Shown piece after piece: positions 1 to 64,000 of a stretch of 64,000 nt of DNA. The translations under genes were made by a program, and so were the position numbers. The first letter of the stretch is position 1, and each line of letters starts with the position of its first letter. The stretch comes from Pseudorhodobacter sp. MZDSW-24AT (lineage in GTDB: Bacteria; Pseudomonadota; Alphaproteobacteria; Rhodobacterales; Rhodobacteraceae). Below the pieces are notes generated by a model. The model had not been told where the DNA came from and did not search any database. It saw only the letters and a list, made by a program, of their open reading frames with translations. The DNA lies in NCBI RefSeq assembly GCF_002794355.1, contig NZ_PGOI01000007.1, positions 1-64,000 on the forward strand. Direction: 5' to 3'.

Positions 1-270
1 AAATGGAACCAAATCCCCAAAAACAACCTTATCCACAGACTCAGCCGCACTCCCCCAACTCGAACCCGAGGGCAAAGGCAGACGTGACCTTAGGGAAGCC
101 CGCCATCGCCCCGCCCCGCAGGGTTCGGATGCGGGAATCGCACCGCCGCACGGGCCCGCGCCGAGGCCGCCCCCGCTCGTCGCCAGTGCTGCCGTTTCCC
201 CTGCGCGGGCGGCTCCCGGCCTAAAGACCGCCGCCCCCCGCACGTCCCAAGCCTGACAGCCTTTATTCTC
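1..270. other. Non-coding left edge, downstream of kdpE
   Basis: No convincing gene is seen here. Short open frames in this stretch are Pro/Arg-rich low-complexity translations without a ribosome binding site. A perfect DnaA-box 9-mer (TTATCCACA) lies at 29-37, but it is single. GC-rich inverted segments around 208-235, just past the kdpE stop, could form a weak terminator for the leftward kdp operon, but no clear T-tract follows. Confidence 0.4.
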
Positions 271-972
271 TTACATGTCGGCCAGGCGGTAACCGACCCC
301 CGGTTCGGTAAAGATGAATCGCGGGTCTGTCGCATCATCCCCAAGCTTCTGCCGAAGCTGCCGGATGTAGACGCGCAGATACTGGCTGTCATCGATATGG
401 GCAGGCCCCCAAAGCGCGCTCAGAATCATGCCCTGCGTCACAAGGCGGCCGCGATGGCTGGCCAGCATCCACAACAGATCAAACTCGCGCCGCGTCAGGT
501 GCAGCGGGCGCCCGGCAAGACTGGCACAATGGCGGGCGGCGTCGATCTGCAAAGGTCCGATGGTCACCACCGCCTCTGGCACGTCGGTCGCGCGGTCCCG
601 CAGCAGGCCGCGCACACGGGCAAGGAATTCCTTGATGCCGAACGGTTTGACCACATAATCCTGCGCGCCCGCGTCCAGCGCCTCCACCTTGCCCGCCTCA
701 TCCGCCCGCACCGACAGGATCAGAACCGGAACCGCGCTCCATCCACGGATGTCTTTCAGAACCTGCACCCCATCAGCATCCGGCAGGCCCAGATCCAGAA
801 CCACCAAGGCCGGGTTTTCCCGTGCGGTGGCGCTGATGCCTTCGCGCGCCGTTGCGGCTTCGGACACGGCATAGCCTTCTGCCTCCAGCGCCACCCGCAA
901 AAAGCGGCGGATCGGGGCTTCGTCATCGACAATCAGGATGCGGGCGGGCAGGATGCGGGCTGGGGCACTCAT
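271..972 (-). CDS. kdpE: KdpE, OmpR-family response regulator of the Kdp K+ system
   Basis: Cytoplasmic response regulator of 233 residues that activates kdpFABC when K+ or turgor is limiting. The receiver domain has the acidic pair D16-D17, the predicted phosphoacceptor D60 in VVLDLGLPDADG and the conserved Lys in a YVVKPFG motif. The C-terminal half is a winged-helix OmpR/PhoB DNA-binding domain (LTRREFDLLWMLA...GVGYRLADM). The start codon overlaps the kdpD stop by 4 nt, so the two are translationally coupled. It is the last gene of the leftward kdp operon. Length and domain order are normal for KdpE. Confidence 0.96.
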   Translation of the reverse strand: MSAPARILPARILIVDDEAPIRRFLRVALEAEGYAVSEAATAREGISATARENPALVVLDLGLPDADGVQVLKDIRGWSAVPVLILSVRADEAGKVEALDAGAQDYVVKPFGIKEFLARVRGLLRDRATDVPEAVVTIGPLQIDAARHCASLAGRPLHLTRREFDLLWMLASHRGRLVTQGMILSALWGPAHIDDSQYLRVYIRQLRQKLGDDATDPRFIFTEPGVGYRLADM

Positions 973-3641
973 GGCTCGACAGGGGCAGAACAGGGCAATG
1001 ACACGACAATACGGGTGCCGCTCCCATCCGGCCAGCCTGCTTCGGCGCGGATCGTGCCGCCCATCGCCTCGACAAGTCCTTTGCAGATCGCCAAGCCCAG
1101 CCCTGTGCCTGCGCGCTGCCTGTCCCCCCCGGCGACGCGAAAGAACATGTCAAACACGCGGGGCAGATCCTCACGCGGGATGCCCGGCCCTTGGTCAAGG
1201 ATCGACAGGTCAATGACATCCTGCCGGGCAACCGCCGCCACCTTAATCTCGGTGTCGGCGGGCGCATATTTCCCCGCATTGTCCAGAATGTTGACCAGAA
1301 CCTGTTCCAGCAACACGCCATCGGCCAAGATCGTTGGCAGATCATCCGGCACCTCCACCAAAAGACGATGCGTCCGCAGCACAGATCTCATCCGTTGCCG
1401 CGCCGAACCCACAACCTCGGCCAGATCCACCGCCTCTCTTCGGGGCCGTAGCGCGCCGTGACCGAGCCGGGTCATGTCGAGCAGGTTCTGCACATAGCGA
1501 TCCAGCCGCTCGCCTTCTTCGCGGATGTTCTCGGCCAGATCGCGGCGCGCCACAGCCGGAAGGTCAGATTCGGCAAGACTCCCCGCCGCCCCAATGATCG
1601 TGACCAGCGGCGTTCTCAGGTCGTGGCTGACGGAATTCAGCAGGGCGGTGCGCAAGCGTTCGGTTTCTGTCGCAAGCTGTGTCGCGGCCAGATCTTCGGT
1701 CAGGCGCAGCCGCTCCAAGGCAAGGGCGATCTGGTCGATCAAGGCATCCAGCAGCCGCCGATCCGTGCGGGCAAGCTGACGGTCATCGGCATGGGCAATC
1801 CCCAGCACGCCCAGCTTTCGCTCCCCCGCGACCAAAGGCAGGAACAGCCAGCGCGCCATGGGAAGCGTGTGAGACCCCCGTCCGGCAGGTTCGGCTTTGT
1901 CCCAGGCAAATTGCGCGGCCGATTGGTCACGCACATCCAACTGGTCCTCGGGCGGAAACCCTCCCACCACGCTCAGCCCCCCCTCGCGCGGCATCAGCAG
2001 CACCGCTTCGCAGCGGAGTGTTGTCGCAACATGGCTGACCGAGGCCCAGATCACATCATCCGCTGTGGCCGCCGACGCCACCCGGCGGCTGAAATCATAA
2101 AGCTTGTTGGTGCGGTCGGCGATGGCGGCCTGCGCCTCCACCCGCGCGCGCAGGCGCGCCGCCAGATTGCCAGTGACCAGTGAGGCCGCCAGAAACAGGC
2201 CCAGTGTCAGGAGTTCGCCTTGCCGAGTGACATGGAAGGTGTAACGCGGATGGGTAAACAGGAAATTATAGGCCAGAAATCCCAGCACCGCCGTCGCCAT
2301 GGCGGGGCCAAGGCCGCGTCGGCTGGCCACAATCACCACCGCCGTCATATAGATCACGGACAGGCTGGCGATGGGAAACAACTGCTCGGCGGCCCATGAA
2401 AAAGCCGAGGCGGCCAGAACCGCCAAAACCGCTTCGGCCCAAGCCTTCGGCTCGGCAGACCAAGGCTGCGCCTGCCAGCGGTGCGGGGACGGCTTTTCTT
2501 CAGAGGACGAGGCCACGGTAATCTCGAACGCGCCTGCCTTTTGCAAAAGGTTGGCCGCCACATCCTCGGTCGTTAGCCGTCGCCAAAGGGGCCTCGCGCG
2601 TGCCCGGCCAATCACAATGCGTCGCACGTTGCGGTCACGGGCATAGGTCAGGATCGCATCGGCCACATCATGCTCGGCTTCCAGCGTGGCGAGTTCCGCG
2701 CCCAGCCGTTCGGCCAGCCGCAAACTTCCGGCCAGACGGTCCTTGTCCGCCTCGGGCAAGGATTCCATTCGGGCAGAGGCCACGTTCACGGCAATCCACT
2801 CGGCACGGGCGCGGTCGGCGCTGCGCTTTGCCACGCGAATGGCTTCCCGCGCGGCCGGGCTTTCGTTGATGCAGACCAGAATGCGTTCCTGAGTGGGCCA
2901 AGGCCCGGCGATGGCATTGGCGGCCATGTGTTCGCGCAATTGCGCGTCAACGCGGTCTGCCGCCGCCCGCATCGCCAGTTCGCGCAAGGCGGTCAGATTG
3001 CCCTTGACGAAAAACGACGTGAGCGCGCGGGCCGCCTGATCCGCCGGGTAAATCTTGCCTTGCCTCAGCCGCGCCAGCAGCTCATCCGGGGGCAGATCGA
3101 TCAACTCGATCTCATCCGCCAGTTCCAGCACGCCATCCGGAACGGTCTCGCGCACGCGGACGCCCGTGATCCGCGCGACCGTTTCGTTCAACGTTTCGAT
3201 GTGCTGGATGTTCAGCGTGGTGGTGACGTCAATTCCCGCCGCCAGCACCTCTTCGACATCCTGCCAGCGTTTTTCGTGGCGGCTTCCGTCGGCATTGGTG
3301 TGGGCCAGCTCGTCGATCAGGGCAAGCTGTGGACGACGCGCCAGAAGCCCGTCCAGATCCATCTCGGTCAAGGCCCTGCCCCGGTGGATCATCGCCTTGC
3401 GGGCAAGCTGCGGCAAGCCTGCCAGCTTGGCCTGCGTCTCGGCCCGACCGTGGGTTTCGATCAAGGCGGCCACCACATCGACGCCTTCCATGCGCTTGCG
3501 ATGCGCGTCATCCAGCATCGCCCATGTCTTGCCAACACCGGGGGCCGCCCCCAGAAAGATCTTGAGCCGACCCCGCCCCTCACGCGCGGCTTGGGTCAAA
3601 AGCGCATCGGGCGAAGGGCGGATGTCGGCGTCTGGGGTCAT
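969..3641 (-). CDS. kdpD: KdpD, K+-sensing histidine kinase
   Basis: Membrane sensor kinase of 890 residues, full length for the family. The N-terminal KdpD domain carries a Walker A motif GAAPGVGKT (about residues 31-39), followed by a universal-stress-protein-like domain, a four-helix membrane segment (about 400-500), a GAF-like domain, the HisKA dimerisation helix with phospho-acceptor H673 in SVSHDLRTP, and a HATPase domain ending in GTGLGLAICKGLVEAMGG. It phosphorylates and dephosphorylates KdpE. The start overlaps the kdpC stop by 4 nt and the stop overlaps kdpE, so the whole set reads as one operon kdpF-A-B-C-D-E. Confidence 0.96.
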   Translation of the reverse strand: MTPDADIRPSPDALLTQAAREGRGRLKIFLGAAPGVGKTWAMLDDAHRKRMEGVDVVAALIETHGRAETQAKLAGLPQLARKAMIHRGRALTEMDLDGLLARRPQLALIDELAHTNADGSRHEKRWQDVEEVLAAGIDVTTTLNIQHIETLNETVARITGVRVRETVPDGVLELADEIELIDLPPDELLARLRQGKIYPADQAARALTSFFVKGNLTALRELAMRAAADRVDAQLREHMAANAIAGPWPTQERILVCINESPAAREAIRVAKRSADRARAEWIAVNVASARMESLPEADKDRLAGSLRLAERLGAELATLEAEHDVADAILTYARDRNVRRIVIGRARARPLWRRLTTEDVAANLLQKAGAFEITVASSSEEKPSPHRWQAQPWSAEPKAWAEAVLAVLAASAFSWAAEQLFPIASLSVIYMTAVVIVASRRGLGPAMATAVLGFLAYNFLFTHPRYTFHVTRQGELLTLGLFLAASLVTGNLAARLRARVEAQAAIADRTNKLYDFSRRVASAATADDVIWASVSHVATTLRCEAVLLMPREGGLSVVGGFPPEDQLDVRDQSAAQFAWDKAEPAGRGSHTLPMARWLFLPLVAGERKLGVLGIAHADDRQLARTDRRLLDALIDQIALALERLRLTEDLAATQLATETERLRTALLNSVSHDLRTPLVTIIGAAGSLAESDLPAVARRDLAENIREEGERLDRYVQNLLDMTRLGHGALRPRREAVDLAEVVGSARQRMRSVLRTHRLLVEVPDDLPTILADGVLLEQVLVNILDNAGKYAPADTEIKVAAVARQDVIDLSILDQGPGIPREDLPRVFDMFFRVAGGDRQRAGTGLGLAICKGLVEAMGGTIRAEAGWPDGSGTRIVVSLPCSAPVEP

Positions 3642-4231
3642 TCGGTCATCTCTCCGGTGGGCGCAGCGGGCGCCATCGGAAAGGCCGCGTCAAGGGCGAT
3701 GTTGGTCAAAAGCACGTTCACCCGCGCTTCGCCATAAAGCCCGAACAAAGGCCGCTCGACAGCCGCTGCGATCACCGCCGTGATCTCCTGCGGCGCCACG
3801 GCGCGCGCCGCCGCAATGCGGGCAGTTTGGGCGCGGGCATTTTGCACGCTGATATGCGGGTCCAACCCCGAGCCAGAGGCGGTGACCGCGTCAATCGGCG
3901 CTGGACTGCCGTTTTCCGCCTCATAGGCCACGCGGCGTGCCGCCACATCGGCGATCAACGCCGCCGATGTGGGGCCAAGGTTGGAGGCGCCTGTTCCGGC
4001 AGCATTCCAGTCACTGGCCGACGGGCGAGGGTGAAGATAGGCGGCGGCCGTGAAGGGCTGCGCGATCATCGCCGCGCCAACCAGCCGACCATCGTTTTCG
4101 ATCAGACTGCCATTTGCCTCCGTCGGAAACAGCGCCTGCGCCAGCCCGGTCATGGCAAAAGGATAGGCCAGCCCGGTCAGCAGCGTGAACAGCACCATCA
4201 TCGACAGCGCGGGGCGAAGATAGGTCAACAT
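3638..4231 (-). CDS. kdpC: KdpC, K+-transporting ATPase subunit C
   Basis: 197-residue subunit that stabilises the KdpA-KdpB complex and raises nucleotide affinity. It has one N-terminal transmembrane helix (about residues 8-30), then a periplasmic domain with typical KdpC stretches such as QPFTAAAYLHPRPSASDWNAAGTGASNLGP and DPHISVQNARAQTARIAAAR. It lies 11 nt downstream of kdpB and overlaps kdpD by 4 nt. Nothing is missing relative to the family. Confidence 0.95.
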   Translation of the reverse strand: MLTYLRPALSMMVLFTLLTGLAYPFAMTGLAQALFPTEANGSLIENDGRLVGAAMIAQPFTAAAYLHPRPSASDWNAAGTGASNLGPTSAALIADVAARRVAYEAENGSPAPIDAVTASGSGLDPHISVQNARAQTARIAAARAVAPQEITAVIAAAVERPLFGLYGEARVNVLLTNIALDAAFPMAPAAPTGEMTE

Positions 4232-4242
4232 CGGGTCTCTCC

Positions 4243-6279
4243 TTAAGCCAGATTCAGCGCGACCAGCGCCATATCGATTGCCTTGATGCCGACGAACGGC
4301 ACGATCAGCCCGCCCAAGCCGTAAACCAGCAGATTGCGCCGCAGCAACGCCGCTGCCGAGGACGGGCGATAGGCCACCCCCCGCAGCGCCAACGGCACCA
4401 GCGCCACAAGGATCAGCGCGTTGAAGATCACTGCCGACAGGATGGCCGAGGTGGGCGAGGCCAACCCCATGATGTTCAGCACGCCAAGCCCCGGATAGGC
4501 CGCCACAAAGATGGCGGGCAGGATCGCGAAGTATTTCGCCACATCATTGGCGATGCTGAAGGTGGTCAGCGCGCCGCGCGAGATCAGCAGTTGTTTGCCC
4601 ACCATCACCACCTCGATCAGCTTGGTCGGGTCGCTGTCCAGATCAATCAGGTTCGCCGCCTCTTTCGCCGCCGGGGTGCCCGCATTCATCGCAACACCCA
4701 CATCAGCCTGCGCAAGGGCTGGCGCGTCGTTCGACCCATCCCCGCACATCGCCACCAGCCGCCCGCCCGCCTGTTCGCGGCGGATCAGGTCCAGTTTCAT
4801 TTCCGGCGTGGCTTCGGCCAGAAAGTCATCCACCCCCGCCTCAGCCGCAATCGCGGCGGCGGTCAGCGGGTTATCGCCCGTGATCATCACGGTGCGGATT
4901 CCCATGGCCCGCAATTCGGCGAAACGCTCCCGCACGCCCGGTTTCACGATGTCCTTCAGATGCACCGCGCCCAAGATCTGGTCGCCTTCGGCCACCAAAA
5001 GCGGCGTGCCCCCCGACCGCGCGATGGCCTCCACCTGCGCCGCCAGCGCGCCGGGCGGGGTCTTTCCAGTCAGGCGGATCACCGCATCGGTCGCGCCTTT
5101 GCGCAACCGACGCCCCTCGGGCAGATCCAGCCCGGAAAGCCGGGTCTGCGCGGTAAAGGCCACCGCCTCCGCCCCCGCAGGCAGTGCTGGAACCGACCCC
5201 AAGGCCTCGCGCGCCTTGTCCACGATGGATTTGCCTTCCGGCGTTTCATCCGCCAGCGAGGCCAGCGCCGCCGCCTCGGCCAGACGCCGCAGATCCACCC
5301 CCGGCGCCGGGATCAGCGCATCCGCCATCCGGTTGCCAAAGGTTATGGTGCCGGTCTTGTCGAGCAAAAGTGTGTCCACATCCCCCGCAGCCTCCACCGC
5401 GCGCCCCGATTTCGCGATGACATTGGCCTTCACCAGCCTGTCCATCCCGGCAATGCCAATGGCCGACAGCAGGCCCCCGATGGTGGTCGGGATCAGCGTC
5501 ACAAACAGCGCGCCCAGCACGATCACCGGGATCGTCGCCCCCGAATAGCTGGCAAAGGCGGGCAGCGTCACGACGACGAACAGGAAGATCAGCGTCAGAC
5601 CGACCAGCAGGATGTTCAGCGCGATCTCGCTCGGGGTCTTCTGCCGCTCCGCCCCTTCGACCAGCGCGATCATGCGGTCCAGAAAGCTTTTTCCCGGCTC
5701 GGCAGTCACCTTGATCACCAGCCAATCCGACACCACCGTGGTGCCACCAGTGACCGAAGACCGGTCCCCCCCGGCTTCACGGATCACCGGCGCGGATTCG
5801 CCTGTGATCGCGCTTTCATTGACCGAAGCCACCCCGCGCACCGCCTCACCATCGGTGGGGATAATCTCCCCCGCCGCGACATAGACGATCTGGCCGGGTT
5901 TGAGCGCGGTCGAGACCGTCTCAACCCCCGTGCCCGGATCAGCCTCCACCCCCGGCAAAACCCGCACCCGGGTTTCGGATTTGGTGGCCCGCAGTGTGTC
6001 GGCACGCGCGCGGCCCCGGCCTTCGGCCAGCGCTTCGGCAAAATTGGCAAACAGCACGCAAAGCCAAAGCCATGCGGAAATGTGCAGCGCCGTGCCGGCG
6101 CCGCTCGCTCCGCCCAGCAGATCGCGCAGACCCAGCACCGTGGTCATCGCGGCGACAACGGCGGTGACGAACATCACCGGATTGCGCCACAGCGCCCTCG
6201 GGTCAAGCTTCACCACGCTTTGGCGGATCGCTGCCCTGTAAAGGCCACCCGGGGCCGTCAGCTTGTCAGGATGTGACAT
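4243..6279 (-). CDS. kdpB: KdpB, P-type K+-transporting ATPase catalytic subunit
   Basis: 678-residue catalytic subunit of the K+ pump, which couples ATP hydrolysis to K+ transfer through KdpA. The phosphorylated Asp is D307 in [10 protein letters not shown], the same position as in E. coli KdpB. The TGES actuator motif ([12 protein letters not shown]) and the hinge [16 protein letters not shown] are intact. I chose the ATG at 6277-6279 ([10 protein letters not shown]) because the open frame continues upstream only through kdpA coding sequence in another frame and gives a non-KdpB translation. It starts 11 nt after the kdpA stop. Confidence 0.95.
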
Positions 6280-6290
6280 GGAAAATCCCC

Positions 6291-7964
6291 TCAAAAGGTC
6301 TGCCCGGCCGCCCGTGCGGTTTCTTCCGCAAGCGGCCCAAGGGCGAGGACGGGAAAAAAGGTCAGCGCGCCAAGGATCAGCACGGTGAGGATCAGCAGGG
6401 TCACGAACAGCGGCCCATGCGTCGGAAAGGTGCCGCTGGTGACGGGCGATGGCGTCTTCCGGATCATCGATCCGGCAATCGCCAGCATCGGCAGGATGAT
6501 CGCATAGCGGCCCAAAAGCATGATCACGCCCAGCGCCGTGGTGTGCCACGTCAGCCCTGCCCCAAAGCCGCCAAAGGCCGAGCCATTGTTGCCGGTGGCA
6601 CTCGCATAGGCATAGAGGATTTCGCTCATCCCATGCGGTCCGGCATCCTGCACGGCCTCCAGCGCAGAGGGCACCGTGGCGGCAAGCGCGCCCCCCACCA
6701 GAATACCCAAGGGCATCGACAGAAAAGCCAGCACCGCCAGCGTGACCTCGCGCCCTTCGATCTTGCGGCCAAGGTATTCGGGCGTGCGCCCCACCATCAG
6801 CCCGGCCAGAAACACCGCCAGCACCACATACAGCAGCATGCCATACAGGCCCGCGCCGACGCCGCCAAAGATCACCTCGCCGATGGCCATGTTGATCAGC
6901 ATGACCAGCCCCGACAGCGGCAGGAAACTGTCATGCATCGCATTGACCGATCCGTTGGAGGCGGCGGTGGTCGACGCTGCCCACAGCGCCGACAGCATCG
7001 CGCCAAAGCGCTGCTCCTTGCCTTCCATGTTCGCGCCCTGCCCCAGCGCGGGATTGCCCGCCACTTCGGCCAAGTGAATCACCGACAGACCCGCCACGAA
7101 CAAAACCGCCATCGCGGCAAAAATCGCCCAGCCTTGGCGGCGATCTCCCGCCATGCGGCCGAACAGAAAGCAAAATGCCACCGGGATCAGCAGGATCGAC
7201 AGGCTTTGCGCCATATTCGACGCCAGTGTCGGGTTTTCAAACGGATGCGCCGAGTTCACCCCGAAAAAGCCGCCGCCATTGGTGCCCAACTGCTTGATGG
7301 CAATTTGCGCCGCCGCCGGGCCCCGCGCGATGATCTGCTCTTGCCCTTCCAGCCCGGTCACGGTGACGGCGCCCAGCAGCGTTTGCGGCACGCCTTGCGC
7401 CGCCAGAAACAGGCCCAGACCGACCGACAGCGGCAACAAGATCCACAGGACAGACCGCGTCAGATCCTGCCAGAAATTGCCCAGGGTGGTGCCTTTGGCC
7501 GACACAAAGCCCCGGATGACGGCAACGCCCACCGCCATCCCCGTGCCCGCGCTAACAAAGTTCTGCACCGTCAGCCCGGCCATCTGCGCAAGGTAGGACA
7601 GCTGCGCCTCACCCGAATAGGCCTGCCAATTGGTGTTGGTCACAAAACTGACGGCCGTGTTAAACGCCAGATCCGGCGCCATCGCCGCGATGCCATCCGG
7701 GTTCAGCGGCAGCGCACCTTGCAGCCTCAGGATGGCGTAAAGACTCAGAAAGCCCGCAAGGTTGAACGCCAGCACCGCCAGCCCGTAAGACAGCGCTGTC
7801 ATCCCCCGGTCAGGCTGCGTGCCGGTCGCGCGGAAGACCAAACCTTCAAGGCGCTGCAAACCGGCGGGCAAAGCCCCGGCGTAAACGCGGGTCATCCAAA
7901 GCGCTAGCACCCAAGCCGCGCCCACAAGCGCGGCAAGATACAGACCATAAGCCAGAAATGTCAT
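6291..7964 (-). CDS. kdpA: KdpA, K+-binding channel-like subunit
   Basis: 557-residue polytopic membrane protein, a superfamily-of-K+-transporters-like subunit that provides the selectivity filter and the K+ path. About ten transmembrane helices are evident. Filter-like segments include [36 protein letters not shown] and NNGSAFGGF, typical of KdpA. It follows kdpF by 12 nt and precedes kdpB by 11 nt. Length and motifs are canonical. Confidence 0.96.
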
Positions 7965-7976
7965 CTCCCGACCCTC

Positions 7977-8063
7977 TCAAAACCGGTCCGGGCGCAAAAG
8001 CACCATGGCCAGATAGACAAAAAGGCTGGCCGCAACACCCAGACCCAACATCAGATCGAACAT
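7977..8063 (-). CDS. kdpF: KdpF, small membrane subunit
   Basis: 28-residue single-pass membrane peptide (MFDLMLGLGVAASLFVYL, ending LLRPDRF). It has the KdpF pattern of one hydrophobic helix followed by a short basic tail with a P-(D/E)-(R/K)-F end. KdpF stabilises the KdpABC complex in the lipid phase. It is directly upstream of kdpA (12 nt). An AGGGAGGGTGTG stretch just upstream of its ATG serves as ribosome binding site. Confidence 0.85.
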   Translation of the reverse strand: MFDLMLGLGVAASLFVYLAMVLLRPDRF

Positions 8064-8073
8064 CACACCCTCC

Positions 8074-8157
8074 CTAAAGTCGCGCCAAGGCAGGCAAGAT
8101 GCCGGCAAAGGCACCAAACGCGCCGATGCCCAGCGACAGGTAAAGCAGGTCAGCCAT
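8074..8157 (-). CDS. Small membrane peptide upstream of kdpF (27 aa, candidate extra Kdp leader or subunit)
   Basis: An ATG at 8155-8157, preceded 6 nt upstream by a strong Shine-Dalgarno GAAGGAG, opens a 27-codon frame that ends in TAG at 8074-8076. The product begins MADLLYLSLGIGAFGAFAGI and ends LPALARL. It is one hydrophobic helix with a basic end, in the style of KdpF but a different sequence. It lies 10 nt before kdpF and is the first frame of the kdp transcript. I do not know a named family for it. It may be an accessory small subunit or a translated leader peptide. The ribosome binding site and the membrane-helix composition are seen; the role is inference. Confidence 0.5.
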   Translation of the reverse strand: MADLLYLSLGIGAFGAFAGILPALARL

Positions 8158-8199
8158 TTCCAACTCCTTCTGAATGGAGGCCTGTTCTCCGTCATCCCG

Positions 8200-8250
8200 G
8201 CGTAAAGCCGCTATGGCGAAAACCGCCAAACGCGTAAGGGCCGCGTAAAG
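8200..8250 (-). promoter_or_regulatory. Repeated GCGTAA motifs in the kdp/ars divergent region (candidate KdpE box)
   Basis: Three GCGTAA(A/G)G motifs occur at 8200-8207, 8232-8239 and 8243-8250. The last two are exactly 11 bp apart, the direct-repeat spacing used by OmpR/KdpE-family regulators. The stretch is about 40-95 nt upstream of the first kdp small frame. Assignment to KdpE is inference. Confidence 0.3.
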
Positions 8251-8345
8251 ACGGCAGCCGCCCCTGCTTGGGCACAGGCCAGTGCGCTTGGGCTGTCATG
8301 AAACCTTCACTGGACAAAACCGATAAATTCCTAAAATCATGAACT

Positions 8346-9200
8346 ATGGAACAAAGCCGCGCCATTCATGCCTTCGCCACACTCGGTCACCCCGGCCGGA
8401 TGGCGGTTTTTCGTCTTCTGATGCGTTTTGCCCCGCAAGGCGTCCGCCCGACAGAGATCGCCCAAGCGCTTGGGCTCAAGCAAAACACCCTCTCGCACCA
8501 TCTGGCCGATCTCACGGCCTCGGGCCTTGTTCAGGTCACGCGCCGTGGCCGTTCGCTCCTTTACGCCGTGGATCTCGACACCTCCGAGGCCTTGATCGGC
8601 TATCTCGCACTCGATGTCGGCCGCGCCCGCCCCGAGCTTCTTTCTCCCCTGCTTTCCTCGCCAAAGGATACGCTTTCCATGGACCCGACCGCACCCGATC
8701 CCGCCTTTCGCGCCTTGTTCATCTGCTCTGGCAATTCCGCCCGCTCCATCTTCGCCGAGGCGCTGCTGCGCGATCTCGGCAAAGGCAAATTCCGGGCCTT
8801 TTCCGCCGGCACCCGACCGGGCAGCGCTCTAAACCCCTTTGCCTTGGACATCCTGCACCGCAACGGCCATGACGTTGGGGGCCTGCGCGCCAAGCACATC
8901 TCCGAGTTTCAGCGCCCCGACAGCCCGGAGATGGATTTCGTCTTCACCGTGTGTGACACCGCCGCCGCCGAGGAGTGCCCACCATGGCCCGGCCAGCCGA
9001 TCACCGGCCACTGGGGCTTGCCCGACCCGGTGAAAGCCAGCGGCACCGATGCCGAAAAGGCGCTCGTCTTCGCGCAGACCTACGCCGCCTTGCGCCGCCG
9101 CATCACGGCTTTTGTCGAACTGCCCTTCCCCTCACTCACCCGGATCTCCCTGCAATCCCGGGTGGACGCCATCGGCGCCGACGCACAGGAAAAGGCCTGA
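8346..9200 (+). CDS. ArsR-type repressor fused to arsenate reductase (ArsC, LMW-phosphatase type)
   Basis: 284-residue two-domain protein. Residues about 1-95 are an ArsR winged helix (ATLGHPGRMAVFRLLM, then the recognition region LGLKQNTLSHHLADLTASGLV). Residues about 115-270 are a low-molecular-weight phosphatase/arsenate reductase fold with the P-loop CSGNSARS (CX5R) and a late Asp motif in HWGLPDPVKASG. Such fusions are known in alphaproteobacterial ars loci. It probably both represses this operon and reduces arsenate, although reductase activity is not certain because the family also includes pure sensors. There is no clear Shine-Dalgarno before the ATG, so it may be leaderless or weakly translated. 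It is the first gene of an apparent three-gene ars operon. Confidence 0.85.
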   Translation: MEQSRAIHAFATLGHPGRMAVFRLLMRFAPQGVRPTEIAQALGLKQNTLSHHLADLTASGLVQVTRRGRSLLYAVDLDTSEALIGYLALDVGRARPELLSPLLSSPKDTLSMDPTAPDPAFRALFICSGNSARSIFAEALLRDLGKGKFRAFSAGTRPGSALNPFALDILHRNGHDVGGLRAKHISEFQRPDSPEMDFVFTVCDTAAAEECPPWPGQPITGHWGLPDPVKASGTDAEKALVFAQTYAALRRRITAFVELPFPSLTRISLQSRVDAIGADAQEKA

Positions 9201-9204
9201 TCCT

Positions 9205-10215
9205 ATGACCAGCCGCATCGCCCTCAACGGCCTTGGCCGCATCGGAAAACTTGTTCTGCGCGATCTGATTGACAGCGGCGCAGAAGGCCAGATTGTCCTT
9301 CTGAACGACGCGGTCGGAGATGCCGAACAGCATGCGCTCTGGACCGAGTTTGACAGTGTCCATGGCCGCTGGCGCACCCCCGTCGCGGCGGGCGACGGCG
9401 CGCTCCTCATCAACGGCCAGACCATCCGGCTCACGCATGAAAAAAGCCTCGAGGCATTGCCCCTTGCAGAGCTTGGCGTCGATCTGGTGATCGACTGCAC
9501 CGGAGTCTTCAAGACCGCCGCGAAAGTGGCCCCCTATTTCGCCGCCGGTGTGAAAAAGGTGCTGGTGTCGGCCCCGGTGAAAGACGGGGGCGCGCTGAAC
9601 CTCGTCTATGGCGTGAACCATCATCTCTATGACGGCTCTCAACACCTCATCACGGCTGCCTCCTGCACCACCAACTGCCTTGCCCCGGTGGTCAAGGTGA
9701 TCCACGAAAGCCTTGGCATCCGCCATGGGTCGATCACCACCCTGCACAACGTGACCAACACCCAGACCATCGCAGACCGTCCGGCCAAGGACATGCGGCG
9801 GGCGCGCTCGGCCCTGATGAACCTGATCCCCACCACCACCGGATCGGCCACCGCGATCACCTTGATCTACCCTGAACTCAAGGGCCGCCTGAACGGCCAT
9901 GCGGTGCGCGTGCCGCTGCTCAACGCCTCGCTCACCGATTGCGTCTTCGAGGTCGACCGCCCCACGACCGCCGCAGAGGTGAATGCCTTGTTCAAGGCCG
10001 CCGCCGAAGGTCCGCTCAAATCCATCCTCGGCTTTGAAACCCGGCCCCTCGTTTCCTCTGACTTCACCAATGATCCCCGCTCTGCCATCATCGACGGCCC
10101 GTCCACCATGGTCATCGGCGGCACGCAGGTGAAGGTCTACGCCTGGTATGACAATGAATGGGGCTATGCCTGCCGATTGGCCGATCTCGCGCGGATGGTG
10201 GCGGCGCGCCTCTGA
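9205..10215 (+). CDS. Arsenate-associated glyceraldehyde-3-phosphate dehydrogenase
   Basis: 336-residue GAPDH with the Rossmann start RIALNGLGRIGKLVLRDL, the catalytic Cys motif SCTTN, the phosphate site TTTGSATAI and the C-terminal WYDNEWGYACRL. It starts 4 nt after the ArsR-ArsC gene and sits directly upstream of arsJ. In described arsJ operons the partner GAPDH uses arsenate instead of phosphate to form the unstable 1-arseno-3-phosphoglycerate, which ArsJ exports. The linkage rather than the sequence marks this paralogue as the arsenic one. A second, divergent GAPDH lies at 47750-48724. Confidence 0.9.
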   Translation: MTSRIALNGLGRIGKLVLRDLIDSGAEGQIVLLNDAVGDAEQHALWTEFDSVHGRWRTPVAAGDGALLINGQTIRLTHEKSLEALPLAELGVDLVIDCTGVFKTAAKVAPYFAAGVKKVLVSAPVKDGGALNLVYGVNHHLYDGSQHLITAASCTTNCLAPVVKVIHESLGIRHGSITTLHNVTNTQTIADRPAKDMRRARSALMNLIPTTTGSATAITLIYPELKGRLNGHAVRVPLLNASLTDCVFEVDRPTTAAEVNALFKAAAEGPLKSILGFETRPLVSSDFTNDPRSAIIDGPSTMVIGGTQVKVYAWYDNEWGYACRLADLARMVAARL

Positions 10216-10296
10216 CCATTTTCTGTCTTCAAACATCCTCGGGGGACCGGGGGGCAAAGCGCCCTCGGCCCCGCCACCAGCCGGAAAGCCCTGACC

Positions 10297-11541
10297 ATGA
10301 CCGCCGCAAAGCCGATCCAAGCCTATGCCGCCGTGACGGCCGCCTATTGGGCCTTCATGCTGTCGGACGGCGCATTGCGGATGCTGGTGCTGCTGCATTT
10401 CAACAGCCTCGGCTTCACCCCCATCCAGCTCGCATGGCTGTTCCTGCTCTATGAACTCGCGGGCATCGTCACCAACCTTGCCGCCGGATGGCTGGCCGCC
10501 CGTTTCGGGCTGGCGGCCACCCTTTACGGCGGTCTTGCCTTGCAGATCGGCGCCTTGCTGGCCTTGGCACAACTCGATCCGGCTTGGGGCGTGGGCGCCT
10601 CGGTTGCCTTTGTGATGGCGGTTCAGGGGGTGTCGGGCGTTGCCAAGGATCTTGCCAAGATGTCCTCGAAATCCGCCGTAAAGATGCTGGCGCCCAAAGA
10701 GGGCGGCGGGCTCTTCCGCTGGGTCGCCCTGCTCACCGGATCAAAGAACGCGGTCAAGGGCTTGGGCTTTTTCCTCGGTGCCGCGCTGCTGGCGGTGGCA
10801 GGCTTTCAGGCCGCCGTCTGGGGCATGGCGGCCGTCCTGGCAGTGATCCTGACGGCGGTTCTCCTCTTCCTTCCCGCCGGACTTCCCGGCCGTCTGAAAT
10901 CCGAAGAGGCCTGGAGCGGCTGGCGCTCAAAAGACCCGCGCGTCAACCGCCTCTCCTTGGCCCGCCTGTTCCTGTTTGGCGCGCGCGACGTCTGGTTCGT
11001 CGTCGGCGTCCCGGTCTATTTCCAGATGGTCCTCTCCGATGGCACGGCCGAGGGTCGGCGCGAAGCTTTCTTCCTCATCGGCAGCTTCCTCGCGCTCTGG
11101 ATCATGGGCTATGGCGCGGTGCAAGCCCTTGCGCCCCGCCTCTTGGGCGCAAAAGGCCAGCCCGAGCAGCATGTCATCCGCAAGGCCATTCTGTGGACAG
11201 GGCTTCTGGTGCCGATCCCCTTCCTGCTGGCCGCCGCCGCCTGGGCCGCAGGCGCGCCTGCCCCTTGGCTCACCGCCACGCTGATCGCGGGTCTGCTGCT
11301 CTTTGGCTTTGTCTTTGCTCTCAACTCTTCGGTGCATTCCTATCTGATCCTTGCCTTCGGATCAGAAGAGCGGATCACCCGCGATGTCGGATTTTACTAC
11401 ATGGCCAATGCGGCGGGCCGCCTGATCGGCACCTTGCTCTCGGGCATCAGCTTCCAACTCGGCGGCCTGCCGCTCTGCCTTGCCACAGCAGGGCTGATGG
11501 CCTTCGCCTCATGGCGCGCCGCAAGCCGCCTCAAAACCTGA
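10297..11541 (+). CDS. arsJ: ArsJ, organoarsenical (1-arseno-3-phosphoglycerate) MFS exporter
   Basis: 414-residue major-facilitator protein with about 10-12 hydrophobic helices. Typical ArsJ stretches are the start AYWAFMLSDGALRMLVLLHF, then VQGVSGVAKDLAKMSSKSAVK and GSKNAVKGLGFFLGAAL. It follows the arsenate-type GAPDH by about 80 nt. Known ArsJ proteins efflux 1-arseno-3-phosphoglycerate, which then hydrolyses outside, giving net arsenate extrusion without reduction. The stop is 14 nt from the convergent nrdJ end, with no obvious terminator hairpin between them. Confidence 0.92.
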   Translation: MTAAKPIQAYAAVTAAYWAFMLSDGALRMLVLLHFNSLGFTPIQLAWLFLLYELAGIVTNLAAGWLAARFGLAATLYGGLALQIGALLALAQLDPAWGVGASVAFVMAVQGVSGVAKDLAKMSSKSAVKMLAPKEGGGLFRWVALLTGSKNAVKGLGFFLGAALLAVAGFQAAVWGMAAVLAVILTAVLLFLPAGLPGRLKSEEAWSGWRSKDPRVNRLSLARLFLFGARDVWFVVGVPVYFQMVLSDGTAEGRREAFFLIGSFLALWIMGYGAVQALAPRLLGAKGQPEQHVIRKAILWTGLLVPIPFLLAAAAWAAGAPAPWLTATLIAGLLLFGFVFALNSSVHSYLILAFGSEERITRDVGFYYMANAAGRLIGTLLSGISFQLGGLPLCLATAGLMAFASWRAASRLKT

Positions 11542-11555
11542 AGGCGCCCGCGCGC

Positions 11556-13832
11556 CTATCCGCATTTGGAATGGCCGCAGCTCGCGCAGGTCATGCAGCC
11601 TTCGATCATCCGCAGGTCAAAGCTTCCGCAGCTGGGGCAGCTTTTGCCGCGTGGCGCGCCGATGGCCACAACCTCGGCCTGCGGGTCCGATTTCAGCCCC
11701 ATGCCCTCGCCCGTGATAAACCCGATCGCGATCAGGTGGCGCTCGATCACACCGCCGATCGCCGCCAGAATCGAGGGAATGTATTTTCCCTCCAGCCAAG
11801 CCCCCCCGCGCGGGTCGAACACGGCCTTGAGTTCTTCGACCACGAAAGAAATGTCACCGCCCCGCCGAAACACCGCCGAGATCATCCGCGTCAAGGCCAC
11901 GGTCCACGCAAAATGCTCCATGTTCTTGGAGTTGATGAAAACTTCAAACGGGCGGCGATGCCCCGAGACGATGATGTCATTCACGGTGATGTAAAGCGCA
12001 TGTTCCGACCCCGGCCATTTCAGCTTGTAGGTCGCGCCTTCCAGTGCGGCGGGGCGGTCCAGCGGCTCGGAGAGATAGATCACGTCCCCATCCGCCTGTG
12101 CGGTCGCAGGGGACTCGGACGGTGTGGTCTCCGAGGCTTCTGACACGCTCAGCACCGATCCGGTCACCGCATTGGGGCGATAGGTCGTGCAGCCTTTGCA
12201 GCCTTGATCCCAAGCCGCCATATAGACCTCTTTGAAAGCGTCAAAGCTGATGTCTTCGGGGCAGTTGATGGTTTTGGAGATCGAGGAATCAACCCATTTC
12301 TGGGCCGCGGCCTGCATCCGCACATGGTCCAGCGGCGGCAGGGTCTGGGCATTGACGAAATGGTCGGGCAAAGGCGCGTCGCCCTTCTTCTCGCGCCACA
12401 GGCGCACCGCGTGGTCGACCACCTCTTCCTCGCTGCGCGACCCATCCTTTTGCAGAACCTTGCGCGTATAGGCATAGGCAAAGACTGGCTCGATCCCTGA
12501 CGACACATTCCCCGCATAGAGGCTGATGGTTCCGGTGGGTGCGATCGATGTCAGCAGCGCATTGCGGATGCCATGGGCGCGGATCGCCGCCTTCACATCA
12601 GCGTCCATCGCGGCAAGCGATCCCGAGGCCAGAAATTTCTCGGCGTCGAACAGGGGAAAGGCGCCCTTTTCTTGGGCCAGCGCGACCGAGGCCAGATAGG
12701 CCGATCGCGCAATCGCATGCATCCAGCGTTCGGTAAGCGCGGCGGCTTCGGCGCTGCCATAGCGGGCGCCGATCATCAAAAGCGCGTCGGCCAGCCCCGT
12801 CACCCCCAAGCCGATCCGACGTTTGGCCTGTGCCTCTGCCGCCTGTTGCGGCAGGGGAAAGCGGCTGGCATCCACCACATTGTCCATCATGCGCACGGCG
12901 ATGCGCACCAAGTCCTCCAGCGCCTCCGCATCAAGGGCGGCATCGGCATCAAAGGGATTGCGGATCAAGGCCGCAAGATTGATGCTGCCCAGCAGGCAGG
13001 CCCCATAGGGCGGCAAGGGCTGCTCGCCGCAGGGATTGGTCGCGGCAATCGTCTCGCAATAGGCCAGATTGTTCATCGCGTTGATGCGGTCGATGAAGAT
13101 CACGCCCGGTTCGGCGAAATCATAGGTGTTGCGCATGATCCGGTTCCACAGATCACGCGCCTGCACCGTCTTGTAGACCTTGTTGTCAAAGACCAGTTCC
13201 CAAGGACCATCCGCCTTGACCGCCGCCATGAACGGATCGGTGATCAGAACCGACAGATTGAACATCCGCAGGCGCGCCGGGTCTTTCTTCGCCTCGATAA
13301 AGGCTTCGACATCCGGGTGATCGCAGCGCATGGTGGCCATCATCGCGCCCCGGCGACTGCCCGCCGACATGATCGTGCGGCACATCGCATCCCAGACATC
13401 CATAAAAGACAAAGGCCCGGACGCATCGGCCGCAACGCCCTTCACCTCGGCGCCGCGTGGCCGGATGGTGCTGAAATCATAGCCGATGCCGCCGCCTTGC
13501 TGCATCGTCAGCGCCGCTTCCTTCAAGGCGTCGAAAATGCCGCCCATGTCATCGGGCACGGTGCCCATGACAAAACAGTTGAACAGCGTCACAGACCGGC
13601 CGCTGCCCGCTCCGGCGGTGATGCGCCCCGCAGGCAGATATTTGAAATCCTCCAGTGCCGCGTAAAACTTCGGCTCCCACTGGGCCGGGTCGGCCTCCAC
13701 TGCGGCCAAGGCGCGCGCGATCCGGCGCCACGTGTCTTCGACCGTGCCATCCACCGGAGTCCCGTCCTGCAATTTCAGCCGATACTTCATGTCCCAGATC
13801 TGTTCGGCAATCGGCGCGGCGAATCGGGACAT
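11556..13832 (-). CDS. nrdJ: NrdJ, class II adenosylcobalamin-dependent ribonucleotide reductase
   Basis: 758-residue enzyme that reduces ribonucleotides to deoxyribonucleotides using adenosylcobalamin, independent of oxygen. Visible motifs are AGSGRSVTLFNCFVM, QGGGIGYDFSTIRPRGAEV, NLSVLITD, NPCGEQPLPPYGACLLGSINL and SIAPTGTISLYAGNVSSGIEP. The C-terminus has the redox/zinc-like cysteine pairs CPSCG and CMTCASCG. The start at 13830-13832 is preceded by AAGGAGTG at good spacing; a longer frame upstream adds only 23 residues with no ribosome binding site. No cobalamin riboswitch is evident in the 127-nt upstream region. Confidence 0.94.
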   Translation of the reverse strand: MSRFAAPIAEQIWDMKYRLKLQDGTPVDGTVEDTWRRIARALAAVEADPAQWEPKFYAALEDFKYLPAGRITAGAGSGRSVTLFNCFVMGTVPDDMGGIFDALKEAALTMQQGGGIGYDFSTIRPRGAEVKGVAADASGPLSFMDVWDAMCRTIMSAGSRRGAMMATMRCDHPDVEAFIEAKKDPARLRMFNLSVLITDPFMAAVKADGPWELVFDNKVYKTVQARDLWNRIMRNTYDFAEPGVIFIDRINAMNNLAYCETIAATNPCGEQPLPPYGACLLGSINLAALIRNPFDADAALDAEALEDLVRIAVRMMDNVVDASRFPLPQQAAEAQAKRRIGLGVTGLADALLMIGARYGSAEAAALTERWMHAIARSAYLASVALAQEKGAFPLFDAEKFLASGSLAAMDADVKAAIRAHGIRNALLTSIAPTGTISLYAGNVSSGIEPVFAYAYTRKVLQKDGSRSEEEVVDHAVRLWREKKGDAPLPDHFVNAQTLPPLDHVRMQAAAQKWVDSSISKTINCPEDISFDAFKEVYMAAWDQGCKGCTTYRPNAVTGSVLSVSEASETTPSESPATAQADGDVIYLSEPLDRPAALEGATYKLKWPGSEHALYITVNDIIVSGHRRPFEVFINSKNMEHFAWTVALTRMISAVFRRGGDISFVVEELKAVFDPRGGAWLEGKYIPSILAAIGGVIERHLIAIGFITGEGMGLKSDPQAEVVAIGAPRGKSCPSCGSFDLRMIEGCMTCASCGHSKCG

Positions 13833-13959
13833 GGGCACTCCTTGTGACTGTGCGTAGCAAGGCAGAGATCCCAAATTAGGCCGCCCGCCCCCAAGGGTCA
13901 ACGCCTTGCCGTCGGCCTCCCGCGCCCTATGCTAGGCAGCCAAACCAAAGGAATCACCC

Positions 13960-14391
13960 GTGGCAGAGCATGTTCACATCCTCAAACTTTGTGTCGGCGC
14001 CGACAGCGTGGAAGACCTTCTGGACTGGCAAACCAGCCAGCGGGCGCGCTGGCCAAAAGACCGCGCGGTGCATGTCACCCGCATGTGGCCCAAACGCGCC
14101 GAAGAGGTTTTGGCCGGAGGCTCGCTCTACTGGGTGATCAAAGGCGTGATCCTCGCCCGGCAAAAGGTGATGGGGCTCGAGCAGGTCACCGGGGCCGATG
14201 GCATCTCACGCTGTGCGATCATTCTGGATGCAAAGGTCACCCGGACCCAAGCGGTGCCGCGCCGTCCCTTCCAAGGCTGGCGTTATCTCGATGCAAAGGA
14301 CGCCCCGCCAGACCTGCTGCCCGGACGCGAGTCGGAAGAGGCGCTGCCACCGGGATTGGCCGAGGCCATGGCCGAGTTCGGGCTGCGATAG
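13960..14391 (+). CDS. DUF1489 family protein
   Basis: 143-residue cytoplasmic protein of the alphaproteobacterial DUF1489 family, function unknown. Recognisable stretches are HILKLCVGADSVEDLLDWQ, RAVHVTRMWPKRAEEVLAGGSLYWVIKG and PFQGWRYLDAKDAPPDL. The start is GTG, preceded by AAAGGA 8-9 nt upstream. It is divergent from nrdJ and convergent with dnaE. No catalytic motif is visible. Confidence 0.85.
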   Translation: MAEHVHILKLCVGADSVEDLLDWQTSQRARWPKDRAVHVTRMWPKRAEEVLAGGSLYWVIKGVILARQKVMGLEQVTGADGISRCAIILDAKVTRTQAVPRRPFQGWRYLDAKDAPPDLLPGRESEEALPPGLAEAMAEFGLR

Positions 14392-14419
14392 CAGCGGCGG
14401 CATCGCGCTGCCGCCGCTC
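14392..14419. terminator. Hairpin between DUF1489 gene and dnaE ends
   Basis: AGCGGCGGC pairs with GCCGCCGCT in the 50-nt gap between two convergent genes. There is no T-tract, so it could be a factor-assisted or bidirectional terminator. Confidence 0.4.
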
Positions 14420-14442
14420 CCTTGGTTCGGCGGACCGAACGT

Positions 14443-17400
14443 CTAAACTTCTTCCACCATCACCACGCCGTGCATCGCCTTGATCGCGCCCTTGATCTGC
14501 GGCGTGATCGGGAAAGGCTGCGGCAGGGTCAGGTCGATCTCCCGCCCTTGCTCGTCCGGCACGCACAGGGTGATCTGTGCGCGATGCCGTCCTTCCACCC
14601 GCGACAGCAAGGCCGCCAAGGACGGCACCGCCTCGACCCGGTTCAGGTGAATGCGCAAGTCTTGCGCGCCGGCCTGATCGGCCACCGCATCGATGGGCTG
14701 CACCGCATTGGCCAAAAGCTTCACGCCATCGCCATCGGGGTCCACCTTGACCGTCAGCACCACATTCTTGCCCGGTTCCAGAAAATCCCGCGCGGCTTCC
14801 AGAACGTCAGAAAACACCGTCACCTCATAAAGCCCGGTGGGGTCCGACAATTGCACAAAGGCAAAACGGTTTCCTTTGGCGCTCTTGCGCTCTTGCTTTG
14901 ACGCCACCGAACCGGCCAGCTTGGCAATCAGCGGCCCCCGCTGCGCAAGCTGCGTGATTTCACTCAAGGTCTTCACATCCTTGCGCTTCAGGGGGCCCAT
15001 GTAATCGTCCAGCGGATGGCCGGACAGGTAAAAGCCCACCGCCTGATGCTCATGCCCAAGGCGCTCCACCGGCTGCCAATCGTCCCGGAACGGCAAACGG
15101 GGCTCGGGAATATCAGCCCCGGCCTCTCCGAACAGCGACACCTGATTGCTGGATTTCGCTTCATGAATGGCCGCCGAATAGGCGACCAGCGCATCCAGCG
15201 CTTCAAAGACGCGGGCGCGGTTCGGGTCCAGCTGGTCAAAGGCCCCTGCCCGTGCCAGCATCTCCATCGGGCGCTTGCCGACGCGCTTAAGGTCAACGCG
15301 GCGGGCGAAATCAAAAAGCGTGGCAAAGGGCCGCTCTGCCGCCATCCCCGGCGCAAGCGCGCTGCCGGATGCGCCCCCGCGCGCCTCGACGATCAGCTTC
15401 ATGGCCTCGACGCCCACATTCTTCAGCGCGCCCAGCGCATAGATCAACTGGCCATCCCGCACCGTAAAGGTCGCAAGGCTGCGGTTGACGCAGGGCGCCA
15501 CCATCGTGATCCCCAGCTTGTCGATCTCGCGCTTGTAGACGGCCAGCTTGTCGGTCAGGTGAATATCGCAATTCATCACCCCGGCCATGAATTCCACCGG
15601 GTAGTTCGCCTTGAGATAGGCGGTCTGATAGCTGACCACGGCATAGGCCGCGGCATGCGATTTGTTGAACCCGTAATTGGCGAACTTCTCCAGCAGGTCG
15701 AACACCTCGCCCGCCTTCTTGGCGTCGATCCCGTGGGTCTTCTTGGCGCCTTCGATGAACTTTGGCCGCTCCTTCGCCATTTCCTCGGCGATCTTCTTCC
15801 CCATCGCGCGGCGCAACAAGTCGGCCCCGCCCAAGGAATAGCCGCCCATCACCTGCGCGATCTGCATCACCTGTTCCTGATAGACGATGATGCCTTGGGT
15901 TTCCTTCAGGATCGGGTCAATCGTCGGATGCAGCGATTCAATCTCGCGCAGCCCGTTCTTCACCTCGCAATAGACCGGAATGTTTTCCATTGGCCCCGGG
16001 CGATACAGCGCCACCAAGGCCACGATATCCTCGATACAGGTCGGCTTCATCCGGCGCAGCGCATCCATCATGCCGCTGGATTCCACCTGAAACACGGCCA
16101 CGGTCTTGGCCGCCGCGTAAAGCTCATAGCTGGGCTTGTCGTCCAGCGGGATCAGGTTGATGTCAAACTTCACCCCGCGCAGCGCCAGCAAATCCATCGC
16201 GTTCTGGATCACCGTCAGCGTCTTCAACCCAAGGAAGTCGAACTTCACCAGCCCCGCGGCTTCCACCCATTTCATGTTGAACTGCGTGGCGGGCATGTCC
16301 GACCGCGGGTCCTGATACAGCGGCACCAGCTCATCCAGCGGGCGGTCCCCGATCACCACCCCTGCCGCATGGGTCGAGGCATTGCGATACAGCCCCTCGA
16401 TTTGCTGCGCATAGTCCAAAAGCCGGCCCACAACCTCTTCCTTGGCGGCCTCGCGCAGGCGCGGCTCATCGGCCAGCGCCTTGGTGATGCTGACAGGCTT
16501 CACCCCCTCCACCGGGATCATTTTCGACAGACGATCCACCTGCCCATAAGACAGCTGCAACACCCGCCCCACGTCGCGGACAGCCGCCTTGGACAACAGC
16601 GCCCCGAAGGTGATGATCTGCCCCACCTTCTCGCGGCCATAACGCTCTTGCACATAGCGGATCACCTCTTCGCGGCGGTCCATGCAGAAGTCGATGTCGA
16701 AGTCGGGCATGCTGACCCGCTCGGGGTTCAGGAACCGCTCGAACAGCAGCGCATAACGCAACGGGTCCAGATCGGTGATGGTCAGCGCGTAGGCCACCAG
16801 ACTGCCCGCCCCCGACCCCCGCCCCGGCCCGACCGGAATGTTGTGATCCTTGGCCCATTTGATGAAATCGGCCACGATCAGGAAATAGCCGGGAAACCCC
16901 ATCTTCTCGATGATGCCCAGCTCAAAATCCAGCCGCGCCTGATATTCCTCGGGGGATACGGCATGCGGAATGATCGCCAAGCGCGCCTGCAAGCCTTCAT
17001 TGGCCTGACGGCGCAACTCCTCCACCTCGTCATCCGCGAATTTCGGCAAAATCGGCTTGCGCTTATAGGCGGCAAAGGCGCAGCGGCGGGCAATCTCCAC
17101 CGTGTTTTCCAAAGCCTCGGGCAGATCCGCGAACAGCGCGCACATCTCGGCTTCGGATTTGAAATAATGCTGCGGCGTCAGGCGGCGGCGCGGTTGGCTT
17201 TGGTCGACATAGGCGCCTTCGGCGATGCAGATCAGCGCATCATGCGCCTCATACATCTCTGCTTTCGGGAAATAGACATCATTGGTCGCCACAAGCGGCA
17301 GGTCCATCTCATAGGCCAGATCGATGTGCCCGCGTTCAGATCCCGCCTCGGCGGGGGGAAGCCGCCCGCCTTCCCCCGGATGGCGCTGCAACTCGACATA

Positions 17401-17913
17401 CAGCCGCTGCGGGAACGCGGCCGCAAGGCGCTCCAGCAAGGCGCGGGCCTTGGGCATCTGCCCGGCCTGCAAGAACCGCCCCAATGGCCCGTCAGGCCCC
17501 CCGCTCAGGCAAATCAGCCCGGCGGCGTGTCGGTCCAGATCCTCCAGCGTCACATGCGGCAACTGCCCGTCTCCCCGCAGATACAGGCAGGAATTCAGCT
17601 TCATCAGGTTCATGTAACCCGCGTCAGACTGCGCCAGCAGCACAATCGGGGCAGGCGGGCGCGGACGCTCTCCGGCTTGGGCAGGGTCATGCGCCAGACT
17701 GACCTGACAACCCACGATCGGCTGCACCCCCGCCCCTTGCGCGGTCACCGAAAATTCCAATGCGGCGAACATGTTGTTGGTGTCCGTCACCGCGATGGCC
17801 GGCATTTCTGCGGCCACCGCCATCTTGACCAATGACTTGACCGGAACGGCCCCTTCCAGCAAGGAGTGCTCGGTGTGAACTCGAAGGTGAATGAATCGCG
17901 GTGCTTTTGACAT
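14443..17913 (-). CDS. dnaE: DnaE, DNA polymerase III alpha subunit
   Basis: 1156-residue replicative polymerase. Domains in order are the N-terminal PHP domain (FIHLRVHTEHSLLEGAVPV), the palm with the catalytic motif MPDFDIDFCMDRREEVIRYV (about residues 395-415) and the preceding GPGRGSGAGSLVAYAL, the finger region (NYGFNKSHAAAYAVVSYQTAYLKANYPVEFM), a helix-hairpin-helix segment (KRVGKRPMEMLARAGAFD) and a C-terminal OB-fold (KLAGSVASKQERKSAKGNRFAFVQLSD). It is full length for a dnaE1-type polymerase. The ATG at 17911-17913 gives the usual start MSKAPRFIHLRVH. Confidence 0.96.
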   Translation of the reverse strand: MSKAPRFIHLRVHTEHSLLEGAVPVKSLVKMAVAAEMPAIAVTDTNNMFAALEFSVTAQGAGVQPIVGCQVSLAHDPAQAGERPRPPAPIVLLAQSDAGYMNLMKLNSCLYLRGDGQLPHVTLEDLDRHAAGLICLSGGPDGPLGRFLQAGQMPKARALLERLAAAFPQRLYVELQRHPGEGGRLPPAEAGSERGHIDLAYEMDLPLVATNDVYFPKAEMYEAHDALICIAEGAYVDQSQPRRRLTPQHYFKSEAEMCALFADLPEALENTVEIARRCAFAAYKRKPILPKFADDEVEELRRQANEGLQARLAIIPHAVSPEEYQARLDFELGIIEKMGFPGYFLIVADFIKWAKDHNIPVGPGRGSGAGSLVAYALTITDLDPLRYALLFERFLNPERVSMPDFDIDFCMDRREEVIRYVQERYGREKVGQIITFGALLSKAAVRDVGRVLQLSYGQVDRLSKMIPVEGVKPVSITKALADEPRLREAAKEEVVGRLLDYAQQIEGLYRNASTHAAGVVIGDRPLDELVPLYQDPRSDMPATQFNMKWVEAAGLVKFDFLGLKTLTVIQNAMDLLALRGVKFDINLIPLDDKPSYELYAAAKTVAVFQVESSGMMDALRRMKPTCIEDIVALVALYRPGPMENIPVYCEVKNGLREIESLHPTIDPILKETQGIIVYQEQVMQIAQVMGGYSLGGADLLRRAMGKKIAEEMAKERPKFIEGAKKTHGIDAKKAGEVFDLLEKFANYGFNKSHAAAYAVVSYQTAYLKANYPVEFMAGVMNCDIHLTDKLAVYKREIDKLGITMVAPCVNRSLATFTVRDGQLIYALGALKNVGVEAMKLIVEARGGASGSALAPGMAAERPFATLFDFARRVDLKRVGKRPMEMLARAGAFDQLDPNRARVFEALDALVAYSAAIHEAKSSNQVSLFGEAGADIPEPRLPFRDDWQPVERLGHEHQAVGFYLSGHPLDDYMGPLKRKDVKTLSEITQLAQRGPLIAKLAGSVASKQERKSAKGNRFAFVQLSDPTGLYEVTVFSDVLEAARDFLEPGKNVVLTVKVDPDGDGVKLLANAVQPIDAVADQAGAQDLRIHLNRVEAVPSLAALLSRVEGRHRAQITLCVPDEQGREIDLTLPQPFPITPQIKGAIKAMHGVVMVEEV

Positions 17914-18146
17914 ATGCGCAGCCTAGCGAAGCATCCGGCCCGGGGAAAGGGTGCCTCATTCTTCGGCAATTCCCGATGGTGCTTCAAAAACGGGCAAGGA
18001 TATTTGTCTTGCCTTGTGGCGCATCGCCTTGCTTGATGATCTGACAGGGACACACTGTGAAAAACTGGGGGTGCATGCCCGTTTTACGCCGCATCGGGCG
18101 GGTATGCAAAAGCCTCGAACGGGGAGAAGGCGGCGGACGATAAAAT

Positions 18147-19550
18147 ATGTCGCAGATTGCGTTTCACCTGAACGGAGCGCCTGTCCGCGTGTCTGACGAA
18201 GCGCCCACCCGGACGCTTCTGGACTGGTTGCGCGAAAGCCGTGGCCTCACCGGAACCAAGGAAGGATGCAACGAAGGCGATTGCGGCGCCTGCACCGTCA
18301 TGGTCACCGACGAAAGCGGCAGCCGCGCCTTGAATGCCTGCATCCTGTTTCTGCCGCAACTCGACGGCAAGGCCGTGCGCACCGTCGAAGGCATCAGCGG
18401 CCCGCAAGGAGAGATGCATCCCGTTCAGCACGAGATGATCCGCCACCATGGGTCGCAATGCGGTTTCTGCACGCCGGGCTTTGTGGTCAGCATGGCCACA
18501 GCCCATCTGAACGGCGCCACCGACCATGATGACCAGCTTGCCGGAAACCTGTGCCGCTGCACCGGCTACGCGCCGATCATCCGCGCGGCGCAAGCGGCCC
18601 AAAACGCCCCGGTGCCCGGCTGGATGACAACCGATCGCGATTTGGTCAGCCCGGCGCAACCCGCCGCACAGCCGTCTGCCCCTTCCGCTGCGGGTTCCGG
18701 CTTCCGCCCGCGCAGCAGTGACGAACTGGCGGCATGGTATGAGGCCAACCCCGATGCCACGCTGATTGCCGGGGCCACCGATGTGGGCCTCTGGGTCACC
18801 AAGCAATTGCGCGACCTCACCCCTGTCGCCTTCCTCAACGGCGTCACCGATCTGCAACAGATCGAAGAGACAGGCGAGTCGCTGCGCATCGGCGCGGGCG
18901 TCACCATTGCGGCGCTGCGCGCGGCGCTTGCCCCCCGCTTCCCCTCCTTGGGAGAACTGCTGCGCCGCTATTCCAGCGAACAGGTCCGCAACGCGGCCAC
19001 CATCGGCGGCAATATCGCCAACGGATCGCCCATCGGTGATGGCCCGCCCGCGCTGATCGCGCTCGGCGCCACCCTGCACCTGCGCAAGGGCAACACCCAC
19101 CGCCAGATGCCGCTGGAGGACTTCTTCCTCGATTACCGCAAGCAAGACCGTCAGCCCGGCGAATTCGTGGCCTTTGTCACCATCCCGGCACAGGCGCCCG
19201 CGCTGCGCTGCTACAAACTCTCGAAACGCTTCGATCAAGACATCTCCGCCGTCTGCGGCTGCTTCAACCTGACGCTGCAAGACGGACGGATCGAGAGCGC
19301 CCGCATCGCCTTTGGCGGGATGGCGGGCACCCCGAAACGCGCGCGCGCGGTCGAGGCGGCCCTCTTGGGCAAACCGATGACGCCGGAAACGGCGGAGGAG
19401 GCCGCGGCGCAAATGGCGCGGGATTTCACCCCGCTGTCTGACATGCGCGCAAGCGCGGCCTATCGGCTGACCACCGCGCAAAACATGCTGCGCCGCTATG
19501 TGCATGATCTGAACGGCGATCCCGTCTCGGTGCTGGAGGTGCGCGCATGA
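18147..19550 (+). CDS. xdhA: XdhA, xanthine dehydrogenase Fe-S/FAD subunit
   Basis: 467-residue small subunit of xanthine dehydrogenase, which oxidises hypoxanthine and xanthine to urate. The N-terminal ferredoxin-like [2Fe-2S] site is [13 protein letters not shown]; the second [2Fe-2S] domain has [16 protein letters not shown] and [12 protein letters not shown]. After a Pro/Ala linker (about residues 160-190) comes the FAD domain with [14 protein letters not shown] and [16 protein letters not shown]. It is the first gene of the xdhABC-transporter operon and overlaps xdhB by 4 nt. Upstream, 18121-18140 is purine-rich, but the spacing to the ATG is long for a Shine-Dalgarno. Confidence 0.95.
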
Positions 19551-21991
19551 GCATGGGCAAATCCCTCCCGCATGATGCCGCCCCCCTGCATGTGACAGGC
19601 CAAGCGCGCTATGTCGACGATATCCCGCTTCCCGGCAATGCGCTGCATCTGGCCTTTGGCCTGTCCACCATCGCCCATGGCCGGGTGACCGCGCTCGATC
19701 TCACCGCCGTCCGGGCCGCGCCCGGTGTGGTGGCCGTCTACGGCCCCGAGGATTTCGACGAAGTGCCCGATTGCAGCCCTTCGGCGCATGACGAGCCGAT
19801 GATCTCGACCGGAGAGGTGTTCTATCTCGGCATGCCGCTGTTTCTGGTGGCCGCCGAAAGCCATCTGGCCGCGCGCAAGGCCGCGCGTCTTGCCAAGGTC
19901 ACTTATGACGCCCGCCCGGCGCTGCTGACGGTCGACGACGCCCTCGCCGCCAACAGCCGGTTCGAAGACGGCCCGGTGATCTGGACCAAAGGCGATGCCG
20001 CGCGCAAGATCGACGCGGCCCCGCATCAGATCGAAGGGCGCTTCGAGGTGGGTGGGCAAGAACATTTCTACCTCGAAGGTCAGGTCGCCGCCTGCCTGCC
20101 GCTGGAAGGCGGCGATCTTTTGGTCCACGCCTCGACGCAACACCCCTCCGAGATCCAGCACAAGGTCGCCCATGCCCTGCATCTGCCGATGAGCGCGGTG
20201 CGGGTCGAGGTGCGGCGCATGGGCGGCGGCTTTGGCGGCAAGGAAAGCCAAGGCAACGCGCTGGCCATCGCCTGCGCCGTTGTCGCCAGCCGCACCGGGC
20301 GCCCGGCCAAAATGCGCTATGACCGCGACGATGATATGATGATCACCGGCAAGCGGCATGACCTGCGCATCCTCTATCGCGCGGGCTTTGATGATCAGGG
20401 CCGCGTCACGGGCGTGACCTTCACCCATCTGTTCCGCTGTGGCTGGGCGCAGGACCTGTCCTTGCCGGTGGCCGATCGCGCCATGCTGCACACGGACAAC
20501 TGCTATCACCTGCCCGACATTCGCATCGAAAGCCACCGCCTCAAGACCCACACCCAAAGCGCCACCGCCTTCCGTGGCTTTGGCGGGCCGCAGGGCATGG
20601 TCGGGATCGAGCGGGTGATGGATCACGTCGCCCATGCACTGGGCCGCGATCCGCTGGAGGTGCGGCGGGCAAACTTCTACGCGGCGGCGGCACAGACGCC
20701 CGCCTCTGCGGCTCCGGCACCGCAACCCCCCGATCATCCCCCCGCCGATGACAGCGTGGATCTGACCTCGCGCGGGGCGCTTGCCACCAGCGCCGACAGC
20801 ACCTCCGCCGCGCAGGCGCGGCCGAACCTGCCTGCACAGGGCGAAAGCCCGGGCACGCAGTCCACGCCCTTCTTCATGCCGGTCGAGGATTTCATCGGCC
20901 ACGAACTGGTGGCCCGTCTGGTCGAAACCTCAGATTACGCCGCGCGGCGCAAGGCCATTGCCCAATGGAACGCGGACAGCCGCATTCTGAAACGTGGGAT
21001 CGCGCTCACCCCGGTGAAGTTCGGCATCTCCTTCACGCTGACCCACCTCAATCAGGCCGGGGCCTTGGTCCATGTCTATCAGGACGGGTCCATCCACCTC
21101 AACCACGGTGGCACCGAAATGGGACAGGGCCTGTTTCAGAAAGTGGCGCAGGTGGCGGCAAGCGTCTTTGGCGTCGATCCAGACCGGGTCAAGATCACCG
21201 CCACCGACACGGCGAAAGTGCCCAACACCAGCGCCACGGCGGCAAGCTCCGGCTCTGACCTGAACGGCATGGCCACCCAAGCCGCCTGCCGCACCATCCG
21301 CGACCGCATGGCCGCCTTCCTTGCCGAAAAGCATCAGGCCAAGGCCGAGTCCGTCCGCTTCGCCGATGGCATGGTGCATGTCGCGGGCGAGTCCTATGAT
21401 TTCGCGCGGGTCGTGATGTGGGCCTATCAGGCCCGCGTCAGCCTCTCCTCCACCGGTTTTTACGCCACGCCCAAGCTGCAATGGGACCGCAAGGCCGGCA
21501 AGGGCCGTCCCTTCCTCTATTTCGCCTATGGCGCTGCGGTGACAGAGGTGGTGATCGACACCCTGACGGGCGAAAACCGCATTCTGCGCGCCGACCTCTT
21601 GCACGACACCGGCAGCAGCCTGAACACCGCCTTGGACATCGGGCAGGTGGAAGGCGCCTATGTGCAAGGCGCGGGCTGGCTGACCACCGAAGAACTCGTC
21701 TGGGACGGCAAGGGCAGGCTGACCACCCATGCCCCAAGCACCTACAAGATCCCAGCCTGTTCCGACCGCCCGGATGTGATGAATGTCGCGCTCTGGGACA
21801 AACCCAACCGGGAAGACACCGTCGGTCGCTCCAAGGCCGTGGGCGAGCCGCCCTTCATGCTTGGCATCTCGGCGCTTTACGCGCTGTCCGATGCGGTGGC
21901 GGCCTGCGGCCCGGGGTATCCGGCCCTCGACGCGCCCGCCACGGCGGAACGCGTGCTGGCGGCGGTGCGGCGGGTGCGCGGCGATGTTTGA
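19547..21991 (+). CDS. xdhB: XdhB, xanthine dehydrogenase molybdenum subunit (with internal low-complexity insertion)
   Basis: 814-residue molybdopterin-binding subunit that carries the purine oxidation site. Family stretches include [16 protein letters not shown], the Moco segments [14 protein letters not shown] and [12 protein letters not shown], and [15 protein letters not shown]. The protein is somewhat longer than usual because of an insertion of about 60 residues rich in Ala, Pro, Ser and Asp (about residues 379-441) between NFYA and [14 protein letters not shown], where homologues pass directly into the 'Y-x-M-x-V-E-D' region. The frame is intact and the conserved sequence resumes cleanly. 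It overlaps xdhA by 4 nt and xdhC by 8 nt. Confidence 0.94.
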
Positions 21992-22919
21992 TCTCGACAC
22001 GCTGGCCGCAACCGTTGCCGCCCATGGCCCGGTCGCGCGGGTGGTGATCGCCGGACATGACGGCTCCTCCCCGCGCGAACCCGGCGCCTCCCTCTTGGTC
22101 TGGCACGACGGGCAATCCGGCACCATTGGCGGGGGCGCGCTGGAATGGGAAGCCACCTTGCGCGCGCGCGCCATGCTGGCATCCGGGGGCCGCGCCGTGC
22201 AGCGGGTGCCCTTGGGCCCGGCGCTGGGGCAATGCTGCGGCGGGGCCGTCACCCTTGTGACCGAAGTCTACGATGCCACCTGCCTGCCGGTGGCAGAGGC
22301 GGGGGTGGTGGCACGCAGTCTGGACGGGCGCGACCGACCGCTCGCGGTCCAGCGCCTGATCGACCGGGCGCGCGGACAAGGCATCCTCCCCGCGACGCAA
22401 CTGGTGCAAGGCTGGTTTCTCGAACCCCTCACCCCTCCCTGCCGCGATCTCTGGATCTGGGGGGCCGGGCATGTCGGGCGCGCTCTGGTCGCCGTTCTGG
22501 CCCCGCTGCCCGGTCTGCGCCTGACATGGATCGACGTGGCGCCAGATCGCTTCCCTTCCCCCCTCCCCGCTGGCGTGACCGTCCTGCCCTGCGCCGATGC
22601 CGCACGTCTGGTGTCCCACGCGCCTCCGGGGGCAGAGCATCTGGTCCTGACCTACAGCCATGCGCTCGATCTGGATCTGTGCCACCGCCTCTTGCAGCAC
22701 GGCTTCGCCCGTGCCGGGGTCATCGGCTCCGCCACCAAATGGGCGCGCTTCCGCGCGCGGTTGACCGCCCTCGGCCATGCCGCCCCCGCCATCGCCCGCA
22801 TCGAGTGCCCGATCGGTGACCCGCGCTTGGGCAAACATCCGCAGGCCATTGCCATCGGCGTGGCGCAGGCCGTGCTGTCCCGCAAAGCCCTTCCCTCGTT
22901 CAAGGAGACCGCCCTATGA
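21984..22919 (+). CDS. xdhC: XdhC, molybdenum-cofactor insertion chaperone for xanthine dehydrogenase
   Basis: 311-residue protein that binds sulfurated molybdenum cofactor and delivers it to XdhB. The N-terminal XdhC/CoxI motif HDGSSPREPGASLLVW and GTIGGGALEWEA is followed by the Rossmann-like half with LWIWGAGHVGRALVAVL and the final region IGSATKWARFRARL...IECPIGDPRLGKHPQAIAIGVAQ. The start at 21984 overlaps xdhB by 8 nt. Its stop overlaps the ABC ATPase start by 4 nt (ATGA), tying the oxidase and transporter into one transcript. Confidence 0.95.
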   Translation: MFDLDTLAATVAAHGPVARVVIAGHDGSSPREPGASLLVWHDGQSGTIGGGALEWEATLRARAMLASGGRAVQRVPLGPALGQCCGGAVTLVTEVYDATCLPVAEAGVVARSLDGRDRPLAVQRLIDRARGQGILPATQLVQGWFLEPLTPPCRDLWIWGAGHVGRALVAVLAPLPGLRLTWIDVAPDRFPSPLPAGVTVLPCADAARLVSHAPPGAEHLVLTYSHALDLDLCHRLLQHGFARAGVIGSATKWARFRARLTALGHAAPAIARIECPIGDPRLGKHPQAIAIGVAQAVLSRKALPSFKETAL

Positions 22920-24442
22920 CACGGCCCGAACTGCTGCGCGTCGAAGGCGTGACCAAGGCCTATCCCGGCGTGGTTGCCAATTCCGATGTATCCTTTGCGA
23001 TTTCCGAAGGCGAGATCCACGCCCTTCTGGGCGAAAACGGGGCCGGAAAATCCACGCTGGTGAAAATGATCTACGGGCTGGTCAAGCCCGATCAAGGGCG
23101 CATGACCCTGCGCGGCGCCGCATTCTCCCCCAGCGAACCGCGCGCGGCCCGCGCCAGCGGTGTGGCCATGGTCTTCCAGCATTTCAGCCTGTTCGAGGCC
23201 CTGAATGTGGCCGAGAACGTGGCTCTGGGCATGGAAAATCCGCCCCCGATGAAAGAACTCGCCGCGCGGATTCGCTCTGTCAGCGAAGAATACGGCCTCC
23301 CGCTCGATCCGGCGCGCATGGTGGGGGACCTCTCGGCCGGAGAGCGTCAGCGGGTCGAAATCGTGCGCTGTCTGCTGCAAGACCCCAAACTCTTGATCAT
23401 GGACGAACCCACCAGCGTGCTGACACCGCAAGAGGTGGAGATTCTGTTCAAGACCCTGCGCCAGCTGTCTGCCGAAGGCACCGCGATCCTCTATATCAGC
23501 CACAAGCTCGAAGAGATCCGCGCGCTGTGCGACGAGGCAACGATCCTGCGGCGCGGCAAAGTGGTCGCCACCTGCACACCGCGCGACAGGTCTGCGCGCG
23601 AAATGGCTGAATTGATGATCGGCGCCACCCTCACGCCTCCCGCGCGGGCGGGCACCACCAAGGGGGCGGTTGCGCTGGAAGTGGCCGATCTCTCGGTCGC
23701 CTCGCCCATTCCGTTCGGCACCGCGCTCAAGAATGTCTCCTTCACCGTGGCCAAGGGCGAAGTGCTGGGCATTGCCGGCGTTGCGGGCAACGGGCAAGAC
23801 GAATTGCTGCTCGCCCTCTCGGGCGAGCTGCGCGCGAACCGCGATTCCGTGCGGATCAACGGTCAGGGCGCAGGCCACACCGGCCCCAATGAACGGCGCA
23901 GCGCGGGTCTGGTGGCCGCCCCCGAAGAACGGCTGGGCCATGCCGCCGCCCCGGACATGAGCCTCGTGGAAAACGCCCTGCTCTCCGGCGCCTTGCGCAA
24001 GGGGCTGGTGCAACGCGGCTTCATCGACTGGCAGGCGACAGAACGCTTTGCCGCGGGCATCGTGTCCGATTTCGACGTCCGCACCCCGGGCACCCATGTC
24101 GCCGCACGCGCGCTTTCGGGCGGCAACCTGCAGAAATTCGTCGTCGGGCGCGAATTGAGCCAGACCCCTGAAATCATCGTCATCAACCAGCCCACATGGG
24201 GCGTCGACGCCGCCGCTGCGGCCAGCATCCGCCAAGCCATTCTGGACCGGGCAGCACAAGGCGCAGCCGTTGTGGTCATCAGCCAAGACCTCGATGAACT
24301 TCTTGAAATCGCCGACAATTTCGCCGCCCTCAACGAAGGAAGGCTCACGCCGCCGCGCCCGGTGGCTGGCCTTACGATTGACGAAATCGGCCTGATGATG
24401 GGCGGCGCGCACGGGATGGAGGTGGCGCATCATGGCCATTGA
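22916..24442 (+). CDS. BMP-type nucleoside/purine ABC transporter, double ATP-binding protein
   Basis: 508-residue ATPase with two ABC domains, as in RbsA/NupA-type transporters. Domain 1 has Walker A GENGAGKST, signature LSAGERQRVEIVR and Walker B LLIMDEPTS. Domain 2 has a degenerate Walker A (GVAGNGQDEL), signature LSGGNLQKFVVGREL and IIVINQPTWGVD. It powers the permease pair encoded downstream. The coupling to xdhC by a 4-nt overlap suggests that the substrate is a purine base, purine nucleoside or urate-like compound; exact specificity cannot be read from the sequence. Confidence 0.92.
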   Translation: MTRPELLRVEGVTKAYPGVVANSDVSFAISEGEIHALLGENGAGKSTLVKMIYGLVKPDQGRMTLRGAAFSPSEPRAARASGVAMVFQHFSLFEALNVAENVALGMENPPPMKELAARIRSVSEEYGLPLDPARMVGDLSAGERQRVEIVRCLLQDPKLLIMDEPTSVLTPQEVEILFKTLRQLSAEGTAILYISHKLEEIRALCDEATILRRGKVVATCTPRDRSAREMAELMIGATLTPPARAGTTKGAVALEVADLSVASPIPFGTALKNVSFTVAKGEVLGIAGVAGNGQDELLLALSGELRANRDSVRINGQGAGHTGPNERRSAGLVAAPEERLGHAAAPDMSLVENALLSGALRKGLVQRGFIDWQATERFAAGIVSDFDVRTPGTHVAARALSGGNLQKFVVGRELSQTPEIIVINQPTWGVDAAAAASIRQAILDRAAQGAAVVVISQDLDELLEIADNFAALNEGRLTPPRPVAGLTIDEIGLMMGGAHGMEVAHHGH

Positions 24443-24523
24443 CGCACACCGCGGCCCCCATGCCCTGCGCGGCGCGGCCGCCTTGCCAAAGAACAGTCTG
24501 CAACAGTTGAACGGGGCCCTTGC

Positions 24524-25612
24524 ATGATCCGGCTTGAAAAAAGACCTTCGCCAAGCCGCTTCTGGCAGGCGTCCACGCCCGTGCTGGCGGTGGTGCTCAC
24601 CATGATCGCGGGCGGGCTCATGTTTGCGGCGCTCGGCAAGAACCCGTTCGAGGCGATCCGCACGATTTTCTGGGACCCGCTGTTCAACCCGCAATTCGCA
24701 AGCTATTCGCGGCCTCAACTGCTGGTCAAGGCGGGCCCGCTGATCCTGATTGCCATCGGGCTGTCCTTGGGCTTTCGGGCCGGGATCTGGAACATCGGCG
24801 CCGAAGGCCAGTATATCATGGGGGCACTGTTCGGTGCGGGTGTCGGCCTCGCCTTCTATCCTGCCGATCTGTGGTTCATCTTCCCGCTGATGGTGGTGGC
24901 AGGTGCCTTCGGAGGCTGGATCTGGGCCATGATCCCCGCCATTCTGCGCACCAAATTCAACACCAATGAAATCCTCGTCAGCCTGCTGATGGTCTATATC
25001 GCGCAGAACATCCTGTCGTCGATGTCGCTGGGCCTTCTGCGCAACCCCGAGGGCGGAGGCTTTCCGGGCAGCCGCAACCTCAGCCAATATCCGGCCGCCT
25101 CCAATCCCGAACTGATCGCGGGCACCGGCCTGCACTGGGGGGTGATTGCCGCCTTCATGGCGGTGATCGCGGCCTATATCCTGCTTCAGCGCCACATCCT
25201 TGGCTTTCACATCAAACTGGCCGGGCAGGCGCCGCGCGCCGCGCGCTATGCCGGGGTGAATCCGACCGGGCTGATCCTGTTGTGCATGGGCATCTCCGGG
25301 GCCTTGGCCGGACTCGCCGGCCTGTTCGAGGTCGCGGGTCCCGCCGGACAGATCAGCATCGATTTCAACGTGGGCTACGGCTTTACCGCGATCATCGTGG
25401 CCTTTCTGGGGCGGCTGAACCCCATCGGCATCCTGCTCGCCGGGCTGCTGATGGCGCTCACCTATATCGGCGGCGAGCTGGCGCAATTCATGCTGGGCCT
25501 GCCCGCGGCGGCGATTCAGGCCTTTCAGGGCATGCTGCTCTTCTTCCTGCTGGCCGTCGATCTGCTCAGCAACTACCGCATTCGCCTTGGCAGCACGAAG
25601 GAGGCCATCTGA
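24524..25612 (+). CDS. BMP-type ABC transporter permease 1
   Basis: 362-residue permease of the branched BMP/nucleoside family with about eight to ten membrane helices. Family stretches are LIAIGLSLGFRAGIWNIGAEGQYIMGAL, LRTKFNTNEILVSLLMVYIAQ and AGQAPRAARYAGVNPT. An 81-nt spacer separates it from the ATPase. Its TGA overlaps the ATG of the second permease by 1 nt. It forms the membrane pore together with the next gene product. Confidence 0.93.
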   Translation: MIRLEKRPSPSRFWQASTPVLAVVLTMIAGGLMFAALGKNPFEAIRTIFWDPLFNPQFASYSRPQLLVKAGPLILIAIGLSLGFRAGIWNIGAEGQYIMGALFGAGVGLAFYPADLWFIFPLMVVAGAFGGWIWAMIPAILRTKFNTNEILVSLLMVYIAQNILSSMSLGLLRNPEGGGFPGSRNLSQYPAASNPELIAGTGLHWGVIAAFMAVIAAYILLQRHILGFHIKLAGQAPRAARYAGVNPTGLILLCMGISGALAGLAGLFEVAGPAGQISIDFNVGYGFTAIIVAFLGRLNPIGILLAGLLMALTYIGGELAQFMLGLPAAAIQAFQGMLLFFLLAVDLLSNYRIRLGSTKEAI

Positions 25613-26541
25613 TGTTTGGAGGAATCGATCCGGCTCTGCTGATTTCGGCGCTGATGGTGGCGTCGGTGCCCATCATCCTTGCGGCCATCGGCGAATTGGT
25701 TGTCGAGCGCGCCGGGGTGCTCAACCTCGGGGTCGAGGGCATGATGATCATGGGCGCGGTCTGCGGCTTCATCCTCTCCGTGCAAACCGGCAGCGCCTTC
25801 ATGGGCTTTGTCGGAGGCGCGGTGGGGGGCATGGCGATGGCGCTGATCTTTGGCCTGCTCACGCAATATCTGCTGGCCAATCAGGTGGCCTCAGGGCTCG
25901 CGCTCACCTTGTTCGGCTTGGGCTTGTCGTCCTTGATGGGCCAAGGCTTCGTGGGCATCCGCCCGCCTGCCACGGGCGCGGTGCCCTTTGGGCCGCTGGC
26001 CGACATCCCCTTCTTAGGGCGCGTCCTGTTCAGCCATGACTGGGTGGTCTACCTCTCCTTGGCCTCGGTCGCCGCGACGTGGTGGGTGCTGCGCTCCACC
26101 CGCACCGGCCTCATCCTGCGCGCGGTGGGCGAAAGCCATGATGCCGCGCATGCCCTGGGCTACAAGGTCCGCAAGATCCGCATGTTGGCGATCCTCTTCG
26201 GCGGCGCCATGGCAGGCGTCGGCGGCGCCTACATCAGCCTCGTGCGCGTCCCCCAATGGACCGATGGCATCACCGCCGGCGCAGGCTGGATCGCCTTGGC
26301 CATCGTGGTCTTCGCGGCATGGCGCCCGTGGCGCGCGCTGATCGGCGCCTATCTTTTCGGCGGAATCTCCGTGCTCCAGCTTAATTTGCAAGCAGCCGGA
26401 GCGCGAATCCCGGTCGAATACTTGTCGATGTCGCCGTATCTGATAACCATCCTTGTGCTGGTCATCATGTCCTCGGGGCGCGGAAAGGCCGCACTCAGCG
26501 CCCCGGCAAGTCTGGGCAAGAACTTCCACGCCTCACGCTGA
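25612..26541 (+). CDS. BMP-type ABC transporter permease 2
   Basis: 309-residue permease. It begins MFGGIDPALLISALMVAS and contains the diagnostic ILAAIGELVVERAGVLNLGVEGMMIMGAV, LRAVGESHDAAHALGYKVRKIRMLAILFGG and RVPQWTDGITAGAGWIALAIVVFAAW. Start and stop overlap with the preceding permease (TGATG) argues for coupled translation and a heterodimeric pore. The periplasmic binding protein follows after 50 nt. Confidence 0.93.
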   Translation: MFGGIDPALLISALMVASVPIILAAIGELVVERAGVLNLGVEGMMIMGAVCGFILSVQTGSAFMGFVGGAVGGMAMALIFGLLTQYLLANQVASGLALTLFGLGLSSLMGQGFVGIRPPATGAVPFGPLADIPFLGRVLFSHDWVVYLSLASVAATWWVLRSTRTGLILRAVGESHDAAHALGYKVRKIRMLAILFGGAMAGVGGAYISLVRVPQWTDGITAGAGWIALAIVVFAAWRPWRALIGAYLFGGISVLQLNLQAAGARIPVEYLSMSPYLITILVLVIMSSGRGKAALSAPASLGKNFHASR

Positions 26542-26591
26542 GGCATCATCCAAACCGGGGCCGATCAACGGCCCCTTTCAGGGAGACGACA

Positions 26592-27683
26592 ATGAATCGC
26601 AGAACACTTCTCGCCACCGCGGCGCTGGGTCTCGGGCTTGCCTTCGGCGGGTCCGCCAGCGCGCAGGGCCTCGACAAGGTCAAGGCCTGCTTCGTTTACG
26701 TGGGGCCGATCGGCGATCTGGGCTGGACCTATCAGCACCATCAAGGCGCGCTAGAGCTGGTGGAAACCTATGGCGACAAGGTCGAGATCGCCTTTCAGGA
26801 AAACGTGCCGGAAGGCGCCGATGCCGAGCGTGTTCTGACCCAGATGGCCCTGTCAGGCTGCAACATCATCTTCACCACCTCCTTCGGCTACATGGACCCG
26901 ACGAACAACGTCGCGGCCAAATTCCCCGACATCAAGTTCGAGCACGCCACCGGCTACAAGCGCGAGCATCCGAACGTCTCCACCTACAACGCCCGCTTCT
27001 ACGAAGGCCGTGCGATTCAGGGCCACATCGCTGGCAAGATGACCAAGACCAACAAGATCGGCTACATCGGCTCTTTCCCGATCCCCGAAGTGGTCATGGG
27101 CATCAACAGCTATTACCTGCACGCCAAGAAGGTGAACCCCGATGTCGAACTGTCGGTGGTCTGGGCCTTCACATGGTTTGATCCCGCAAAAGAAGCCGAC
27201 TCGGCCAAGGCGCTGATCGACCAAGGCGTCGACGTGATCGCCAGCCACACCGATTCGACCGCGCCGCTCGCCGAAGCCGCCAAAACCAACGGCGCCGTCA
27301 TCGGCTTTGGCCAAGCCTCCGACATGGCCGACTACAAGCCAAGCCCGCGCGTGTCCTCGATCATCGACAATTGGGCCCCCTATTACGTCAAGCGCGTGGG
27401 CGAGCTTCTGGACGGCACCTATGAGCAGGTCGACAGCTGGGCAGGCATTCCCGAAGGCGAAGTCGAAATCGGTGAAATCACCGACGCCGTCCCCGCCGAG
27501 ATCAAGGCCGAGGCCGAGGCGATGCGCGATGCCATCGCAGCGGGCACCTACCACCCCTTCACCGGCCCGATCAACAAACAGGACGGCTCGGTCTGGCTCG
27601 CCGAAGGTGCGGTGGCCCCCGATGGCGACCTCTTGGGCATGAACTTCTACATCGAAGGCATTTCGGGCGAAATTCCGAAGTAA
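26592..27683 (+). CDS. BMP-family substrate-binding protein of the purine/nucleoside ABC transporter
   Basis: 363-residue exported binding protein with an N-terminal signal sequence (MNRRTLLATAALGLGLAFGG, cleavage likely after SASA-Q). BMP/Med family stretches are VYVGPIGDLGWTYQHHQGAL, NIIFTTSFGYMDPTNNVAAKFPDI, FYEGRAIQGHIAGKMTKTNKIGYIGSFPIPEV and ASHTDSTAPLAEAAK. BMP proteins bind purine nucleosides or related ligands. It is the last gene of the xdhABC-transporter operon, followed by a strong intrinsic terminator. Its start is preceded by GGGAGACGACA. Confidence 0.93.
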   Translation: MNRRTLLATAALGLGLAFGGSASAQGLDKVKACFVYVGPIGDLGWTYQHHQGALELVETYGDKVEIAFQENVPEGADAERVLTQMALSGCNIIFTTSFGYMDPTNNVAAKFPDIKFEHATGYKREHPNVSTYNARFYEGRAIQGHIAGKMTKTNKIGYIGSFPIPEVVMGINSYYLHAKKVNPDVELSVVWAFTWFDPAKEADSAKALIDQGVDVIASHTDSTAPLAEAAKTNGAVIGFGQASDMADYKPSPRVSSIIDNWAPYYVKRVGELLDGTYEQVDSWAGIPEGEVEIGEITDAVPAEIKAEAEAMRDAIAAGTYHPFTGPINKQDGSVWLAEGAVAPDGDLLGMNFYIEGISGEIPK

Positions 27684-27701
27684 TCTTCCCTCTGCTCCCG
27701 A

Positions 27702-27731
27702 AAAGGCCCGTGCCACGCACGGGCCTTTTTT
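27702..27731 (+). terminator. Intrinsic terminator of the xdhABC/BMP transporter operon
   Basis: Perfect 11-bp stem AAAGGCCCGTG / CACGGGCCTTT with a 5-nt loop, followed by a run of T, 18 nt past the BMP gene stop. Confidence 0.9.
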
Positions 27732-27811
27732 GTTGCCCCCTGCCGCAGGGGGACTGCCTTTTCCGGTCTGAACAGGATAGGCACTCTGGCAAACCGGAAG
27801 GAGCGCAGATC

Positions 27812-28930
27812 ATGGATGCGGATGTTGTCATCATTGGCGGCGGGATTGCAGGACTCTCGCTGGCGGCACGGCTCGCCCCGTCCCTGTCGGTTGTCTTGCT
27901 CGAGGCGGAAGCGGCCTTCGCCCATCACGCATCGGGCCGCTCCGCCGCGCTCTATGAACCCCGCTACGGCAGTCCGGCGGTGGTCGAGCTGTCCTTGGCC
28001 TCTGGCGATTTCTTTCGCGCCGCCAAAGGCGTGTTGTCCCCCCGTGGCCTGTTGATGGTCGGGCGCGCCGCCGACGCCGATGCCTTCCGCGCCGACTCGG
28101 CCTCCATGGGGCTGTCGCCGATCACAGTGGCCGAAGCCTGCGCCATGGTGCCCATCCTCAACCCCGACAGCGTCGCCTTGGCCGCCCATTCTCCCGACGC
28201 ATGGGACATCGACACCGATCTCTTGCTGCAAGACTTCGTGCGAACCGCCCGCGCCGCGGGCGCCCGGCTGCACACCCATGCCGCCGTCACCGACATCCGC
28301 CGCGCAGGCGGCCTGTGGCATCTGACAACCGCAGCAGGCCCGGTGTCGGCGCGGCTTCTCGTCAACGCGGCCGGCGCATGGGTCGACCAGATCGCCCGGC
28401 TGGCAGGCACACAGCCCTTGGGCTTCACCCCCTACCGACGCTCGATGGCGCGCCTTCCGGCACCGGGCGCGCAAGACGTGTCCCGCTGGCCCATGCTCTT
28501 CGGGGCCGGGGAGTCATGGTATGCAAAGCCCGACGCAGGCGCCCTGATCGTCTCGCCCGCAGAAGAGCACGCGACCGAACCGCATGATGCCTGGGCCGAC
28601 GACATGATCCTTGCCGAAGGCCTCGCGCGGTTCGAGCAGATGGTGACCGAACCCGTCACGCGGCTTTTGTCGAACTGGGCGGGCCTGCGCACCTTTGCCC
28701 CCGACCGCACGCTGGTGATCGGCCATGATCCGCAGGAGCCCGCGTTCTTCTGGCTGGCCGGCCAAGGCGGACAAGGCTTTCAGTCCTGCCCTGCCGCAAG
28801 CCAGCTGGCCGCCGATCTGATCCTCGGCCAAAGCCCGGCACTGTCCGCCGCTCTGGTCGCGGCGGTCTCGCCCGCGCGCTTCGGCGGCAGAGCGCCTGTC
28901 CTTAGGGCCGCCGCGCATTTCGACGGGTGA
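27812..28930 (+). CDS. FAD-dependent oxidoreductase (D-amino-acid/glycine oxidase-like, DAO family)
   Basis: 372-residue flavoprotein. The N-terminal dinucleotide motif is VVIIGGGIAGLSLAARLAPSLSVVLLEAE, and the C-terminal FAD/substrate region contains RTFAPDRTLVIGHDP, FFWLAGQGGQGFQSCPAASQLAADLI. It belongs to the DAO superfamily that oxidises primary or secondary amines; the substrate is not evident. The ATG at 27812 is preceded by GGAAGGAG. It lies between the xdh/BMP operon terminator and a lysozyme-like gene on the same strand, so it is probably its own short transcript. Confidence 0.8.
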   Translation: MDADVVIIGGGIAGLSLAARLAPSLSVVLLEAEAAFAHHASGRSAALYEPRYGSPAVVELSLASGDFFRAAKGVLSPRGLLMVGRAADADAFRADSASMGLSPITVAEACAMVPILNPDSVALAAHSPDAWDIDTDLLLQDFVRTARAAGARLHTHAAVTDIRRAGGLWHLTTAAGPVSARLLVNAAGAWVDQIARLAGTQPLGFTPYRRSMARLPAPGAQDVSRWPMLFGAGESWYAKPDAGALIVSPAEEHATEPHDAWADDMILAEGLARFEQMVTEPVTRLLSNWAGLRTFAPDRTLVIGHDPQEPAFFWLAGQGGQGFQSCPAASQLAADLILGQSPALSAALVAAVSPARFGGRAPVLRAAAHFDG

Positions 28931-28961
28931 CACCCGGCCAGCCTTGCGGCACAGTCGCCCG

Positions 28962-29774
28962 ATGAAACGCGCCCCCTTGCTCCTTGCCGCCTTGTCCCTT
29001 GTCGCCCTCTCGCTTGCCGCCTGCGGCGGATCGCGCCCCGCCGCTGTCGCAGGCGCCGCCTCGCCCGTCAGCGGACCGGTCACCGCGCCCAATTTCGGGG
29101 ATCGCAAACCCCATCCGTGGGACGGCCGTGCGCCCTCTGCCTATGCCGTGCATGGCACCGACACCTCCCGCTACCAGCCCCCGGTGGATTGGGTGACGGC
29201 ACGCGCCAATGGCATCAACTTCACCTTCATCAAGGCAACCGAAGGCGCCGAGGATGCCGACCCGATGTTCCAGCAGCACTGGACCGCGGCCCGCGCCGCA
29301 GGCGTCGCCACCGGCGCCTATCACTTCTGGTATCACTGCGCGCCGGGCCGGGCGCAGGCCCAGAACTTCATCCGCCGGGTCCCCAAGGCCCGCGGCGCGC
29401 TGCCACCCGTGCTCGATCTGGAATGGACGCCGTTCTCTCCCACCTGCACCCGGCGGCCGCCACAGGCCGAACTGCTGGCCGAGGCGCAAATCTTCCTCGA
29501 CACGGTGGCGCGCCATTATGGGCAAATGCCGCTGGTCTATGTCAGCCCCGACATTTTCGCCTCACATGAACTCTGGCGCCTGCGCGGGGTGGAATTCTGG
29601 GTCCGGTCTGTCGCCGGACACCCGTCGAAGGTCTATCCGGGCACCCGCTGGACCTTCTGGCAATATTCCGGCACAGGGCAGATCCCGGGCAAGGCCGGAG
29701 ACGGCGACCTGAACGTCTTTGCAGGCTCCCGCGCCGCCTGGCAGGCCTGGCTGGCGCGGCGCGCGCATCCCTAG
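28962..29774 (+). CDS. GH25 lysozyme-like lipoprotein
   Basis: 270-residue protein with a lipoprotein signal peptide (MKRAPLLLAALSLVALSLAA-C, lipobox LAAC) and a glycoside hydrolase family 25 domain from about residue 60. Family motifs are VHGTDTSRYQPPVDW, INFTFIKATEGAEDADPMFQQHW, ATGAYHFWYHCAPG, LPPVLDLEWTP and the end WTFWQYSGTGQIPG. GH25 enzymes are muramidases that cut peptidoglycan; here the enzyme would be anchored in the envelope. The start at 28962 gives a proper signal peptide; an ATG 18 nt upstream is possible. Confidence 0.88.
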   Translation: MKRAPLLLAALSLVALSLAACGGSRPAAVAGAASPVSGPVTAPNFGDRKPHPWDGRAPSAYAVHGTDTSRYQPPVDWVTARANGINFTFIKATEGAEDADPMFQQHWTAARAAGVATGAYHFWYHCAPGRAQAQNFIRRVPKARGALPPVLDLEWTPFSPTCTRRPPQAELLAEAQIFLDTVARHYGQMPLVYVSPDIFASHELWRLRGVEFWVRSVAGHPSKVYPGTRWTFWQYSGTGQIPGKAGDGDLNVFAGSRAAWQAWLARRAHP

Positions 29775-29806
29775 AACCGCGCGCCAGCGGTGCCCCCGGG
29801 GCTCTG

Positions 29807-29904
29807 CCCCGGACCCCGGAGTATTTCCGAAAGGTGCAAATCGAAGCCGGGGCTATGCTTGCACCTTTTCCAAATACTCCGGGGGTCCGGGGGCTGGCCC
29901 CCGG
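29807..29904. repeat. Long imperfect inverted repeat between convergent genes (dispersed repeat copy 1)
   Basis: Arms of about 33 bp (29807-29839 and 29859-29893) are nearly complementary, with the core GGAGTATTT...AAAGGTGCAA pairing with TTGCACCTTT...AAATACTCC. A second hairpin CCGGGGG-CTGG-CCCCCGG follows at 29887-29904. It sits exactly between two convergent genes, so it probably acts as a bidirectional terminator. A related element lies at 58424-58487, and the CCGGGGG hairpin recurs at 52027-52044. Confidence 0.75.
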
Positions 29905-29912
29905 CCGCGGTG

Positions 29913-32411
29913 TCAGCCATCGACACGGATGCGGGCATTGGTCGGGTCGAAGGGGCTGTCTTCCACCACCACCGCATCCCATTCCTGCCGCAGGATCTTG
30001 ACCTTCAGCCGCGTGCCCACCTCGGCCAGATCGGGGCGCACATAGCCCATGCCGATCTGCTTGCCAAAGGCGACCGAATAGCCGCCCGAGGTCAGACGCC
30101 CGACCTTTTCGCCGTTGAGGAGCAGCGCCTCCTTGCCCCAAGGATCGGTGTCCTCCGGCCCGTCAATCAGCAGAGTGCAGCATTTTGAGCGGATGCCGGT
30201 CGCCAGCATTGCCTCCTTGCCCTGAAACGCCTTGGACAGGTCCACGAAGCGGTCCAGCGCGGCTTCCAGAGGGGTCGCATCGCGCCCCAGCTCATTGCCA
30301 AAGGCGCGGTAGGATTTCTCCTGCCGCAGCCAGTTCTGCGCCCGCGCCCCCACCAGCTTCATGCCGTGTTTCTCGCCCGCCTTCAGCAGCAGGTCCCACA
30401 GATGGCGCTGCATCTCGATCGGGTGGTGCAGTTCCCAGCCCAGCTCGCCGGTATAGGCCACCCGGATCGCGCGCACCGGCACCATGCCCAGCTCGATGTT
30501 GCGCATCGACAGCCACGGAAAGCGCTTGTTCGACAACACCGTCTCCGGATTGGCGTCCTTGACGATTTCCGCCAAGATCTTGCGCGCATTCGGTCCGGCC
30601 AGCGCGAAGACGCCCCATTGCGTGGTGACATCATGGATGTCGATATGGCCGAACTCGGGGGCCTTGTCCTGCGCGCATTTGCGCAGGAAATCCGCATCGT
30701 AATCGGTCCAGGCCCCGGCCGAGACGAGGTAATATTCGTCCTGTGCCAGCCGCACGATGGTGTATTCGGTGCGGGTGGTGCCGGTGGGGGTCAGCGCATA
30801 GGTCAGGTTGATGCGGCCCACGGCGGGCAGCTTGTTGCAGGTGAACCAGTCAAGGAACTGCGTCGCCCCCGGACCGCGCACCAGATGCTTGGTAAAGGCG
30901 GTGGCATCGATCAACCCGGCGGTTTCGCGGATCGCCTTGGCCTCTTCCACGGCATATTGCCACCACGCGCCACGGCGGAAGCTGCGGGCATGGTGGTCGA
31001 AATCCTCGGGCGCATCCTTGGGGCCGTAATAGATCGGCCGTTCCCAGCCGTTCACCTGACCGAATTGCGCGCCCAGCGCCTTTTGCCGGTCATAGACCGG
31101 GGCGGTGCGCAGCGGGCGGCAGGCTTCGCGCTCTTCATCGGGGTGGTGCAGGATGAAGACATGCTCATAGCATTCTTCATTCTTGCGCGCGGCATATTCG
31201 GTGGTCATCCACTGGCCATAGCGGCGCGGATCAAGGCTGGCCATGTCGATCTCGGCCTCGCCTTGGGTCATCATCTGCGCCAGATAATAGCCGGTGCCGC
31301 CTGCTGCGGTGATGCCAAAGCTGAAGCCTTCGGCGATCCACATGTTGCGCAGCCCCGGCACCGGACCGACCAGCGGGTTGCCATCCGGCGTGTAGCAGAT
31401 CGGGCCGTTGAAATCGTCCTTCAGCCCCACGGTTTCCGAAGACGGCAGGCGGTGGATCATCGACATGTATTCGCCCTCGATCCGCTCCAGATCCAGCGGG
31501 AACAGATCGGCGCGGAAGCTTTGCGGCACGTCATACAGGAACCTTGCGGGCGCATTGCGCTCATAGGGGCCCAGAATCCAGCCCCCGCGTTCCTCGCGCA
31601 CATACCATTTGGCATCGGCATCGCGCAGCACCGGGTGCTCGGCATTGCCCGCCTTGCGCCAAGCCACCAGCGCCGGATCGGGCTCGGTCACGATATACTG
31701 GTGCTCCACCGGGATCGCTGGGATCTTCACGCCCAAAAGCCGCGCGGTGCGTTGGGCGTGGTTGCCCGTCGCGGTGACGACATGCTCGGCCCGGATCTCG
31801 AAGGTCTCGTCGCTCGCCACCAGATTGCCGCCCTGCTCCACCATGCGGGCGCAGGTCACGATCCACTCCGACCCGGTCCAGCGATAGCCGTTGACCTGAA
31901 TCTTGCGCTCGATCGTGGCGCCCAGTTGCCGCGCGCCCTTGGCCATGGCTTGGGTCACATCGGCCGGGTTGATATAGCCGTCCTGCGGGTGGAACAGCGC
32001 GCCCACCAGATCTTCGGTGCGCAACAGCGGCCAGCGCTCTTTCATCTCCTTCGGCGTCAGGAATTCGTGATAGACCCCGGCGGTTTCCGCGACGGAAGAG
32101 TAAAGCATATACTCGTCCATCCGCTCTTGCCGCTGCGCCATGCGCAGGTTGCCGACCACCGCAAAGCCCGCGTTCAACCCGGTTTCCGCCTCGAGGGATT
32201 TGTAGAAATCCACCGAATATTTGTGAATATGCGTGGTGGCATAGCTCATGTTAAACAAGGGCAGCAGCCCGGCGGCGTGCCATGTCGATCCGGCGGTCAG
32301 CTCATCGCGCTCCACCAGCATCGTGTCCCAGCCTGCCTTGGCCAAGTGATAGGCGATGCCGTTTCCAACGGCGCCGCCGCCGACAACAAGGGCTTTCACA
32401 TGCGTTTTCAT
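29913..32411 (-). CDS. FAD-dependent dehydrogenase with GcvT domain (dimethylglycine/sarcosine dehydrogenase-like)
   Basis: 832-residue protein. The N-terminal DAO-type FAD domain (ALVVGGGAVGNGIAYHLAKAGWDTMLVERDELTAGSTWHAAGL; the second residue after the first Gly cluster is the usual site of covalent or tight FAD binding) is followed by an FAO linker domain and a C-terminal aminomethyltransferase (GcvT) half (RGPGATQFLDWFTCNKLP...GELGWELHHPIEMQRHLWDLL...KSYRAFGNELGRDATPLEAAL). Such enzymes demethylate N-methylated glycines and pass the C1 unit to tetrahydrofolate. The exact substrate is unclear. The ATG at 32409-32411 has GGAG 8 nt upstream. Confidence 0.88.
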   Translation of the reverse strand: MKTHVKALVVGGGAVGNGIAYHLAKAGWDTMLVERDELTAGSTWHAAGLLPLFNMSYATTHIHKYSVDFYKSLEAETGLNAGFAVVGNLRMAQRQERMDEYMLYSSVAETAGVYHEFLTPKEMKERWPLLRTEDLVGALFHPQDGYINPADVTQAMAKGARQLGATIERKIQVNGYRWTGSEWIVTCARMVEQGGNLVASDETFEIRAEHVVTATGNHAQRTARLLGVKIPAIPVEHQYIVTEPDPALVAWRKAGNAEHPVLRDADAKWYVREERGGWILGPYERNAPARFLYDVPQSFRADLFPLDLERIEGEYMSMIHRLPSSETVGLKDDFNGPICYTPDGNPLVGPVPGLRNMWIAEGFSFGITAAGGTGYYLAQMMTQGEAEIDMASLDPRRYGQWMTTEYAARKNEECYEHVFILHHPDEEREACRPLRTAPVYDRQKALGAQFGQVNGWERPIYYGPKDAPEDFDHHARSFRRGAWWQYAVEEAKAIRETAGLIDATAFTKHLVRGPGATQFLDWFTCNKLPAVGRINLTYALTPTGTTRTEYTIVRLAQDEYYLVSAGAWTDYDADFLRKCAQDKAPEFGHIDIHDVTTQWGVFALAGPNARKILAEIVKDANPETVLSNKRFPWLSMRNIELGMVPVRAIRVAYTGELGWELHHPIEMQRHLWDLLLKAGEKHGMKLVGARAQNWLRQEKSYRAFGNELGRDATPLEAALDRFVDLSKAFQGKEAMLATGIRSKCCTLLIDGPEDTDPWGKEALLLNGEKVGRLTSGGYSVAFGKQIGMGYVRPDLAEVGTRLKVKILRQEWDAVVVEDSPFDPTNARIRVDG

Positions 32412-32588
32412 GGGCAATCTCCGGACTTGGCCTTTGTGCCATCAATGCCTGATCGAGAAAATGGCGGACAAGATCCGCCGACCTTTGGCAGACGAAAACG
32501 ACATCCTTGATCGAACCCCGGCCTGCCGTTTGCTCCGCCTCATCCGGCCAAAGCTTGGGCGCGGGGCGCTGCAAACCCGCAAAGCGGC

Positions 32589-32619
32589 ATTTTGTTCCGT
32601 TGAAATCGCAAAACAAAAT
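32589..32619. promoter_or_regulatory. Perfect inverted repeat in divergent intergenic region (candidate operator)
   Basis: ATTTTGTT (32589-32596) and AACAAAAT (32612-32619) form an 8/8 inverted repeat with a 15-nt spacer. It lies in the 323-nt region between the GcvT-type dehydrogenase (leftward) and the PRC-barrel gene (rightward), so it could control either. I see no other gene or RNA in this intergenic stretch (32412-32734). Confidence 0.4.
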
Positions 32620-32734
32620 CGGGGTCTTTCCGGGAACGTATGCGATGCGGCGGTGTTTGTTGTTCATACCGACGGCACAGAGGGTCGTGCAAAACACCCT
32701 CCCCCCGCTGTCTTCGAAAGAACAGGAGACGACC

Positions 32735-33706
32735 ATGAAAAAGCTTTTTGGAACTTCCGCCCTTGTGATGGCTCTCGCTCTGCCGGCCTTCGCGCAGACC
32801 GCTGCCACCCCCGCTCCCGATGCAACCGCCCCGATGGCCGCCGATGGCAATATGGCGATGACCTCGCCCTATCTGGAAGGCGTTGACCGTGGCGTGCGCG
32901 CCTCCGATTTCATCGGCAAGCGCGTTTACGTGACCGAGCAGGACACCTCGGCCATGTCGACCGACGCCATCGCCGCAGCCGACACCGAATGGGATGACGC
33001 TGGCGAGATCTCTGACCTCATCATCTCGCTGAACGGCGATGCCGAGGCCGTGCTGGTCGATTTCGGCGGCTTCCTCGGGATTGGCGAAAAGACCGTCGCC
33101 CTGTCGCTGTCCAACCTCGTGATGGTGCCGGACTCGAACAGCCCCGATGACTACTTCATCGTGTTCCACGGCACCAAGGAAGCGCTGGAAGCCGCGCCGG
33201 AATTCAACCCGGACATGGTGTTTGAAGCTTCGGCCGTTGACAACACCGCCGTGGCAACCGATGGCATGACGGCAACCGCACCAGCCGCTGATGGCATGGC
33301 CACCACCGCTCCGGCTGCGGATGGCATGACCGCAACCGCTCCGGCCGCAACGGCTCCGGCAGATGGCACGATGGCCGCTGATGGCACCATGGCTGCCGAA
33401 GGCACCTACACCGATGGCGGCATGGCCGACTTCAGCGTGATGGCCGAGAACGACCTGATCGGCAAGCGCGTGGTGGGTGCCAATGACGAAGACGTCGGCG
33501 AAATCAGCGCCGTGGCCGTGGGTGCCAATGGTGCGATCGAAGGCGCCATCGTTGACGTGGGCGGCTTCCTCGGGATTGGCGAGCGTCGCGTGTCGCTCGG
33601 CTCGGATGCTCTGACCACCGTGGTGGATGCTGACGGCACCGTGGACCACTTCCGTGTGACCATGACCCAAGAGCAGCTGGAAGCTCTGCCCGAATATCAG
33701 GGCTGA
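32735..33706 (+). CDS. Exported protein with two PRC-barrel domains
   Basis: 323-residue protein with a clear signal peptide (MKKLFGTSALVMALALPAFA-Q). Two PRC-barrel domains flank a low-complexity linker: domain 1 about residues 52-150 (RASDFIGKRVYV...AGEISDLIISLNGDAEAVLVDFGGFLGIGEKTVAL) and domain 2 about 225-320 (NDLIGKRVVGANDEDVGEISAVAVGANGAIEGAIVDVGGFLGIGERRVSL). PRC-barrels are small beta-barrels found in the photosynthetic reaction-centre H subunit and in RimM; in secreted proteins the role is unknown. The linker has three 10-residue repeats (33260-33349). A Shine-Dalgarno AGGAGACGACC precedes the ATG. Confidence 0.88.
   Translation: MKKLFGTSALVMALALPAFAQTAATPAPDATAPMAADGNMAMTSPYLEGVDRGVRASDFIGKRVYVTEQDTSAMSTDAIAAADTEWDDAGEISDLIISLNGDAEAVLVDFGGFLGIGEKTVALSLSNLVMVPDSNSPDDYFIVFHGTKEALEAAPEFNPDMVFEASAVDNTAVATDGMTATAPAADGMATTAPAADGMTATAPAATAPADGTMAADGTMAAEGTYTDGGMADFSVMAENDLIGKRVVGANDEDVGEISAVAVGANGAIEGAIVDVGGFLGIGERRVSLGSDALTTVVDADGTVDHFRVTMTQEQLEALPEYQG
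33260..33349 (+). repeat. Three tandem 30-bp repeats inside the PRC-barrel gene linker
   Basis: Units starting with GAT at 33260, 33290 and 33320 encode DGMTATAPAA, DGMATTAPAA and DGMTATAPAA. Being in frame, unit gain or loss would only change linker length. Confidence 0.8.
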
Positions 33707-33739
33707 TCTGCCTCTGTAACCTTACAGAAACGCACAGTG

Positions 33740-33774
33740 GGCGGGGTGGCTTTGGCCACCTCGCCTTCTTTTTA
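33740..33774 (+). terminator. Intrinsic terminator after the PRC-barrel gene
   Basis: GGCGGGGTGGC pairs with GCCACCTCGCC (one mismatch, 4-nt loop), followed by TTCTTTTT. The T-tract runs into the stop codon of the convergent znuB gene. Confidence 0.8.
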
Positions 33775-34566
33775 TCCCCGCCGCGCCCTTTGGCCCAAGG
33801 CCGCGGTGCCAGCAAAGATCACCGCCGCCACCACAATGATCGACGGCCCCGCCGGCGTGTCCTGCCACAGCGACAGTTGCAGCCCGCCCAGCGCCGACAG
33901 CGCGCCGATCCCCACCGCCAAAGCCGCCATCGCTTCGGGCGTCCGCGACAGGGCACGGGCCGCAGCCGCCGGAACGATCAGCATGGCCGCAATCAGCAGC
34001 GCGCCAACCACCTTGATGGCCACCGCCACCACAATGGCAAGCGCTACCGTCAGCACAAGCCGCTCGCGGTCCGGGTTCAGGCCGCTGGCATGGGCCAGAT
34101 CCTCGTTCAGCGTCGCGGTCAAAAGCGCCTGCCAGCGCCACGCCAGCAAGCCCAGCACCACCACGGCGCCGCCCCAGACAAAGGCAAGGTCGCCCCGGCT
34201 GACCGCCAGAATATCCCCGAACAGCCACGCCGAAAGATCCGTGCGCACGCCCGGCACGAAAGACACGGCGACAAGTCCAAAGGCCAGCGCCGAATGCGCC
34301 AGAACGCCCAAAGTGGTGTCCATGGTCCAGCCTTTCGCCGCCAGCGTTGCCACGGTCACGGCCATGGCCAAGGACACCACCATGATGCCAAACCCCACCG
34401 GCACATCGGTCGCAAGCGCCAAGGCCACGCCCAGAATGGCCGCATGCGCCGTCGCATCCCCGAAATAGGCCATGCGCCGCCAGACCACGAAAGATCCCAA
34501 AGGCCCGGTCGCCAAGGAAAGCCCCACCCCGGCAAGGGCGGCGCGGGTCAGAAAATCGTCAAGCAT
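33772..34566 (-). CDS. znuB: ZnuB, zinc ABC transporter permease
   Basis: 264-residue permease of the ABC-3 metal family with about seven to eight helices. Diagnostic stretches are GVGLSLATGPLGSFVVWRRMAYFGDATAHAAILGVAL, LAHSALAFGLVAVSF and KVVGALLIAAMLIVPAAAARAL. The ATG at 34564-34566 overlaps the znuC stop by 8 nt; the open frame upstream is only the antisense of the znuC His-repeat. It imports Zn2+ with ZnuC and ZnuA. Confidence 0.93.
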   Translation of the reverse strand: MLDDFLTRAALAGVGLSLATGPLGSFVVWRRMAYFGDATAHAAILGVALALATDVPVGFGIMVVSLAMAVTVATLAAKGWTMDTTLGVLAHSALAFGLVAVSFVPGVRTDLSAWLFGDILAVSRGDLAFVWGGAVVVLGLLAWRWQALLTATLNEDLAHASGLNPDRERLVLTVALAIVVAVAIKVVGALLIAAMLIVPAAAARALSRTPEAMAALAVGIGALSALGGLQLSLWQDTPAGPSIIVVAAVIFAGTAALGQRARRG

Positions 34567-35341
34567 GGCTGTGATCACGGTCATGAGAATGGGGGTGGGC
34601 ATGGTCGTGGTGATGCCCATGGTCATGGTCATGGTCATGTCCATGGTCATGCACGTGCTGATACAGCGCCAAGGCTCCCTTGGTGCCCAGCCCGAACAGG
34701 GCGCGATACTCGGGCGCCGACGAAACCACATGCGGCGTGCCTTCACAGCAGACATGGCCGTTCAGGCAGATCACCCGGTCGCTCGCGGCCATCACCACAT
34801 GCAGATCATGGCTCACCATGAGCACCGCCGCCCCCGATGTGGCCCGCACATCCTCGATCAGCTGGTAAAATCCGGCCTCGCCCGGCTGATCCAGACCCTG
34901 CGTCGGCTCATCCAGCACCAGAAGCTGCGGATCAGACAACAGCGCCCGCGCCAACAAGACCCGCTGCAACTGCCCGCCCGACAAGTTGGCCATTTGCACC
35001 GCTTCCACCGCAGGCACGCCCACCCGGGCCAGCGCGCGGCTGGCCGCCGCGTCCTCCACCCGCACCGGCAAAGACAGGAACCGCCGCACCGTCATCGGCA
35101 AGCTGCGGTCCAGCGCCAGACGCTGCGGCACATAGCCGATCCGCAGCCCTGCGGCCCGCTGCACCTGCCCTTGCGCCACCGGGACGATCCCCAGCAAAGC
35201 CCGCAACAGCGTCGACTTGCCAGACCCGTTCGGGCCAACGATGGTCACGATCTCGCCCTGCTGCACCGCCATCGACACATTGTGCAGCACCTCGCTGCCG
35301 CCAAAACGAACGCAGATCTTCTCCGCCGCGATCAGGCTCAT
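34559..35341 (-). CDS. znuC: ZnuC, zinc ABC transporter ATPase with His-rich tail
   Basis: 260-residue ATPase with Walker A GPNGSGKST, signature LSGGQLQRVLLARAL and Walker B LLVLDEPTQGLD. The last ~30 residues are an extreme His/Asp-rich tail (HVHDHGHDHDHDHGHHHDHA...), longer and more regular than in most ZnuC proteins; it could bind or buffer Zn2+ at the cytoplasmic face. The tail is encoded by a degenerate (GACCAT)n-type hexamer repeat. The ATG at 35339-35341 overlaps the zur stop region by 4 nt. Confidence 0.93.
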   Translation of the reverse strand: MSLIAAEKICVRFGGSEVLHNVSMAVQQGEIVTIVGPNGSGKSTLLRALLGIVPVAQGQVQRAAGLRIGYVPQRLALDRSLPMTVRRFLSLPVRVEDAAASRALARVGVPAVEAVQMANLSGGQLQRVLLARALLSDPQLLVLDEPTQGLDQPGEAGFYQLIEDVRATSGAAVLMVSHDLHVVMAASDRVICLNGHVCCEGTPHVVSSAPEYRALFGLGTKGALALYQHVHDHGHDHDHDHGHHHDHAHPHSHDRDHSHA

Positions 35342-35877
35342 TTCGCCGTGTCCCGGCAGGCCGGGCACAGGCCCAAGGCTTCGATGTTCGACCGCTCCAC
35401 CACGAACCCAATGGCAGCCGCCGCCGTGTCAAGCGCCGCCCGCACCGGGGCCGCCGGGGCCTCGGCCACAGTGTCGCAGGCCTTGCAGATCAGAAAGGCG
35501 GGCGCATGCGCCTCGCCCGGATGCATGCAGGCGGCAAAGGCATTCAGACGGCGGATGCGATGGGCAAACCCCTGCTCCACCAGAAACTCCAAGGCCCGAT
35601 AGGCCACGGGCGGCTGATTGCCGAAGCCGTCGGCGGCCAGCCTTTGCAACACGTCATAGGCCCCCATCGCCTTATGATTCTCCAACAGAATCTCCAGCAC
35701 GCGCTTCCGCACCGGGGTCATCCGTGCGCCCGAGGCCGCCGCCAGCGTCTCGGCCCGCGCCAAGACATCCGCCGCGCAATGGCTGTGGTCATGCCGCGCA
35801 AAGGCCAGATCGGGGCTCGCGCAGCCGGGGCAATCCTCGTCATGCACATGCGCGCCGGAAGCAGGATCATGGGGCAT
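35338..35877 (-). CDS. zur: Zur, Fur-family zinc uptake repressor
   Basis: 179-residue regulator. An N-terminal extension is rich in His and Cys (HVHDEDCPGCASPD...RHDHSHC) before the Fur winged helix (ARMTPVRKRVLEILLENHKAMGAYDVLQRL...PPVAYRALEFLVEQGFAHRI). The C-terminal metal and dimerisation domain has the structural-Zn pairs CKAC and CPAC. The start at 35877 is chosen for the GAGGAG 7-8 nt upstream; a longer form from 35916 is possible. It is first in the leftward zur-znuC-znuB operon and divergent from znuA. Confidence 0.92.
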   Translation of the reverse strand: MPHDPASGAHVHDEDCPGCASPDLAFARHDHSHCAADVLARAETLAAASGARMTPVRKRVLEILLENHKAMGAYDVLQRLAADGFGNQPPVAYRALEFLVEQGFAHRIRRLNAFAACMHPGEAHAPAFLICKACDTVAEAPAAPVRAALDTAAAAIGFVVERSNIEALGLCPACRDTAK

Positions 35878-35901
35878 GGCGGGCTCCTCGTGGGTTGACC
35901 G

Positions 35902-35914
35902 GTTATGATATAAC
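35902..35914. promoter_or_regulatory. Zur box 1 between zur and znuA
   Basis: GTTATGATATAAC is a palindrome (GTTAT/ATAAC arms, 3-nt centre) of the Zur-box type known in alphaproteobacteria, placed between the divergent zur-znuCB and znuA genes where it could repress both. Confidence 0.7.
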
Positions 35915-35954
35915 ATACATAAGGCGCGAAACGATGTTCAGAAAGGCCTGCAAG

Positions 35955-37034
35955 ATGCGTTATATCATATCCCTCCTCTTGGCCAGCACCGCCCTTCCTG
36001 CGCTCGCCGATGTGCCACGCGTCGTCACCGATATCCCGCCGGTGCATGCGATTGCGGCACAGGTGATGGGTGATCTTGGCCAGCCAGAGCTGTTGCTGGA
36101 CCGGGGCGCCAATGCCCACAACTACCAGCTGCGCCCCAGTCAGGCCGCAAGCCTTGCCGATGCAGGGCTGGTGGTCTGGGTCGGCCCCGAGATGACACCG
36201 TGGATGGAGCGTGCGCTCGACGGCTTGTCCCCCGATGTGCCACGTCTGTCCTTGCTGAACGCCGAAGGCACGCTGCGCCGCGACTATGGCGATGACAGCG
36301 CCCATGACCACGCGGACCACGCCGGACATGACCACGGCGACGAAGCCAAGGCCGCAGGTCACGACCACGACCACGATCATGACCATGACCATGACCATGA
36401 CCACGATCACGCGGAAGCAGCCAAGGCCGAAGACCACGCTCACGACGATCATGCGGGGCATGACCACGCCGCACATGACCACGACAGCCATGACCACGAA
36501 GGGCACACGCATTCCGGGGTTGACCCGCATGCTTGGCTGGACCCGGCCAATGCCAAGGTCTGGGCCGGGGCCATCGCGGCGGAATTGTCGCGCCTTGATC
36601 CGGAAAACGCCGCCACCTATGCCGCGAATGCGGCGGCGGCACAGGCGCGCATCGACGCGCTGGATGCCGAGCTTGCTGCGCAACTGGCCCCCGTCGCGGA
36701 CAAGCCCTTTGTGGTTTACCACGACGCTTATGGCTATTTCACCAGCCACTACGGGCTGACCATGGCCGGCGCGGTGGCGCTGGGTGATGCCAGTTCACCG
36801 GGGGCCGCGCGCCTGCGCGAATTGTCGGCCACGGTCGCAGAGGGTGGCGCGCTCTGCCTCTTCCCCGAGGCACAGCACGATCCGGCACTGGTGACCCAAA
36901 TGGCCGAAGGCACGGCGGCGCGGGTCGGCGCGGCGCTGGACCCAGAGGGCAGCACGATCGACGCCGGGCCGGATGCCTATGACGCGCTGCTGCGCGCCTT
37001 GGCTAGCAATCTGGTGGCCTGCCTGAACGGCTGA
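35955..37034 (+). CDS. znuA: ZnuA, periplasmic zinc-binding protein with a long His-rich loop
   Basis: 359-residue zinc chaperone of the ABC importer. Signal peptide MRYIISLLLASTALPALA, then VTDIPPVHAIAAQVMG and the first ligand region RGANAHNYQLRPSQA. A very long His/Asp loop (about residues 115-195; nt 36293-36535) is followed by GVDPHAWLDPANAKVWA, VVYHDAYGYFTSHYGL and the C-terminal lobe. The loop is at the long end for ZnuA and probably captures Zn2+. An ATG at 35934 would add seven residues (MFRKACK); the choice is uncertain, since both have a weak AAGG upstream. Confidence 0.93.
   Translation: MRYIISLLLASTALPALADVPRVVTDIPPVHAIAAQVMGDLGQPELLLDRGANAHNYQLRPSQAASLADAGLVVWVGPEMTPWMERALDGLSPDVPRLSLLNAEGTLRRDYGDDSAHDHADHAGHDHGDEAKAAGHDHDHDHDHDHDHDHDHAEAAKAEDHAHDDHAGHDHAAHDHDSHDHEGHTHSGVDPHAWLDPANAKVWAGAIAAELSRLDPENAATYAANAAAAQARIDALDAELAAQLAPVADKPFVVYHDAYGYFTSHYGLTMAGAVALGDASSPGAARLRELSATVAEGGALCLFPEAQHDPALVTQMAEGTAARVGAALDPEGSTIDAGPDAYDALLRALASNLVACLNG
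35959..35971. promoter_or_regulatory. Zur box 2 overlapping the znuA start
   Basis: GTTATATCATATC matches the reverse complement of box 1 at 12 of 13 positions. It lies 57 bp from box 1 and covers the first codons of znuA. Confidence 0.45.
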
Positions 37035-37051
37035 AGGCCACGGAGCACAAC

Positions 37052-37081
37052 AAAAGGCCGGGGACAGCCCCGGCCTTTTTT
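37052..37081 (+). terminator. Intrinsic terminator of znuA
   Basis: AAAAGGCCGGGG pairs with CCCCGGCCTTTT around a 4-nt loop, followed by more T residues. It starts 17 nt after the znuA stop. The symmetrical A/T flanks make it suitable for termination from both sides, including the convergent puuD. Confidence 0.9.
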
Positions 37082-37091
37082 CGTTGGGGGC

Positions 37092-38330
37092 CTAGCCTTC
37101 CACCCCGCCTGTCCCGGTCGCCCGGAACCAGCGGATGATGGCAAGCCGCTCTTCCGGCTCCATATAGCTCAGGTTTCCGGGCGGCATCGCATGGCTCACA
37201 CCCGCCTGCAGATAGATCCGCCGCGCCTCATGCGCGATCTGCGCCTCGGTTTCCAGCACCAACCCTTTGGGCGGCCAGACCATGCCCTCCCAATTCGGCT
37301 CGGCCGCATGGCACATGCTGCACCGCCCCTGCACGATACCGACCACATCCTCGAACCCGGGGGCGGCCGCGTGTTGCAAGGCGGTGCCGGTCAGCGCCGC
37401 CTCGGCCTCTGGCACGCTGCGCAGCGGCGCGGTGGACAGCCAGGCGATCACCAGAAACAGGATCGCCGTCACACCCCACGTCCAATGCGGATTGCCCTTG
37501 CGCGCATGCTTGGTGTTGAACCAATGCCGGATCGTCACCCCCATCAGGAACACAAGGCTGGCGATGATCCAGTTGTATTGCGTCGCAAACACCAGCGGAT
37601 AGTGGTTCGACAGCATCAGGAACAGCACCGGCAGCGTCAGATAGTTGTTATGTGTGCTGCGCTGCTTGGCGATCTTGCCATATTTCGCATCCGGCGTGCG
37701 CCCGGCCTTCAGATCCGCCACCACGATGCGCTGGTTCGGCATGATGATCATGAACACATTGGCAGACATGATGGTGGCGGTGAACGCGCCAAGGTGCAAA
37801 AGCGCCGCACGGCCAGAAAACACCTGCGTGTAAAACCACGACATCCCCACCAGCACGGCAAACAGCGCCACCATCAGCACCGTCTGATCGGCATTCACGA
37901 AAACCCGACACAGCGTGTTATAGGCCAGCCAACCAAAGGCAAGCGAGGCCAGCGAAATCGCCACCGCCTGCCACACCTGCAGATCCATCACCGTCGGATC
38001 GATCAGGAACATCTCGGCGCCCAGATAGTAGACCAGCACCAGCATCGCAAAGCCCGAAAGCCATGTGGCATAGCTCTCCCATTTGAACCAAGTCAGATGC
38101 TCGGGCATCATCGCAGGGGCCACCAGATATTTCTGGATGTGGTAGAACCCGCCGCCATGCACCTGCCATTCCTCCCCATGCGCGAGGGGCGGCAGGCTCG
38201 GCGTCTTGCGCAGGCCAAGATCCAGCGCGACGAAATAGAACGAAGACCCGATCCATGCGATGGCGGTGATCACGTGCAACCAGCGCACCCCGATCTCGAC
38301 CCACTCCCACATCACCGCCAGATCATACAT
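37092..38330 (-). CDS. puuD: PuuD, membrane urate hydroxylase with cytochrome c domain
   Basis: 412-residue inner-membrane protein that oxidises urate to 5-hydroxyisourate using the respiratory chain rather than O2 as direct acceptor. The N-terminal DUF989-type domain has about eight helices (VRWLHVITAIAWIGSSFYFVALDLGL, HGGGFYHIQKYLVAP, MIIMPNQRIVVADLKAG, QRSTHNNYLTLPVLFLMLSNHYPLVF). The C-terminal cytochrome c domain carries the haem site CSMCH (about residue 325) and a distal Met in SHAMPPGN. The ATG at 38328-38330 has GGGAGACGG upstream. It is divergent from a LysR gene, which may control it. Confidence 0.93.
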   Translation of the reverse strand: MYDLAVMWEWVEIGVRWLHVITAIAWIGSSFYFVALDLGLRKTPSLPPLAHGEEWQVHGGGFYHIQKYLVAPAMMPEHLTWFKWESYATWLSGFAMLVLVYYLGAEMFLIDPTVMDLQVWQAVAISLASLAFGWLAYNTLCRVFVNADQTVLMVALFAVLVGMSWFYTQVFSGRAALLHLGAFTATIMSANVFMIIMPNQRIVVADLKAGRTPDAKYGKIAKQRSTHNNYLTLPVLFLMLSNHYPLVFATQYNWIIASLVFLMGVTIRHWFNTKHARKGNPHWTWGVTAILFLVIAWLSTAPLRSVPEAEAALTGTALQHAAAPGFEDVVGIVQGRCSMCHAAEPNWEGMVWPPKGLVLETEAQIAHEARRIYLQAGVSHAMPPGNLSYMEPEERLAIIRWFRATGTGGVEG

Positions 38331-38414
38331 CAGCCGTCTCCCTGCTTCTCTTTGGCGCAAACGCTATACCGCCGAAACATCTTCTGTTAATCCAAAGAAA
38401 TGCCGGATCACTTT

Positions 38415-38434
38415 CAATTCGTGCGATATAATTG
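38415..38434. promoter_or_regulatory. Candidate LysR box in the puuD/lysR divergent region
   Basis: CAATT-N10-AATTG forms a dyad 12 nt before the LysR-gene ATG, with an embedded TATAAT at 38427-38432 that could be the regulator's own -10 element. The position suits autoregulation and control of puuD. Confidence 0.35.
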
Positions 38435-38445
38435 GATGTGCCCAG

Positions 38446-39372
38446 ATGTCCTACGTCAACACCATCCGCATGTTTGTCCGTGTCTATGAATTGGGCAGCA
38501 TGAGCGGCGCCGCCCGCGACCAGCGCACCTCGCCCGCGGTGGCTTCGGCGCGAATCTCCGAACTGGAAAAGCATCTCGGCGTGCGCCTGTTCAACCGCAC
38601 CACCCGCAGCCTGCAACCCACCGAAAACGGGCGGATCTTCTACGAAGGCGCGGTGCGCATTCTCGAAGCGATCGAAGATGCCGAAGCCGCGGTGATGGAT
38701 GTCACCCAAAACCCGCGCGGCACCATCTTTGTCGCGGCCCCCCTTGGCATCGGCCGCCGCTTCATTGCCCCGCATGTGCCCGCCTTCAAGGATCTCTACC
38801 CCCTGATCGACGTGCGTCTGCGCCTGTCTGACAGAGGCGTGGATGTGGTCAGCGAAGGCATCGACGTGGCCTTCCATCAGGGCATTCTGGAAGACAGCAC
38901 CTTGAAGGTGCGCCTGATCGCCGATTGTCACCGGGTGCTCTGCGCCGCACCCGCCTATATCGCCCGGCGCGGCATGCCCGAAGACGGCGCGGCACTGGTG
39001 CGGGACCGCCATGATTGCCTGAACCTGCGATACCCCGGCGCCAAGGAGTTTCAATGGACCCTGACAACCCCCGAAGGCCCACGCCGATTTGAAATCTCTG
39101 GCCCCTATGAATCCGATGATGGCGATGTGCTCACGCAATGGGCGCTCAGCGGCCGCGGGATCGTGATGAAGCCGCAATTCGAGGTGGCCGAGCATTTGCG
39201 CTCGGGCGCGCTGGTGCCGGTGGCCACAGCCACGCCGCCGATCTCGGTGCAATTGTCCAGCCTCAGCCAGCACCGCCGCCTGAAAGACCCCAAGGTGCGG
39301 CTTTTCACCGATTACATGGCCGCGCGGATCAAGGAAGAGTTGCGCCGCGCCATCGACGGCCCCTCCCCATAA
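38446..39372 (+). CDS. LysR-family transcriptional regulator
   Basis: 308-residue LysR regulator. N-terminal helix-turn-helix (TIRMFVRVYELGSMSGAARDQRTSPAVASARISELEKHLGVRLFNRTTRSLQPT), then a periplasmic-binding-protein-like effector domain (GTIFVAAPLGIGRRFIAPHVPAFKDLYPLIDVRLRLSD). Its position, divergent from puuD at the edge of the urate-degradation cluster, suggests that it senses a purine catabolite, but this is inference. A -10-like TATAAT lies only 14 nt before the ATG, so the leader would be very short. Confidence 0.88.
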   Translation: MSYVNTIRMFVRVYELGSMSGAARDQRTSPAVASARISELEKHLGVRLFNRTTRSLQPTENGRIFYEGAVRILEAIEDAEAAVMDVTQNPRGTIFVAAPLGIGRRFIAPHVPAFKDLYPLIDVRLRLSDRGVDVVSEGIDVAFHQGILEDSTLKVRLIADCHRVLCAAPAYIARRGMPEDGAALVRDRHDCLNLRYPGAKEFQWTLTTPEGPRRFEISGPYESDDGDVLTQWALSGRGIVMKPQFEVAEHLRSGALVPVATATPPISVQLSSLSQHRRLKDPKVRLFTDYMAARIKEELRRAIDGPSP

Positions 39373-39373
39373 A

Positions 39374-39401
39374 AACGCCCGCGCGGTGCGGCGCGGGCGT
39401 T
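39374..39401. terminator. Bidirectional terminator between lysR gene and DUF2125 gene
   Basis: AACGCCCGCGC pairs with GCGCGGGCGTT around a 6-nt loop. Read on the minus strand it is followed by TTTTTAT, so it terminates the leftward DUF2125 gene most clearly. Confidence 0.75.
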
Positions 39402-39428
39402 CAAAACCTTCAAAGCGTTCAGGTCAAC

Positions 39429-40895
39429 TTACTGAATCTGCTGACCGTTCACAAAGATCGACCCGCCTTCACGCGCCTCGATCTTCGATGTCAGCACATC
39501 ATCCCCGGCGGATTGGCCGAACATCGCCATCATCATGCGGGCGCCCATGGCATCTTCCTCGGTCATGACGCCCAGTTTGATCAGCGCATCAATCACCTTG
39601 TTGCCGCCTTCCAGACGCACATCCGCCGTGCCCACCGGCAGCGGCGGGCCACCCATCGCCACCATCGAATTGTCAAAGGTAAAGGCGCCAGACCCGGTCG
39701 CCGTGGCGCCCAAAGCCTTGATCGCCAGCGTGCGGATGTCCAGGCTCTGCACCTCTGGCGTCGTCGTCGGGGCCGTGCCGGTTTCCGCGGAAGCCATCAG
39801 GTCCAGCACATCGATCTTGGCGGTGCCGCCCAGATCCAGCGCCACATCCAGCGGGCCGCGCTCCAGCACTGCGTCCGGGTCGATCATGCCCCAGGCCGCC
39901 TCGTCAAACACCAGATTTTCCAGCTTCAGCTCAAAGCCATAGTCTCCGGCCGTCTCGCCGGTGACCAAGGGCATCCCAAAGCCAAAGACAAAGGCATCCG
40001 TGGTGGCATTCACAGGGGCGGGCGTCATCGGTGGCCGCAAGGTCAGCGCCATGCCCTCCACGCTGGTGGCCACGTCAAACACGTCCTTGTTGGCGACCAC
40101 CGTGGTTGTCCCCGGCTCCGACGAAAACGCAAGGCTCATCGGCATCATCGGATTGCTGTCCGCGATATCGCCTTTGGAAACGCCCTGCGTCGCCTCGAAA
40201 TCCAGCCCAAGCCCTCCGCGCACTGCGGCAATAAAGCCCGCGCTGTCTTGCAGCGACAGCAGGTCAAGCCCTTCGGGCAGGGTGATCTCGCCGCTCAGCG
40301 CCAGATCCTCCGTGTCGCTGGTCTGCGCGCCATCGATGCCAAGCGCGGGGTCTTTCTGGTTGATGGCGTAAAGCAGCCGGTCCACCGACATCTCAACCCC
40401 CAGCGCCTCAAGCCCGCGGGTGTAGCGTCCTGCCAAGGCGACCATGTCAAAGGTGCCGTCAAAGCTGCTGTCGCCCTCCACCACATTCACCACGGCCTTC
40501 AGGCTGTCGGCGTCGATGCCATAGCCCAGACCGCCCGCATCCTCAAAGGCGCTGATCGAAAGCGCCTCATGGGTGATGACCACGGTGCCGGGCCCGCTGT
40601 TCTGCACCTTGATCTCGCCGGGGAAGAAGGCCACGCTGCCATCGTCTTGCTCAACAATGGACACGTCCGAGATGGTGGCAATCGCGGCCTCTCCGGCCGG
40701 CGCGATGCTGACGCCGTTCAACGTCAGCTCGCCATCGCCGGGAACCTCCGTCGCCGCCGTGATCGTCATGCCGCCGGCAACCGCCGCCGCCTGCAAATCC
40801 GCCCAGACCTGATCAACCGTCAGCGCCGCATGCGCCGTGCCGCTCATCAAGAACGCCATCACGGGCGCCGTCATCAATACCTTGGACCTGAACAT
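39429..40895 (-). CDS. Exported DUF2125-family protein
   Basis: 488-residue protein with a signal peptide (MFRSKVLMTAPVMAFLMSGTAHA-A) and a long beta-rich, Ala/Asp/Gly-rich body typical of rhodobacterial DUF2125 proteins (repeated stretches such as GTFDMVALAGRYTRGLEALGVEMSVDRL and LEGGNKVIDALIKLGVMTEEDAMGARMM). Function unknown. The ATG at 40893-40895 has CGGGAGA upstream. It interrupts the purine cluster between lysR and uraH with no obvious functional link. It is probably a periplasmic or outer-membrane-associated protein. Confidence 0.75.
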   Translation of the reverse strand: MFRSKVLMTAPVMAFLMSGTAHAALTVDQVWADLQAAAVAGGMTITAATEVPGDGELTLNGVSIAPAGEAAIATISDVSIVEQDDGSVAFFPGEIKVQNSGPGTVVITHEALSISAFEDAGGLGYGIDADSLKAVVNVVEGDSSFDGTFDMVALAGRYTRGLEALGVEMSVDRLLYAINQKDPALGIDGAQTSDTEDLALSGEITLPEGLDLLSLQDSAGFIAAVRGGLGLDFEATQGVSKGDIADSNPMMPMSLAFSSEPGTTTVVANKDVFDVATSVEGMALTLRPPMTPAPVNATTDAFVFGFGMPLVTGETAGDYGFELKLENLVFDEAAWGMIDPDAVLERGPLDVALDLGGTAKIDVLDLMASAETGTAPTTTPEVQSLDIRTLAIKALGATATGSGAFTFDNSMVAMGGPPLPVGTADVRLEGGNKVIDALIKLGVMTEEDAMGARMMMAMFGQSAGDDVLTSKIEAREGGSIFVNGQQIQ

Positions 40896-40994
40896 CCCAT
40901 TCTCCCGAAAAAGCACTTTCATTGTCGCAAGACAGAACCGCTTTTGGGCCTTAAGTGCAAGGTGAGGTTTCAGATACCTTGGGCGGAAGTCCTC

Positions 40995-41348
40995 TCAGCT
41001 GCCGCGATAGGTCGAATAGGCAAAGGGCGAGATCAGCAAAGGCACATGATAGTGCTGCTCGGCATCCGGCACCCCGAAACGGATCGGAATTTCGTTTAAA
41101 AACAATACGTCACCCGTCGCCTGCCCGGTTTCGCGCAGGTAATCCCCGGCAAAGAACACCAGTTCATAAGTGCCCGCCTTCAGCGCCTCGCCCGACAGAA
41201 GCGGCGCATCCGTGCGCCCGTCGCTGTTGGTCACAACCTCGGCAACTTTCTTGTGCGCATTGCCACTGACCCGGTAAAGCCAGATCTTCACGCCTGCCGC
41301 CGGTTTGCCGCGCGCCGTATCCAGCACATGCGTTGAAAGCCGTCCCAT
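40995..41348 (-). CDS. uraH: UraH, 5-hydroxyisourate hydrolase (transthyretin-like)
   Basis: 117-residue enzyme converting 5-hydroxyisourate, the PuuD product, to OHCU. The three family signatures are present: HVLDTARGKPAAGVKIWL near the N-terminus, a central RTDAPLL region, and the diagnostic C-terminal YRGS following HYHVPLLISPFAYST. No signal peptide, so cytoplasmic. It is divergent from the puuE-uraD fusion gene. Confidence 0.95.
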   Translation of the reverse strand: MGRLSTHVLDTARGKPAAGVKIWLYRVSGNAHKKVAEVVTNSDGRTDAPLLSGEALKAGTYELVFFAGDYLRETGQATGDVLFLNEIPIRFGVPDAEQHYHVPLLISPFAYSTYRGS

Positions 41349-41431
41349 CGCCCGCTCCTTGCTCTTGGTCGCCTGCCATCTCAGCACGAATGGCCCGCCG
41401 ATGCGACCACCGCAACGCAGAATATGTCTTT

Positions 41432-41466
41432 CTGTAATTTATTGATAAAACAGCCCGAAATTACAG
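41432..41466. promoter_or_regulatory. Perfect 9-bp dyad upstream of puuE-uraD (candidate operator)
   Basis: CTGTAATTT (41432-41440) and AAATTACAG (41458-41466) are perfectly complementary with a 17-nt spacer. The dyad lies in the uraH/puuE divergent region, 38 nt before the preferred GTG start, so it could control both directions. Confidence 0.5.
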
Positions 41467-41504
41467 GCTATCTTGCGGCACCGCTTGAAAGTGAGGGTTC
41501 GCAG

Positions 41505-42920
41505 GTGAACAGATACCCCCGAGATTTCCGTGGCCACGGCCCGGACGCCCCCGATGCACAATGGCCCGGCGGCGCAAAGATCGCCGTCTCGCTCGTGCTC
41601 AATTACGAAGAAGGGGGCGAGAACAACCTGCTGCACGGCGATGCGCAATCCGAAGCCTTCCTGTCCGACATCGCCGGGGCCGCGCCTTGGCCCAACATGC
41701 GCCACTGGAACATGGAGTCGATCTATGACTACGGCGCGCGCGCCGGGTTCTGGCGGCTGCACCGGCTCTTTACCGGGCGCAACCTGCCCGTCACCGTCTA
41801 TGGCGTCACCTCGGCCCTTGCCCGCAACCCCGAACAGGTCGCGGCCATGCAGACCGCCGGTTGGGAAATCGCCAGCCACGGGCTGAAATGGGTCGATCAC
41901 CGTGACATGCCCGAAGAGGAGGAACGCGCCCAGATCGCCGAATCCTTCCGCCTGCACCAAGAGGTGACAGGCGCGGCGCCTTTGGGCTGGTATACTGGCC
42001 GCTGTTCCATGAACACGGTGCGCCTGACCGCCGAAACCGGTCAACTCGCGTGGATTTCCGACACCTATGACGACGACCTTCCCTATTGGAAAGAGGTGGG
42101 GGACCATGACCAACTGGTCATCCCCTACACGCTCGAAGCCAATGACATGCGCTTTGCCACCGCGCCGGGCTACATCACCGGCGAGCAATTCTACCAATAT
42201 CTGAAAGACAGCTTCGACGTGCTCTATGCCGAAGGCATGGCAGGCCGCGCCAAGATGTTTTCCATCGGGCTGCACAACCGCCTGATCGGGCGCCCGGGCA
42301 AGATGGCGGGCCTCCAGCGCTTTCTCGACTATGCGCAAGGCCATGAAGGCGTCTGGTTCCCGCGCCGCATCGACATCGCCCGTCATTGGGCGCAGACGCA
42401 TCCGCACAAACGCATCGAGCGTCCCAGCCAGATGGACCGCGCCCGCTTTGTCGCGCGCTTCGGCAGCATCTTTGAACACTCGCCCTTCATCGCCGAACGC
42501 GCCCATGATCTTGAACTCGGCCCCGCCCATGACAGCGCCACCGGCCTGCACAATGCGCTGGCCCGCATGTTCCGCAGCGCCTCGCCCGACGAGCGGCTGG
42601 GGGTCCTGCGCGCGCACCCGGATCTGGCCGGCAAGCTCGCCGCCGCCAAGCGGCTGACGCCCGAGTCCACCGCCGAGCAGGCCAGCGCCGCGCTGGACGC
42701 CCTCACCGATGCCGAGCGCGACACCTTCCAGCGGCTCAACCGCGACTATGTGGCCAAGCACGGCTTTCCCTTCATCATCGCGGTGCGTGACAACACGAAA
42801 GACAGCATCCTTGCCGCCTTTACGGCCCGTATCGCCAATGACACCGCGACCGAATTCGCCACCGCCTGTGCGCAGGTGGAACGCATTGCCGCCCTCCGGC
42901 TGAAGGACATGCTGCCATGA
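41505..42920 (+). CDS. PuuE-UraD fusion: allantoinase plus OHCU decarboxylase
   Basis: 471-residue bifunctional protein. Residues about 1-305 are PuuE-type (polysaccharide-deacetylase-fold) allantoinase (NRYPRDFRGHGPDAPDAQWP, VSLVLNYEEGGENN, WEIASHGLKWVDH, GWYTGRCSMNTVRL). Residues about 310-471 are OHCU decarboxylase (FGSIFEHSPFIAERA, LRAHPDLAGKLA, FQRLNRDYVAKHGFPFIIAV). It thus makes allantoin from OHCU and opens it to allantoate. I prefer the GTG at 41505, because PuuE proteins begin near 'RYPRD', GAGGG lies just upstream, and the in-frame ATG at 41424 would put a perfect dyad inside the coding region and has no ribosome binding site. It overlaps the next gene by 4 nt. Confidence 0.93.
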   Translation: MNRYPRDFRGHGPDAPDAQWPGGAKIAVSLVLNYEEGGENNLLHGDAQSEAFLSDIAGAAPWPNMRHWNMESIYDYGARAGFWRLHRLFTGRNLPVTVYGVTSALARNPEQVAAMQTAGWEIASHGLKWVDHRDMPEEEERAQIAESFRLHQEVTGAAPLGWYTGRCSMNTVRLTAETGQLAWISDTYDDDLPYWKEVGDHDQLVIPYTLEANDMRFATAPGYITGEQFYQYLKDSFDVLYAEGMAGRAKMFSIGLHNRLIGRPGKMAGLQRFLDYAQGHEGVWFPRRIDIARHWAQTHPHKRIERPSQMDRARFVARFGSIFEHSPFIAERAHDLELGPAHDSATGLHNALARMFRSASPDERLGVLRAHPDLAGKLAAAKRLTPESTAEQASAALDALTDAERDTFQRLNRDYVAKHGFPFIIAVRDNTKDSILAAFTARIANDTATEFATACAQVERIAALRLKDMLP

Positions 42921-43759
42921 CCGCGTATTACACCCCCCAAGGCGGTCTGCCGCCGCAAACCCAGTTGATGACCCAGCGCGCCGTCTTTACCTCGGCCTAT
43001 GCCGTCATTCCCAAGGGCTGCTTTTCCGACATCGTCACCAGCTTCCTGCCCGGCTGGCGGCAGACGCGGCTTTGGCTGATCGCCCGCCCGATGTCAGGCT
43101 TTTCCGAAACCTTCAGCCAATATGTGATGGAAGTCGCCCCCGGCGGCGGCTCCGACGCGCCAGATCCGGAAACCGGGGCCGAACACTGGCTGTTCTTCAC
43201 CGACGGTCTGGCCACGCTGACGATCGATGGCGAAGGCCATGAGATGGAAAGCGGCAGCTACGCCTATATCCCGGCAGGCCAGCGCTGGACCCTTCTGGCC
43301 GAAGGCAAAGGCCCGGCCCGCTTTCACTGGCTGCGCAAGCTCTACGAACCCGCCCCCGGCGTGGATCGGCCAGACCCGATCATCATCAACGAACGCGACG
43401 TGCCGCTTTCCCTGATGCCCGACACCAACGGCGCATGGGGCACCACCCGCTTCGTCGACCCGAACGATCTGCGCCATGATGCGCATGTGAACATCGTGAC
43501 CTTCCAGCCCGGCGGCTCCATCCCCTTCGAAGAAACCCATGTGATGGAGCACGGGCTCTATGTCTTGCAGGGCAAGGCGGTCTACAAGCTCAATCAGGAT
43601 TGGGTCGAGGTCGAAGCCGGGGATTTCATGTGGCTGCGCGCCTACTGCCCGCAGGCCTGCTATGCCGCCGGTCCCGGACCTTTCCGCTACCTGCTGTATA
43701 AGGATGTGAATCGCCACGCAAAACTGCGCGGGCCCGGGGCATTTGGGGGGATGCGCTGA
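42917..43759 (+). CDS. (S)-ureidoglycine aminohydrolase, double-cupin
   Basis: 280-residue bicupin of the YlbA/UGHY family that converts (S)-ureidoglycine to (S)-ureidoglycolate with release of ammonia. Family stretches are YYTPQGGLPPQ, RAVFTSAYAVIPKGCFSDIVTSFLPGW and the C-terminal metal cupin IPFEETHVMEHGLYVLQGKAVYKLNQDWVEVEAGDFMWLRAYCPQACYA. The start overlaps the puuE-uraD stop by 4 nt (ATGA). Its presence implies an allantoate amidohydrolase supplying ureidoglycine, but none is encoded in the window. Confidence 0.92.
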   Translation: MTAYYTPQGGLPPQTQLMTQRAVFTSAYAVIPKGCFSDIVTSFLPGWRQTRLWLIARPMSGFSETFSQYVMEVAPGGGSDAPDPETGAEHWLFFTDGLATLTIDGEGHEMESGSYAYIPAGQRWTLLAEGKGPARFHWLRKLYEPAPGVDRPDPIIINERDVPLSLMPDTNGAWGTTRFVDPNDLRHDAHVNIVTFQPGGSIPFEETHVMEHGLYVLQGKAVYKLNQDWVEVEAGDFMWLRAYCPQACYAAGPGPFRYLLYKDVNRHAKLRGPGAFGGMR

Positions 43760-43832
43760 CCCGCGCGCCCCACACCTTCCTCCCCTCTCGCCCGCAAGAT
43801 GCAAGGCCCCACCACAACGGAGCGTTCAGCCC

Positions 43833-44309
43833 ATGCCAGTGATCCACCCCCGGCCTCTGACCTCGGCAGATTTCGCCCCCTTCGGCGAGGTGCTCGAGGC
43901 CTCTGGCGCGTTCCGCCTCATCAATGCGGGCCTGTGCCAGCGCCACCATGATCTTGCCGCGCTCGATTTCGGGCCAGACGGGCAGGCGGGGATCTCTGTC
44001 TTCAGCGCCGTCCCGCGCGCCCTGCCCTACAGCTTCGATCTGATCGAACGCCATCCCGAAGGCTCGCAGGCCTTCCTGCCAATGACCCAGCATCCGTTTC
44101 TGGTGATCGTGGCGCAGTCCCCGCAAGATGCACCCATCGCCTTCCTGACGAATGGCACCCAAGGCATCAACCTGCGGCGCGGGGTCTGGCATGGCGTCCT
44201 CACACCGCTTCACGCGCCCGGCCTTTTCGCGGTCGTCGACCGGATCGGCAGCACGCCCAATCTCGAAGAGCATCGCTACACCGAAAGCTGGACGGTCCTG
44301 CCGCTCTGA
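43833..44309 (+). CDS. allA: AllA, ureidoglycolate lyase
   Basis: 158-residue lyase that splits (S)-ureidoglycolate into glyoxylate and urea, the last step of the pathway. Recognisable are PLTSADFAPFGEVLE, SVFSAVPRALPYSFDLIERHPEGSQAFLPM and NLRRGVWHGVLTPL, the core of the family. It lies 73 nt after the ureidoglycine aminohydrolase gene, likely in the same transcript. The glyoxylate formed could feed the bhc cycle encoded at 48.8-53.2 kb. Confidence 0.93.
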   Translation: MPVIHPRPLTSADFAPFGEVLEASGAFRLINAGLCQRHHDLAALDFGPDGQAGISVFSAVPRALPYSFDLIERHPEGSQAFLPMTQHPFLVIVAQSPQDAPIAFLTNGTQGINLRRGVWHGVLTPLHAPGLFAVVDRIGSTPNLEEHRYTESWTVLPL

Positions 44310-44327
44310 CCGCTGCGGCACCCCGGC

Positions 44328-45869
44328 TCAGCGGGATCGCAGCACCCGCCGCAGGATCTTGCCGCTGGCCGATTTCGGGATCGCATCGATGAACTCGATC
44401 CGGACGGGCTGCTTGTAACTGGCCAGATGGCCGCGCGCATGGGCAAGAATCTCTTCGGGCCGCGCTGCGCCTTGCGGGACCACGAAAGCCACCGGCACCT
44501 CTCCCGCATCCGCATCCGGCACGCCGATGACCGCTGCATCCAGCACGGCAGAACAGCTCAGCAGCACCGCCTCCACCTCGGCCGGGGCGACCTGAAAGCC
44601 CTTGACCTTGATCAACTCTTTCAGCCGGTCGCGGATATACAGCTGGCCTTCCGCGTCAAAGGCGGCAATGTCGCCCGTATGCAGCCAGCCTTCGGCATCA
44701 ATGGTGCGCGCCGTCGCTTCAGGATTGTTCAGATAGCCCAGCATCACCTGTGGCCCCTTGATGCACAGCTCTCCTTCCTCTCCCACCGGCAGCGCCGCGC
44801 CGGTTTCGGGGTGAATCACCTTGCACAGGGTATTGGGCACCGTCACCCCCACCGCCCCCGGCTTGGCATGGGCTTCATTCGAGAAATGGGAAATCGGGCT
44901 CAATTCCGTCATGCCATAGCCTTGCATGGTCAGCGCCGTGAGCCGCGCCGAACAGGCCTCCGAAAGCTCGGCCCCCAGCGGCGCCGCCGCCGAAACCAGC
45001 ACCTCTAGGCTTGAAAGGTCATAGTCCGCCACCAAGGGATGCTTGGCCATCGCCAGCACCACCGGCGGCACCGCCATCACCATGCGCACCTTGTGCTGCT
45101 GCACATGCCCCAGAAAGGCGGCCAGATCAAAGCGGGGCATCGTCACCAGCCCCGCCCCGGCCACCAGATGCATGTTCATCAGAACATTCATCCCGTAGAT
45201 GTGGAAGAACGGCAAAAAGGCCACCGTGCGCTCGCCGGGCACCACACGGATCACCGCGCGCGCCTGATCGACATTCACCACCAGATTGCGATGGCTCAGC
45301 ATCACCCCTTTCGGCAGCCCGGTGGTGCCGCTGGAATAGGGCAGCACCACGACATGACGCGCCAGATCCACCGGAACCTGCGCCGCCAAGGGCGCGCCCA
45401 TCAGATCCGCCAGAACCGGGTGCCCCTCTGCCCCGTCGATCACCACGATCCGGCGCACCGCCGTGCCCTCCACCGCCGCCCGCGCCTCGGGCAGGAAGGC
45501 CGCCACCGTCACCAGCAGCGTCGCCCCGGCATCCGTCAGCTGATGCCGGATCTCCGGCGCGGTATAGGTGGGGTTCAGGGTGGTGATCGTGCCCCCCGCA
45601 TAGGCGACCGCGTGAAACACCACCGCATATTCCGGCATGTTCGGCGCCATCAGCGCCACCACCTGCCCCGCGCCAAAGCCCTGCGCCACCAGCCCTCCGG
45701 CAAGGCGGCGGATCTGCGCCATCAAGTCTGCGCCGGTCAGGCTGCGGCCCGTCGGCCCATCGATCAGAACCACCCGATCCGGCTCGGCGGACAGGCCGTC
45801 GAACAGGCAGTCGGTGATGGAAACCTCCCGCAGCGGCACATCGGCCAAAGGACTGGTGATCACTGTCAT
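44328..45869 (-). CDS. Acyl-CoA ligase (4-coumarate:CoA ligase-like, ANL family)
   Basis: 513-residue adenylate-forming enzyme with the P-loop motif YSSGTTGLPKGVMLSH, the GYGMTE motif, the STGD-like hinge GWLHTGDIAAFDAEGQLYIRDR and the catalytic Lys motif PKSASGKILRR. It activates a carboxylic acid to its CoA thioester. The closest look is 4CL/fatty acyl class, but the substrate cannot be assigned. The start at 45869 is supported by AGGAGGAA 8 nt upstream. It is convergent with allA (18-nt gap) and not obviously part of the purine pathway. Confidence 0.85.
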   Translation of the reverse strand: MTVITSPLADVPLREVSITDCLFDGLSAEPDRVVLIDGPTGRSLTGADLMAQIRRLAGGLVAQGFGAGQVVALMAPNMPEYAVVFHAVAYAGGTITTLNPTYTAPEIRHQLTDAGATLLVTVAAFLPEARAAVEGTAVRRIVVIDGAEGHPVLADLMGAPLAAQVPVDLARHVVVLPYSSGTTGLPKGVMLSHRNLVVNVDQARAVIRVVPGERTVAFLPFFHIYGMNVLMNMHLVAGAGLVTMPRFDLAAFLGHVQQHKVRMVMAVPPVVLAMAKHPLVADYDLSSLEVLVSAAAPLGAELSEACSARLTALTMQGYGMTELSPISHFSNEAHAKPGAVGVTVPNTLCKVIHPETGAALPVGEEGELCIKGPQVMLGYLNNPEATARTIDAEGWLHTGDIAAFDAEGQLYIRDRLKELIKVKGFQVAPAEVEAVLLSCSAVLDAAVIGVPDADAGEVPVAFVVPQGAARPEEILAHARGHLASYKQPVRIEFIDAIPKSASGKILRRVLRSR

Positions 45870-45945
45870 GGCAAATTCCTCCTCTGCCAAAGCCTAGCCC
45901 AGCGCGCTTGGGGGGCAATGCGCCAAAGGTCGGGGATGCCAGCCC

Positions 45946-46383
45946 TTACAGCTTGAGATCATACGTCACCCATGGGGTGCGCAGGGCCATCTGGTCATAC
46001 AAACCACGCGCCCGGTAATTCGTCTCGGCGGTGATCCAGCGGATCACGCTCCAGCCTCTCCGCCGTCCTTCCTCGGCCACGCCCGCAATCAGGGCCTCGG
46101 CAGCCCCACCGCCCCGCGCGCCCGGATGCACGAACAGATCGTCCAGAAAGCCCCCGGTGCTCGCCGCCAGTGGCCGCGCGAAGCCGCGGAAATGCGCCAG
46201 CCCCACCAGCCTGTCCCCATCCACCGCCACCAAAGCCTCCACCTCATGCGCCGGATCAGTGATCCAGCCCCAAACCCGGGCGCGCATCTCCTCGGTCTGC
46301 TCCACCTGATAAAAGGCCGCATATCCCGCATAAAGCTCTGCCCATGCCGCAAAATCCGAAGGCCGTGGTGTCCGTGTCTGCAT
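45946..46383 (-). CDS. GNAT-family N-acetyltransferase
   Basis: 145-residue acetyltransferase. The acetyl-CoA region is DDLFVHPGARGGGAAEALIAGVAEEGRRRGWSVIRWITAETNYRARGLYDQM. The substrate is unknown. The start at 46383 (MQTRTPRPSDFAAWAELY) is chosen for GGAGA 7 nt upstream; the longer frame from 46458 runs through the divergent promoter region of the next gene. Confidence 0.82.
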   Translation of the reverse strand: MQTRTPRPSDFAAWAELYAGYAAFYQVEQTEEMRARVWGWITDPAHEVEALVAVDGDRLVGLAHFRGFARPLAASTGGFLDDLFVHPGARGGGAAEALIAGVAEEGRRRGWSVIRWITAETNYRARGLYDQMALRTPWVTYDLKL

Positions 46384-46452
46384 CTGTGGTCTCCTTTTGC
46401 CTTCGCCCATCCTCGCACACCCATCGCGCCACGCGAAAGTCCGAGAAAGCAC

Positions 46453-46470
46453 TGTCATTTTTTCCTGACA
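46453..46470. promoter_or_regulatory. PpsR/CrtJ-type site TGTC-N10-GACA upstream of the bciB-like gene
   Basis: TGTC at 46453-46456 and GACA at 46467-46470 match the full TGTcN10gACA consensus of the photosynthesis repressor PpsR/CrtJ (TGT-N12-ACA). It is 32 nt before the ATG of a gene homologous to a bacteriochlorophyll enzyme. A second CTGACA follows at 46480-46485. Confidence 0.55.
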
Positions 46471-46501
46471 CCCCTATCCTGACAGCATCGCAGGAGACGC
46501 C

Positions 46502-47737
46502 ATGTTCGATCACACCCGCCCCGGCCCCCAAACCCCCGCGCTGCCCGGCGGCCCCCGCTCCGGGCTTTGCACCGATTGCGGCGTCTCGCGGCTTGGCGAC
46601 GGTCGGGCCTGCGGACGGGCCTGCCAGTTCATCGCGCCGGATTACCCTGCGCTCGAACGCAACCTGCATGGCCGGACCGCACAGCCCGACACCGATGAAG
46701 CCTTCTTCGGCGTCATCCACAGCATGCAGCGCGCGCGGCTCATTGCCCCCGCGCCCGGGGCGCAATGGACCGGCATCACCACCACCCTCGCCGCAGCCTT
46801 GCTGCAACACGGCCTTGTCGATGCCGTGCTGACCGTGCTCCCCGACCCGACAGACCGCTGGAAACCGCTTCCGGCCATCATCACCGATCCCGCCGACATG
46901 GCCCGCGCGCGCGGCATGCGCATGGGCTGGGCGCCGACGCTGGCGCTGCTGGAACCCGCCCGCGCCGCCGGATATCGGCGCATCGCCTTCATCGGCATCC
47001 CCTGCCAGACCTATGCCCTGCGCGCGCTCGAAGCCGAGCTGAACCTTGACGCCCTCTATGTCATCGGCACGCCTTGCTCCGACAACACCACCACCGAAAA
47101 CTTCCACCGCTTCCTGACCCTGCTCGACACCGCCCCCGACCGGATCAGCTATCTGGAATTCCGCGCCGATTTCCGGGTCGAACTGCGCTTTGATGACGGG
47201 CGCAAGCCAAGGTTCATTCCGTTTTTGCAACTGCCGATCAGCCGCTTGCCCGCGGATTTCTTCCCCACCACCTGCAAGACCTGCGTCGATTACACCAATC
47301 GCCTCTCCGATATCACGGTGGGCTATATGGGCGGCGACGGGGATCAATGGATCATCGCCCGCAACGCGCGCGGCGCCCGGCTGTTGTCGCTGATCGCGCC
47401 GCTGCTGCACACCGCGCCCCTCACCACGTCAGGCGCGCGCGGCGCCGCCGTCAAAGGCTTTGCCGCCAACACCGCCCGCGCCGCAGGCGGCCTTCCGCTG
47501 CGCCGCATGCCCAACTGGCTCCGCCCGCTGGTGGGCGTGATCCAGCGCCATTTCGGCCCCAAAGGGCTGGAATTCGCCCGCGCCCGGGTCGAGATGAAAG
47601 CCGTCGAAACCGTGCTCCACCTCCGCCGCAGCCATCCCGCGCGGCTCAAGAACATGGTCCCCGCCCATGTCTGGGCGCTTGCCGCCCGCTACGGGCTCGG
47701 CCCCGCCCCGGGCGAGACGCGCGATCCCCCCCGGTAA
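46502..47737 (+). CDS. bciB: BciB-like ferredoxin-dependent 8-vinyl reductase (FrhB/coenzyme F420 hydrogenase beta family)
   Basis: 411-residue Fe-S flavoprotein. The N-terminal Cys cluster (GLCTDCGVSRLGDGRACGRACQFI) and the order of motifs (PALERNLHGR, FFGVIHSMQRAR, GAQWTGI, RWKPLPAIITDPADMARARG, YVIGTPCSDN, CKTCVDYTNRLSDITVGYMGG, GPKGLEFARARVEM, LHLRRSHPARLKNMVP) follow cyanobacterial BciB/HCAR closely. BciB reduces the C8-vinyl group of (bacterio)chlorophyllide precursors. No other bch gene is in the window, so the pathway assignment rests on the protein pattern and the PpsR-type site upstream. Alternative: another FrhB-family reductase. Confidence 0.75.
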   Translation: MFDHTRPGPQTPALPGGPRSGLCTDCGVSRLGDGRACGRACQFIAPDYPALERNLHGRTAQPDTDEAFFGVIHSMQRARLIAPAPGAQWTGITTTLAAALLQHGLVDAVLTVLPDPTDRWKPLPAIITDPADMARARGMRMGWAPTLALLEPARAAGYRRIAFIGIPCQTYALRALEAELNLDALYVIGTPCSDNTTTENFHRFLTLLDTAPDRISYLEFRADFRVELRFDDGRKPRFIPFLQLPISRLPADFFPTTCKTCVDYTNRLSDITVGYMGGDGDQWIIARNARGARLLSLIAPLLHTAPLTTSGARGAAVKGFAANTARAAGGLPLRRMPNWLRPLVGVIQRHFGPKGLEFARARVEMKAVETVLHLRRSHPARLKNMVPAHVWALAARYGLGPAPGETRDPPR

Positions 47738-47749
47738 ACTCCCAGGCGG

Positions 47750-48724
47750 TCACGCCATCCGCAGCGCCACATCCAGCATGCGGTTCGAAAATCCCCATTC
47801 ATTGTCGTACCACCCAAACACGCGCAGCAGGCCGCCCGCCGTCACCCGCGTTTCCGGCGTGGCCATCACGATGCTCTCTGGCCGCGCCCGCAGATCGGTC
47901 GACACCAGCGCCCGGTCGGTGACACCAATCACCCCGCCCGCCGCATGAAAGGCGGCGTTCACCGCCTCCACCGTCACCGGCCGCTCGGTCAGCACCGCCA
48001 GATCCACGCAAGACACGCTGGCCACCGGCACCCGCACCGCCGAACCTTCGATCCGCCCGGCAATCTCGGGCAGCACCTGATCCAGCAGACGCGAGGCGCT
48101 GGTGGTGGTGGGCACCATCGACAGCGCCGCCGCCCGGCTGCGCGCGTAATCGGCGGCGGGCGCGTCCACGGTCGGCTGGCTCCCCGTGTAGCAATGGATG
48201 GTCGTCATGGACCCGGTCACCACCCCCCATTCGCGCTGGATCAACCGCGCCAAAGGCGCCAGCGCATTGGTCGTGCAGGACGCATTCGACACGATCGCCT
48301 GCTCTGCCAGCATCGCGTCATTGGCCCCCAGAACCAGCGTCACCTCCGCCGCCTGCGACGGCCCCGAGATCAGCACCCGGCGCGCCCCCGCCCGCAGGCC
48401 CCGCGCCGCAACCTCGCGCGCATCCGCCCGACCGGTGCATTCCATCACCACATCCACGCCGCGCAGATCCAGCGCCGAAAGATCGGCCGCGCGGTGCAAG
48501 GGAATCGCCCGACCATTCACCACCAAGGCATCGCGCTCCAGCGCGACACTGCCCCGCCATGGCCCGAACACGCTGTCATATTCAAACAGATGCGCGCACA
48601 TTTCGGGCGCGGCGATGTCATTGATCCCCACCACCTCCAAACCGTGCCAGCGCGCAGGCTCGGCGGCCCAAGCCCGCAGAACCGACCGCCCGATCCGGCC
48701 AAATCCATTGATGAAAACCCGCAT
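47750..48724 (-). CDS. Glyceraldehyde-3-phosphate dehydrogenase paralogue downstream of the bhc operon
   Basis: 324-residue GAPDH with the start MRVFINGFGRIGRSVLRAW, catalytic Cys in NASCTTNALAPL, TTIHCYTGSQPTVD and the end FGWYDNEWGFSNRMLDVAL. It belongs to the GAPDH/erythrose-4-phosphate dehydrogenase superfamily and differs clearly from the arsenate-linked GAPDH at 9205-10215. It lies 86 nt downstream of bhcD on the same strand, so may be co-transcribed. A gluconeogenic role with oxaloacetate from the bhc cycle is possible but is inference. Confidence 0.88.
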   Translation of the reverse strand: MRVFINGFGRIGRSVLRAWAAEPARWHGLEVVGINDIAAPEMCAHLFEYDSVFGPWRGSVALERDALVVNGRAIPLHRAADLSALDLRGVDVVMECTGRADAREVAARGLRAGARRVLISGPSQAAEVTLVLGANDAMLAEQAIVSNASCTTNALAPLARLIQREWGVVTGSMTTIHCYTGSQPTVDAPAADYARSRAAALSMVPTTTSASRLLDQVLPEIAGRIEGSAVRVPVASVSCVDLAVLTERPVTVEAVNAAFHAAGGVIGVTDRALVSTDLRARPESIVMATPETRVTAGGLLRVFGWYDNEWGFSNRMLDVALRMA

Positions 48725-48810
48725 TCACTCCCCCTGGATCGGCCGCAGGATCATCACGCGGCCGCGCAAGGTGCAAGCGCCGCTTTGTCACCCGAACAAG
48801 GTTTCCCCCG

Positions 48811-49770
48811 TCACACCTCGACGACGATCCCCTGTCCGCGTTCTTCCGCCCGGCGCACCGCCATCGCAGCCACCGCCAGATCCTGCAAGCCGACGCCCGT
48901 GCCATCAAACAGCGTGATCTCCTCGGCCCCCTGCCGTCCGGGATGCTGGCCGGTCACGACATCGCCCAAAGGCACGATCTGCGCCGGGCTCAGCAGCCCC
49001 TGCGCCACCGCATGCTGGGCCTCGCCAATCGACACCGACTGCGCCAGCTCATCGGTGAACACGCGGGCCCGCGCCAGCAGGTCCGGCGCCACCTCCTGCT
49101 TGCCCTTGGTATCGGTTCCCATGCAGGCCAGATGCGTCCCGGCCGAGACATGCGCCCCCAGCAGGCACGCGGCGGGCGAGGAGGTGATCGTCACGATCAC
49201 ATCCGCCTCGCGCATCCGGTCCAGCGGCACCGCCTCGAAAGGCAAGCCCAGTTCCGCGGCAACCGCGCCCAGCCGGGTCAGCATCTCGGGATGCAGGTTC
49301 CACGCGATCACCCGTTCAAAGCGGCGCACCCGCGCCGCCGCGCGCAGCTGAAACGCCGCCTGATGCCCTGCCCCCACCATGCCCAGCACCCGCGCCTCTG
49401 GCCGTGCCAAGCGGTCGATCGAAATGGCACTGGCCGCCGCCGTGCGCAGCGCGGTCAGCAACCCGCCCCCCACCATGGCAACGGGCCGCCCGGTCTCGGG
49501 GTCGAACAGGAACACGGTGGACTGATGGTTGATGATGCCGCGCGAGGCATTGCCGGGAAAGTAGCCCCCGGCCTTCACCCCCAATTGCCCGCCCGCCCGG
49601 TCCAGCCCGGATTTAAAGCCGTATTGCCGCCCTTCGCCCAAGGCTTCGCGCACCACATCAAAGTTGCGCGCCTCCCCGCGCGACATCGCGGCGAAGACCG
49701 CCTCGATCGCGGCAAAGGCATCCTCGGGCGAAACAAGCCCCGCAATCAGCGCTTCCGGCACGATTCTCAT
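48811..49770 (-). CDS. bhcD: BhcD, iminosuccinate reductase (ornithine cyclodeaminase/mu-crystallin fold)
   Basis: 319-residue NAD(P)-dependent imine reductase that turns iminosuccinate into aspartate, closing the beta-hydroxyaspartate cycle. The family stretches are FKSGLDRAGGQLGVKAGGYFPGN, NHQSTVFLFDPETGRPVAMVGGGLLTALRTAAASAISIDRLARP and the Rossmann motif VLGMVGAGHQAAFQLRA. The functional call relies on the gene order bhcA-B-C-D next to an IclR gene, as in Paracoccus denitrificans. It is 78 nt after bhcC. Confidence 0.92.
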   Translation of the reverse strand: MRIVPEALIAGLVSPEDAFAAIEAVFAAMSRGEARNFDVVREALGEGRQYGFKSGLDRAGGQLGVKAGGYFPGNASRGIINHQSTVFLFDPETGRPVAMVGGGLLTALRTAAASAISIDRLARPEARVLGMVGAGHQAAFQLRAAARVRRFERVIAWNLHPEMLTRLGAVAAELGLPFEAVPLDRMREADVIVTITSSPAACLLGAHVSAGTHLACMGTDTKGKQEVAPDLLARARVFTDELAQSVSIGEAQHAVAQGLLSPAQIVPLGDVVTGQHPGRQGAEEITLFDGTGVGLQDLAVAAMAVRRAEERGQGIVVEV

Positions 49771-49848
49771 GGCCACACCCGTGTCATGACGTTTGCCATA
49801 CGCGCGCCATACGCAGGCCCGACGCACATCATACGCGCAATATTCATC

Positions 49849-51012
49849 TCAAAAGGCCTTTCCGCGCGCCGAAACCGGCCAGACCACCTCCACCTTGCCG
49901 CCCCGCACACCGACATACCAATCATGAACGTTGCAGGTGGGGTCACAATGCCCCGGCACCAGCCGCAGCTTGTCATTCACCTTCAAAACCCCCGCCGGAT
50001 CTTCAACCACGCCATGTTCGTCACTGCATTTGACGTATTTCACATCGGTGCGACCAAAGATCACCGGCAGCCCAGAATCCACCGATTGCGCCTTCAAACC
50101 GGCATCGACAATCGCCTTGTCCGCCTTGGCATGGCTCATGACCGAGGTCAGGATGAACAGCGCATTTTCCCATTCGCCTTGGTCAATCCGCTGGCCGTCC
50201 TTGTCCAGAATGCGGCCATAATCGGCATCCATAAAGGCATAGCTGCCGCATTGCAGCTCGTTGTAAACCCCTGATGTGCTTTCAAAATAATAGCTGCCGG
50301 TGCCCCCGCCGCCCACGATGTCGCAGGCCAGCCCCACGGCCTTCAACGCCTCCACCGCGTCCTTCACCTGGCCCACCGCCAGATCGATCTTGGCCTTGCG
50401 GTCCGCATAACTTTCCATGTGCTGCATCGCGCCCTGATAGGCCTGCAACCCAGCGAATTTCAGCCCCGGCGCCGCCTCGATCGCACGCGCAATCGCCACC
50501 ACCTCCGGCGTGGTCTTCACCCCGCAGCGCCCGGCGCCGCAATCGATCTCGACCAGACATTCGATGGTGGTCCCATGGCGCAGCGCGGCCGCCGACAGAT
50601 CGGCCACATTCTCCGGCATATCCACGCAAACGATTGTTCTTGCACCCAGTTTCGGCAACCGCGCCAGCCGGTCGATCTTCGCCGGATCTCGCACTTGATT
50701 GCTGACCAGCACATCCCTGATGCCGCCGCGCGCAAAGACCTCGGCCTCGCTGACCTTCTGGCAGCACACGCCGACCGACCCGCCCAAGCGCTCTTGCAAC
50801 AGCGCCACATCCACCGATTTGTGCATCTTGCCATGCACCCGGTGCCGCATGCCATGCTCCCGGGCATAATCACCCATCTTCTTGATATTGCGCTCCAAAG
50901 CGTCAAGGTCCAGCACAAGGCACGGCGTCTGGATATCGGCCTCGTCCATCCCCGGCAGGGCCGGGATGTCATATCCAACCTCAAGGCCTTCAAACTCTGT
51001 GTGCTTGTTCAT
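49849..51012 (-). CDS. bhcC: BhcC, beta-hydroxyaspartate aldolase (D-threonine aldolase family)
   Basis: 387-residue PLP enzyme that condenses glycine and glyoxylate to (2R,3S)-beta-hydroxyaspartate. The alanine-racemase-type barrel has the PLP-Lys region RHRVHGKMHKSVDVALLQ (about residues 55-75); metal ligands are in the C-terminal VPGHCDPTCNVHDWYVGVRGG. DSD1/D-threonine aldolase fold. It sits 4 nt after bhcB, which supports tight coupling. The full-length frame begins MNKHTEFEGLEVGYDIPALP. Confidence 0.94.
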   Translation of the reverse strand: MNKHTEFEGLEVGYDIPALPGMDEADIQTPCLVLDLDALERNIKKMGDYAREHGMRHRVHGKMHKSVDVALLQERLGGSVGVCCQKVSEAEVFARGGIRDVLVSNQVRDPAKIDRLARLPKLGARTIVCVDMPENVADLSAAALRHGTTIECLVEIDCGAGRCGVKTTPEVVAIARAIEAAPGLKFAGLQAYQGAMQHMESYADRKAKIDLAVGQVKDAVEALKAVGLACDIVGGGGTGSYYFESTSGVYNELQCGSYAFMDADYGRILDKDGQRIDQGEWENALFILTSVMSHAKADKAIVDAGLKAQSVDSGLPVIFGRTDVKYVKCSDEHGVVEDPAGVLKVNDKLRLVPGHCDPTCNVHDWYVGVRGGKVEVVWPVSARGKAF

Positions 51013-51016
51013 GATG

Positions 51017-52000
51017 TCACCCTTTCATCCAAGGCAAAGTATCCAGATCGACGTTTCCCCCCGTGATGATGACGCCAACGCGCCGCCCTCGGAAAACATC
51101 CTTGTTTTTCAGGATGGTGGCCAATGGCACTGCACAGCTTGGCTCCATCACAATCTTCATCCGCTTCCATGTCAGCTTCATCGCCGCGACGATCTCCTCT
51201 TCCGTGGCGGTGAAGATATTTGCGACATGGTTGGAAACGAAATGCCACGTCAAATCCTTCAGCGGCACCTTCAACCCGTCGGCGACCGTGTCGGGCGCAT
51301 CATCGGCAATGATGCGCCCCGCCTTGAAACTGCGATAGGCGTCATCGGCATTCAACGGCTCGGCGGCATAAACATCCACGCCGGGGACCAGCGCACTCAT
51401 CGTCAGGCAGGTGCCGGAAATCATCCCCCCACCCCCAATCGGTGCGACCACACAGTCCAGATCCTCAACCTGTTCAAGCAGTTCGCGCGAACAGGTCGCC
51501 TGCCCGGCGATCACCCGCGGGTCATTATAGGGGTGCACAAATTCTCCTCCGCTCTGCGCCTGCACCTGCGCAAACACCGCTTCACGACTGCTGGTCGACG
51601 GTTCGCATTCGGTGATCACTCCGCCATAGCCGCGCACCGCATCCTTCTTGGCCTGCGGTGCCGTGCGCGGCATCACCACATTGCACGGGATCCCCCGCCG
51701 CCCCGCCGCATAGGACAGCGACAGCGCATGGTTCCCGCTCGAATGGGTGCACACACCCAACCGGGCCCGGTCTTCGGTCAAACCAAACACCGCATTACAG
51801 GCCCCACGCACCTTAAACGCTCCTGCCTTCTGGAAGTTCTCGCATTTGAAGAACAACTCCGCCCCGACCAAGTCATTCAAATAGCTCGAAGTCAGCACCG
51901 GCGTGCGATGGATATGCGGACGGATACGGTCATGCGCCGCGGTCACGTCGGCAAAGGTGGGGATATACATGGCGGGCATGTCTTTCATCGGTTGATCCAT
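51017..52000 (-). CDS. bhcB: BhcB, beta-hydroxyaspartate dehydratase (threonine/serine dehydratase family)
   Basis: 327-residue PLP enzyme that dehydrates beta-hydroxyaspartate to iminosuccinate. Visible are the PLP-Lys motif FKCENFQKAGAFKVRGACNAVFG, the Ser loop THSSGNHALSLSYAA, VVMPRTAPQAKKDAV, the Gly-rich PLP-phosphate site PIGGGGMISGTC and the end VGVIITGGNVDLDTLPW. Start uncertain among ATGs at 52000, 51988, 51979 and 51970; 52000 is chosen with weak GGACAGAGA upstream. A GC hairpin (52027-52044) separates it from bhcA. Confidence 0.93.
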   Translation of the reverse strand: MDQPMKDMPAMYIPTFADVTAAHDRIRPHIHRTPVLTSSYLNDLVGAELFFKCENFQKAGAFKVRGACNAVFGLTEDRARLGVCTHSSGNHALSLSYAAGRRGIPCNVVMPRTAPQAKKDAVRGYGGVITECEPSTSSREAVFAQVQAQSGGEFVHPYNDPRVIAGQATCSRELLEQVEDLDCVVAPIGGGGMISGTCLTMSALVPGVDVYAAEPLNADDAYRSFKAGRIIADDAPDTVADGLKVPLKDLTWHFVSNHVANIFTATEEEIVAAMKLTWKRMKIVMEPSCAVPLATILKNKDVFRGRRVGVIITGGNVDLDTLPWMKG

Positions 52001-52026
52001 TCTCTGTCCAAAAGCACCCCGGGAGT

Positions 52027-52044
52027 CCGGGGGATGGCCCCCGG
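52027..52044 (-). repeat. GC hairpin between bhcA and bhcB, part of a dispersed repeat
   Basis: CCGGGGG-ATGG-CCCCCGG in the 50-nt bhcA-bhcB gap. The same hairpin with one changed loop base occurs at 29887-29904. Without a T-tract it more likely affects mRNA stability or partial attenuation within the operon. Confidence 0.6.
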
Positions 52045-52050
52045 TCCGCC

Positions 52051-53241
52051 TCACTCTGCGGCGATCGCCAACGCGCCGGTCGAGCCGCGATAATACTCCT
52101 GCGCGGCAGCCACACCGGAGCCGAGTTTGATGGGCCACCCCAGATCCGCCATGCACATCTCGGCCGTGGCGAGACCGGACAGGACCATTACATCGGAAAG
52201 CATCCCCAGATGGCCGATCCGGAACACCTTGCCCGCGACCTCGCCGAGCCCCACGCCAAAGGCGACGCCGTATTTCTCTGCTGCGAGCTTGACCAGATCG
52301 GTGCCGTTACAGCCATCAGGCACCAGCACGGCGGTCACGGTATCGGAAAAAAGCACGGGTGCGGCGGCGCAGGGCCGCATCCCCCAAGCGGCAACGGCGC
52401 GGCGCACACCTTCGGCCAAGCGATGATGGCGGGCGTAGACAGCGTCCAGACCCTCATCCTCCAACATCTCCACCGCCCGCGCGAGCCCGGCGATCAGGCC
52501 GACAGCGGGCGTGTAAGGATAGCCACCGGCGGCATAGCTTTTCAGCATGTCCCGGAAATCAAAGAATGTGCGGAGGAGAGTGGCGGTCTGCATCGTCGCC
52601 AAGGCCTTCGGGCTCACGCCAAGGATCGCCAGACCGGCGGGGAGCATGAAGCCTTTCTGGCTGCCCGCCACCGCAATATCGACACCCCAAGCCGCCATAT
52701 CAAAAGGCATCGACCCGATGGAGGACACCCCGTCGACCAGCAGCAAGGCCGGGTGTTTGGCTGCGTCGAGGGCGCGGCGCAGGCCGCCGATATCAGAGCG
52801 GACGCCGGTCGCGGTTTCGTTGTGGGTGGCGAGCACGGCCTTGATCTGGCCGCCGGGATCGGCCCGCAGTGCGGCCTCGATCCGCTGAAGGGGCACGCCT
52901 TCACCCCATGGGGTCTCGAGGATCTCGACGTTCAGGCCGTGGCGCTGGCACAGGTCGATCCAGCGGTGGCTGAACATGCCGTGGCGCGCGGCAAGGACGG
53001 TGTCGCCGGGGGAGAGGGTGTTGGTGATGGCGGCCTCCCAGCCGCCGGTGCCGGTGGAGGGCAGCAGGATCACCTCACCCTCGGCCATCCCCAGCACCCG
53101 CCGCACGCCAGCGACCGCAGGCTGGAACAGCCGGGCGAAGGCGGGGGAGCGGTGGTCGAGGGTGGGGATGTCGCAGGCCTTGCGGATGGGATCGGGGATA
53201 TTGGTCGGGCCGGGGATGAAAACGGGGTTCTGGGCATACAT
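52051..53241 (-). CDS. bhcA: BhcA, aspartate-glyoxylate aminotransferase
   Basis: 396-residue PLP aminotransferase (class V, serine-glyoxylate aminotransferase-like) that aminates glyoxylate to glycine using aspartate, giving oxaloacetate. Features are FIPGPTNIPDPIRKACDIPTLDHRSPAF, the STGTGGWEAAITNTLSPGD loop, VDGVSSIGSMPFDMAAWGVDIAVAGSQKGFMLP with the PLP Lys, and the end [18 protein letters not shown]. It is first in the leftward bhcABCD operon and divergent from bhcR. By sequence alone it might be called a serine-glyoxylate aminotransferase; the operon fixes the role. Confidence 0.94.
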   Translation of the reverse strand: MYAQNPVFIPGPTNIPDPIRKACDIPTLDHRSPAFARLFQPAVAGVRRVLGMAEGEVILLPSTGTGGWEAAITNTLSPGDTVLAARHGMFSHRWIDLCQRHGLNVEILETPWGEGVPLQRIEAALRADPGGQIKAVLATHNETATGVRSDIGGLRRALDAAKHPALLLVDGVSSIGSMPFDMAAWGVDIAVAGSQKGFMLPAGLAILGVSPKALATMQTATLLRTFFDFRDMLKSYAAGGYPYTPAVGLIAGLARAVEMLEDEGLDAVYARHHRLAEGVRRAVAAWGMRPCAAAPVLFSDTVTAVLVPDGCNGTDLVKLAAEKYGVAFGVGLGEVAGKVFRIGHLGMLSDVMVLSGLATAEMCMADLGWPIKLGSGVAAAQEYYRGSTGALAIAAE

Positions 53242-53300
53242 GGGGGCGCCTCCTCACGCTGATGAGAGGAGATTAGCCGATGTCACACAGAGAGCATATT

Positions 53301-53353
53301 TTTTCGAAAAGTTTTTTCATTTTTGGAAATTTGCGCTATTATGGCGCAATTTC
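53301..53353. promoter_or_regulatory. Candidate BhcR operators in the bhcA/bhcR divergent region
   Basis: The AT-rich 155-nt divergent region holds TTTTCGAAAA (perfect palindrome, 53301-53310) and TTGCGC-N7-GCGCAA (53331-53349) inside a longer dyad GAAATTTGCGC...GCGCAATTTC (53326-53353). Its AT content is far higher than in the flanking genes. Confidence 0.55.
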
Positions 53354-53396
53354 AAGCCTCAAGCCTTTTTCATCAGGACAAAGGGGAGTGTGAGAC

Positions 53397-54212
53397 ATGG
53401 CGATCTCTGCACGGCCGCGGGGCCGACCGAAAGCCTTTCATGACAAGACCGACCAGAACACGATCCAAGCGCTGGACCGTGGGCTGAGCCTGCTGGAACG
53501 CGTTGCGGCACGTCCGGGCCTGTCACTTTCGGAACTCGCGGCAGAGAGCGGCGAGGCGGTGGCCACGGTGTTTCGCGCGCTGGTCACCTTGCAAGGTCAT
53601 GGCATGGTGGAAGCCGAGGACGGCGGCCAGCTGTGGCACATCGGACCGGGCGCGTTCCGCGTGGGCAATGCGTTCCTGCGCCGCACCAAGGTGGTGGAGC
53701 GCGCGCGTCAGCCGATGGACGCACTCATGCGCGACACTGGTGAGACCGCCAATCTGGGCATCGAGGCCGGGGATGAGGTGTTGTTCCTGAGCCAAGTCGA
53801 AACCCATGAGGCGATCCGCGCCTTTTTCCCACCGGGCACCAAGGCTCCGATGCATGTCTCGGGCATCGGAAAGGCACTGCTGGCGTGGTATTCCGAGATG
53901 CGGGTGGCGCGGATTCTGGCGGCCAAGGGGCTGGAGCGGTCGACTCCCGCTACCCATGTGACAGCCGAGGCCCTGCGCGCCGATCTGGCGCAAATCCGCA
54001 TGCGCGGCTTTGCGATCGATGACCAGGAGCGCGCGCCCGGGATGCGCTGTATCGCAGCTCCGATCTTCAACAGCCATGGCGAGCCGGTCGCGGGCTTGTC
54101 GGTCTCTGGCCCGGCGTTTCGCATTGCGCTGGAGGAGGCCCCGCGCATCGGCGCACTGGTGCGCGCGGCGGCGGACCGGGTGACGCAAGCCACGGGCGGG
54201 GCGCAGCCCTGA
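53397..54212 (+). CDS. bhcR: BhcR, IclR-family regulator of the beta-hydroxyaspartate cycle
   Basis: 271-residue IclR regulator. The N-terminal helix-turn-helix (NTIQALDRGLSLLERVAARPGLSLSELAAESGEAVATVFRALVTLQGHGMVE) is followed by the IclR effector domain (HVSGIGKALLAWYSE, GFAIDDQERAPGMRCIAAPIFNSHGEPVAGLSVSGPAFRI). In Paracoccus denitrificans the homologous BhcR controls bhcABCD and responds to glyoxylate. Here it is divergent from bhcA with dyads between. AAGGGGAG precedes the ATG. Confidence 0.93.
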   Translation: MAISARPRGRPKAFHDKTDQNTIQALDRGLSLLERVAARPGLSLSELAAESGEAVATVFRALVTLQGHGMVEAEDGGQLWHIGPGAFRVGNAFLRRTKVVERARQPMDALMRDTGETANLGIEAGDEVLFLSQVETHEAIRAFFPPGTKAPMHVSGIGKALLAWYSEMRVARILAAKGLERSTPATHVTAEALRADLAQIRMRGFAIDDQERAPGMRCIAAPIFNSHGEPVAGLSVSGPAFRIALEEAPRIGALVRAAADRVTQATGGAQP

Positions 54213-54223
54213 GGCGCGCGCTC

Positions 54224-54271
54224 ATCGCTCTTTGCGGTCGCGCTTCGCAGCAAGCGACCGCAGGGAGCGAG
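54224..54271. terminator. Hairpin between bhcR and parC ends
   Basis: A long stem (GCTC..TGCGGTCGC with GCGACCGCA..GAGC) fills the 64-nt gap between two convergent genes. It has no long T-tract, so is probably a bidirectional terminator. Confidence 0.55.
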
Positions 54272-54276
54272 GAGCG

Positions 54277-56580
54277 TCAGGCGAACTTGTTGTCGCGCGG
54301 GAAGCCGCGCGGGGCCATCTTGCCTGCGCCCGCGCGCGGGCCCAGCCATTCGGTCAGATCCGGTTCGGACCGCGTGCGCCCGGCCGGATCTTTCCACGAC
54401 AGGCCATCGGCCAGCGTGAAGGTGATGGCATCCGACAGACCGCCATCCTTATATTTTTGCAAGCGCACGCCCTTGCCCCGCGCCATTTCCGGCAGTTCCG
54501 ACAGCGGGAACACCAGAACCTTGCGATTTTCGCCGACCACGGCCACATGATCGCCGCGCGCCACCGTCACCACGGCGGTGGTCACACCATCGCGCACCGT
54601 CAGCACTTGTTTGCCCGCGCGGGTCTGGGCCAGCACCTCTTCGCCCGGGACGATGAAGCCATCCCCGGCAGAGGAGGCCACCAGCAGCTTCTCTCCGGGC
54701 TTGAACACGCTGAGCAGAACGATTTCGGCATCATTGGGCAGATCCACCATCAGCCGCACGGGTTCGCCCATGCCGCGCCCACCGGGCAGGTTGGCCCCGA
54801 TCAGCGTGTAAAAGCGGCCATTGGCTGCCACCAGAAGGATCTTGTCGGTGGTTTCAGCATGGAAAGCAAAACGCGGACCGTCGCCATCTTTGAATTTCTG
54901 TTCCGCCGACAGATCGACATGCCCCTTAAGGGCGCGAATCCAACCCATTTTGGAACAGATCACGGTGATCGGTTCGCGTTCGATCATCGCCTCGAAGGGC
55001 ACGTCTTCGATCACGCCCGCCTCGGCAAAGGCGGTGCGGCGGTCACCGAGCTTGGTGCCTTTGCCGAATTGCTTGCGGATGGCCTCCAGCTCGACCCCGA
55101 TCTGCTTCCATTGCAGGCGGTCACTTTCCAGCAGATCCACCAGCCCGGCGCGTTCCAGCGTGAGCGCGTCGCGCTCGGCGATCAGCTCCATCTCTTCCAG
55201 CTTGCGCAAGGACCGCAGGCGCATGTTGAGGATGGCTTCGGCCTGCACTTCGGTCAGCTCGCCCTCGCCCGCGGGGGGAGAGACATAGTCTTTTTCCGAT
55301 TGGGCGCGGGCGTGCGGCTTGCCCCAGCTTTCGCGCATCAGCGCCGATTTCGGATCGGCGTCATAGCGGATGATATCGATGACGCGGTCGAGGTTCAGGA
55401 AGGTGATGATGAAACCTTCGAGAATTTCCAGCCGATGGTCGATCTTTTCCATCCGGTGCAGGCTGCGGCGGCGCAGCACATCGCGGCGGTGATCAAGGAA
55501 GGCCCGCAGCACCTCTTTCAGGCTGCACACCTTTGGCACCTTTCCGTCGATCAGCACGTTCATGTTCAGGCTGAACCGGGTTTCCAGATCCGAGTTCTTG
55601 AACAGCGTGCCCATCAGCACCTCTGGGTCCACGGTCTTGGCGCGGGGTTCCAGCACGATGCGGATGTCTTCGGCGGATTCGTCGCGCACATCGGCCAGAA
55701 GCGGGATCTTCTTGGTCTGGATGAGTTCGGCCAGCTTTTCGATCAGCTTCGACTTGGCGACCTGAAAGGGGATTTCGGTGACGACGATCTGCCACGTGCC
55801 CCGGCCAAGGTCTTCGACCGCCCATTTGGCGCGGGTGCGGAAAGAGCCGCGGCCCGTTTCATAGGCATCAAGAATCACGTCGCGCGGTTCCACCATGACC
55901 CCACCGGTGGGGAAATCCGGGCCGGGGATCAGGTCGACCAGTTCGGAGGTGGTGATCTCGGGGTTGCGCAGCATGGCGTGGCAGCCTTGGATCAGTTCAT
56001 CCAAGTTATGCGGCGGAATGTTGGTCGCCATGCCGACGGCGATCCCGCTCGAGCCATTGGCCAGCAGGTTCGGGAAGGCGGCGGGCATGACCACCGGCTC
56101 TTCCAACGTGCCGTCATAGTTGGGGCGGTAATCGACCGCGTTTTCTGTCAGGCCTTCCATCAGGGTTTCGGCGATGGCGGTCAGCCGCGCCTCGGTATAG
56201 CGGGAGGCGGCGGGGTTATCGCCGTCGATGTTGCCGAAGTTGCCTTGGCCATCGACCAGAGGGTAGCGGACGTTGAAATCCTGCGCGAGACGGGCCATCG
56301 CGTCATAGATCGCGGCATCGCCATGCGGATGGTAATTCCCCATGACATCGCCGGCGATTTTCGCGGATTTGCGGAAGGCGCTGGTCGCAGACAGGCGGAG
56401 TTCGCGCATCGCGTAGAGGATGCGGCGGTGCACGGGCTTGAGCCCGTCGCGTGCATCAGGCAGCGCGCGGTGCATGATGGTGGACAGCGCATAGGTCAGA
56501 TACCGCTCCCCGATGGCGCGGCTGAGGGGTTCGGCGACTTCGACGGGTTCTATTTTGGGGGGGGCGGCTTTGTCTGACAT
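54277..56580 (-). CDS. parC: ParC, DNA topoisomerase IV subunit A
   Basis: 767-residue type IIA topoisomerase subunit that cuts and rejoins DNA to separate daughter chromosomes. It has the quinolone-resistance region ([27 protein letters not shown]), the active-site Tyr in [11 protein letters not shown] (about residue 131) and the [18 protein letters not shown] segment, then the coiled-coil tower and a C-terminal beta-pinwheel without a GyrA-box. The length supports ParC rather than GyrA. The ATG at 56578-56580 gives [20 protein letters not shown]; the upstream extension has no family similarity. Confidence 0.93.
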
Positions 56581-56722
56581 GGATGTGGTGTAATGCGCAG
56601 GGCGGCGCCGGTCCAGACCGATTTTATCGCCGGATTGGCCAGAAAATACGGAACCGATCACAGGACTTCACGGTTTTGAGACATGATAGCCCCTTGAGGG
56701 CAAAAGTGAATCAGGTGTCCCA

Positions 56723-57217
56723 ATGATCCGTATGCTCTTGCTGCTTTGTGCTGGAATTTTCGTCACCCTTCAGGTGGGGGGGCAGGACCGTGGTCAAGTG
56801 CGGTTCGGCCTGATGGAGACCGCGCGCGCGCCTGCGCCTGTGACCACAGAGGCGGACGCGCCGCAAATGCTGATGGCGGCAGAAGCCTCGACTGCGCCGC
56901 CGCCGATGCAGGTGGTGTTTGCGCACGCGCAGCCCGTGGTGGCGCCCGCAGCGACACCGGCGGTGATGCCGCAGGAGCGCGTGCTGCAAGCAGAGACGGC
57001 GCCCTTCGTTGATTCATCTGAAGTGATGTATGTCACCGGACGGGCGGTAAATGTGCGCTCGGGTCCATCGACGCGCGATGGCGTGGTGGGCCGGGTGACG
57101 CGCGGCGAGCAGGTGAGCGTGGTGTCGGTGGAGACCAACGGTTGGGCGCGGGTGCGGATCGAAGGCGACGGGGTGGATGGCTATATGGCGATGAACTTCC
57201 TCTCCGACGCGCCCTGA
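56723..57217 (+). CDS. Exported bacterial SH3-domain protein
   Basis: 164-residue protein with an N-terminal hydrophobic signal or anchor (MIRMLLLLCAGIFVTLQVGG), an Ala/Pro-rich linker (about 35-95) and a C-terminal SH3b domain (VMYVTGRAVNVRSGPSTRDGVVGRVTRGEQVSVVSVETNGWARVRIEGDGVDGYMAMNFL). SH3b domains often bind peptidoglycan; no catalytic domain is attached. It is divergent from parC. Confidence 0.82.
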   Translation: MIRMLLLLCAGIFVTLQVGGQDRGQVRFGLMETARAPAPVTTEADAPQMLMAAEASTAPPPMQVVFAHAQPVVAPAATPAVMPQERVLQAETAPFVDSSEVMYVTGRAVNVRSGPSTRDGVVGRVTRGEQVSVVSVETNGWARVRIEGDGVDGYMAMNFLSDAP

Positions 57218-57468
57218 GCGAAGGGCAGAGACTGTCGCCCTTTGCAGGCTGGGCGAATCTGGAGAGCCTTAGGTGAGATGGCATTCGAGCAGGCGGGCCG
57301 ACGGTGTGCGGCACGCCTGTTTTGCTGTGCAAGGCGATGGAAACTTGTGAAAAACCTGCCGACGTGGCAATGATGGGGGCGCGTCCGGCAGGTTATGCCG
57401 GGGGTTGATGACGCGGTCATCCAAAATCAAAACACCACGAGCAATTTCACAGGCAGGCAGGCCCTTTC
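57218..57468. other. Intergenic region with hairpin and 9-bp dyad
   Basis: Just after the SH3 gene, GCGAAGGGC...GCCCTTTGC (57218-57245) can form a terminator-like hairpin. Further on, AACCTGCCG (57353-57361) and CGGCAGGTT (57386-57394) form a perfect dyad with a 24-nt spacer, upstream of the SDR gene. No gene is seen. Confidence 0.45.
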
Positions 57469-58293
57469 ATGCAACGAGTTGTGCTTATCACCGGCTGTTC
57501 GTCGGGAATCGGGCTGGATGCCGCAAGGGGATTGCGCGCGCGCGGCTGGCGGGTCTTTGCAAGCTGTCGCCAACAGGCCGATTGCGATCGGCTGATCGCC
57601 GAGGGATTTGACAGTCCGCGGCTGGATTATGCCGATGAGGCCAGCCTTGCGCGCGGAGTGTCAGAGGTCTTGGACGCGACAGGTGGGCGGCTGGATGCAC
57701 TGTATAACAACGGCGCCTTCGCCTGCCCGGGCGCGGTGGAAGACCTCCCGCGCGGGGGGTTACGTGAGATTTTCGAGACCAATCTGTTTGGCGTGCATGA
57801 CCTGACGCGCCGGGTGATCCCGGTGATGCGGACACAGGGGCACGGGCGCATTGTGAATTGCTCCTCGGTGCTCGGGCTTGTCGGGCTGAAATGGCGCGGG
57901 GCCTATGTGGCCAGCAAATTCGCGCTGGAAGGGCTGACGGACGTGCTGCGCATCGAAATGCGCGGCACCGGGATCTCTGTCAGCCTGATCGAGCCCGGCC
58001 CGATCACCAGCCGGATCCGGGCCAATGCAATCCCGCATTTCGAGAAGTGGATCGACTGGGAAGGCTCGGCCCGAGCGGCAGACTATGCGGCATTGCGCGG
58101 TCGGCTTTATGAAGACCGGGGGCCGGACCGCTTTGAACTCCCTCCGGACCGGGTGACGCGCAAGCTGATCCATGCATTGGAGAGTCCGCGCCCCAAGGCG
58201 CGTTACTATGTCACGACACCGACGCATCTGATGGGCCTGTTGCGCCGCATCCTGCCCACCCGCGCGCTCGACTGGGTGATCGCCAAAGGCTAA
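57469..58293 (+). CDS. Short-chain dehydrogenase/reductase (SDR)
   Basis: 274-residue classical SDR. The cofactor motif is VVLITGCSSGIGLDAARGL (TGxxxGIG), then LDALYNNGAFACPGAVEDL (NNAG-like), GRIVNCSSVLGL with the catalytic Ser and GAYVASKFALEGL with the YxxxK pair. It begins MQRVVLITGCSSGIG. The C-terminal tail RYYVTTPTHLMGLLRRILPTRALDW resembles 'SDR family NAD(P)-dependent oxidoreductases' of alphaproteobacteria. Substrate unknown. Confidence 0.86.
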   Translation: MQRVVLITGCSSGIGLDAARGLRARGWRVFASCRQQADCDRLIAEGFDSPRLDYADEASLARGVSEVLDATGGRLDALYNNGAFACPGAVEDLPRGGLREIFETNLFGVHDLTRRVIPVMRTQGHGRIVNCSSVLGLVGLKWRGAYVASKFALEGLTDVLRIEMRGTGISVSLIEPGPITSRIRANAIPHFEKWIDWEGSARAADYAALRGRLYEDRGPDRFELPPDRVTRKLIHALESPRPKARYYVTTPTHLMGLLRRILPTRALDWVIAKG

Positions 58294-58311
58294 GCACCTT
58301 TGGCCAAAGGA

Positions 58312-58347
58312 GCCGCCTTGGGGGGCTTCGAGCCCCCACGCGGCGGC
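58312..58347 (+). terminator. Strong hairpin after the SDR gene
   Basis: GCCGCC...GGGGGCT pairs with AGCCCCC...GGCGGC around a TTCG-type loop, 19 nt after the SDR stop. It has no T-tract. Confidence 0.5.
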
Positions 58348-58423
58348 GTTGCCACGGAATGCGCATAAGGCGCGCCAAGGTCTGAAAGCGCCCGCGAGCG
58401 GACAGCGGTGGACGCTCCGCGGG

Positions 58424-58487
58424 GAGTATTTGAGAAAGCTGCAAAAGCTGGATCAGGTCCTTCGGCTTGCACCTTTTCTAAATACTC
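58424..58487. repeat. Dispersed inverted repeat, copy 2
   Basis: GAGTATTT...AAA..TGCAA (58424-58444) pairs with TTGCACCTTT...AAATACTC (58467-58487). Core and spacing match the element at 29807-29893. It lies in the 293-nt gap between the SDR gene and the HIG1 gene, where no other gene is seen. Confidence 0.7.
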
Positions 58488-58586
58488 AAAAAATCCAACG
58501 CTCGGGCTTGCGGGCGGGCGCAGAAATTTCGCCTTCGCTTTTCGGCGCGGGCCGCCTAAGTCTTGGCGCAAAGGAAAGGGAAACCC

Positions 58587-58793
58587 ATGCTGAACGATCC
58601 GCTGTTCATTCTGGCCGCTGTGGCGAGCCTTGGGGTTCTGGTCATTCTGATGATTGGAATCGGAGGTTTTGCCAAGGGCGGGGAGTTCAACCGCAAACAT
58701 GCCAATCGGTTGATGCGCTATCGGATTGCCGCTCAGGCCGTGGCGGTGCTTTTGATCGTGGGCTTTGCCTTTTTGCACAGCAGAGGGGGATGA
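58587..58793 (+). CDS. Twin-transmembrane HIG1-domain protein
   Basis: 68-residue membrane protein with two helices (LFILAAVASLGVLVILMIGIGGF and YRIAAQAVAVLLIVGFAFLH) joined by the HIG1-type loop GGEFNRKHANRLMRYR. HIG1 domains are associated with respiratory complexes in mitochondria and alphaproteobacteria. The ATG at 58587 has AAGGAAAGG upstream. It sits 3 nt before the adenosyltransferase gene in a block common in Rhodobacteraceae. Confidence 0.88.
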   Translation: MLNDPLFILAAVASLGVLVILMIGIGGFAKGGEFNRKHANRLMRYRIAAQAVAVLLIVGFAFLHSRGG

Positions 58794-58796
58794 GCC

Positions 58797-59369
58797 ATGG
58801 TTGTTCTGTCAAAGATCTACACGCGCACCGGCGACGCCGGGGAGACGGCGCTGGGGAACGGCGCGCGGGTGGCCAAGCATTCGTTGCGGGTGTCGGCCTA
58901 TGGCACGGTGGATGAGGTGAATGCCACGGTGGGCTTGGCGCGGCAGCATGCCAGCGGCGAGATGGATGCAGCGCTTGCGCGGATTTCCAACGATCTTTTC
59001 GATCTGGGCGCGGATCTGTGCACGCCCGACATGCACAAGGACGCCGAGTTGAGCTATACGCCCTTGCGCATGGTGGAAAGTCAGGTGCTCCGGCTGGAGC
59101 GGGAGATCGATGCGTGGAATGCGCGGCTGACGCCGTTGCGCAGTTTCATACTGCCGGGGGGCAGCGGTTTGGCGGCGCAGTTGCACCTGTGCCGCACGGT
59201 GTGCCGGCGCGCCGAGCGGCTGGTTGTGGAATTGGGCACATTAGAAGAGGTGAATGCGGAGGCGGTCAAATACCTGAACCGATTGTCGGATTGGTTCTTT
59301 GTGGCCGGTCGCATTGCCAATGACGACGGGCGCGCCGATGTGCTTTGGGTGCCCGGCCTGACCCGCTGA
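58797..59369 (+). CDS. Cob(I)alamin adenosyltransferase, PduO type
   Basis: 190-residue enzyme that transfers the 5'-deoxyadenosyl group of ATP to cob(I)alamin to make adenosylcobalamin. The family motifs are KIYTRTGDAGETALGNG (ATP site), AYGTVDEVNATVGLAR, FILPGGSGLAAQLHLCRTVCRRAERLVV and YLNRLSDWFFVAGR. Its product would serve NrdJ (11.6 kb) and any mutases elsewhere. It starts 3 nt after the HIG1 gene. Confidence 0.95.
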   Translation: MVVLSKIYTRTGDAGETALGNGARVAKHSLRVSAYGTVDEVNATVGLARQHASGEMDAALARISNDLFDLGADLCTPDMHKDAELSYTPLRMVESQVLRLEREIDAWNARLTPLRSFILPGGSGLAAQLHLCRTVCRRAERLVVELGTLEEVNAEAVKYLNRLSDWFFVAGRIANDDGRADVLWVPGLTR

Positions 59370-59486
59370 GCGCGGTGCTACGTGGCGTTCCGGGGGGCTG
59401 GCGCGTCGATTTTCTACTGTCGTCACCGGGCAAGACGGGCTAGTTACCAAAGCCAGAGAGCTTGAACCTATGGGAGAGATGCGTCG

Positions 59487-60248
59487 ATGAAGGTGCTTGT
59501 GCCTGTCAAACGTGTGATCGACTACAACGTGAAAGTGCGCGTGAAAGCGGACGGGAGCGGTGTCGATCTGGCCAATGTAAAAATGTCGATGAATCCGTTC
59601 GACGAGATCGCCGTGGAAGAGGCGATCCGGTTGAAGGAAAAGGGCGTGGCGACCGAGATCGTCGTGGTGTCGATCGGTGTGAAACAGGCGCAGGAAACCC
59701 TGCGCACAGCCCTTGCGATGGGGGCGGACCGCGCCATCCTGATCGAGGCGACCGATACGGTGCAGACCGACATCGAACCGCTGGCGGTGGCCAAGCTGCT
59801 GGCCGCGGTGGTGAAAGAAGAAGCGCCGGGTCTGGTTTTGTGCGGCAAGCAGGCGATCGACAATGACATGAACGCCACCGGGCAGATGCTTTCGGCGCTT
59901 CTGGGGTGGTCGCAGGCGACCTTTGCCAGCGAAGTGGCCATCGAGGGCGATCAGGCCAAGGTGACGCGCGAAGTGGATGGCGGGTTGCAGACGATTTCGG
60001 TGAAGCTGCCGACCATCATCACGGTGGATCTGCGCCTGAACGAGCCGCGCTATGCCAGCCTGCCCAACATCATGAAAGCCAAGGCAAAACCGTTGGCGAC
60101 CAAGACGCCCGCCGATTATGGCGTGGATGTCGCGCCGCGCTTGTCGGTGATCAAGACGGTGGAACCTGCGGGCCGCAAGGCCGGGATCAAGGTGGGGTCG
60201 GTGGACGCGCTGATTGCGAAACTCAAAGACGAAGCGGGGGTGATCTGA
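59487..60248 (+). CDS. etfB: EtfB, electron transfer flavoprotein beta subunit
   Basis: 253-residue AMP-binding subunit of ETF, which carries electrons from acyl-CoA and N-methyl-amine dehydrogenases to ETF:ubiquinone oxidoreductase. It begins [20 protein letters not shown], then [44 protein letters not shown]-type region and [26 protein letters not shown]. The stop overlaps the etfA start by 1 nt. The dimethylglycine-dehydrogenase-like enzyme at 30-32 kb is a candidate electron donor. Confidence 0.96.
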
Positions 60249-61171
60249 TGGCTGTTCTGCTTCTTGCCGATGTGAATGACGGCCAACTGGCGCTGGACGC
60301 GGTGGCCAAGACGGTTGCGGCGGTAAAGCCCTTGGGCGATGTGCATGTGCTGGTGGCGGGCCAAGGCGGCGACGCCGCCGCGGCCGAGGCGGCCAAGCTG
60401 GAGGGCGTGGCCAAGGTGCTGTTCGCGGGCGATCACGCCTATTGCCATGGGCTGGCGGAATCCACCGCAGCGCTGATCGTGTCTTTGGCGGGCGGCTATT
60501 CGCATATTGCTGGGGCTTCGACCGCGTTTTGCAAGAATGTGATGCCACGCGTGGCCGCTCTGCTGGATGTGATGGTGCTGTCAGATGTGACGGCGGTAAT
60601 CGATGCCGACACGTTCGAGCGCCCGATCTATGCCGGGAACGCGATCCAGACGGTGAAATCTGCGGATGCCACCAAGGTGATGACCATTCGCACCGCCAAC
60701 TTCACTGCCGTGGGCATGGGTGGCGCGGCCACGGTCGAAGCCGTGAGCGGCCCGGTCGAGGCGCTGTCGTCCTGGGTGGAGGACAAGGTGGCATCCAGCG
60801 ACCGGCCCGAACTGACCAGCGCGGGCATCGTGGTGTCGGGCGGGCGCGGTGTCGGTTCGGAAGCCGATTTCAAGCTGATCGAAGCTTTGGCCGACAAGCT
60901 GGGTGCGGCCGTGGGCGCAAGCCGCGCGGCGGTGGATTCGGGCTATGCGCCGAACGACTGGCAGGTGGGGCAAACCGGCAAGGTCGTGGCGCCCAAGCTT
61001 TATGTTGCGGTCGGGATTTCCGGGGCCATTCAGCACCTTGCGGGGATGAAGGATTCCAAGGTGATCGTGGCGATCAACAAGGACGAGGAAGCCCCGATCT
61101 TCCAAGTGGCGGATTACGGGCTGGTGGGCGATCTGTTCACACTGGTGCCCGAGCTGACCGAAAAGCTGTAA
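60248..61171 (+). CDS. etfA: EtfA, electron transfer flavoprotein alpha subunit
   Basis: 307-residue FAD-binding subunit of ETF. The C-terminal FAD domain is clear: VVSGGRGVGSEADFKLIEALADKLGAAVGASRAAVDSGYAPNDWQVGQTGKVVAPKLYVAVGISGAIQHLAGMKDSKVIVAINKDEEAPIF. It is translationally coupled to etfB (TGATG) and followed by a stem-loop terminator. Confidence 0.96.
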   Translation: MAVLLLADVNDGQLALDAVAKTVAAVKPLGDVHVLVAGQGGDAAAAEAAKLEGVAKVLFAGDHAYCHGLAESTAALIVSLAGGYSHIAGASTAFCKNVMPRVAALLDVMVLSDVTAVIDADTFERPIYAGNAIQTVKSADATKVMTIRTANFTAVGMGGAATVEAVSGPVEALSSWVEDKVASSDRPELTSAGIVVSGGRGVGSEADFKLIEALADKLGAAVGASRAAVDSGYAPNDWQVGQTGKVVAPKLYVAVGISGAIQHLAGMKDSKVIVAINKDEEAPIFQVADYGLVGDLFTLVPELTEKL

Positions 61172-61194
61172 GCCGTCCTGCCATGGCAGAGCTG

Positions 61195-61217
61195 CGGGCG
61201 CCCCGATCGGGCGCCCG
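61195..61217. terminator. Stem-loop terminator after etfA
   Basis: CGGGCGCCC pairs with GGGCGCCCG around a 5-nt loop, followed by TTT. It lies in the 53-nt gap between the convergent etfA and DUF6473 genes. Confidence 0.75.
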
Positions 61218-61224
61218 TTTGCAT

Positions 61225-62052
61225 TCAGAATAGGCGGAGGAGTTCGGGGCCAAGCTGATCGGCGATCAGGCGATGCACGGCGGGTCCCGGCAGGCCTTGC
61301 GCGGCGCATGCGCAGTCCGGGGCGATGGCGCTGCCATCTTGGGCGCTGAGCAGCGCGGCAGGAGGGGCCACCACCTCGACGTAATGCGCGGCATGGGCGC
61401 GCAGCACTGCGATCATTTCGGCATCGACCAGCAGCGGATCGTGGGTAAGGCCCGACCGACGCCCCGGCGAGGGGGGAGGCGCGCTCGCCACCCAGAGCAG
61501 CAGCGTCTTGCAGGGGAGAGAGGCCAGCAGGCACTTCATCCGTGAGACCCAAGCGGCGCGCAATTCTTCGGCCAGAACCTCGAACCGGTCGACGGAGACG
61601 GCTTGCAGCGCGCCGAGCATATGGCGGGTGAAACTGAATTCCGTGAAGTCCACATCGCGGTAGATGTGGCGCAACAGCGGAGAGGCGTGCAGAAAACGGT
61701 CATTCCGGCGCGGATGCACGGTGTAGAAGCGGTTGGTGAGGTTCTGTGCGCCCATGATCTGCACCACCGCCAGACGCGCCCGGGCGGCGGTATCAAGGAC
61801 ATCGGGATCTTTCAGATAGAGATCGATGCCCGCGTTCACATAGCCCAGATTGACCATGCACAGGCCGGTGGCCGCTTCGATCAGCGCCGGATAAGGTTCG
61901 GGGACGAATTTTCCATAGGTTTCCGTTCCCCCCAATGCCACCACATAGGGCCGGTCGAGGTTGCGCCGGGGGCCCCGGAAAAGCACCCGCGACGTGCCAT
62001 ATCGGCATGGAAAATAGTCGAGCGACCGGTCGCCCGGATACAGATATGCCAT
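61225..62052 (-). CDS. DUF6473 family protein
   Basis: 275-residue rhodobacterial protein of unknown function. It contains LDYFPCRYGTSRVLFRGPRRNLDRPYVVALGGTETYGKFV, LGYVNAGIDLYLKDPDVL, QIMGAQNLTNRFYTVHPRRNDRFL and LLLWVASAPPP, a pattern reminiscent of SGNH/GSCFA-type hydrolase cores but without a clear catalytic triad. The ATG at 62050-62052 (MAYLYPGDRSLDYF) is used; the open frame upstream is antisense to hbd. It is divergent from hbd. Confidence 0.75.
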   Translation of the reverse strand: MAYLYPGDRSLDYFPCRYGTSRVLFRGPRRNLDRPYVVALGGTETYGKFVPEPYPALIEAATGLCMVNLGYVNAGIDLYLKDPDVLDTAARARLAVVQIMGAQNLTNRFYTVHPRRNDRFLHASPLLRHIYRDVDFTEFSFTRHMLGALQAVSVDRFEVLAEELRAAWVSRMKCLLASLPCKTLLLWVASAPPPSPGRRSGLTHDPLLVDAEMIAVLRAHAAHYVEVVAPPAALLSAQDGSAIAPDCACAAQGLPGPAVHRLIADQLGPELLRLF

Positions 62053-62241
62053 CACACCCACCACAGTTTTCAGACACCCGTCGCCAGACTTGGCGATTCC
62101 CGTTGCGAAAGCCTTAAAGGGCGGATTGACAGAAAATTCCTGCGATTGGAGGGCGACGGCAAGGCCCTGCACCGCGGCGCCCTTGCTCCGCCCCGGCCCG
62201 CCGCATAAGGTTGCGGCGGCGGTGAAGGAAGGATGTTGCAA

Positions 62242-63117
62242 ATGGATATTTCCAGCGTGGGCGTGGTGGGTGCGGGGCAGATGGGCAACGGGATTGCGCA
62301 TGTGTTTGCCTTGGCCGGCTATGATGTGACCCTGACCGATGTGAATGAGGCGGCCCTGTCGCGGGCGATGGCCACCATTGACCGCAACATCGAACGGCAG
62401 GTCGCACGCGGCAAGGTGACGGCGGAGGAGAAATCGGCCGCGATGGCACGTATCCGCACCACGATGACGCTGGCCGAGGTGGGACCTTGCGATCTGATCA
62501 TCGAGGCCGCGACCGAGCGCGAAACCGTGAAGCAGGCGATCTTTGAGGACCTGCTGCCTCATCTGAAGCCGCACACGATTCTGACCTCGAACACCTCGTC
62601 GATTTCGATCACCCGGCTGGCGAGCCGGACAGATCGTCCGGAAAAGTTCATGGGTTTTCATTTCATGAACCCGGTGCCGGTGATGCAACTGGTGGAATTG
62701 ATCCGCGGGATCGCGACGGATCAGGACACTTGGGACAAGATGCATGCCGTGGTGCGGCGTCTGGGCAAGACAGCGGCGAGTGCCGAGGATTTCCCCGCCT
62801 TCATCGTGAACCGCATCCTGATGCCGATGATCAACGAAGCGGTCTATACGCTTTATGAAGGGGTGGGGTCGGTCAAATCGATCGATGAGTCGCTCAAGCT
62901 GGGGGCCAACCATCCGATGGGGCCGCTGGAGCTTGCGGATTTCATCGGGCTGGACACCTGCCTTGCGATCATGAACGTGCTGCATGACGGGCTGGCGGAT
63001 ACCAAATACCGGCCCTGCCCGCTGCTGACGAAATATGTCGAAGCAGGGTGGCTGGGGCGCAAGACGCAGCGGGGGTTTTATGACTACCGCGGCGAGGTGC
63101 CGGTGCCAACGCGCTGA
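62242..63117 (+). CDS. 3-hydroxybutyryl-CoA dehydrogenase
   Basis: 291-residue NAD(P)-dependent enzyme interconverting 3-hydroxybutyryl-CoA and acetoacetyl-CoA. The NAD site is VGVVGAGQMGNGIAHVFALAGYDVTLTD; catalytic motifs are SNTSSISITRLA and GFHFMNPVPVMQLVELI. The C-terminal domain ends YVEAGWLGRKTQRGFYDYRG. I prefer the ATG at 62242, because AGGAAGG ends 9 nt before it; the ATG at 62233 immediately adjoins that Shine-Dalgarno. Its neighbour etfBA points to fatty-acid or polyhydroxybutyrate/ethylmalonyl-CoA metabolism. Confidence 0.94.
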   Translation: MDISSVGVVGAGQMGNGIAHVFALAGYDVTLTDVNEAALSRAMATIDRNIERQVARGKVTAEEKSAAMARIRTTMTLAEVGPCDLIIEAATERETVKQAIFEDLLPHLKPHTILTSNTSSISITRLASRTDRPEKFMGFHFMNPVPVMQLVELIRGIATDQDTWDKMHAVVRRLGKTAASAEDFPAFIVNRILMPMINEAVYTLYEGVGSVKSIDESLKLGANHPMGPLELADFIGLDTCLAIMNVLHDGLADTKYRPCPLLTKYVEAGWLGRKTQRGFYDYRGEVPVPTR

Positions 63118-63124
63118 AGCGCAC

Positions 63125-63207
63125 GATTTTTCTGCGAAAAATCCAATGCACGCCCCGATTTTTCTGCGAAAAATCGCAGGGGAGAGGTGGTTTTTCGCAG
63201 AAAAATC
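63125..63207. repeat. Three copies of a 19-bp palindrome between convergent genes
   Basis: GATTTTTCTGCGAAAAATC occurs exactly at 63125-63143 and 63157-63175, and in reverse orientation with one end base changed at 63190-63207. Each is an 8-bp stem with a 3-nt centre. They fill the gap between hbd and the acyltransferase gene. Confidence 0.85.
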
Positions 63208-63222
63208 GATCGGGATGTCGGC

Positions 63223-64000
63223 TTAGCGCTTGCCCAGATCCAAGGTGTGCTGGCGCAGCCAGGCAAGAAAACCGCGCGGGTTGCCTTCCCATTTGTCCAG
63301 TTCGGAGGCCGGAATCGGGGCGCCGATGAAGGGGCGCTGCGGCTTGAACAGGGCGCGCTTGATTTCATACAGCAAGAGCCCCTGCCGCAGCGTGTCTGAC
63401 AGCTTGTTGGCGATCAGGAACATACGGCTGTTCTGCCCTGTGAAATGGACGGGCACGATGGTGGCGCCCGAGCGCTGAATCATCTTGTGGGTGAAGACGT
63501 TCCATTCGGCCTCGACCGCCGGGCCGAAGAAGCCTTCGGACATTGCCACCTTGCCTGCCGGAAACAGGATGATGACACCGCCGCGCTTGAGATGGTCCAT
63601 AGTCTGCTGCCGCATCACCAGCCCGTCCTCGCGCGCATTCGCCTCATGCGGGAAGGGGACGGGGATCATGAATTCCTCGACCTCGGGGATGCCGGTGAGC
63701 AAGGAGCGGGTGAGGATCTTGAAATCTGACCGCACGCGATTGACGATTTCCGCAAGGATCATGCCGTCGACCAGACCATGCGGATGGTTGGACACCACCA
63801 CCACCGGGCCGGTGGCGGGGATATGTGCCACCTCTTCCGCAGGTGTGTCGATGCGGATGCCCATATGGCGCAGCGCCTTGGGCCAGAAGGGCGAGCCGAA
63901 CGGGGCACCCGCGCGTTCGAACTGACGGATCAGGCGCAGCAGGGTGACCTTGGCGGTCGCCCATTCGATGGCGCGGATCGCCCCTGCCTTGACCGGATTC
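63223..64000 (-). CDS. Lysophospholipid/1-acyl-glycerol-3-phosphate acyltransferase, partial (runs off the right edge)
   Basis: About 258 codons are visible; the frame is open through position 64000, so the N-terminus is outside the window. An ATG at 63864 is internal, since in-frame sequence upstream (WATAKVTLLRLIRQFERAG...SPFWPKALRHMGIR) is protein-like. PlsC-family signatures are the acceptor-site motif VVVSNHPHGLVDGMILAEI, IPVPFP and the glycerophosphate site LFPAGKVAMSEGFFGP, followed by IVPVHFTGQNSRMF. It acylates lyso-lipids at the inner membrane; exact acceptor unknown. The NHPxGxxDG form resembles hemolysin/OlsA-like members. Confidence 0.85.
   Translation of the reverse strand, partial: NPVKAGAIRAIEWATAKVTLLRLIRQFERAGAPFGSPFWPKALRHMGIRIDTPAEEVAHIPATGPVVVVSNHPHGLVDGMILAEIVNRVRSDFKILTRSLLTGIPEVEEFMIPVPFPHEANAREDGLVMRQQTMDHLKRGGVIILFPAGKVAMSEGFFGPAVEAEWNVFTHKMIQRSGATIVPVHFTGQNSRMFLIANKLSDTLRQGLLLYEIKRALFKPQRPFIGAPIPASELDKWEGNPRGFLAWLRQHTLDLGKR

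Follow-up and report, generated by a model that had tools for sequence, protein, structure and literature searches.

The β-hydroxyaspartate cycle has been described as a way to assimilate glycolate from algae while saving carbon. In a 64,000-nucleotide stretch of DNA from Pseudorhodobacter sp. MZDSW-24AT (contig NZ_PGOI01000007.1; hereafter the window), an operon for this cycle (bhc) lies near genes for purine breakdown, which raises the question of whether glyoxylate from purines might feed the cycle with carbon, as a sequence-only reading had proposed. We consider it probable, at roughly 70%, that the locus is an island for breaking down purines that ends in carbon assimilation, with bhc as its glyoxylate-assimilating module.

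Table 1. Features of the window, with the model matches that identify them
Feature	Coordinates	Strand	Evidence
xdhA, xanthine dehydrogenase small subunit	18147..19550	+	TIGR02963 597.9 bits, cut-off 467
xdhB, xanthine dehydrogenase molybdopterin subunit	19547..21991	+	TIGR02965 1192.1 bits, cut-off 849.5
xdhC maturation protein, ORF (domain start near 22040)	21783..22919	+	TIGR02964 256 bits, cut-off 161.6
BMP-type ABC importer, four genes (ATPase, two permeases, binding protein)	22916..27683	+	NCBIfam B6-importer models matched, below cut-off
puuD, membrane urate oxidase (urate hydroxylase)	37092..38360	-	PF06181 449 bits
LysR-type regulator, ORF (HTH start near 38460)	38260..39372	+	PF00126 and PF03466
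uraH, 5-hydroxyisourate hydrolase	40995..41387	-	TIGR02962 131.9 bits, cut-off 87.45
puuE-uraD fusion, allantoinase and OHCU decarboxylase	41424..42920	+	TIGR03212 503.4 bits, cut-off 424.6; TIGR03164 202.1 bits, cut-off 96.25
allE, (S)-ureidoglycine aminohydrolase	42917..43759	+	NF008373 506.4 bits, cut-off 445
allA, putative ureidoglycolate lyase (to glyoxylate and urea)	43743..44309	+	NF002952 228.9 bits, below cut-off 260
Accessory GAPDH, motif ASCTTNAL intact	47750..48724	-	TIGR01534 338.4 bits, below cut-off 367.2
bhcD, iminosuccinate reductase	48811..49827	-	NF045643 527.3 bits, cut-off 500
bhcC, 3-hydroxy-D-aspartate aldolase	49849..51012	-	NF045642 764.4 bits, cut-off 690; PDB 6qkb 700 bits
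bhcB, beta-hydroxyaspartate dehydratase (within ORF 51017-52156)	51017..52000	-	NF045641 594.2 bits, cut-off 550
bhcA, aspartate-glyoxylate aminotransferase	52051..53241	-	NF045640 712.8 bits, cut-off 650
Putative BhcR-type palindrome TGAAANNNNNTTTCA, one mismatch, bhcA-bhcR gap	53305..53319		motif search
bhcR, IclR-type glyoxylate-responsive regulator	53397..54212	+	NF045644 402.5 bits, cut-off 350

Most of the gene assignments in that reading held (Table 1). bhcA, bhcB, bhcC, and bhcD, all above NCBIfam equivalog cut-offs, form a predicted operon on one strand (48811-53241), and bhcR, also above its cut-off, is divergent from bhcA, with a putative palindromic site in the gap between them. 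The distance from allA to bhcD is the claimed 4.5 kb (44309 to 48811); the gap contains genes for an acyl-CoA ligase, an FrhB/FdhB-like protein, and GAPDH, and the purine and bhc gene sets are convergent and do not share an operon. puuD (by PF06181), uraH, puuE-uraD, and the ureidoglycine aminohydrolase gene (each above cut-off) also lie where they had been placed, and urate oxidase, HIU hydrolase, OHCU decarboxylase, and allantoinase are all present in the window. XdhA, XdhB, and XdhC score above cut-off at 18.1-22.9 kb and the BMP-type importer extends to 27.7 kb, but its substrate, which from gene position alone may be purine-related, is settled by no model. allA is recognized by ureidoglycolate lyase models, which make up all eight of the model matches of its product, but every score falls below cut-off (best, 228.9 versus 260 bits); allA homologues adjoin puuE in relatives. 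Between puuD and uraH there is also the ORF of a LysR-type regulator, which was missing from the earlier gene list.

No dedicated allantoate-cleaving gene was recognized among the window genes scanned (14.4 to 56.7 kb). In the whole Pseudorhodobacter genome, the best match to the AllC model scored 220 bits versus a cut-off of 597.75, and the allantoicase model gave no match, but it was equally silent on the controls. The allE product exceeds the cut-off (473.3 versus 350 bits) of NF040771, a model named "bifunctional allantoicase/(S)-ureidoglycine aminohydrolase"; on this similarity, and with the dual activity taken from the name of the model, it possibly acts on allantoate too.

Since puuE is near-universal in Rhodobacteraceae (186 of 198 genomes at E 1e-60) and there was no correlation between its presence and that of bhc (Fisher p = 0.56 for bhcB over cut-off in 4 of 12 genomes that lack puuE versus 82 of 186 that have it), co-presence was rejected as evidence, and only gene position is informative. 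Among the matches listed, 83 family genomes have both genes, and in 27 of these puuE and bhcC are no more than 15 kb apart, 4 of the 27 having a standalone bhcC only (G025, G146, G097, and G072); another 20 bhcC genomes without a listed puuE, some of which lack the gene, fall outside the 83. Random placement would give about 0.65 of 83 (30 kb in 3.86 Mb, an estimate that ignores contig ends and kinship), so the observed proximity exceeds chance. Distance controls with the same limit, likewise among the matches listed, gave 1 of 31 genomes for bhcC and parC, 0 of 86 for bhcC and the best glcD-like gene, 0 of 51 for puuE and parC, and 1 of 68 for puuE and the glcD-like gene. Counted on locus DNA, 28 of the 72 bhc loci with enough flank were linked and 44 were unlinked. 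Co-conservation of the two clusters takes the form of a linkage that is recurrent in the family but is the minority state, and it does not extend to gene presence. The immediate neighbor of bhcR is parC in the window, and likewise in G135 and several other close relatives; a conserved order including parC was rejected on the 1 of 31 figure above, parC matches within the E limit coming from 67 of the 198 genomes, a set outside which the window's own genome lies.

Linkage was seen on chromosome-size contigs and on plasmids, in several layouts; one that many linked loci share (17 of 88 bhc loci) has puuE convergent to bhcD and allE beyond bhcR. In Pseudosulfitobacter an NCS1 nucleobase symporter gene sits between bhcC and bhcD, and in another family uraH starts 10 nt past the bhcD stop. 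Besides the bhc and purine families themselves, only three gene families reached at least 10 of 100 bhcC loci, namely a xanthine-type permease (22), GAPDH (22), and LysR (19); neighbor clusters 13, 14, and 16 (9, 7, and 5 loci) were treated as antisense ORFs by position. The two locus sets used here overlap in part and their counts were not added together; they were drawn up without the bhcC matches of G022, G091, G126, G054, and G034 and the partial bhcC matches of G159, G030, and G166. Purine genes were present in 10 of the 15 plasmid bhc regions viewed, which were chosen by hand, and some of these regions carry AmiS/UreI urea channels, guanine deaminase, or molybdate uptake alongside; among the five regions without purine genes, two are near glcF or an alpha-hydroxy acid oxidase gene. 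On a tree of BhcC, the linked/unlinked label requires 20 changes, and at least 8 changes for the linked group are forced by well-supported branches.

Glyoxylate carboligase was matched in none of the 198 family genomes, the window's own included, at E 1e-150 (an E. coli control was positive), so that any net assimilation of glyoxylate from purines would most obviously run through the bhc cycle. A glcD-like gene, likely to be a second source of glyoxylate, was matched at E 1e-120 in 178 of 198 genomes, with none above the curated cut-off, and malate synthase G, which exceeds its cut-off in 166 of 198 and is also present in the window's own genome, could remove glyoxylate. Both would fit an alternative in which bhc serves mainly algal glycolate and the purine genes serve nitrogen supply, so that bhc, malate synthase, or transamination would merely dispose of the little glyoxylate that purines yield and the neighborhood would reflect detoxification, not carbon feeding. 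This alternative also draws on a Sinorhizobium plasmid on which bhc is near glcF, and on bhc-lacking loci, where the purine cluster is kept in all 40 viewed. However, we think it unlikely, because among the matches listed it was puuE (27 of 83 genomes), not the best glcD-like gene (0 of 86), that recurred within 15 kb of bhcC. Very improbable, finally, is a neutral neighborhood, i.e., inherited gene order or hitch-hiking on shared islands or plasmids with no joint use: the sharing of one layout by many linked loci is what descent would produce, but there are several layouts, the label changes on the BhcC tree are repeated, some genomes have purine or nucleobase-transport genes within the bhc operon or immediately after it, and the families reaching at least 10 of 100 loci are confined to the five kinds listed above.

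A recurrent palindrome, TGAAAN5TTTCA, was searched for with one mismatch allowed in 180 loci (from two partly overlapping sets), 159 of which have a bhcA match. It occurred upstream of bhcA at 127 sites in 122 loci, upstream of bhcR at 72 sites in 71 loci, and elsewhere at 57 sites. Eight sites were counted upstream of puuE, of which seven are inside the uraH match, 244-345 nt away, and one (L130) is 38 nt before the puuE match, so that a BhcR-type site stands at the puuE promoter in 1 of 62 puuE-bearing loci; for allE, allA, uraH, and puuD, no upstream site was listed in the 180 loci. Within the window, the three palindromes are at 31409, 53305, and 55763, none of them within purine genes. 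The palindromes were rejected as evidence for a BhcR regulon that includes the purine genes, because in the loci searched they concentrate at the bhcA and bhcR promoters and are essentially absent from purine promoters.

In five family genomes, allE is followed immediately by a BhcC-like gene, while bhcA, bhcB, and bhcD are absent from the locus examined; in three of the five, a candidate start of this gene and the stop of allE overlap by 4 nt. bhcB gave no match at E 1e-120 in the four of these genomes searched (one of them 83% complete). We raise, tentatively, the idea that the aldolase of the cycle is part of purine breakdown in its own right, joining ureide-derived glyoxylate to glycine to form hydroxyaspartate, which would then pass to an unlinked dehydratase or act as a nitrogen and carbon sink; an aldolase of this kind, in a purine operon, may have been the nucleus from which the complete cycle was built, and its use on glycolate would then have come later.

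In the proposed purine-breakdown island, PuuD, UraH, and the PuuE-UraD fusion would oxidize urate and open the ring to give allantoate, and AllE and AllA would convert this, presumably including the allantoate step, to ureidoglycolate and then to urea and glyoxylate. Glyoxylate would be both the substrate of BhcA and BhcC and the signal sensed by BhcR, in which case purine breakdown would induce the cycle with no need for a common operator, and BhcABCD would convert two glyoxylates to oxaloacetate with zero carbon loss. We infer that purine-derived glyoxylate reaches the cellular level needed and that cells run the cycle when they degrade purines. The recurrent linkage, the lack of a carboligase match, and the 9 of 40 bhc-lacking loci in which allE and allA face each other without intervening bhc genes support the proposal that purine carbon feeds the cycle; the minority state of the linkage, the independent presence of puuE and bhc, the near-universal glcD-like gene, malate synthase G, the five plasmid bhc regions without purine genes, the near-absence of sites at puuE promoters, and the 4.5-kb separation of the convergent gene sets in the window weigh on the other side. 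With purine genes beside or around bhc genes in many Rhodobacteraceae, purine carbon as well as nitrogen may be eaten. If so, marine and freshwater members of the family would draw both elements from nucleic-acid waste, plasmids would spread their use as one package, and bhc genes in metagenomes would be misleading markers of glycolate use.

SAR11 are marine Alphaproteobacteria. The account of their purine catabolism (PMC11698098) is alike in describing purine degradation with glyoxylate named as the carbon product, but its main text lacks the terms "hydroxyaspartate" and "malate synthase", and the available passages name no route of glyoxylate assimilation. The allantoin-inducible gcl cluster of Pseudomonas aeruginosa (PA1498-PA1502), mutants of which fail on allantoin as sole carbon source according to the available part of PMC12694930, resembles what we propose for the window, i.e., a dedicated glyoxylate-assimilating module fed by allantoin. 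However, it uses glyoxylate carboligase and the glycerate route, whereas carboligase matches in Rhodobacteraceae numbered 0 of 198 at E 1e-150. E. coli AllR (in part from the available text of PMC11323563, otherwise from general knowledge) is, like BhcR, an IclR-family protein with glyoxylate-responsive DNA binding, tied to allantoin use, and the window BhcR also matches the AllR model (155 bits); AllR represses allantoin and glyoxylate genes, whereas BhcR-type sites cluster at bhc promoters. There is also a likeness with bhcABCD-bhcR of Paracoccus denitrificans, in which BhcR acts as an activator of bhc in the presence of glyoxylate and growth on glyoxylate requires it (PMC11323563): the same four enzymes and divergent IclR-type regulator are found in the window, above curated cut-offs. 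In the portion of that paper available, the Paracoccus cycle is described for glycolate and glyoxylate, with purines or allantoin only as a possible source of glyoxylate, whereas the operon in the window lies among purine genes.

Profile searches bore out the gene content that the sequence-only reading had assigned to the window, with purine genes leading to glyoxylate and the bhc genes close by, in a genome of 26 contigs and 3.86 Mb (see the table). Beyond that list, a LysR regulator gene lies between puuD and uraH, and the 4.5 kb gap between the two clusters also holds an acyl-CoA ligase gene. The FrhB/FdhB-type gene in the same gap was found in Pseudotabrizicola relatives too. An accessory GAPDH with an intact motif accompanies bhcD or purine genes, with the other partner present or absent, in the window, in three further loci (L249, L253, L270) and in 7 of 40 bhc-lacking loci.

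Features of the window with a bearing on purine breakdown and the bhc cycle
Feature	Position	Strand or arrangement	Basis or remark
xdhABC and BMP-type ABC importer	18.1-27.7 kb		profile searches
puuD, uraH, puuE-uraD fusion, allE, allA	37.1-44.3 kb		profile searches
FrhB/FdhB-type gene (F420 hydrogenase beta family)	46502-47737	between allA and GAPDH	within the 4.5 kb gap
Accessory GAPDH	47750-48724	adjoins bhcD	catalytic motif intact
bhcD, bhcC, bhcB, bhcA	48.8-53.2 kb	minus strand	profile searches
bhcR	53.4 kb	divergent from bhcA-D	profile search

The allantoate step is the one left without an assigned gene: the best match to the AllC model in the window's genome scored 220 bits (cut-off 597.75). 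An allantoicase model gave no signal there; because the controls were silent as well, that search is uninformative. The allE product scored high enough against a model that bears the name bifunctional allantoicase/(S)-ureidoglycine aminohydrolase to pass its cut-off, and this model was matched above cut-off in 174 of 198 genomes of the Rhodobacteraceae (hereafter the family); no paper behind that name was found in the literature listings. The window's AllA fell below all curated cut-offs.

We surveyed 198 family genomes from 197 genera, taking gene-pair distances from the matches listed. BhcC exceeded its cut-off in at least 84 genomes, BhcB in 86 and PuuE in at least 180, while ParC was matched in 67 at E 1e-215. 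GlcD matches occurred in 178 at E 1e-120 and, because none reached the curated cut-off, are called glcD-like. Of the 83 genomes with both genes listed, 27 had puuE and bhcC no more than 15 kb apart, including four with a standalone bhcC only; in 25 of the 27 puuE was downstream of bhcC on the opposite strand, at 1.0 to 7.4 kb. Control pairs within 15 kb, again among the matches listed, were bhcC-parC in 1 of 31 genomes, bhcC-glcD-like in 0 of 86, puuE-parC in 0 of 51 and puuE-glcD-like in 1 of 68. Purine genes are therefore often near bhcC, and the listed glcD-like gene never is. The neighbourhood seen in the window recurs in relatives, but only a minority of bhc loci are linked; it is a recurrent feature of that minority, with a few signs of it outside the family as well. 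Gene content and position suggest that purine carbon may be used through the bhc cycle.

To describe the neighbourhood, we used the window's proteins to annotate 100 bhcC loci, none longer than 20 kb (105 matches were listed outside the window's genome). At least one of bhcA, bhcB and bhcD was present in 88; in 72 of these the sequence on the bhcD side extended for 9.9 kb or more, and 28 of the 72 contained puuE or allE. The commonest linked layout (17/88) had puuE convergent to bhcD and allE beyond bhcR, i.e., the bhc operon was nested within the purine cluster. Five loci were of the window's type, with both genes on the bhcD side; five had puuE and no visible allE, three had allE only, beyond bhcR, and 58 had neither. 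Clustering of predicted ORFs gave as the families present in at least 10 of the 100 loci the bhc genes, puuE, puuD, allE, uraH, allA, GAPDH (22), a permease that follows allA (22) and LysR (19). The permease representative exceeded the NCS2 model cut-off and scored 403 bits against the xanthine permease model (cut-off 414). In a set of 80 title-bearing loci, which includes MAGs and overlaps the 100, puuE or allE was found in 31 of the 61 with enough flank; two members of the set, L159 and L166, instead carry the purine genes beyond bhcR. In L094 (13310-16695, oriented) a BhcC homologue (79% identical) is flanked by two genes judged by eye to encode an FAD-dependent oxidoreductase and a dehydrogenase of the LDH2 type; the three may form a unit for breaking down hydroxyaspartate.

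The BhcC tree (101 rows, quick method) left 34 of 98 inner branches open. It required 20 changes of the linked/unlinked label among 73 scored loci, and 21 changes, at least eight of them forced by well-supported branches, when the linked group was set against all others. Because label shuffles gave a mean of 26.6 changes, with 3 of 500 as low as observed, the linked label is only mildly clustered. The likeness of the layouts argues for an old linkage that was frequently lost, and the layouts that differ speak for some re-formation.

BhcC relatives appeared in 535 records of annotated plasmids, 119 of them at 60% identity or more. We chose 15 plasmid regions by hand from the matches, and in ten of them bhc has purine genes for neighbours (Rhodobacteraceae SC52, three Leisingera, three Pseudosulfitobacter, Alloyangia pacifica, Sulfitobacter sp. 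OXR-159 and Marinovum algicola). For Pseudosulfitobacter, the purine genes in the stretches viewed were allE, guaD and a permease; there and in Alloyangia guaD precedes allE. On the plasmid of Pseudosulfitobacter sp. DSM 107133, bhcC and bhcD are separated by an NCS1 nucleobase symporter gene (L245, 9358-10758). Molybdate genes precede allE on Leisingera plasmids (modABC in two, modC in a third). An AmiS/UreI urea channel gene follows bhcD in Leisingera sp. S132, Sulfitobacter sp. OXR-159 and Marinovum, which fits with AllA making urea. No purine gene was seen in the stretches viewed for Paracoccus sp. Arc7-R13, Tateyamaria, Rhizorhabdus, Agrobacterium tumefaciens CFBP7129 (an alpha-hydroxy acid oxidase nearby) or Sinorhizobium meliloti Rm41 (glcF nearby). 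In a class-wide search of 385 genomes, 48 had a match at E 1e-90, and 30 short loci were read. In one, from genome G541 of another family (L269, 3676-4045), the uraH start lies 10 nt past the bhcD stop (TIGR02962, 124.2 bits; cut-off 87.45); the remaining outside-family loci had no purine gene within about 1.5 kb on either side.

In four loci (L107, L114, L120, L122) the gene directly 3' of allE encodes a BhcC homologue that shares 54-73% identity with the window's BhcC, and bhcA, bhcB and bhcD are all absent from the locus. Their genomes gave no bhcB match at E 1e-120 (87 genomes match), that of L114 (G146) being 83% complete. The allE stop and the candidate bhcC start overlap by 4 nt in L107, L120 and L122, L107 having a second ATG 18 nt further on; the gap in L114 is 27 nt. 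The four proteins conserve 160, 146, 136 and 127 of the 168 residues near-invariant across 87 canonical BhcC, and all retain the HGKMH and PGHCDPT motifs, which we take, by the D-threonine aldolase fold, to serve PLP and metal binding. A fifth case, L270, has the order allE-bhcC-GAPDH, with 20-29 nt from allE to bhcC and neither bhcA, bhcB nor bhcD in the locus; its aldolase scored 663 bits against the BhcC model (cut-off 690). Against a general rule of an aldolase behind allE, 8 of the 12 standalone loci in the 198-genome set had no purine gene within the fetched DNA.

Might the clusters share an operator? Palindromes based on TGAAA-N5-TTTCA are common to 136 non-redundant bhcA-bhcR gaps, with the exact form in 74 as against at most two in each of ten shuffled sets. 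With one mismatch allowed, 122 loci have one upstream of bhcA and 71 have one upstream of bhcR; the window's lies at 53305-53319. Across 62 loci with puuE, purine promoters yielded one candidate (one mismatch), 38 nt before the puuE hit of L130. Seven other palindromes counted near puuE lie inside the uraH hit. Passages of PMC11323563 describe Paracoccus denitrificans BhcR as activating bhc in vivo in the presence of glyoxylate, and as binding DNA less in vitro with glyoxylate. The near-absence of palindromes from purine promoters, together with this response, suggests that coupling would run through the metabolite glyoxylate rather than a common operator. An orphan bhcR-like gene near puuE-allE (L234, original strand 5923-6717) scored 349.6 bits (cut-off 350); its product is 60% identical to BhcR, and its genome had no row in the BhcC search.

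Among the literature matches listed, no paper connected the bhc genes to clustered purine genes; the 2019 Nature cycle paper lay outside their scope, and prior mention there is possible. The closest precedent among them is a sentence in PMC11323563 that gives purines and allantoin as sources from which glyoxylate might come. PMC11166783 lacks the word purine, and the mentions of allantoin read in it are reference list entries.

As to other fates of glyoxylate, none of the 198 family genomes, the window's included, gave a glyoxylate carboligase match at E 1e-150 (the E. coli control was positive). Malate synthase G exceeded its cut-off in 166 of the 198 and is present in the window's genome. 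In three genomes with bhcB (G002, C1; G079, C55; G153, C19) its gene and allE are no more than about 1.2 kb apart. For comparison, we viewed puuE loci from 40 of the 65 genomes that have a listed puuE but lack any BhcC match exceeding about 350 bits. The purine cluster was in place, with varying completeness, and in nine loci allE and allA face each other without bhc in the interval. Glycine cleavage genes, perhaps an alternative sink, lay near the purine cluster in L203, L204, L219, L224, L232 and L241 (a gcvH cluster in 6/40, gcvT in 4/40, gcvP in 3/40; one gcvH and one gcvT were confirmed, and gcvP was recognised by eye). Thus, varied glyoxylate or glycine sinks seem able to occupy the terminal position of the purine pathway. 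PMC12694930 argues that the malate synthase route requires acetyl-CoA, which allantoin does not supply, and reports that P. aeruginosa gcl-cluster mutants do not grow with allantoin as sole carbon source. The bhc cycle in the family would be the counterpart of the P. aeruginosa gcl cluster.
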